Origin: a virus
Virus record (IMG/VR): IMGVR_UViG_3300025840_000334
Coordinates: 1 to 20,675 of that record
Strand: one strand, 5' to 3'
DNA: 20,675 bases
Numbering within the stretch: the stretch's first letter is position 1; each line of letters starts with the position of its first letter. This document shows, in pieces, positions 1 through 20,675 of this stretch. The notes under the pieces were generated by a model that worked only from the letters and a program-made list of their open reading frames with translations, was not told where the DNA came from and searched no databases. A program made the position numbers and the translations under genes.

Positions 1-389
1 AGGCTGGCCCTCTGGTTTTTCCAGGTGTTGCCGTCCATGATTGGCGTGCGGCCTTCCAGGTGCGCAATAAAGTCGTCTTTGCACAGATTCTTGATGCCGG
101 CCCACTCAATCAACTGCTCCAGGTAAGGCCCGCGGATAAACTCAATCAGTTCCTCAACGGCACGCGGATGGTTGTAATGGTTGCCGTATTTGTAGGCCTG
201 CAACTTTTTGCAGCGGCTTCTGACTAGCTTGTATGGCCATTTCTTGGCCACCTTGCCATCCACCAAGATGCCGTTTCGGCGCAATATGTGAATATCAAGC
301 ACCGCCTGCTCCATGATGGCGCACGCAAGCGCAACATAGGGCTCGGTCAAGTTTTCGTTGGGCGTGAATTGGTAAGCGTGGGCTATCAT
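1..389 (-). CDS. Hypothetical early phage protein, C-terminus cut by window edge
   Basis: The reading frame is open from ATG at 389 to the left edge (129 codons, no stop), so the C-terminus lies outside the window. The start overlaps the stop of the upstream gene as ATGA, the coupling used throughout this operon. The protein begins MIAHAYQFTPNENLTEPYVA and continues with an alpha-helical stretch around AIMEQAVLDIHILRR. A basic segment follows (KVAKKWPYKLVRSRCKK). No catalytic motif is visible and I do not recognise the family. Small phage proteins with a similar AI..QAV.D helix occur in replication modules, but that is only a loose resemblance. Its role is unknown; context suggests early replication or recombination. 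Confidence 0.75.
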   Translation of the reverse strand, partial: MIAHAYQFTPNENLTEPYVALACAIMEQAVLDIHILRRNGILVDGKVAKKWPYKLVRSRCKKLQAYKYGNHYNHPRAVEELIEFIRGPYLEQLIEWAGIKNLCKDDFIAHLEGRTPIMDGNTWKNQRAS

Positions 390-613
390 TCGTCGCTCTC
401 CATGTCGTCAATGATTCGATAAGCTGCGCCTAACTCCACCGCCAAATCTTGGGCGGCTTCTTTCCAGTAGATGGCACTGTCTCGCAGTGCCTCATTGAGT
501 TGCCGAAGTTCCTCAAGCTGTGCCTGGCCCTCGTCAATGATTGGGCAAGTGTAAGGCGGCACCTTTGGCGCCTCTCGCTTGATGCGGTCATAAATCTTGA
601 TTGGGTTTCTCAT
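386..613 (-). CDS. Small hypothetical early protein (75 aa)
   Basis: ATG at 613 overlaps the stop of the DnaA-like gene (610-612) as ATGA, and its own stop overlaps the next ATG at 389, so it is coupled on both sides. The protein starts MRNPIKIYDRIKREAPKVPP. Residues about 28-70 form a likely helical or coiled-coil region (QLEELRQLNEALRDSAIYWK) with an acidic end (DDMESDE). There is no recognised domain. The neat overlaps at both ends are the main argument that it is real. Its function is unknown. Confidence 0.75.
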   Translation of the reverse strand: MRNPIKIYDRIKREAPKVPPYTCPIIDEGQAQLEELRQLNEALRDSAIYWKEAAQDLAVELGAAYRIIDDMESDE

Positions 614-927
614 GCTATGGCTAAGGTGATTGCTGCGATTTCGTCGCGCACGCGCTTGCTCTTGGCTAACTTGGCTTTGACCGTCTTAATTGCGTGATAA
701 ACGGAGGCGTGGTTTTTGCGGTTGTAAAAAGCCGCAATATCGCAGTTGCTCATATCGTAAAGCCGCCAAGTTAAATACATTGCAACGTGCCTTGCCCAAG
801 CAAGCGAATGTGTGCGTGCTTGGCTGGTTAGTGCGTCTTTTGGAAACTCATAAAAATCCGCTGTGGCTCTGAGGATGCGCCTCTCTGGCGTTTCTGTTTT
901 TGTTTTGGTGGTTTTACTATTTCGCAT
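610..927 (-). CDS. DnaA domain-IV-like DNA-binding protein
   Basis: This 105-residue protein corresponds to only the C-terminal duplex-DNA-binding domain of the replication initiator DnaA. The helix ERRILRATADFYEFPKDAL (residues 15-33) matches the start of domain IV. ARTHSLAWARHVAMYLTWRL follows, then NHASVYHA at 72-79, the counterpart of the DnaA signature (D)HTTVLHA that reads DnaA boxes. No AAA+ ATPase is present, so it cannot load helicase in the DnaA way. By analogy it could bind an origin or act as a regulator. ATG at 927 lies just before the domain; the upstream frame overlaps it by 100 nt. It sits in the early recombination/replication operon. The family call is good; the role is inferred. 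Confidence 0.8.
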   Translation of the reverse strand: MRNSKTTKTKTETPERRILRATADFYEFPKDALTSQARTHSLAWARHVAMYLTWRLYDMSNCDIAAFYNRKNHASVYHAIKTVKAKLAKSKRVRDEIAAITLAIA

Positions 928-1067
928 GGGTCAACATGGCAGCCAGGCACACTGTCAAGCTCTTCGCCTGGCTCATAAACTTTGATTGATTTGGCCATGA
1001 ACATGGCAGCAGCTTTTTGCCCAATTGGGCTTAGTTTGTGCCAATGTTCGCGAGGAAAAACTTTCAA
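828..1067 (-). CDS. Small hypothetical protein with TTG start
   Basis: This 79-residue frame starts with TTG at 1067, overlapping the TGA of the exonuclease gene as TTGA, which fits the coupling style of the operon. The N-terminal half (FPREHWHKLSPIGQKAAAMF, then AKSIKVYEPGEELDSVPG) looks like a genuine small domain. The last 28 residues are basic and low in complexity, and they lie over the first 100 nt of the DnaA-like gene. There is no clear Shine-Dalgarno sequence. The frame fills an otherwise empty 137-nt gap. No family is recognised. The rare start codon and long overlap lower confidence. Confidence 0.55.
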   Translation of the reverse strand: MKVFPREHWHKLSPIGQKAAAMFMAKSIKVYEPGEELDSVPGCHVDPCEIVKPPKQKQKRQRGASSEPQRIFMSFQKTH

Positions 1068-1891
1068 TAAAACAATTGTAAAATTTGGCTTTTTTGCGGC
1101 GTATAATCAGGCCATTGGTCAAACTCTAGGCAGTCAACTAGGCGCTCAATGTTGGCCATGGTTTCCTTGCCAGCCTGCACCATGTCCTCCGGTGCAAACT
1201 CATATTGGCCGGCCAGGTAATCGCCGCCAGTCTCAACCACTAGCCACACCCATCGCTTGATAGGTAGGCCCGCCCTGGCAGCAATGTGTGTATAATTAAA
1301 CTGCTGCATGTAATATTTCAGTGCCTTGCTCTGGCGTCTGAACGCCATCGGATGCGCGCCGCCTGGCGCCGTGGTTTTGATGTCGTAGACGGTAGCCGTC
1401 GTGGGGTCGTAGGCATCAATTCGGCATTTGCTTGGCATCGGCCAAGCTGTTTGGCTAAAGACTGAAACCTCGGCTTGGCAATCAAGAACCTTGTTGCCTT
1501 CTGGCAATTCACGCATTGCTCGCGCCATGCGCTTAAGTTGGTTTAGGTCGTCCTCCTTAATGGCATTTTCGCCATAGGTGTCCCACCATTCGCGGCTGGC
1601 TTTCTTCCTTCGGTCGGCAAACTCATCAGGGCAAACGGTGATGGTCTTGGTAAAAATGTCCGGTTCCAGCACATAAGTGTGGAACATCGTCCCAAGTGCC
1701 ATGGATGGCGTGCGCTGAAATGACGTCTGCTTGGTCATGCGCTGCCAAAATGCCTTGGGGTTCTCCATCAATTTCAAGTCGGATGTAGCCAGGGCAGGCT
1801 CGGCGCGATAATCGCGCTCTGCCATGCCCTGGAACACACCGTCAAGCGTGCTTGAAAAGACAACCTCAGAATGGGGCGTCAGTGGTTTCAT
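1064..1891 (-). CDS. Phage PD-(D/E)XK exonuclease, RecE/RecB-type
   Basis: Likely a 5'-3' dsDNA exonuclease that makes 3' single-stranded tails for phage recombination. From ATG at 1891 it has 275 residues. The SDLKLMENPKAFWQR segment (37-51) matches the start of exonuclease VIII-like domains. ALGTMFH (65-71) is the G-x-H motif, E141 is a candidate acid, and CRIDAYD carries D159. VYDIKTTA supplies D170 and K172 of the (D/E)xK centre, and QQFNYT (196-201) the terminal Q/Y motif. The frame is open upstream to 2002, but that extension lies inside the ssDNA-binding gene and is not exonuclease-like. The gene lies immediately downstream of that putative partner, overlapping it by 26 nt, as in exonuclease/annealing modules. 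Confidence 0.85.
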   Translation of the reverse strand: MKPLTPHSEVVFSSTLDGVFQGMAERDYRAEPALATSDLKLMENPKAFWQRMTKQTSFQRTPSMALGTMFHTYVLEPDIFTKTITVCPDEFADRRKKASREWWDTYGENAIKEDDLNQLKRMARAMRELPEGNKVLDCQAEVSVFSQTAWPMPSKCRIDAYDPTTATVYDIKTTAPGGAHPMAFRRQSKALKYYMQQFNYTHIAARAGLPIKRWVWLVVETGGDYLAGQYEFAPEDMVQAGKETMANIERLVDCLEFDQWPDYTPQKSQILQLFY

Positions 1892-2453
1892 CAATGGCAA
1901 TTGCTGATTTGTCTGCTGCCTTGTATTCATGGCTTTGCTGCACGCGCTCCTTTTGCCAATCGAGCAGTTTATCCCAATTGACGCTAGGCTTGCTAGGGTC
2001 ATAAGCCATTAACTCGGTTCCGGTTGATTCAATAGCCATGCCCTCTGGCACTGATGAAACGCCGTTAACGCCTGCCGCTTGCTCGCCGCGTCCGTTGGTG
2101 TAATGGCCAACCGTGACCAGGCACTCCTTACCTAACAGGCTCTCAGGGTCAAAATTGCGCAACTCTGCCGCTGTTGGGGCAATCCAAGAATCAAGGTATT
2201 TTCGAAGCACTGCTTTTGGGTCAGTGCTCGCGGTAAACTTCTTGCTGATTCTCATTGGCATTGGCTGGCCATCAATTTCAACCGTCTGCTTTGGCAGCTC
2301 CCATGTGATATTAAGAGTGCGCCTCATTTTAGTTTCGCCCTTGTAGGTCTCAGGGCCGGTCCCTAAGTCCACAATGCTAATGCAGCGGCCTGGGTGCGTG
2401 CCTTTTGGCACTAGTTTGCGTTCAGTGTTTGTTTGTTCGCTTATGGTATTCAT
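1866..2453 (-). CDS. Putative phage ssDNA-binding / recombination partner protein
   Basis: A 195-residue protein starting at ATG 2453, five bases after the stop of the helix-turn-helix gene. VPKGTHPGRCISIVDLG (15-31), RRTLNITWELP and LLGKECLVTVGHYTNGRGEQ have the alternating beta pattern of OB-fold or DUF669-like phage proteins that accompany recombination exonucleases. The C-terminus is acidic (AIAIDETTDAPF), as in many ssDNA-binding proteins, where such a tail recruits partners. It directly precedes the exonuclease gene, supporting a role as ssDNA binder or accessory. No Erf, Bet or RecT signature is visible, so annealase activity is not supported. The start is preceded by a run of A residues rather than a Shine-Dalgarno sequence. 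Confidence 0.6.
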   Translation of the reverse strand: MNTISEQTNTERKLVPKGTHPGRCISIVDLGTGPETYKGETKMRRTLNITWELPKQTVEIDGQPMPMRISKKFTASTDPKAVLRKYLDSWIAPTAAELRNFDPESLLGKECLVTVGHYTNGRGEQAAGVNGVSSVPEGMAIESTGTELMAYDPSKPSVNWDKLLDWQKERVQQSHEYKAADKSAIAIDETTDAPF

Positions 2454-2484
2454 TTTTTTTAGTGTGTTTTTTTTGCTTTTTTTT
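2453..2484 (-). other. Three A8 tracts with two tandem -1 slippery heptamers
   Basis: On the minus strand A8 runs occupy 2484-2477, 2474-2467 and 2460-2453. In the frame of the helix-turn-helix gene the first two read as A-AAA-AAA (2483-2477 and 2474-2468), each a canonical -1 slippery heptamer. The zero-frame stop TAA is at 2461-2459. The -1 frame has no stop before the ATG at 2453 and is the frame of the ssDNA-binding gene. Slippage would therefore produce a fusion. The arrangement is seen directly; functional frameshifting is inference. Confidence 0.5.
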
Positions 2485-2725
2485 GCAGTGATTTGAGAAA
2501 GGAACCGCTGACAAAATGCGGGCGTTGTGCTCGGCCTTTAGCAACAAAAATTGATATTGTAGGCCATTGGTCGTAGATAGCACGCTGCCGAATTCCCATT
2601 GCCGAAACGCCAGTCAGGCGTGCAATGTCGGCAAAGCTGTAAATCTTATCCGCATCAAAGATGTGCTCACTATTCGCCATCTTTCTGTAGGCTGGCGTGT
2701 CTGTGTTGATGTCTTGTGTTTTCAT
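2459..2725 (-). CDS. Small helix-turn-helix DNA-binding protein
   Basis: From ATG at 2725 (ATGA overlap with the upstream gene) this encodes 88 residues; a GTG 12 bases upstream is less convincing. FDADKIYSFADIARLTGVSA, followed by MGIRQRAIYDQWPT, is a helix-turn-helix of the MerR/excisionase or winged-helix kind: FADIARLTGVSAMGIRQRA is the two-helix core. A basic tail follows (KSLQKKAKKTH). Plausible roles are transcriptional regulation, excision, or DNA binding in replication; the sequence cannot decide between them. It ends in A-rich slippery sequence five bases before the ssDNA-binding gene. Confidence 0.7.
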   Translation of the reverse strand: MKTQDINTDTPAYRKMANSEHIFDADKIYSFADIARLTGVSAMGIRQRAIYDQWPTISIFVAKGRAQRPHFVSGSFLKSLQKKAKKTH

Positions 2726-2913
2726 TCGTAGGTCCACTCATGATTGTTGATTTTGCCAAACTCTAAGGGCTGATAAACTTCCCACCTGTCGTTGTGGTTG
2801 TGGCAGTAATAGACGACACCATCATCCCCTAGACCTAACAAAGTGTTGGCCCACGCATCGGTGCTTTTTCCGTCCATAATTTGAATAATTTTTGGCTTAT
2901 ATTCTCTCACCAT
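2722..2913 (-). CDS. Small hypothetical protein (63 aa)
   Basis: ATG at 2913 overlaps the end of the nuclease gene by 7 nt, and its stop overlaps the next ATG. The protein starts MVREYKPKIIQIM. Its core, LLGLGDDGVVYYCHNHNDRW followed by EVYQPLEF, has the look of the small beta proteins common in phage early regions, in which a G-DDG-VYY...W turn is typical. No enzymatic motif is seen. Coupling on both sides makes it very likely translated. Its function is unknown. Confidence 0.75.
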   Translation of the reverse strand: MVREYKPKIIQIMDGKSTDAWANTLLGLGDDGVVYYCHNHNDRWEVYQPLEFGKINNHEWTYE

Positions 2914-3281
2914 TCGTTCTTATCTGTTTGTTGTAGTCGCACCTCCAACGCCTCTAGGTCGCAGCATTGGAGCATGAGAAAAAGCATCTTCATTGGCAGC
3001 ATGGCCCACCACTTGCCGTGATTTTCTCGGTGGCATATCACTGGCACTTGGCCATCCTTAGCGCCAGTGGTGGCTTGATGCTGAAATGAGCGGCGGTCAA
3101 AGGTCTGGGTGCGCTTTACTTCCAGGTGCAAAAAAGGCAAGTCGGCAATTGTCACATCAGCGGCATCATGGCCCTGGTGGTCCTGGTGGTGGCCGGTGCG
3201 TTTGGCATCAAAACCAAACTCGTGTTTTGCGATGTTGGTCACCTCGCGCTCGCCGCCTTTGCCTTTAGTGCGTGCGTTCAT
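2907..3281 (-). CDS. PD-(D/E)XK nuclease, Holliday-junction-resolvase-like
   Basis: This 124-residue protein has the small archaeal-type Hjc / phage nuclease layout. NARTKGKGGEREV gives the first acid (E11), AADVTIADL gives D42, and LHLEVKRTQ gives the E54-x-K56 centre. QATTGAKDGQVPVICHREN (69-87) is the conserved Q/P/N region after the active site. Expected activity is cleavage of branched DNA such as Holliday junctions, or of stalled recombination and packaging intermediates. ATG at 3281 overlaps the preceding stop (ATGA). It sits in the same transcription unit as the exonuclease and putative ssDNA-binding protein. Family membership is firm; the exact substrate is inferred. Confidence 0.85.
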   Translation of the reverse strand: MNARTKGKGGEREVTNIAKHEFGFDAKRTGHHQDHQGHDAADVTIADLPFLHLEVKRTQTFDRRSFQHQATTGAKDGQVPVICHRENHGKWWAMLPMKMLFLMLQCCDLEALEVRLQQTDKNEW

Positions 3282-3553
3282 GGCTTCTGTAAATTATGAG
3301 CGGCCAACTCGACCGCTCGACCACCTGGCTTCCTGAGAGCATAGTCGTGTTTGCTCTGGCTTAATGCCTCCAGGTGGCTGAAATTGCGGGCAGTCACCTC
3401 GACCGCCCAACCTGCCAGTTTATCAAGCCCAAACGTGATTTTGTTGGTGCGGCAATTTGCCGCCTGGCAGGTCATAAAAGAGGATGCCCAAAGCGCCTTG
3501 GCGTTACCTAGCGCCTCAGAGGCGATGTATCCTTGTTGGTGCGCAATGGGCAT
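3278..3553 (-). CDS. Hypothetical protein with internal repeat (91 aa)
   Basis: ATG at 3553 lies 5 nt after the upstream stop, and the gene ends in an ATGA overlap with the nuclease, so the boundaries fit the operon. An upstream extension to 3640 would overlap another gene and is basic and unconvincing. The C-terminal half repeats a motif: GWAVEVTARNF (77 region of the gene's second half) and GRAVELAAHNL near the end, each followed by a -KP element. Two cysteines occur in TCQAANC. The family is not recognised. The DNA is unusually rich in inverted repeats (separate entry), so part of the conservation may act at DNA or RNA level. Confidence 0.6.
   Translation of the reverse strand: MPIAHQQGYIASEALGNAKALWASSFMTCQAANCRTNKITFGLDKLAGWAVEVTARNFSHLEALSQSKHDYALRKPGGRAVELAAHNLQKP
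3308..3472. repeat. Cluster of inverted and direct repeats inside a small gene
   Basis: Seen directly: CTCGACCGC occurs twice (3308-3316 and 3398-3406). CCACCTGG (3321-3328) is matched by CCAGGTGG (3370-3377). ACCTGCCAG (3410-3418) is matched by CTGGCAGGT (3464-3472). GCGGCAATTTGCCGC (3449-3463) is a palindrome with 7-bp arms. Such density could mark a replication origin, a structured RNA or a protein-binding array, or could partly follow from the amino-acid repeat encoded here. Confidence 0.5.
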
Positions 3554-3558
3554 GTGAA

Positions 3559-3705
3559 TCAACGGCGGGCGTTGTGGTTGGAGCCTTTGCAGGCTTCTTT
3601 GCCGTCTGGGGTTGTCGCTAGGTAGCCAGCGGCGGCGCATGCCGCCAAAAGTGTTGTAAGTGTGATGAATATTGCCATGGGATGTTTATTGTTGAAGTCA
3701 AACAT
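3559..3705 (-). CDS. Small lipoprotein-like or membrane protein
   Basis: From ATG at 3705 the protein has 48 residues: a short N-terminus (MFDFNNKHP), a hydrophobic run (MAIFITLTTLLAAC, residues 10-23) that ends in an LAAC lipobox-like motif, and a polar tail (PDGKEACKGSNHNARR). An internal ATG at 3678 would give 39 residues. It would be the first gene of the leftward early operon, just inside the palindrome at 3711-3726. No family is recognised. Superinfection exclusion or an early membrane function would be plausible but is unproven. Confidence 0.5.
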   Translation of the reverse strand: MFDFNNKHPMAIFITLTTLLAACAAAGYLATTPDGKEACKGSNHNARR

Positions 3706-3710
3706 ACACA

Positions 3711-3726
3711 CGGTGTCTGTATACCG
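3711..3726. promoter_or_regulatory. Candidate operator palindrome between divergent units
   Basis: CGGTGTCTGTATACCG is an imperfect palindrome (CGGTnT-n4-AnACCG). It lies between the leftward early operon and the rightward ribbon-helix-helix gene. It is placed where an autorepressor that also controls the early promoter would bind. No strong -35/-10 pair could be fixed. Confidence 0.4.
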
Positions 3727-3774
3727 CAACAAAAAAGTGTTGAAATTTGTTATCAAAATTAACAGGCTTTATGT

Positions 3775-4020
3775 GTGCCTAATAAGCGAGCAGACAACCG
3801 CGTGCGCAAAAACTTTGCCCTACCAAGCGAAGTTGATGACATGCTGCTTGATTTGGCGCGTGCAACTAATCGGTCGGCCACTCAGGTGCTTGAGCTTCTG
3901 ATTGCTCAAGAGCACTCCAAGCGTTCCGCACTAGGTCAGTTGCAAGATATTCAACCGTTGTTTCCTGAGCCGCCGCCAGCGCCTCCAGTTGCGCGTAAGC
4001 GTTCTCGGAAATCGAAATAA
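3775..4020 (+). CDS. Ribbon-helix-helix (RHH) DNA-binding regulator
   Basis: The GTG start at 3775 gives 81 residues; an ATG four bases upstream is out of frame and stops at once. RVRKNFALPSEVDDMLLDLA, followed by RATNRSATQVLELLIAQ, is a textbook Arc/CopG-type RHH unit: beta-strand VRKNFAL, helix A SEVDDMLLDLARAT, turn NRSA, helix B TQVLELLIAQ. The C-terminus is proline-rich and then basic (PEPPPAPPVARKRSRKSK). RHH proteins dimerise and bind short palindromes; palindromes flank this gene at 3711-3726 and 4024-4043. It points away from the early operon, so it is the best candidate for a lysogeny or early-gene repressor in the window. The domain call is strong; its exact role is inferred. Confidence 0.8.
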   Translation: MPNKRADNRVRKNFALPSEVDDMLLDLARATNRSATQVLELLIAQEHSKRSALGQLQDIQPLFPEPPPAPPVARKRSRKSK

Positions 4021-4024
4021 TCAT
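3866..4024 (-). CDS. Antisense frame resembling a second RHH protein (doubtful)
   Basis: Opposite the regulator gene, ATG at 4024 opens 52 residues beginning MIISISENAYAQLEALAAAQ and continuing with TTVEYLATDLVRNAW. The pattern strand-helix-turn-helix looks like an RHH or antitoxin-type protein. There is no clear Shine-Dalgarno sequence, and it lies wholly antisense to a convincing gene, so it may be a shadow. It is listed because its resemblance is stronger than expected for a random antisense frame. Confidence 0.25.
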   Translation of the reverse strand: MIISISENAYAQLEALAAAQETTVEYLATDLVRNAWSALEQSEAQAPEWPTD

Positions 4025-4043
4025 ACCGTCATTATGTGCGGTA
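4024..4043. promoter_or_regulatory. Palindrome TACCG-N10-CGGTA downstream of the RHH gene
   Basis: A perfect 5-bp inverted repeat TACCG (4024-4028) / CGGTA (4039-4043) lies just after the regulator's stop and before the next rightward gene. Its half-sites match the arms of the palindrome at 3711-3726 in opposite orientation. It may be a second binding site for the regulator. Short arms mean chance cannot be excluded. Confidence 0.3.
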
Positions 4044-4068
4044 GGGGTAAGACAAAAACCGTCCAACC

Positions 4069-4257
4069 ATGGAGAATGTGAACAAGTTTGATAACCATGG
4101 CCCAGCATACCTGGCCAAGCAGTTGGCCAATGTTAGGCAATCAGTGGACGCCCTTGAACGCGTGGCAATGGAGCAGGGCAGGGAAGGTCAGGCAGCAGTT
4201 GAACTGAGAAAAACGCACCAGCAATTGGAGCGCTTGATTAGCGAAATGACAGACTAG
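4069..4257 (+). CDS. Small coiled-coil protein (62 aa)
   Basis: ATG at 4069, 48 bases after the RHH gene on the same strand. The protein is almost wholly helical and heptad-like: PAYLAKQLANVRQSVDALER, then EGQAAVELRKTHQQLERLIS. It carries no DNA-binding motif and is not recognised. Position between the regulator and the att site/integrase suggests an accessory lysogeny or excision role, but that is inference. An antisense frame across 4141-4356 runs through the tRNA-like sequence and is not credible. Confidence 0.55.
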   Translation: MENVNKFDNHGPAYLAKQLANVRQSVDALERVAMEQGREGQAAVELRKTHQQLERLISEMTD

Positions 4258-4275
4258 AAATTGCCAGAAATTGGC

Positions 4276-4298
4276 AAGAAAAGAGGCTGAAATCAGCC
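4276..4298 (-). terminator. Candidate terminator after the tRNA-like sequence
   Basis: GGCTGA (4285-4290) pairs with TCAGCC (4293-4298). Read on the minus strand, the hairpin is followed by TCTTTTCTTG, a T-rich run. A second small hairpin TTGCCA / TGGCAA lies at 4261-4277. It could end transcription through the tRNA-like element. The T-run is interrupted, so it is only a moderate candidate. Confidence 0.35.
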
Positions 4299-4299
4299 A

Positions 4300-4371
<72 letters not shown>

Positions 4372-4452
4372 ACGAGAATTAAAATGGTTTCGATAGGACG
4401 GTTTGTCAAATGCTAATCGGCTCTAATGGGCAAAAAGAGGGGAAGAGAAGCA

Positions 4453-5235
4453 ATGACAACACACAAAACATGGGGTCACTTGATTGACCTGTATGGCAGC
4501 ATTGGCAAGCAACAGACCATTTGGCGCAAGTGTCAGGAATTTAGGCAGTTGCGCTGGAAAAAACTCCGTCAAAAAGCCATCAAAGACACCGATGGCACTG
4601 ATTTTTTAGAGCTTCTGAATGCCGGTGGCGCCATGACTCGCGTCTACCTACACGCGCTCCAAAATATGGCCCTTGAGTGCGGCGATATTTACCGCCCAAT
4701 CCTGGCCGCCAAATGGTGGCCCAAGTCACCCAAAATCCCTAAGCGCGCCATCACTTTTGAGGAACATTGTAGGTTGAGTCTCAACGTATCGCGCAGGTCG
4801 TGGCGCTGGTATCTGACTATTTTATGGGAAACAGGCGCCGCCCAGGCAGACGCGGCAGACTTTCGCCTTGAGGCAATCAAGGATGGCGTCATGACCTATC
4901 ACAGGCACAAAAATGGCCGCCGTGCCGCCTTTAGGCTATCCAAGGCAATGATTGAGGTTGTTGCGCAAGCCGCCGGCGAGCGAAAGGTTGGTTATATTTT
5001 GCCCACCATCCAGCGAGAAGGCACCAACTGCCGCGCCACCGTCTTTCGCAATCTCTGCAAACGCCTTGGCATCCAGGGCGTGACCTTGCACTCCTATCGC
5101 TACGCCTGGGCGGTGCGTGCCTTTGAAATGGGCATCCCTGAGCGGCTTGCTATGGTTGGCCTCGGTCACAACTCAAGCGCCGTTCATCACGCCTACGCCA
5201 GCGGTGCGCGCCTTGTGGCCCCTGCGCTTGAGTAA
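4453..5235 (+). CDS. int: Tyrosine integrase lacking the canonical first arginine
   Basis: Site-specific recombinase expected to integrate the phage at a tRNA-Lys gene. ATG at 4453 is chosen because a GAGGGGAAG Shine-Dalgarno sequence precedes it; an in-frame ATG at 4426 lacks one. From 4453 it has 260 residues. C-terminal catalytic features: HSYR (213-216, box II His and Arg), LGHNSSAV (His 239), HHAYA (nucleophile Tyr 248), and a candidate beta-hairpin Lys 153 (HKNGR). The box I region reads WETGAAQADAADF (125-137), with Ala where TGxR is normal. HSYRYAWA...GHNSSAVHHAYA resembles, from memory, integrases frequent in Verrucomicrobiota. It lies beside the tRNA-like att site, convergent with the late genes. 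Confidence 0.85.
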   Translation: MTTHKTWGHLIDLYGSIGKQQTIWRKCQEFRQLRWKKLRQKAIKDTDGTDFLELLNAGGAMTRVYLHALQNMALECGDIYRPILAAKWWPKSPKIPKRAITFEEHCRLSLNVSRRSWRWYLTILWETGAAQADAADFRLEAIKDGVMTYHRHKNGRRAAFRLSKAMIEVVAQAAGERKVGYILPTIQREGTNCRATVFRNLCKRLGIQGVTLHSYRYAWAVRAFEMGIPERLAMVGLGHNSSAVHHAYASGARLVAPALE

Positions 5236-5313
5236 ATCAAGAGCGCTTGGTTTGAATAAGCGTTATTTGCGCTCAAGCCAGCAGCAGTTTAGTTGAATAA
5301 ATCAAGAACGTTT
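5228..5313 (+). repeat. Direct repeat overlapping the integrase stop and terminator
   Basis: TTGAGTAAATCAAGAGCGCTT (5228-5248, including the integrase stop; 21 bases, last base T) recurs as TTGAATAAATCAAGAACGTT plus T (5293-5313), with 18 of 21 positions identical and 65 bp between copies. A partial third copy, TTGAATAAGCGTT, starts at 5252. The repeats may be recombinase-binding sites or a remnant of a local duplication. Confidence 0.45.
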
Positions 5314-5331
5314 TTAGGGTCAAAAATCGTT
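5307..5331. terminator. Bidirectional terminator between integrase and late operon
   Basis: AACGTTTTT (5307-5315) pairs with AAAAA-T-CGTT (5322-5331, one bulged T) around the 6-base loop AGGGTC. T-rich sequence follows on the plus strand and A/T-rich sequence on the other side. It sits between the convergent integrase gene and the last late gene. A further hairpin (GCTTGAG 5226-5232 with CTCAAGC 5272-5278) lies upstream. Confidence 0.6.
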
Positions 5332-5343
5332 TTATTTTGAAGC

Positions 5344-5658
5344 TCACCATTTGTTGATGGGGCATCCCCACGCCTCTAGGGCGCTCTTGAACGCCAACAC
5401 GCAGCCACATTTCATGCAGCGCTCGTATTTTGTGCCGCCGCTCTCCATGTGTGGGCATTGGCGGCAAATATCAAGCCGCCGCTGGCGCTCCTTGGCGCTC
5501 ACGCGTTTGACGCCTTTCCTTAGCAGTTGACCAGCGGCATCAAGCAAGCTCTTGGCCATGGTGGCCATCGTTGGCTTTTCCTTGGCAGTTAGGCCAGGGT
5601 TTTGTGGCGTGCGTTTAAAACACAACTTTTGCGGCCTGCGCTCAAAGTCTGTCATCAT
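5344..5658 (-). CDS. Small phage zinc-ribbon protein
   Basis: ATG at 5658 (tandem ATGATG, overlapping the FN3 gene's end) gives 104 residues; an internal ATG would give a 74-residue form starting MATMAKSLLDAAG. DICRQCPHM (C65, C68) and RCMKCGC (C81, C84, C86) form a CxxC/CxxC zinc ribbon, and EAWGCPINKW at the C-terminus carries C99. This cysteine pattern with a terminal CP-x-x-KW is a common small phage protein placed at the end of tail modules; its function is unknown. It is the last gene of the late operon and ends about 13 bp from the terminator hairpin region. Confidence 0.75.
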   Translation of the reverse strand: MMTDFERRPQKLCFKRTPQNPGLTAKEKPTMATMAKSLLDAAGQLLRKGVKRVSAKERQRRLDICRQCPHMESGGTKYERCMKCGCVLAFKSALEAWGCPINKW

Positions 5659-6112
5659 ATTGCCCAGCGCCGCCGAACTGGTTTTCGTGCATCGTCTCAA
5701 CGTGGTCGTCAATGGTCACAGTGCCAGTGGGTAGGCTGTAAGTGTTGCCAACGGTGGTGTTGCTGCCGCTCACCTTCAATTGGCTATCAAGCACGCTCAC
5801 TCCTTGCACGTTGGCGGTGGTCAAAGATGGCATCACTGCTGTGTCCTCCACTCCAGTTGATTCAGTCACGCCATCTGTGTCAACGCTGGTCACCTTGTAG
5901 TCATATTCCATTAGCGCGCCTGCCTGGCTAAAGTTGGCAACGTAGTCGGTCAAAAAAAAGTTGCTGCTGCCGCCATCATAAATCAGCACATACGCGCCGC
6001 TGCCGGTTTTGCGCCTGATGCGGTAGCCGCTTGCTCCGGCGCTAGTCCATGACAAGCTCACCTTGGACAATGAAGGCGTTACTGTGAAAGTGCTGGGGTC
6101 TGTGACTGGCAT
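5642..6112 (-). CDS. Fibronectin type III domain tail protein
   Basis: ATG at 6112 overlaps the TGA of the 1240-residue gene (TGATG); the TTG three bases earlier is the weaker choice. Of 156 residues, about 8-88 form an FN3-like fold: KVSLSWTSAGASGYRIRRK (with the core Trp), SNFFLTDYV, and MEYDYKVTSVDTDGVTES, the classic YxYxVxxVDxxGxxS strand. The C-terminal part has a further beta region and ends in HENQFGGAGQYDDRL. FN3 modules in phage virions are usually surface-exposed on tails or capsids. It follows a large fibre-like protein, so a tail decoration or fibre accessory role is likely. Confidence 0.7.
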   Translation of the reverse strand: MPVTDPSTFTVTPSLSKVSLSWTSAGASGYRIRRKTGSGAYVLIYDGGSSNFFLTDYVANFSQAGALMEYDYKVTSVDTDGVTESTGVEDTAVMPSLTTANVQGVSVLDSQLKVSGSNTTVGNTYSLPTGTVTIDDHVETMHENQFGGAGQYDDRL

Positions 6113-9100
6113 CAAGAAAATGGCACTTCAACAAATGCCTGGATGTCGGTTGCAGTGATGTTGCGGCGGTTCCAGGCATAGGAGCCAGTGTTGGCGTCAT
6201 CTGTGTCCACATAATCGCTTGTTGGCGGTGCGCTGGCGCTCAACACGCCGCCTGTTGTGACCACACAGTCGCCGTCAAAATATGATGACACAGCGCCGCC
6301 AGGGGTGTGCGTGGCTTCCCAATCATAGCTTTGACCACTCACCGCATAATCTGACTCGACGCCATTGGTGCCGGTGCCGCCATAACCATCGCCAGTTGCC
6401 ACCGCAACGCGCTCAACCACCCTAGTCTGTGTCTCGTCAATCGCCCCATAGCCAATGGCGGTGTTGGTGTCGACAAGGGTGCGCAAATCATCAGGCAGCG
6501 AATTAAGCGCCTCCTCGGTCAGTTTAAAGCGATAATGGACGTCTCTTTTGTAGCATTTCAAAATGCAGTTGTTGGAGGCGTCTGAATCAATGCGGCATTG
6601 TTGATAGGCGTTGCCGGTTGGAAAGGCAGAATCGCGCCAGGCGCTATCGCTGAACACAAGGCTATAGGATTGAGGCGGTGCGATGTCATTGGCCCACACA
6701 GCGCCATTTGAGCAATCAGGTGGCGAAGTGTTTGAAAAGGCGGTGATGTAGGTGCTTGCCTCGTAGTCGTAATGCTTGAATTGAAAGCTCACCGGCAAAT
6801 AGAGCCGCGCTTTTCTTAGCTTATTGACTGCTTGCGCCAACTGGTTGAAATGGTCGGCATAGGTAAACATTGATGGTTGCGGTCCAAACCCGCGCACCTC
6901 ATCACTTCGCACGCTGCCAGGCAATGCGCGGTAATGCTGTTTACCGTTCGCTGCATACATCAATTGCTCAAATGTCCAATCGTAAAGCCGCTTGTCATAG
7001 CAAGCGGTTAAGCCATTGCCGTCGATATATTCGCGTTGGGTGTTGGTCGAGTCTTCATCAACGTATCCCTCGCAAATGGCCCGCAAAATGGTCTCCATCC
7101 AGGTCAACTCATCTGTGCGCGCTAGGGTGTCAGTGGTGTTATAATCGGCATTGCTGTCCTCGTAAACGTAAGGGATGAGCCTTGTGAAATAAAAGCGCGG
7201 CATGCACGAGCCATTAATGACGCTCGTATCCCATCCGCTAGAGGCGTCAGCATCTGGCGCCATGTCGCCAATCCGTTGTCCGCATTGTGTTGCGCTGCCA
7301 TCAATAAACGTGCGCAGATATTCAACAACCGCGTTTTCATCGGTGCGATAACCGCCGTTAGCGCTTCCTGTGCTATCCGCCGCGATATATGCCGCGCGGC
7401 TGGTAGCATTGTCTGCAATCGTGCTGGGTGCGTCCTCGTTATAGGAAAGGCGCCGGTCTAACTCAACGCGCACTTGATTGCTTCCAGCATCGCGCACGCT
7501 CACAACCTTGTAGTCTGGCACATAAACCTTGCACGACTTGTAATGGCCATTGGCGCCAATGCAATCGGTGGCGCTAGAATCCTCGCAGTTGCCGTAATTG
7601 GCTTGAGTAATTAAATGGCTGCCCGCTGTGCCTGGTGCCACCTCGCCAAGCGGCACGGCGTGCGTGTTGAGCAAGTAACGGTAGCCGGTCGGGTTTTCTG
7701 AGCGCTGTAAATAGGCGCCAGGGTAAGGCGTCACATGCGGCAAAATCTCTTTGCCTACTGGGTCGCCAGCGCCAGCAACGTTGGTCCAATCCTTGGAAAA
7801 CATGGCGCACCTGTCATGGCCCCAGCCAATCACATCGCTGTAGCCGCTCGGCTTGTAAGCGCTTGATTCGCTGTTTTGATAGCCAATTGACTGCATGAAC
7901 ATGGACCACTGGTTGGAATAGCCAGCCTCTGGCGCAGCCTCGCGGATGAGCTCATATTCAAGCACGGTCTCAGTGCCTGCTGTTTTGGTAAAGGTATCGA
8001 CGCCATGAACGCCAGTAAACTGCGCACCAGCGGCCACCGTGGTGCCGTTATACGTGATGCTTGTGCCACCGCTGACCGTGTAGACAATGCCTGCCTGGAT
8101 AGCGCCGCTTGCAATCGCGCTTTGGCTTGGCGCAATGTCCTCAAACTGGTCGGCGTATGATAGGCCAAAGGCTCGCCGGTTGAAGTAGAGCACGCTTTTG
8201 CCACCGCTCACCTCATAACCAACCAGGCCATGACGGTCGACCATGCGCAGGCGCTTGCGCACTTGCTCGGCAACGGTGCGGTAAATGGGATTTGCATTGA
8301 TGGCAACTGTATCGTCTTGAACGTCTGCGCGGTTGCCGTTGTAAATCATCCCGTGGCGAAGGTAAGCATCGCTGATATCTTTTGGCGTGCTAGTGTCCTT
8401 GCCCTCGGCGTCATAGGTGACATTAGAGGCGCTGCCGCATCGCAGCACAAGGTAGGCGTCCTCGTTCTCTGGCTTGTATTCCAAAAGCTCGGCAATCTCA
8501 ACATAACACTCATCGAGCGCACCCATGGCGTCTATGTTTTTGACGCGCACGTTGCCGCCTGCTGGCACTTCAAACCATGCGCTGGCAGAGTTGCTGCCGT
8601 TGGCAATGGTTAGCCTGGTAAGTTCAGTGCCGTCGACCTCAACCGCAAACGTTTTGTCGCCGCTTCCAAAGTCTCGATAAGCCAGCACACCGGCCAGCAC
8701 AAAGCCGCTGTGGATGTTGTAATTAGTGGTTGCAGTAGGATTGCCGCTTGAATCCATCAAGCCGCCATAGGTGTCGGCTGCCGTATTGTTGGCAAACGCA
8801 AAGCGCTCATAGGTGGCCTCAATGGTGCCGGTGCCATCGTCTTCGCCATATGCTGGCGCTAGGTAATACTGCCGCGTTAGGAAGCCCTCAAAATCAAACG
8901 CCTTCTCCTCGACCTTGTAACCACTTGCCGCTTGCTCGGCTTCGGTGCCTCTGAATTGTTCAACGAATGCGTTAAGCGCTCGCGCTAGTTGGTCGCCTGC
9001 TGGATGCGCCAGGCGTGCGTCATTGTATTGCCCATCATATGGCCCTTCCATGTATGACGCAATTGGCAGCCTGGTAATACTGCCATCCCAGTGGAGCAAG

Positions 9101-9834
9101 ATGTAGTCCTTGGACGCCTTAAACCATGAAAACACCGCATTGGTTTGCCCTGGGCAAGTGCTGTATGTGGTGGTGGTGCTGGTGTCCGTGTTGGTAAACT
9201 TTAGGCTATAGTCGGGCAGGTCGGGTGAGTTAGCGCATTGCCCATTGTAGGCTGGACGAGGGATAAAGCCACCGTAGCTACGCTGAAACCAATTGAAAAA
9301 GCCCATCCTAAAATGCGAGCGGGCTGCCACCAGTGCATTGGCTAGGCTTAAATCTGTCGTATTGCTGCCATCAACCACGCCGCGTTGATAGCGGCCAATG
9401 TCCCATTTTTCCGAATCAGTAGATGGCGCACCGCTGACGTTGTGCAGCAATATGCCTTGACCGTCTGCGCTATCATAACTCAGGCGGCCCGCTTCGCTCT
9501 TGATGTCGTCGCCGTTGCCAAAGACAAAGCCGTTGATGGGGTTGCCAATAAAGGCGCCCTCTGGTTGGCCGGCGGCAGTAGTTGGAAAAGTTGCCTCGTC
9601 TGGCTGGACGTGCGCGTATATTTTCCACCATTCGTCCTCTGGTGCGAAGTTGGTGCCATTGGGCGCGCGTAGCACGCGGAATAGAGAGTGCCAATACCAG
9701 TGCAGGCGGTAAGTAGGGTCGCCCACGCCGCCAAGTAGGCGGTCATTGAATGCCTGGGCAAGTTGGTTCCACTGTCCGCTCGTGATAGTGGCGCCAGCGG
9801 TAACCGTGGGCGCTTGCTTGTAGGTCAGCGCCAT
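6112..9834 (-). CDS. Very large putative tail / receptor-binding protein (1240 aa)
   Basis: The largest protein in the window. It starts MALTYKQAPTVTAGATITSG, then QWNQLAQAFNDRLLGGVGDP, a start I associate with marine phage structural proteins. It is rich in Tyr, Trp, Asp, Asn and Gly, contains many AxxxNxLR/AQAxNxL-like helices (HFNQLAQAVNKLRKARLYLP near residue 1000 echoes the N-terminus), and has scattered cysteines. No peptidase, lysozyme or glycosidase active site was recognised. Size and composition fit a receptor-binding fibre or spike. It lies after the lysis pair and is followed by an FN3 protein. A baseplate hub is less likely because it is not adjacent to the tape measure. Confidence 0.6.
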   Translation of the reverse strand: MALTYKQAPTVTAGATITSGQWNQLAQAFNDRLLGGVGDPTYRLHWYWHSLFRVLRAPNGTNFAPEDEWWKIYAHVQPDEATFPTTAAGQPEGAFIGNPINGFVFGNGDDIKSEAGRLSYDSADGQGILLHNVSGAPSTDSEKWDIGRYQRGVVDGSNTTDLSLANALVAARSHFRMGFFNWFQRSYGGFIPRPAYNGQCANSPDLPDYSLKFTNTDTSTTTTYSTCPGQTNAVFSWFKASKDYILLHWDGSITRLPIASYMEGPYDGQYNDARLAHPAGDQLARALNAFVEQFRGTEAEQAASGYKVEEKAFDFEGFLTRQYYLAPAYGEDDGTGTIEATYERFAFANNTAADTYGGLMDSSGNPTATTNYNIHSGFVLAGVLAYRDFGSGDKTFAVEVDGTELTRLTIANGSNSASAWFEVPAGGNVRVKNIDAMGALDECYVEIAELLEYKPENEDAYLVLRCGSASNVTYDAEGKDTSTPKDISDAYLRHGMIYNGNRADVQDDTVAINANPIYRTVAEQVRKRLRMVDRHGLVGYEVSGGKSVLYFNRRAFGLSYADQFEDIAPSQSAIASGAIQAGIVYTVSGGTSITYNGTTVAAGAQFTGVHGVDTFTKTAGTETVLEYELIREAAPEAGYSNQWSMFMQSIGYQNSESSAYKPSGYSDVIGWGHDRCAMFSKDWTNVAGAGDPVGKEILPHVTPYPGAYLQRSENPTGYRYLLNTHAVPLGEVAPGTAGSHLITQANYGNCEDSSATDCIGANGHYKSCKVYVPDYKVVSVRDAGSNQVRVELDRRLSYNEDAPSTIADNATSRAAYIAADSTGSANGGYRTDENAVVEYLRTFIDGSATQCGQRIGDMAPDADASSGWDTSVINGSCMPRFYFTRLIPYVYEDSNADYNTTDTLARTDELTWMETILRAICEGYVDEDSTNTQREYIDGNGLTACYDKRLYDWTFEQLMYAANGKQHYRALPGSVRSDEVRGFGPQPSMFTYADHFNQLAQAVNKLRKARLYLPVSFQFKHYDYEASTYITAFSNTSPPDCSNGAVWANDIAPPQSYSLVFSDSAWRDSAFPTGNAYQQCRIDSDASNNCILKCYKRDVHYRFKLTEEALNSLPDDLRTLVDTNTAIGYGAIDETQTRVVERVAVATGDGYGGTGTNGVESDYAVSGQSYDWEATHTPGGAVSSYFDGDCVVTTGGVLSASAPPTSDYVDTDDANTGSYAWNRRNITATDIQAFVEVPFS

Positions 9835-9843
9835 GAGGCAGTC

Positions 9844-10242
9844 TTACACAATGGTATAACGCTTGGTTATCTGCAATTTGCAGTTGGTCGCCGTGTTGCA
9901 TTCAACGTAAATCATGCCATCGCTTGCGGTGCGGTAGCGTGAATCAACTGGCAGCAAATGTTTCTCGCCGCCTGCAACAGTAATCACCTTGTCTGCAAAC
10001 GTAATGCCAAGCGCATCGTATTCGTCAGGCTCATCAAGCTTGATGGTGAAGGTAACCGTTGTGCCGCCGGCGTTGTAGAAAATCATGAAGCCCGCGCTGG
10101 CAAACTCAAACTTTACGCCGTTGCCTGAGCCGTTGACTAGCGTGGTGAACGCGGCCACCTCGTCAAGCTCAAGACCTTGATTGCCGTATGCGCTTGTTGA
10201 GAAATCGCGAAAAGATGTGGTTGGAATTTCGACTGCTGCCAT
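9844..10242 (-). CDS. Small beta-rich structural protein
   Basis: 132 residues from ATG at 10242. The pattern KFEFASAGFMIFYNAGGTTV, then TFTIKLDEP, then KVITVAGGEKHLLPVDSRYR, ending MIYVECNTATNCKLQITKRY, is an all-beta fold seen in small phage virion proteins (a symmetrical ..YNAGGTTVTFTI.. strand followed by a ..VPAGG.. turn). No signal sequence or enzyme motif is present. It could decorate the head or tail or link to the large neighbouring protein. It is separated by 9 nt from the 1240-residue gene. The class is plausible; the exact position in the virion is unknown. Confidence 0.6.
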   Translation of the reverse strand: MAAVEIPTTSFRDFSTSAYGNQGLELDEVAAFTTLVNGSGNGVKFEFASAGFMIFYNAGGTTVTFTIKLDEPDEYDALGITFADKVITVAGGEKHLLPVDSRYRTASDGMIYVECNTATNCKLQITKRYTIV

Positions 10243-10246
10243 GGTG

Positions 10247-10696
10247 TCAGATTTTGCTTAAAATTGATTTGATGAGCCCCCAGGTGCCAGCGGCCTTTTG
10301 CTGGGTCTTTAGATTGCCCAAGATGCCGTCTAGCTTGCCCTTAGCGTTGCTTTTGTTAAGCGCTGCCTTGAACTCTTGCGCCGCCTCAACGCCGCTCACA
10401 GCGGCCTTTTTCCATTGCCTGCCGCGGATTGCAGCGCCAATGCCAAGCAGCGCAATGATAGCCTGGCTTGCAATGCTGCCAACTGGTTGCGGCGCTAGTT
10501 GGCCGCCAATGGTGATGCCAGTCTTGACGTTTGGCTTGGTCACCCAGTTGGTAATTGATTGCTCGGTGCCATCTGGCAAAACTTGCGTTGTGACTTCGGC
10601 CTCATAAGCCCAGCCGGTGGCCTGCTCAAGCGCCGCGCAACCGCTCAACATGAAGAGCGCCGTTGCTAAAAATCCAATCTCAATTGCGTTTTTCAT
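10247..10696 (-). CDS. Phage lipoprotein, possible spanin-like lysis factor
   Basis: From ATG at 10696 (inside the end of the holin-like gene) the protein has 149 residues. A type II signal peptide is clear: MKNAIEIGFLATALFMLSGC with lipobox LSGC and lipidated Cys20. A membrane-like or amphipathic segment (SIASQAIIALLGIGAAIRG) follows, then a basic helical tail (RQWKKAAVSGVEAAQEF). Overlap with the holin-like gene suggests a lysis role, such as outer-membrane disruption like an o-spanin, in a Gram-negative host. No sequence match to a known spanin family was recognised, so the role rests on context. Confidence 0.65.
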   Translation of the reverse strand: MKNAIEIGFLATALFMLSGCAALEQATGWAYEAEVTTQVLPDGTEQSITNWVTKPNVKTGITIGGQLAPQPVGSIASQAIIALLGIGAAIRGRQWKKAAVSGVEAAQEFKAALNKSNAKGKLDGILGNLKTQQKAAGTWGLIKSILSKI

Positions 10697-10868
10697 TGCG
10701 TTTCTTTTTAAACTCAATCACTGCGCTGCCGGCCTTGGCGATAGTGTAGACAAGGGTTGCAATTGCAATGGCGATTCTCAGCCACTCATCAATTGTGCTA
10801 CCAGTTACCGTGAAACCAATCACGCCAATGGTTGGCACCTTGAACCATTCGCCCCAAGACTCGGCCAT
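10680..10868 (-). CDS. Holin-like small membrane protein
   Basis: ATG at 10868 gives 62 residues; a start at 10883 is possible but overlaps the upstream gene. VPTIGVIGFTVTGSTIDEW is a hydrophobic first segment, and LRIAIAIATLVYTIAKAGSA a transmembrane helix. A positive C-terminus follows (EFKKKRNEKRN), the usual layout of small phage holins. The gene overlaps the following lipoprotein gene by 17 nt. A holin would form inner-membrane lesions at the end of infection. No endolysin was found next to it. A non-lytic membrane protein cannot be excluded. Confidence 0.65.
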   Translation of the reverse strand: MAESWGEWFKVPTIGVIGFTVTGSTIDEWLRIAIAIATLVYTIAKAGSAVIEFKKKRNEKRN

Positions 10869-10873
10869 CGTCT

Positions 10874-11206
10874 TCACGCCCAAACCCTGGCGGGTGAGTT
10901 TACGTTAACTTTGAATGGCTCAATTAAATCAACAGGCTCGCCATCTAGCGCGCGCACGTTGGCATGGTAGCCATCAGCAAACACAGGCGGCGTGATTTCG
11001 GTGCCTTCCTCGTCATAGGTGCCAGCTTGGTCCACCACCATCGGTAAAATGTCGATGTTGCGAAACCTTGGCCGCTCTTCCCATTCGGTGGCAACAGGCT
11101 CGGCCTCTGGGTCATTTTGCGGCTCCCAGGCAATCGCCACCTTTTCAAATAGCGTGGCGCGGCATTCGGCCTCGTCGGCAAACTTTAAATAATAATCGGT
11201 AAACAT
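10874..11206 (-). CDS. Conserved phage protein, tail/lysis-module type
   Basis: 110 residues from ATG at 11206. The N-terminus MFTDYYLKFADEAECRATLF and C-terminus DGYHANVRALDGEPVDLIEP...PARVWA match, from memory, a widespread family of small phage proteins of the type MxxYYLKFADEAEA...GWHVNxR...PxRVWA. These usually sit near tail fibre and lysis genes. RNIDILPMVVDQAGTYDEEG is the central beta segment. No catalytic motif is seen. The function is unproven; assembly or host-interaction roles are possible. Confidence 0.7.
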   Translation of the reverse strand: MFTDYYLKFADEAECRATLFEKVAIAWEPQNDPEAEPVATEWEERPRFRNIDILPMVVDQAGTYDEEGTEITPPVFADGYHANVRALDGEPVDLIEPFKVNVNSPARVWA

Positions 11207-11233
11207 ATCAATTGATTGAGTGTCAGTTGTTAC

Positions 11234-13105
11234 TTAGGACGTGACGGCTTGGAGGTTACTGTCGGACAAAGCTTCGTTGTATATGGCAATGCGCTTGCAG
11301 TGGCCGTTGAGTTGCTCCGCGCCTATGTAATTCGTACCTATCCTGAGTGTTGTGAGTGCGTCGCTAATTACTGCTGAACTGTCAGTTGCGACAGTGCCGC
11401 CGCTTGCGCAGACTGAAACATCATTGGTGTTATAGCTCACCGCTAGTTTTCCAGCCGATGCGCTGCTAGGTATAGTCAATGCACCTTGGAATGAGCCATC
11501 ACTCTCACAATACGCGAGCCAGTTTGTGCTGCCAGAAGCGGAGCTTGAGTCGCGGTAGACAACCACCCTGTTGGACAAATTGCCATTGGTTAGCGTAAAT
11601 GCTCTTGGATAGTAGCCCTGACCGCCCGCGGTCTCGCTGACAATCGTAAACGGCCCACCCGTGTAACCAATGTCAGCCGTGGCAACAGATAACGACTCAG
11701 CCGCTCTGGTGGTGGCCGAGCCGTTGCTCGAAATCAGCGAACTCGCAAAACTGCCCAATTCATACTGGACCCCAGTGCAGAGAATGCCTGAGTAGCCGTC
11801 TCCAACAAACTCGTTGCTGCCTGAGTCATCCAGTAATCTGATTGCAGCGAATGTTGAAGTGGTCCCAGCCACGCCAGTCACGCTGATTCGGTAGTAGCCT
11901 CCACCAACGGCAGTAATGGTTGACGACCCCACCGCAGTGCTGGCAGAGCCTGAGCCGGTCAGCGTGAAACTCGTGTCTGCCCCAGTGGTATAGGGCGATG
12001 ACGTTTGGTAAAAAAACAATTGAACTTTGGTGTGTCCAGCGGCCTTGACGTATGCGCTAAACGTGTAGGTGCTGCTGGCGACAGTTGTGATGGTTTCACG
12101 TACGTAATGTAGGTAGCTATTTACAGTTGTGGGCCGAACCAAGCTGGCGGACAGAGTTCCATCAGGGCCGATTGCTGCACCGTCTGTTATCGTAACGTCG
12201 CCCACAGTCGCCCAGCTGTTGATGGCTGAACTATTAGGAATGAGATTCGTGGCAGACCCCTCAATGAGAATTCCGAGACTCGTACCGGCTGATTGCCCAT
12301 CAGTGGCTGGGTCGTATTCAAATCTGGGTTGCCCAGCGGTGGTCACCGATTTGAGCGTGGGGGCATAGGCCCGATGAATTTGGGTTGTGGTGGCGTTGTA
12401 GTCAGTCGCCCCAGTAGTCGATAGGCTGGCAAATGCAATGTCGATGGAGCTTGTGCCGTCTCCAGTATAATACACCAGACCGTAGTTGTTCGACGCTGGT
12501 GTAGCCACGTCGCTCAATGAGATGTTTGCGGCCACAGCTGCCGACGCTGTAGCTTTGAAAACGCACTTGTAATACCCATTCCCAGAGGCGGTTTGAGTGG
12601 CGGACAAATTGGTCAGTGTGCTGGAAGCCCCGTTGGATGTATGGGTAGCACCCCCAGCGAGGTCAAACGTAGCCAAGCCAGCGTTAGTGGACGATGCTGA
12701 CGTGGTAATCGTCAGATTTAAATATCGCGACCCAGCGTTGCGTTTCGCGTAGACGGTTAACGCCAGCTCACCAGCGGCTGTCACATCTTGACTGATGCGG
12801 TGAAACGTCGCCGCACTATCCTCCAATAATGTGAACCCGTCAGTTCCACCAGAGGGGTCAGTCTGGCCTCCAGTTCTTGAGGTCAACCCCTGACTGAACC
12901 AAGTCGTGTCAAAGTCGCTCGACTGGAGGAACAGGTTCTCACTGCTTAGGTGCTTCTCATTCGACCAGTAATGCACCGCACTCGGAGCGGCATAGGTTGG
13001 TGGAGTGTCGGCACGACTGAACGTCATCCGTGGGTCCAGCCTACCCGCATTAGCTGCGTCTAGGCTGAATATTGGGCGCTGGGGAAAATTGTCTGAATAT
13101 GCCAT
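11234..13105 (-). CDS. Tail fibre with two CBM-like modules and a LamG-like end
   Basis: A 623-residue adhesin-like fibre. The first ~55 residues include a linker MTFSRADTPPTYAA. A carbohydrate-binding-like module begins at SSENLFLQSSDFDTTWF (54-70). A second begins at ATNLIPNSSAINSW (285-298) after the typical RFEYDPATDGQ bridge and ends with CTGVQYELGSFASSLI (443-458). The last ~145 residues resemble a LamG/concanavalin domain closing with LNGHCKRIAIYNEALSDSNL. The Ser/Thr/Ala-rich content is normal for fibres. Expected role: binding surface glycans of the host. Codon choice looks unlike neighbouring genes, and it holds three of the four GTAC sites found, hinting at a separate origin. Confidence 0.8.
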   Translation of the reverse strand: MAYSDNFPQRPIFSLDAANAGRLDPRMTFSRADTPPTYAAPSAVHYWSNEKHLSSENLFLQSSDFDTTWFSQGLTSRTGGQTDPSGGTDGFTLLEDSAATFHRISQDVTAAGELALTVYAKRNAGSRYLNLTITTSASSTNAGLATFDLAGGATHTSNGASSTLTNLSATQTASGNGYYKCVFKATASAAVAANISLSDVATPASNNYGLVYYTGDGTSSIDIAFASLSTTGATDYNATTTQIHRAYAPTLKSVTTAGQPRFEYDPATDGQSAGTSLGILIEGSATNLIPNSSAINSWATVGDVTITDGAAIGPDGTLSASLVRPTTVNSYLHYVRETITTVASSTYTFSAYVKAAGHTKVQLFFYQTSSPYTTGADTSFTLTGSGSASTAVGSSTITAVGGGYYRISVTGVAGTTSTFAAIRLLDDSGSNEFVGDGYSGILCTGVQYELGSFASSLISSNGSATTRAAESLSVATADIGYTGGPFTIVSETAGGQGYYPRAFTLTNGNLSNRVVVYRDSSSASGSTNWLAYCESDGSFQGALTIPSSASAGKLAVSYNTNDVSVCASGGTVATDSSAVISDALTTLRIGTNYIGAEQLNGHCKRIAIYNEALSDSNLQAVTS

Positions 13106-13116
13106 GATTGTCTAAA
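13100..13116 (-). repeat. 17-bp leader shared with the preceding gene (copy 2 at 13475-13491)
   Basis: TGCCATGATTGTCTAAA occurs at 13100-13116 and at 13475-13491. On the minus strand both are TTTAGACAATC followed by the start codon ATGGC of a gene (starts 13105 and 13480). An identical leader in front of consecutive tail genes suggests duplication or recombination at gene starts, or a shared translation or regulatory signal. Confidence 0.55.
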
Positions 13117-13117
13117 T

Positions 13118-13480
13118 TTACCAAGTTGCCACTGCCGCTCGTTTCCAAGTGTCTTTTGCTGTGCAGACGTAGACATAAGAAGCGTCTGCCGCAATCTCGC
13201 CCTGCACGCCTGGTGCGGTGGCGCTGCTTGGCACTGGAACCATTGGGGTTTCGGCGTATGCCTGGCGGCCCAAAAAGCCGTTCAATGGTATTTCATTGGG
13301 TGCCGTCCCAATATCCGCTTGCACCAGTCCTTCAGCATCTGGTGACACTTCCAAGCTTGTGCGGATGGCGCTCTTGTCGCTGCCGCTTGGGTCTTCATTG
13401 TCAAGGAATCGCACAATGCGCCCTTTCATGCGCTTGAGCTCGCCTGATTCTGAAAAAACGAAATACTTTTCTGTTGCCAT
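13118..13480 (-). CDS. Small tail fibre-associated protein
   Basis: 120 residues, ATG at 13480, preceded by the 17-bp leader also found before the big fibre. It starts MATEKYFVFSESGELKRMKG. The C-terminal PGVQGEIAADASYVYVCTAK followed by DTWKRAAVATW is a frequent ending of phage tail fibre proteins (GxxGxIxxDxxYxYVCTAxxTWKRAAxATW), probably forming the fibre tip or a trimer-stabilising module. The N-terminal half is unlike known domains. It precedes the 623-residue fibre, so it is probably a component or adaptor of the same fibre. Confidence 0.65.
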   Translation of the reverse strand: MATEKYFVFSESGELKRMKGRIVRFLDNEDPSGSDKSAIRTSLEVSPDAEGLVQADIGTAPNEIPLNGFLGRQAYAETPMVPVPSSATAPGVQGEIAADASYVYVCTAKDTWKRAAVATW

Positions 13481-13493
13481 GATTGTCTAAAAA

Positions 13494-13565
13494 TTAGGCA
13501 GGGCAGGAGATTGGCGCACGATTAGCGCCGGCTGGTTTGTCTCCAAATTCGGTCAACGCCGACAT
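13494..13565 (-). CDS. Possible 23-codon small ORF in the fibre leader
   Basis: In the 121-nt gap between tail genes, ATG at 13565 is preceded by AAGGG and reads MSALTEFGDKPAGANRAPIS followed by CPA and TAA. An AT-rich stretch just upstream (ATTATTATATAA at about 13575-13587) could hold a -10 element, but no -35 was fixed. Very short; it may be translated or merely a leader. Confidence 0.3.
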   Translation of the reverse strand: MSALTEFGDKPAGANRAPISCPA

Positions 13566-13601
13566 AGAGCCCTTATATAATAATGGTGTAAAGTGTCGCA
13601 C

Positions 13602-13811
13602 CTATTGCCACCTTGATGGCTGACTTGATGACGTAGTGCCGCCGCCGGTGGCCTTGGCGCGTGCTGCTCGCACTGTGACGCCGCTTGATGAATGGGTGAT
13701 GAGTGTGCCGGCAGATTTACGCGGTTGCAGCGATTCAACCGCCTCTTGCAGTTGCCTGATGGCATCAAGGATGCCGCGAACGCTGAATTGACTAAGCCGG
13801 CGAAATCTCAT
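13602..13811 (-). CDS. Small tail-module protein (69 aa)
   Basis: ATG at 13811 overlaps the stop of the upstream 307-residue gene (ATGA). RGILDAIRQLQEAVESLQPR is a helical N-terminal part; SAGTLITHSSSGVTVRAARA is a beta segment typical of small phage tail proteins in which a helix LxxLxxAVxxL is followed by GxGIxVxxxxxGxxI. The tail is Gly/Ser/Thr-rich. Likely a virion or fibre-base component; the function is not established. Confidence 0.6.
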   Translation of the reverse strand: MRFRRLSQFSVRGILDAIRQLQEAVESLQPRKSAGTLITHSSSGVTVRAARAKATGGGTTSSSQPSRWQ

Positions 13812-14731
13812 GAGTAAATAGGGTGAAACTCTGTTGGCAGTTCGCCTGCTTCCATGTTGATGAACTCGCTGGCAATCTCGAATTTGCCATTGTATAGCTC
13901 CGTGATAGTGGGCGCCTTTTTAAGCCAATAGGTGCCAGCAAAATCGAGCAAGAGCTCGCCGCAAATGCTGTATTTTGTTGCCTCGATTTTCTGCGTCAAT
14001 ATCAGGTCAACAACGCGATTGGTTGTCCACTGGTAACCTTTGCGCCAAGTAGATGCCTTAAGCAGTGTATTGGCTGGCACGATACGAGTGTTGCGCAAGG
14101 TGTATTTGTCCTCGTTGTATGTCTCATGCCCATAGGCCAGCATGTGCGCAAGCTCGGTTGTCTTATCTCTAACAGCAGTTGAATAAACCAGAGGAACGCC
14201 AGTTGTGTCCGTTTCTGCTGTGTTGTTTGGTCCAACAGTTGTGTCGCCGCCGCCACTGCTGCCATACATGTATTCTTCTATCTTAAAAACTGCGCTTACC
14301 TTAGTGCCTGCCTCCATGTCGCCCCGAACTTTGTTTTGATATGACTCGGCGGCAGCAACAACCTTGGCAACGTGGCCAGGGTCGGCCACAAAGCGCAGCG
14401 TTGAAAAATAGGGATGCTCCCAGGCGTTACGCTGCACCTCGTATGGTGCAAAGGTCCAAACGTCTGTCTCTGGCTCAACTGAAGGCGTGTCGACAATGGT
14501 GTTGTCGATGCTAGAAAAGGTGACTTCTAAGATGCCATAACCGCCATCTTCTTGGCGCACATTGACGCGGGTGGCGTTGCCAACATATGAGTTACTTGTG
14601 GATGCGGTCAGGATGTCGGCATAGCGCCCCTTGTAAGTGTAGGTGGACTCCCAGCCATTAGTCTCTGAAAATGTGCGCTCAACGTGAACGCTGGACGCCA
14701 AGTTTGTGCTGCCTTTGAAATGCAAACTCAT
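13808..14731 (-). CDS. Putative distal tail protein
   Basis: 307 residues, ATG at 14731, overlapping the end of the tape measure gene (ATGA). It is beta-rich with aromatic clusters: WESTYTYKGRYADILTA, GGYGILEVTFSS, VQRNAWEHPYFSTLRFVADP, YGSSGGGDTTVG. There is a long helical stretch around VAKVVAAAESYQNKVRG. No enzyme motif is seen. Directly after the tape measure, phages of this type encode distal tail or baseplate proteins, and the size fits. The family was not recognised from sequence, so the call rests mainly on position. Confidence 0.55.
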   Translation of the reverse strand: MSLHFKGSTNLASSVHVERTFSETNGWESTYTYKGRYADILTASTSNSYVGNATRVNVRQEDGGYGILEVTFSSIDNTIVDTPSVEPETDVWTFAPYEVQRNAWEHPYFSTLRFVADPGHVAKVVAAAESYQNKVRGDMEAGTKVSAVFKIEEYMYGSSGGGDTTVGPNNTAETDTTGVPLVYSTAVRDKTTELAHMLAYGHETYNEDKYTLRNTRIVPANTLLKASTWRKGYQWTTNRVVDLILTQKIEATKYSICGELLLDFAGTYWLKKAPTITELYNGKFEIASEFINMEAGELPTEFHPIYS

Positions 14732-15552
14732 TGAGTGAATCCCTTGGAAATGTCGCGCAGGTAGTTCCTTGATTGTTTAGCCGCAAGCTCAATCTCAAGC
14801 TGCGCGCGCAAATATTCGTCATCTAACGCCTCAGAGCCATAGCGGCCGTATATTGTGCCAGCCACATTGCCAATCTTGTCCGTTAAATAATCAAGAAACT
14901 GGATTGCCATGGTTTTGCCTTCTTCCATGGACTTCATGTATGAGCTCCGCCCAGCGGCATATTCTGAAACTTGCTCTGGCGTAAACGCTGCTACCGACAA
15001 GTCTAGGTTTTCGGCAAAGCCTTCATTGATTGCGGCAGCCATGCGTTTGCCGTTGTCGCTCATCAACTCATCAAGGTCGAATGTCTTTTGGCTTACATCA
15101 TAAACAGATTGTCGCATCCCCTTGGCGAACTCTTGGAATAGTTCAAGCGGTTGCCGTATTTGCGGCACATCGCCAAAATGGATTCCGTAGCGGCTGAATA
15201 TATCAATGAAGTTTTTGCTGCCCTCTATTGCCTCATATTGCCTTGTATTAAGGTCATTGATTGCGTCTCGCAAATCCTCAATGTCAACCCCAGCCAATCT
15301 GGCAGCATAGGCAAGCGCCTGGAACTCTGTTGTGGACATGCCAAGCTGTGCTGCCTCTTTTTGAATGTTAAAGGCCTCCTCATAGAGCCCTCCAACGCTC
15401 GATACAACGCGCTCCAATGCCATGGCGCCAGCAATTTGCCCGCCAATGCCAGAGGCGGCGCTCTTGGCCCAATTATTGAAGCCGGCGCGCATACGCTTAA
15501 GACCAGCATTAAAACTGGTCGTGTCCATGCCTACCTTAAAGTTAAGATTCAA
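14728..15552 (-). CDS. Short tail tape measure protein
   Basis: 274 residues. The start is TTG at 15552, chosen because AAAGGAGG lies 6 nt upstream and the LNFKVGMDTTSFNAGLKRM start matches the xxFKVGxDTxxFxxGLxxM opening of tape measures. Next come NWAKSAASGIGGQIAGAMAL (hydrophobic) and the recurrent tape-measure segment EEAFNIQKEAAQLGMSTTEF, then QALAYAARLAGVDIEDLRDA, seen in many phages. At about 1.5 Angstrom per residue, 274 residues predict a tail near 40 nm, shorter than usual for siphoviruses. It lies between the chaperone candidate and the distal tail candidate, as expected. Confidence 0.8.
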   Translation of the reverse strand: MNLNFKVGMDTTSFNAGLKRMRAGFNNWAKSAASGIGGQIAGAMALERVVSSVGGLYEEAFNIQKEAAQLGMSTTEFQALAYAARLAGVDIEDLRDAINDLNTRQYEAIEGSKNFIDIFSRYGIHFGDVPQIRQPLELFQEFAKGMRQSVYDVSQKTFDLDELMSDNGKRMAAAINEGFAENLDLSVAAFTPEQVSEYAAGRSSYMKSMEEGKTMAIQFLDYLTDKIGNVAGTIYGRYGSEALDDEYLRAQLEIELAAKQSRNYLRDISKGFTQ

Positions 15553-16117
15553 CCGCTGCCTCCTTTTGCTGTTTTGTTAATTTCTCCAAGCCTGCCAATC
15601 CTTCAGCAAGTGCACCGTGTATGATTTTCGAGCCGCCGTTGACTTCATTGAAACTTATGATGTCCCACATTAATTGACCAAATGGCGCGTCCATGATTTC
15701 GCTTGGCGTGTAATTTAATTTTGACAAGCCAATGGTGCGCATTAGCTGCAAGGTCGGTGCGCCCCATTTGGCGCCCTTGGCCATGTTGGCATCTGAGCCC
15801 ATGAGCTCTGGCATTTGTTGGCTTTGCACCAGGTACGCCATTGCCTCGCCTAGTGCTTGGTTGTAGGCCTTGGGCAGCGGTTTGCGTTGGTAATACCATT
15901 GCCCAACCGGTGACAGAAACCACCCAAGCCACTTCATGCCGGCCTTGTAATCACGCGAACAGATGCCGACAAATGCGTGAAACTCAAGCCGCGTCAAAAT
16001 CTCAACCAAGCCAATGCGCTCCATCAGCACAGCATGGCCAAGCGTCAAAGGGCGCAACTTGGCGCCGGCCACATAATGGTGGCCTGGCGCTACGGTTGCT
16101 GCCCAGGTGTCAATCAT
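15542..16117 (-). CDS. Probable tail assembly chaperone
   Basis: 191 residues, ATG at 16117 in a TAATG overlap with the tube candidate's stop. AKLRPLTLGHAVLMERIGLV is a motif I associate with phage tail chaperones and related proteins; LGWFLSPVGQWYYQRKPLPK and LGEAMAYLVQSQQMPELMG follow. It lies between the tail tube and the tape measure, the place of gpG-like chaperones that load the tape measure. There is no obvious slippery heptamer leading into a -1 extension, so the lambda G/GT frameshift is not seen. The role is inferred from position and size. Confidence 0.6.
   Translation of the reverse strand: MIDTWAATVAPGHHYVAGAKLRPLTLGHAVLMERIGLVEILTRLEFHAFVGICSRDYKAGMKWLGWFLSPVGQWYYQRKPLPKAYNQALGEAMAYLVQSQQMPELMGSDANMAKGAKWGAPTLQLMRTIGLSKLNYTPSEIMDAPFGQLMWDIISFNEVNGGSKIIHGALAEGLAGLEKLTKQQKEAAVES
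15558..15566 (-). promoter_or_regulatory. Strong ribosome binding site fixing a TTG start
   Basis: The minus strand reads AAAGGAGGC just upstream of TTG at 15552. This near-perfect Shine-Dalgarno sequence, inside the end of the preceding gene, selects the TTG start of the tape measure. Many other starts in this window have weak or no such site. Confidence 0.75.
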
Positions 16118-16572
16118 TAGGTGACGTCATCGTTGGCCATTCCAGTGCCAGTGTATTCAATGGCAGTAATTGACCACTCGGCAAAGTTGCCATTGGAACG
16201 CGTTTTCTCGGCGCTTTGGATAATGTATTCGCCCTCGATTTCAGCCCAATCGCTTGATGTGATGTCTAGCTTTTCGCCGGCCTCAAAGCTCACCTTGAAA
16301 ACTGCATCAACTTGAGTGACTGTCGTGGCAACGCCGGCGCCAGAGCCAGCAATCATGCCTGTCAGGTTAAGCACCTGGCGCTGGTTGTAATAACATGCGC
16401 TTATTGTTTCGCCGTTGGAATTGTTCGCGGTGTTTGAATCGCTCTCCATCGAGAGGCGAATCTCGGTGGCATACATAAAGATATTGGCGTCACTTCCAAT
16501 ATCTAATGTGAGATATGTGCCGTCATTTTTGGTGCCGTATGTAAACGGCTGGCCTTTTAGTAATTTGGACAT
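16117..16572 (-). CDS. Probable major tail (tube) protein
   Basis: 151 residues from ATG at 16572, beta-rich: FTYGTKNDGTYLTLDIG, ATEIRLSMESDSNTANNSNG, VLNLTGMIAGSGAGV, FKVSFEAGEKLDITSSDWAE, GEYIIQSAEKTRSNGNFAEW. The opening, a Gly- or Ser/Asn-rich loop, and a final strand EWSITAIEYTGTGM fit the small tail tube fold. It sits between the tail completion candidate and the chaperone candidate. No other tube candidate lies in this segment. The family match is by pattern, not by a known signature. Confidence 0.6.
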   Translation of the reverse strand: MSKLLKGQPFTYGTKNDGTYLTLDIGSDANIFMYATEIRLSMESDSNTANNSNGETISACYYNQRQVLNLTGMIAGSGAGVATTVTQVDAVFKVSFEAGEKLDITSSDWAEIEGEYIIQSAEKTRSNGNFAEWSITAIEYTGTGMANDDVT

Positions 16573-16588
16573 AGTTTATCGAATTTGG

Positions 16589-17014
16589 TTAAACGGTTGT
16601 CACTCCCAGCGCGGCTGGGAATGTTAAGGTGATTGATTCGCGCAAAATGGTGCCTTCCACATCGCGCTCGATGCCGCTTTGGTCGGCAACTCCGAAAATA
16701 TAAAAATCAGTGGCGCCAACATTGATGGCCTGGAGCTCGCTCCAGAATAACGATTCCTCAACGGCGGTCAGTAATTCGTCATGGACATCAAGCGCATTAG
16801 GTTGGCCATCTTCGTCAATCTCGCTCTGCACGCTGATGGTTAAGGTCACATCCATGTTGCCGGTGTTGGGCGGGTTTTGACTTGCGCCCACAAATGCCAC
16901 CACGACGCAAGGCATGGCCTTGATGGTGTCATTGGTGCCAGCATAAACCGGCACGCCAACCTGGTCTTGCAGGTAGGCCTTGAACGCCTCTTCTGTCTGC
17001 TTGCGGTAACTCAT
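16589..17014 (-). CDS. Probable tail completion / terminator protein
   Basis: 141 residues, ATG at 17014 overlapping the upstream stop. TEEAFKAYLQDQVGVPVYAG, IKAMPCVVVAFVG, MDVTLTISVQSEIDED, DVHDELLTAVEESLFWSELQ, and ESITLTFPAALGVTTV give a helix-beta-beta-helix-beta order like gpU / HK97 gp10-neighbour tail terminators: an N-terminal helix, a central VxxxxVxV strand, a D-H-D helix and a closing strand. Such proteins cap the head-proximal end of the tail tube. Its position, just before the tube gene, agrees. No definitive signature was seen. Confidence 0.55.
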   Translation of the reverse strand: MSYRKQTEEAFKAYLQDQVGVPVYAGTNDTIKAMPCVVVAFVGASQNPPNTGNMDVTLTISVQSEIDEDGQPNALDVHDELLTAVEESLFWSELQAINVGATDFYIFGVADQSGIERDVEGTILRESITLTFPAALGVTTV

Positions 17015-17700
17015 AGCTTCCTAATTGCCAGCGATTGCACGGCATTGGTTTTCTTGGTTGTGTGCCAGTCTTTTGGAATCTTGCGCCGCAAATAGGTCAG
17101 CATGTCGCGTGTCTCCATGTTAAACGCTAGGCGCAAACCTTGGCGCGCTCCTGGTATGTTGCCGCTTTCTTTGCTGCCATGAACGCCACGAGCAAATGGC
17201 TTAAGCGCACCAATGCGCCGCTCTGGTCTGCCTTCGCCTTTAGGTTTGCCAATCTGGAATTTCTTTCGGCTGCCTCTCACACTGCGCGGTGGCTTGATAT
17301 ATGGCCCAATATCGCTTGCAGTGCCAAGCCAGGCGGCAGCCATAAAACCGCGACCTTTTTGGCGGTGAGCAATAGCAGTGGCAACGGCGTTTTTCATTGG
17401 TTCGCCCCACATGCCTTTTTTGCCTTTTTTGCCTCGGTGATAGTTGGTCAAGATAGCTGCAACGGGTGCGCGTTTGCCTCGCTTTGAACTGCTTGGTTGA
17501 ATCTTGGCCGCTCGCATCATGTCGCGCTTGATTTTCTGCGCTGTGACTTTTGGCGTTTTGCCTACTGCCTTGAGCGCGATGTTAAATGAGCGCTTGTTGA
17601 CTTCGTTTGTGAAACTGCGTCCGCTATATTTTAAATAGGCGTTAAGAACGCGGTTAAAGCGCTGCGTGTCAAAATCAACATTGATGCCGCTGGCGTTCAT
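17011..17700 (-). CDS. Basic head-tail / minor tail protein (HK97 gp10-like position)
   Basis: 229 residues, ATG at 17700 overlapping the upstream stop (ATGA). It is strongly basic: RSFNIALKAVGKTPKVTAQK, RDMMRAAKIQPSSSKRGKRA, NYHRGKKGKKGMWG, RSVRGSRKKFQIGKPKGEGR. The opening FDTQRFNRVLNAYLKYSGRS is the helical start often seen in phage minor tail or neck proteins of the HK97 gp10 kind. It lies between a head completion candidate and the tail completion candidate. A role in the neck or in tail attachment fits. The high charge may indicate contact with DNA. Confidence 0.5.
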   Translation of the reverse strand: MNASGINVDFDTQRFNRVLNAYLKYSGRSFTNEVNKRSFNIALKAVGKTPKVTAQKIKRDMMRAAKIQPSSSKRGKRAPVAAILTNYHRGKKGKKGMWGEPMKNAVATAIAHRQKGRGFMAAAWLGTASDIGPYIKPPRSVRGSRKKFQIGKPKGEGRPERRIGALKPFARGVHGSKESGNIPGARQGLRLAFNMETRDMLTYLRRKIPKDWHTTKKTNAVQSLAIRKL

Positions 17701-18341
17701 TGCTTCTTCATCAGCCCAAGCTCAAAGCTCGCGTCATTGGTTAGCACCTGCTGAATCTTGAACCGTTTGCCGCCCTTGGTGAGCGTGGCGCCCACAATCG
17801 GCTTGATGCCAGCATCAGCCCACTGCTTGCGGTTGGTGGTTAGCGTCAGGTCGTAGCCCTCCAAGATGCCGCCATCTTCGAGTTCCTTGGTTTCAGTGTT
17901 GCCGCTCTCAACGCATCGCAAAACGTTGCCGTGGTAATCAAACACGCTGCCTGCAGTGCGCTCCAGGTCCACCTGCTGCTCGTATAAAAACCGCGAGCGG
18001 TGGTGGCCCTGGTCAACAATGTATTGCTCTTGAAAATTGGTGTGCGGCGTTGGGTGGCTATGCGCCACACTGTGAAAGCAATCAGTGCGCGTGATGCCGC
18101 GCCCATCTGGCACGTTCAAGGTGATGGTGTAAACGTCTTCCCACTCGCCGCTTTCGTTTGTGCGCTGCACCGTGTAGGCCGCCGCATCATATTGCGCCGC
18201 ATCAGCGGTGACGCGGATGATGACGTTACCAGCGCCAAAGGTGCCGCCCTCGCCAATCGTTGCGAACGTGGTTGGCGTGTCGTGCAAGGCGGTCTCATAG
18301 AGCCAGCCTGAGCGCGTGTTGATTATGCGGTTGTTGGCCAT
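17697..18341 (-). CDS. Putative head closure / head-tail adaptor protein
   Basis: 214 residues. ATG at 18341 lies only two bases after a terminator's T-tract and has no Shine-Dalgarno sequence. Beta segments include GTFGAGNVIIRVTADAA, EWEDVYTITLNVPDGRG and LEGYDLTLTTNRKQWAD; the end PIVGATLTKGGKRFKIQQVL followed by TNDASFELGLMKKQ resembles the closing strands of small head-completion (gpFII-like) proteins. The middle is His-rich (CFHSVAHSHPTPHTNFQEQY and DQGHHRSRF). Position after the capsid and before the tail genes supports the call, but the length is greater than usual for head closure proteins. Confidence 0.45.
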   Translation of the reverse strand: MANNRIINTRSGWLYETALHDTPTTFATIGEGGTFGAGNVIIRVTADAAQYDAAAYTVQRTNESGEWEDVYTITLNVPDGRGITRTDCFHSVAHSHPTPHTNFQEQYIVDQGHHRSRFLYEQQVDLERTAGSVFDYHGNVLRCVESGNTETKELEDGGILEGYDLTLTTNRKQWADAGIKPIVGATLTKGGKRFKIQQVLTNDASFELGLMKKQ

Positions 18342-18342
18342 T

Positions 18343-18381
18343 TAAAAAACCCAGGCGAGCAGTTGCCCGCCGCGCCTGGGT
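18343..18381 (-). terminator. Intrinsic terminator after the capsid genes
   Basis: On the minus strand ACCCAGGCG (18381-18373) pairs perfectly with CGCCTGGGT (18357-18349) around a 15-base loop and is followed by TTTTTT (18349-18344). This is a strong rho-independent terminator after the basic 77-residue gene. The T-tract runs straight into AAATGG, where the next gene starts at 18341. Confidence 0.85.
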
Positions 18382-18417
18382 GTGGGGTGTGGTGACCTAG
18401 CGAACGGTGGCAGTAAA

Positions 18418-18651
18418 TTAGGCGCTAGCCTTTTTCTTGGCCTTGGCTTTTGGCGCGGATACGTCAACCTTGAGGTCGGCGCGCTTCCAGTAGGGCGGCT
18501 TTCTGTAAACACTAACGCCGCTGTATTTACCAGACGGGTTTTCGCGTTCAGCAATAAAGGCAGCCTTGCATTTGTCGGCGTCACCCATAGCTATCAGCTC
18601 AGGTGAGCCATCAGGCAAAAATCCTATCGTGAATGAAGTCTTGAATATCAT
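18418..18651 (-). CDS. Small basic-tailed capsid-associated protein
   Basis: 77 residues from ATG at 18651, seven bases after the end of the second coat protein. It starts MIFKTSFTIGFLPDGSPELI, contains DADKCKAAFIAE, and ends with a lysine/alanine-rich tail (PKAKAKKKASA), resembling histone H1-like ends. Small proteins of this pattern (helix, GDAxKCxxAFxAE, basic Ala/Lys/Pro tail) often follow the major capsid gene in phages. It could bind DNA or the capsid interior. An upstream extension to 18699 overlaps the coat gene and is unlikely. Its function is unknown. Confidence 0.65.
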   Translation of the reverse strand: MIFKTSFTIGFLPDGSPELIAMGDADKCKAAFIAERENPSGKYSGVSVYRKPPYWKRADLKVDVSAPKAKAKKKASA

Positions 18652-18658
18652 GGTTTTG

Positions 18659-19546
18659 TTATTGGTCGGTGATTCTGATAAGTGCGTTTTGGTTGCCAAC
18701 TGAGCATCCGTAGAGGATGCCCACGGTTAGAAACCATTTGCCCAAAGTTGGGTTATAAAATTTGCGTGTCTGAAATGGCAGCCCAGTGCGCGGCTCTATG
18801 TTGTCTATGACCTCTGTGTTGCCATAGAGCGGGCGCGCGATTTGCCGCGCTGCAATACATAGCGCGCTTGGGTGGCAGTAAAATCCTTGCAGGTTGTTGC
18901 CAGTCGGGATGTCTTGATATTCGGCCACACCAAAACCGTGAATGGTTGAAAGCTCGCCCTCTTGGATTGGCTGCGCTGTGCCATAGGCGCTGGCATCAAT
19001 AATGCCTCCGTCTTTGCTAAGGCTTGCCGTGTAAGACGGGTTGAGCATGACGGTTCTCAGCGACCGTGGACAACCATTGTTTGTTAATGTGCTGGCGGCG
19101 TCTGCCAAATCATCACTGTCGTAATTGGCGGCAGTCCTGACTTGGGAGGCGCTGAATGCGGCGGGCGTAATGAGGCCAAGCAAATCGTCGGCGACCGCTT
19201 TTGCTGTGGCATCTATGGCAGGGCGCAAAAACGTGCGCTCTAGAATGGTCGGGCTCTTGAGTTTTGAAATCTCAAAATCAGTAAACGCCATTGAGAAGCC
19301 CTTGAACTTGTTAAGCTCAATCTCAATGGCCGTGCTTGTTACATCACTGGCGCTGTAGCCAGCAGACAAATCTTTAACTGTGACCGAAGAGGGAACGCGG
19401 GTCACTGTGCGGTCGCCGCGCTCCCTGACTTCGGTTGAGAAGTTGCGACTCACAAGCGAAAAGGCGAAAAAGTTGGAGGATAGCAAGTCGAGCATTTGCT
19501 CGCTTACTGCTTCCAAATAGACGCCGCTTGAGAGTGCGTTTGCCAT
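18659..19546 (-). CDS. Second major-capsid-like protein (paralogue B)
   Basis: 295 residues, ATG at 19546, nine bases after the stop of paralogue A and of exactly the same length. Shared blocks with A: TRVPSSVTVKDLSAGYSASD (TRVPSS-T--DLS-GY-A-DVTSTA), LNKFKGFSMAFTDFEISK, HPSALCIAARQ, and TGLPFQTRKFYNPTLGK with G-LYG. The fold class is phage coat protein, possibly P22/HK97-like, judged by pattern and genomic position. Phe codons are mostly TTT (10 of 15 by my count), unlike A (1 of 10), suggesting weaker expression. It may form a minor capsomer, a vertex variant, or an alternative coat. Confidence 0.7.
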   Translation of the reverse strand: MANALSSGVYLEAVSEQMLDLLSSNFFAFSLVSRNFSTEVRERGDRTVTRVPSSVTVKDLSAGYSASDVTSTAIEIELNKFKGFSMAFTDFEISKLKSPTILERTFLRPAIDATAKAVADDLLGLITPAAFSASQVRTAANYDSDDLADAASTLTNNGCPRSLRTVMLNPSYTASLSKDGGIIDASAYGTAQPIQEGELSTIHGFGVAEYQDIPTGNNLQGFYCHPSALCIAARQIARPLYGNTEVIDNIEPRTGLPFQTRKFYNPTLGKWFLTVGILYGCSVGNQNALIRITDQ

Positions 19547-19555
19547 AAGCCTAAC

Positions 19556-20443
19556 TTACGCGGACTTAATGCGTTTCAATGCGGCACCATTACCCTTTGC
19601 CACACCGTAGAGCACACCCATGGACAAGTAGTGTTTGCCGGCGGTGTTGTCATACCAGGTGCGGAGCTGGATAGGCAGCCCAGTGGAAGGGTCAACGATG
19701 TCGGAAACCTGGACGCTGCCATCAGCAGGCGCAGCAGGCTGGCGAGCGGCCAAACACAGCGCAGATGGATGCAGCGCAATGGCGGCAAGGTTCTCGCTGT
19801 TGGTTGGAATGCCGGTGTATTCATACAGGTTAAAACCATGCACGCGCTGCGCGGCATTTTCCTGCACGCCGGCTGGGGTGCCGTAGCTAGAGGCATCCTG
19901 CACGATGGCATCCTTCTGGATGCTGGCGTAATAGGATGGTGGCAGAATCAAAGCGCGCTCGCTCTTAGGGCATTTGGCGGTGGTCAAGTCGGCTGCCAAA
20001 TCGGCCACCTCGTCAACGTCGAAGTTGGCGGCAGTGATGACCTCGTTGGCGCTGAAGTTTGCGTTTAGCACCAGGGCGAGCAAGTCGTCCATTACGGCGT
20101 CGAGGGTGACTTCCAGAGCAGGCGCCAAGAACACGCTGGACAACCAATCGAAGTTGCCAGCTTTGCTCACTTCCATATCAGTGAACGCCATGCTGTAGCC
20201 CTTGAACTTGTTCAAGGTCACAGTAACAGCGGTTGAGGTAACATCCGTTGCAGCGTAACCGGTCGACAAATCGCTTGCGGTCATGCTAGACGGAACGCGA
20301 GTGGTTACAGATTCGCCGGCGCCGCTGATGTCATCGCTGAAGTCGCGAGAGAATGCGCGGAGCGGGTGGAACTGAGTTGAGAGATAGTCGAGGCTTTGCT
20401 CACTGATTTGAGCGATGTTGATGCCCCCTAAGGTGTTGCTCAT
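19556..20443 (-). CDS. Major capsid protein (paralogue A)
   Basis: 295 residues, ATG at 20443. Typical phage coat blocks: SLDYLSTQFHPLRAFSRDFS, TRVPSSMTASDLSTGYAATD, LNKFKGYSMAFTDMEVSK, ILPPSYYASIQKDAIVQD, HPSALCLAARQ and YLSMGVLYGVAKGNG. No peptidase or scaffold domain is attached; the scaffold role may fall to the small upstream protein or another gene beyond the edge. C-ending codons dominate (9 of 10 Phe codons are TTC), as in strongly expressed capsid genes, so A is more likely the main shell protein. It is followed by a paralogue of equal length. Confidence 0.8.
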   Translation of the reverse strand: MSNTLGGINIAQISEQSLDYLSTQFHPLRAFSRDFSDDISGAGESVTTRVPSSMTASDLSTGYAATDVTSTAVTVTLNKFKGYSMAFTDMEVSKAGNFDWLSSVFLAPALEVTLDAVMDDLLALVLNANFSANEVITAANFDVDEVADLAADLTTAKCPKSERALILPPSYYASIQKDAIVQDASSYGTPAGVQENAAQRVHGFNLYEYTGIPTNSENLAAIALHPSALCLAARQPAAPADGSVQVSDIVDPSTGLPIQLRTWYDNTAGKHYLSMGVLYGVAKGNGAALKRIKSA

Positions 20444-20471
20444 TAGATTTTAGCTTTCTAAGGCTCTATAA

Positions 20472-20657
20472 TTAGAGCCGGTTTTTAATGTTTTTGAGGT
20501 AGAAAGCGCGGCGCTCCTGGCGGTCTTCAATGGCATTGTATTGATGCCATAGAGTGTCCATGTTTGCCTCTGGTGCCGGCTCTTCGGTTGCTTCTTCAAC
20601 TGGTGCCTCAACGCCAACAGATGCGGCGATTTCAACCGCCTTGTCTGCTGCGCTCAT
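20472..20657 (-). CDS. Small acidic protein upstream of the capsid genes
   Basis: 61 residues, ATG at 20657. The N-terminal half is acidic and Ala/Glu/Pro-rich (VEIAASVGVEAPVEEATEEP); the C-terminal half is helical (MDTLWHQYNAIEDRQERRAF, then YLKNIKNRL). A YNxIxDxxxRxxFY helix of this kind is found in small phage proteins just before the coat gene. A scaffolding-like or capsid-assembly role is inferred from position. It is preceded by a strong Shine-Dalgarno sequence (GAGGAGC) 5-11 nt upstream, so it should be highly translated. Confidence 0.7.
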   Translation of the reverse strand: MSAADKAVEIAASVGVEAPVEEATEEPAPEANMDTLWHQYNAIEDRQERRAFYLKNIKNRL

Positions 20658-20661
20658 CTTT

Positions 20662-20668
20662 TGCTCCT
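20662..20668 (-). promoter_or_regulatory. Strong ribosome binding site before the pre-capsid gene
   Basis: The minus strand reads GAGGAGC four to five bases upstream of ATG at 20657, among the strongest Shine-Dalgarno sequences in the window, consistent with high expression of the capsid module. Confidence 0.65.
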
Positions 20669-20675
20669 CAAGAAG

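What the first reader, a model, noticed from the sequence alone, without database searches (positions are those of the whole stretch)
1..20675. GATC is completely absent
A read of every ATC trinucleotide in the window (well over 200) found none preceded by G. With near-balanced composition about 80 GATC sites would be expected in 20.7 kb, and GATC is a palindrome so both strands are covered. Loss of every site points to long selection against a GATC-targeting restriction system (Sau3AI/MboI/DpnII-like) in the host range. It also constrains codon choice throughout.
Basis: seen in the sequence. Interest (0 to 1): 0.85.

Follow-up and report, generated by a model that had tools for sequence, protein, structure and literature searches.

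The report
Phage clade without GATC sites
A group of uncultured bacterial viruses, of which this window is one, has purged the four-letter site GATC from its DNA, most likely to escape bacterial enzymes that cut there; the trick is known from other phages, but here a whole branch of a family has it while close relatives do not.

Summary
GATC occurs 0 times in 20,675 bases: 79 expected from base composition, 52 from a Markov model, 47 from dinucleotide shuffles, 49.5 +/- 5.5 when synonymous codons are shuffled with proteins fixed. Only the word is avoided: Asp GAT is used 0 of 43 times before C but 136 of 291 elsewhere; Ile ATC 0 of 49 after G but 103 of 224 elsewhere.

The window is a phage fragment with an integrase beside a tRNA-like attP, distantly related to verrucophage P8625. 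In a terminase tree all 43 zero-GATC rows form one clade (98/94) and the 15 rows of the sister group all carry GATC; both head-protein trees agree, a portal tree does not. In 94 contigs of the clade (875 kb) I found 3 GATC against about 3,400 expected from composition: one in a sequencing-adapter remnant, two in a hairpin of one contig.

Best reading: elimination of a Type II restriction site under pressure from GATC-cutting (DpnII- or DpnI-like) hosts. No host or enzyme was identified. Precedents exist (phage K, phiX174), so this is a new member of a known kind; its clade-wide reach is unusual.

The parts
1..20675 (.). GATC-free stretch (the whole record); 29 genes used for the codon test
   Evidence: 0 GATC; codon shuffle mean 49.5, minimum 31 of 300 shuffles; context-exact codon avoidance
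4426..5235 (+). integrase: points to a temperate life style of this phage
   Evidence: PF00589 E 4e-7, phrog_1 E 5.6e-9; relatives in G003 (81% id) and G004 (95% id; one search counts 3 stops inside that match, none over the catalytic part)
4306..4365 (-). tRNA-like stretch beside the integrase, read here as attP in a tRNA-Lys gene (anticodon CTT read by eye)
   Evidence: Rfam RF00005 54.4 bits, model positions 7-64 of 71; ARAGORN found no complete tRNA; tRNA-like core kept in G003 and G004
19556..20443 (-). major head protein, copy 1 (marker for relatives)
   Evidence: phrog_283 E 2.4e-29; P8625 relative at 41% identity
18659..19546 (-). major head protein, copy 2 (paralogue, 51% identity)
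   Evidence: both copies recur in relatives
1064..2002 (-). exonuclease VIII-like gene of the early module
   Evidence: phrog_412 E 2.2e-48; NCBIfam exodeoxyribonuclease VIII E 4e-20, far below cut-off; relatives also in GATC-bearing phages
2907..3281 (-). PD-(D/E)XK nuclease (Pfam PDDEXK_15, just below its cut-off); tested and rejected as cause of the GATC loss
   Evidence: PF24608 E 6.7e-6, 26.5 bits against cut-off 27; phrog_244 E 4e-12; 47% identical to the G006 copy, whose 53-59% identical relatives sit in 14 loci with 44-149 GATC each
610..927 (-). small protein with a DnaA C-terminal (helix-turn-helix) domain
   Evidence: PF08299 E 8.7e-17
14728..15552 (-). short tape-measure-like tail protein
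   Evidence: phrog_2276 E 7.2e-12

Best explanation
The phage lineage has eliminated GATC by selection, so that GATC-specific restriction enzymes of its hosts find nothing to cut. Shown: complete absence in the window; near-complete absence across a clade; ordinary or only partly lowered GATC in close relatives; exact context dependence of the codon avoidance; no effect of composition or protein content. Inferred: the agent is a GATC-cutting restriction enzyme in the host pool (DpnII/MboI/Sau3AI type, or a mix with DpnI-like enzymes that cut the methylated site; against such a mix only losing the site protects). Most gene trees fit a single loss in the clade's ancestor, held since. The hosts may be relatives of the P8625 host (Opitutae/Puniceicoccales), a weak inference from gene relatedness.
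For: Zero against 47-79 expected and 49.5 +/- 5.5 with proteins fixed. Asp GAT before C 0/43 against 136/291 elsewhere, Ile ATC after G 0/49 against 103/224: only the four-letter word is avoided. All 43 zero rows one clade (98/94), one change on the terminase tree, sister group of 15 rows all with GATC; one clade also in both head-protein trees, the first of which holds the window (SH-aLRT 96 and 100). 94 contigs, 875,352 bases, 3 GATC against 3,059 + 339 (composition) or 1,675 + 108 (Markov); the last 13 contigs were fetched after the pattern was known and all 13 had 0. GATC-bearing relatives: 32 contigs, 261,553 bases, 1,171 against 1,018 or 1,306. The most avoided 4-mer of each of seven pooled groups is a palindrome, and P8625 has GTAC 0/60, GGNCC 2/44, CCATGG 0/12.6, a fingerprint of Type II sites. 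Published: site elimination in phages concerns mostly orthodox Type II sites, and GATC is depleted in all 46 phages whose hosts encode Type IIM (DpnI-like) GATC enzymes (PMC6286503: abstract, Discussion part 1 and passages); phage K lacks GATC against Sau3A (PMC6532042, passages).
Against: No host, prophage or attB was found in genome contigs (two peptide patterns and one exact 37-mer), so no cognate enzyme is shown. Published work finds site elimination rarer in temperate phages (PMC6286503), yet this phage has an integrase. GATC-bearing phages that share an early gene with the clade may share hosts and tolerate GATC. One contig of the clade (L187) carries two GATC in an intergenic hairpin, so the ban is not quite absolute. 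The portal tree needs two changes of state. Some GATC-bearing relatives are themselves depleted (L066 0.20, L064 0.38, L054 0.41, L055 0.43 of composition; G013 74 against 98 in codon shuffles), so the divide is sharp only at zero. The homologous-site check is weak: 0 of 35-50 GATC of G013 or L070 survive in each of five clade genomes, but control words such as TCGA and CTAG also survive rarely.
Confidence: 0.72

Rival explanations
1. The cause is carried by the phage: a phage-encoded GATC-cutting nuclease attacks host or rival DNA, and the phage is immune because it has no site. This would explain why the ban follows the phage's own tree.
For: The ban is inherited down the clade. A predicted PD-(D/E)XK-like protein ('C33', G005 1151-1588; motif read by eye) was found in six viral contigs, five placed in the clade and one (L200) GATC-free but unplaced, plus G021 and L018 of the clade by clustering; no GATC-bearing record turned up. 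Foldseek lists DpnI chains at ranks 5, 7 and 29 (prob 0.15-0.28, E 0.03-0.16; nothing reached E 0.001).
Against: No DpnII-family match in 10 phage records, some of them fragments. PDDEXK_15: 53-59% identical relatives in 14 loci with 44-149 GATC each; exoVIII-like relatives at 41-42% identity sit in loci with 36 and 79 GATC. In the second-look alignment of the C33 model (pLDDT 73.9) archaeal Hjc resolvases come first (Z 7.4 and lower, weak) and DpnI is not among the 50 entries shown. No evidence of specificity; the window does not reach the C33 locus.
Confidence: 0.07
2. GATC is avoided to escape Dam/MutH-type mismatch repair nicking, as proposed for phiX174 and enterobacterial phages, and not to escape restriction.
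For: phiX174 lacks GATC, and restoring sites lowers its mutation rate eightfold (PMC5014478, abstract and passages); MutH toxicity for phage DNA with unmethylated GATC is cited in PMC4687349 (passages).
Against: Dam/MutH repair is mainly a gammaproteobacterial system (recalled); the nearest cultured relative infects Verrucomicrobia. The family also avoids palindromes that MutH does not read (its specificity recalled): GTAC in all seven groups, CCGG and CGCG in the G017 group. In phiX174 the proposed advantage vanished under stress.
Confidence: 0.06
3. The host genome itself is GATC-poor (from its own restriction history), and the prophage has drifted to the host's word usage.
For: Temperate phages follow host word usage more closely than virulent ones (PMC6286503); GATC is under-represented in 38 of 42 genomes with DpnI-like systems (PMC4687349, passages).
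Against: Drift should leave residual sites; 3 in 875 kb needs strong continuing selection (inference). The other palindromes reach neither this level nor this uniformity in the clade. Near-complete clade contigs G005, G011 and G012 show no PF00589 integrase, so long prophage life is not evident for them.
Confidence: 0.08
4. Composition, codon usage or assembly artefact.
For: None found.
Against: Codon-fixed shuffles, exact context test, contigs from many metagenome assemblies, and GATC-bearing relatives.
Confidence: 0.01

Closest known systems
Staphylococcus phage K (Kayvirus) without GATC sites
   Same: Complete loss of GATC from a dsDNA phage, attributed to Sau3A restriction (PMC6532042, passages).
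   Different: Phage K is large and virulent (that it is virulent is recalled) and has a known host enzyme; here contigs of up to about 30 kb, some with integrases, no host known, and a deep clade beside GATC-bearing relatives.
phiX174 without GATC
   Same: No GATC where about 20 are expected (PMC5014478).
   Different: 5.4-kb ssDNA phage; debated cause is mismatch repair.
Verrucomicrobia phage P8625 (KP792622)
   Same: Head protein 41% identical; portal and terminase homologues in the clade; same habit of losing a palindrome: GTAC 0 of about 60 expected.
   Different: 198 GATC in 32,894 bases; reported as lytic (PMC4642752, passages) and no PF00589 integrase; carries a ParB-methylase gene.
DpnI/DpnII pair of Streptococcus pneumoniae
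   Same: A mixed host population that cuts either methylated or unmethylated GATC; site loss is the escape that works against both (last point inferred; systems as described in PMC4687349, passages).
   Different: Gram-positive hosts (recalled); no such pair has been shown for the hosts here.

Membership tests
Type II restriction-site elimination (anti-restriction by site loss) | Site nearly absent against a sound background (observed/expected under 0.1) | tested here: met
   0 of 47-79 expected in the window; 3 of about 3,400 (composition) in 94 contigs
Type II restriction-site elimination (anti-restriction by site loss) | Word itself is avoided, not its codons or its amino acids | tested here: met
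   Asp GAT before C 0/43 against 136/291; Ile ATC after G 0/49 against 103/224
Type II restriction-site elimination (anti-restriction by site loss) | Relatives not under the pressure keep the site | tested here: met
   15 sister rows all with GATC; 32 contigs 1,171 sites against 1,018-1,306 expected, four of them at 0.2-0.43 of composition. That they are not under the pressure is assumed
Type II restriction-site elimination (anti-restriction by site loss) | Hosts encode a restriction enzyme for the site | not testable with these tools
Type II restriction-site elimination (anti-restriction by site loss) | Commoner in virulent than in temperate phages (a published tendency, not a requirement) | tested here: inconclusive
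   PF00589 integrase in 3 of 13 zero-GATC records (G000, G003, G004), 2 of 4 other GATC-bearing records (G013, G024) and not in P8625; G017 has an ORF similar to those of G013 and G024 but below Pfam detection. Many records are fragments
P8625-like verrucophages | Homologous head, portal and terminase proteins | tested here: met
   Head protein 41%; terminase of G011 27%; portal cluster shared. The window itself holds only the head protein of these
P8625-like verrucophages | Verrucomicrobial host | not testable with these tools
   No host or prophage found
Phage-encoded GATC nuclease | A DpnII-family enzyme in the phage | tested here: not met
   0 of 10 records, with 1 of 14 control genomes ringing; several records are fragments
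Phage-encoded GATC nuclease | Nuclease found only where GATC is absent | tested here: inconclusive
   Failed by PDDEXK_15 and exoVIII-like proteins; C33 seen only in GATC-free contigs, fold weakly Hjc-like
GATC loss by mismatch-repair avoidance (phiX174 type) | Host with Dam and MutH | not testable with these tools
   Host unknown

The most novel reading that the evidence does not exclude
The GATC ban is not a response to passing host strains but a vertically inherited property of the phage lineage: either a phage-encoded GATC-specific nuclease (C33 is the candidate left of the three tested) or a GATC-cutting defence so universal in one host group that members of a deeply diverged clade can hardly regain a site. 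GTAC, CCGG and CGCG vary between sub-lineages, as expected of passing pressures, while GATC alone is fixed.
Probability: 0.12. Interest if true: 0.72.

Novelty: new member of a known kind. Interest (0 to 1): 0.5.

Why it matters
It is a clean natural experiment in anti-restriction: close groups of one phage family, one with essentially no GATC and others with it, some members carrying integrases although site elimination is reported to be rarer in temperate phages. It predicts a GATC-cutting defence in a still unknown host group and offers word fingerprints (GATC; GATC+GTAC+CCGG+CGCG; GTAC+GGNCC+CCATGG) that could help match uncultured phages with hosts. It also implies that GATC-based library methods (DpnII, MboI or Sau3AI digestion, DpnII Hi-C) would miss such phages (inference).

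Tried and rejected
Composition and codon bias: rejected by shuffles and context counts.

Host search: the head-protein alignment against genome contigs gave 105 pattern matches and no relative; the exact 37-base attP core gave none there and, among viral contigs, only the two relatives already known, so I could not test whether unrelated phages with the same integration site also lack GATC. Papers: 'Coraliomargarita' with 'restriction-modification' gave 0; 'Verrucomicrobia, GATC, methylation, restriction' gave 3, of which I saw passages of one, a lake metaepigenome (PMC6329791, 12 of 16 places); those passages give no GATC methylation for verrucomicrobial bins BS6, BS8 and BS10.

Phage-encoded cause: DpnII family 0 of 10 records; PDDEXK_15 and exoVIII-like nucleases rejected; C33 not rejected. 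C33 gave no family at cut-off or at weight in Pfam, PHROGs, PADLOC or NCBIfam and no PDB sequence match of weight.

Methylase as alternative protection: PF01555 in 5 of 18 records (G005, G012 without GATC; G013, G022, P8625 with GATC), on both sides of the divide, so it does not explain the pattern; specificities unknown. G011 also has a PHROG DNA methyltransferase and G013 a C5 methylase.

Single origin: three of four gene trees (terminase, two head proteins) give one change of state, the portal tree two, with long outgroup branches and no starred branch forcing two. So a single loss is likely, not shown.

Counts left out: L200, L287 and L288 (0 GATC each) were not in the 94-contig tally because they were unplaced; L220 and other pieces of records already counted were dropped. 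In one search I printed only part of the 94 new loci; among distant nuclease carriers L226, L233 and L248 were also GATC-poor and were not followed. Contigs from several samples may be near copies; the 94 are not 94 independent tests.
Full report
Observation. GATC is absent from the 20,675-base window on both strands, and it is the only missing 4-mer. Because most of the window is coding, I also shuffled synonymous codons within 29 genes: 49.5 +/- 5.5, minimum 31 in 300 shuffles, observed 0.

The avoided unit is the word. In the window Asp is written GAT 136 of 291 times when the next base is not C, and 0 of 43 times when it is C. Ile is ATC 103 of 224 times when not preceded by G, and 0 of 49 times after G. 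Gly GGA before TC is 0 of 16, which says little because GGA is rare (42 of 446 elsewhere). All three are 0 in the five other clade genomes tested (G003, G005, G011, G017, G019) and none is 0 in the four GATC-bearing relatives (G013, L070, G023, P8625), though G013 is mildly low.

What the window is. The record is a virus contig of exactly this length. It encodes two major head proteins, tail genes, an exonuclease VIII-like gene, a PDDEXK nuclease, a DnaA C-terminal-domain protein, and an integrase beside a tRNA-like stretch. Reading the anticodon as CTT (Lys) is mine, by eye. Integrase and tRNA-like attP indicate that this phage is temperate (inference). Among the clade, 3 of 13 zero-GATC records searched have a PF00589 integrase (G000, G003, G004); the near-complete contigs G005, G011 and G012 have none at that threshold, and G017 has only an ORF similar to those of G013 and G024. 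So the clade as a whole is not shown to be temperate. The only head-protein relative among named phages is verrucophage P8625, 41% identical, isolated on a Puniceicoccales strain.

Relatives. Head-protein search of viral contigs gave 79 loci: 58 without GATC (504,926 bases, 1,204 expected by Markov) and 21 with (165,316 bases, 628 against 728). Of the 58, 56 match the window's head protein at 84-100% identity; L077 and L078 give 50% in their best segment. Adding terminase searches, a tree of 65 terminases puts all 43 zero rows in one clade (98/94) with one change of state; the 15 rows of the sister group all have GATC, as do L125, L126, L184, P8625 and three outgroup rows. That tree lacks the window, which has no terminase. 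On re-check I built quick trees of other genes: both head proteins give one zero clade (SH-aLRT 96 and 100; 27 zero and 17 other rows; the window is inside in the first tree drawn), while the portal tree joins the window's group with GATC-bearing relatives (90, not starred) and needs two changes. A single loss is the likelier history, not a proven one.

Size of the effect. 81 contigs placed in the clade hold 788,155 bases and 3 GATC, against 3,059 (composition) or 1,675 (Markov). A last search added 13 contigs, 87,197 bases, 0 GATC against 339 or 108. Of the 3 sites, one is at position 10 of G012 in TGCTCTTCCGATCT, which I recognise from memory as the end of an Illumina adapter. The other two are 13 bases apart in L187, in a 15-base-pair hairpin just after the terminase gene; L187 belongs to the clade by its terminase fragment (98.6% over 148 residues) and its portal and head protein. 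The hairpin arm was seen in no other GATC-free or GATC-poor locus held. I count L187 as a real exception. Among the 32 GATC-bearing contigs a few are depleted (L066 0.20, L064 0.38, L054 0.41, L055 0.43 of composition).

Other words. In seven pooled groups the lowest 4-mer is a palindrome every time. GTAC is low in all seven, least so in G022/G023 (24 against 42). The G017 group also nearly lacks GTAC, CGCG and CCGG (6, 8 and 16 against 89, 61 and 88); P8625 has no GTAC (60 expected), 2 GGNCC (44 expected) and no CCATGG (12.6 expected). Codon shuffles confirm GTAC, CCGG and CGCG for G017 and GTAC for P8625. This looks like several Type II pressures, with GATC alone fixed through a whole clade. 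In G017 GAT and ATC codons are rare even outside the GATC context (63 of 430, 34 of 296), so codon usage itself may have shifted; its own codon-shuffle expectation is therefore only 25.

Mechanism. Selection by GATC-cutting restriction in the host pool is the best reading (0.72). A pool holding both DpnII-like and DpnI-like strains would explain why loss of the site rather than methylation is used, since methylation exposes DNA to the latter; that is inference from the pneumococcal case (PMC4687349, passages). The step from selection to a named enzyme is not shown.

Rivals. A phage-encoded nuclease would make the ban heritable with the phage. I tested three nuclease families of the clade. Two have relatives in GATC-rich phages. 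The third, C33, turned up only in GATC-free contigs; its moderate-quality model (pLDDT 73.9) is weakly Hjc-like (Z 7.4), while Foldseek puts DpnI chains at ranks 5, 7 and 29 at low probability. Mismatch-repair avoidance and drift to a GATC-poor host remain possible but explain less. Composition and artefact are excluded.

Compared with what is known. Complete GATC loss is known in phage K (PMC6532042) and phiX174 (PMC5014478), and site elimination is an established strategy, less frequent in temperate phages (PMC6286503). New here is the clade-wide case with close GATC-bearing relatives in uncultured phages. In the paper searches I ran the titles and abstract starts listed showed no description of this group's GATC loss; I opened passages of six papers in all.

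Re-check. Mended after holding the report against the calls: habitat wording dropped (no call looked it up), temperate claim narrowed, single-origin claim qualified, DpnI ranks and depleted relatives added.

Noticed in passing
P8625 (L082), whole record: GTAC is absent (about 60 expected by Markov), GGNCC 2 of 44 and CCATGG 0 of 12.6: a different set of lost sites in the nearest cultured relative.
   Followed up: partly
L187:465-495: A hairpin with two GGATCC after the terminase gene carries the only two credible GATC sites of the clade.
   Followed up: partly
L189/L190 (G017) and relatives: Sub-lineage that nearly lacks GTAC, CCGG and CGCG besides GATC; its GAT and ATC codons are rare in all contexts.
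   Followed up: partly
L083:1151-1588 (-): C33, a conserved PD-(D/E)XK-like protein found only in GATC-free contigs, no family at cut-off, weakly Hjc-like model.
   Followed up: yes
L211-L223: Phage loci without a detected head-protein or terminase match to the clade that share a PDDEXK_15 nuclease with it; 12 of these 13 have very low GTAC but normal GATC (L220 is a piece of clade member G003). Perhaps phages of related hosts.
   Followed up: no
window 610-927 (-): Small phage protein with a DnaA C-terminal domain; whether it binds DnaA boxes of host or phage was not tested.
   Followed up: no
window 18659-20443 (-): Two tandem major head protein genes, 51% identical, conserved as a pair in relatives, while only one was found in P8625.
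   Followed up: no
L201 / G012 position 10: Adapter remnant at the end of an IMG/VR contig gives a false GATC.
   Followed up: yes
L098, L197 and other portal trees: Portal and head-protein trees disagree on where the G017/G019 groups join, a hint of recombination between capsid and packaging genes.
   Followed up: no
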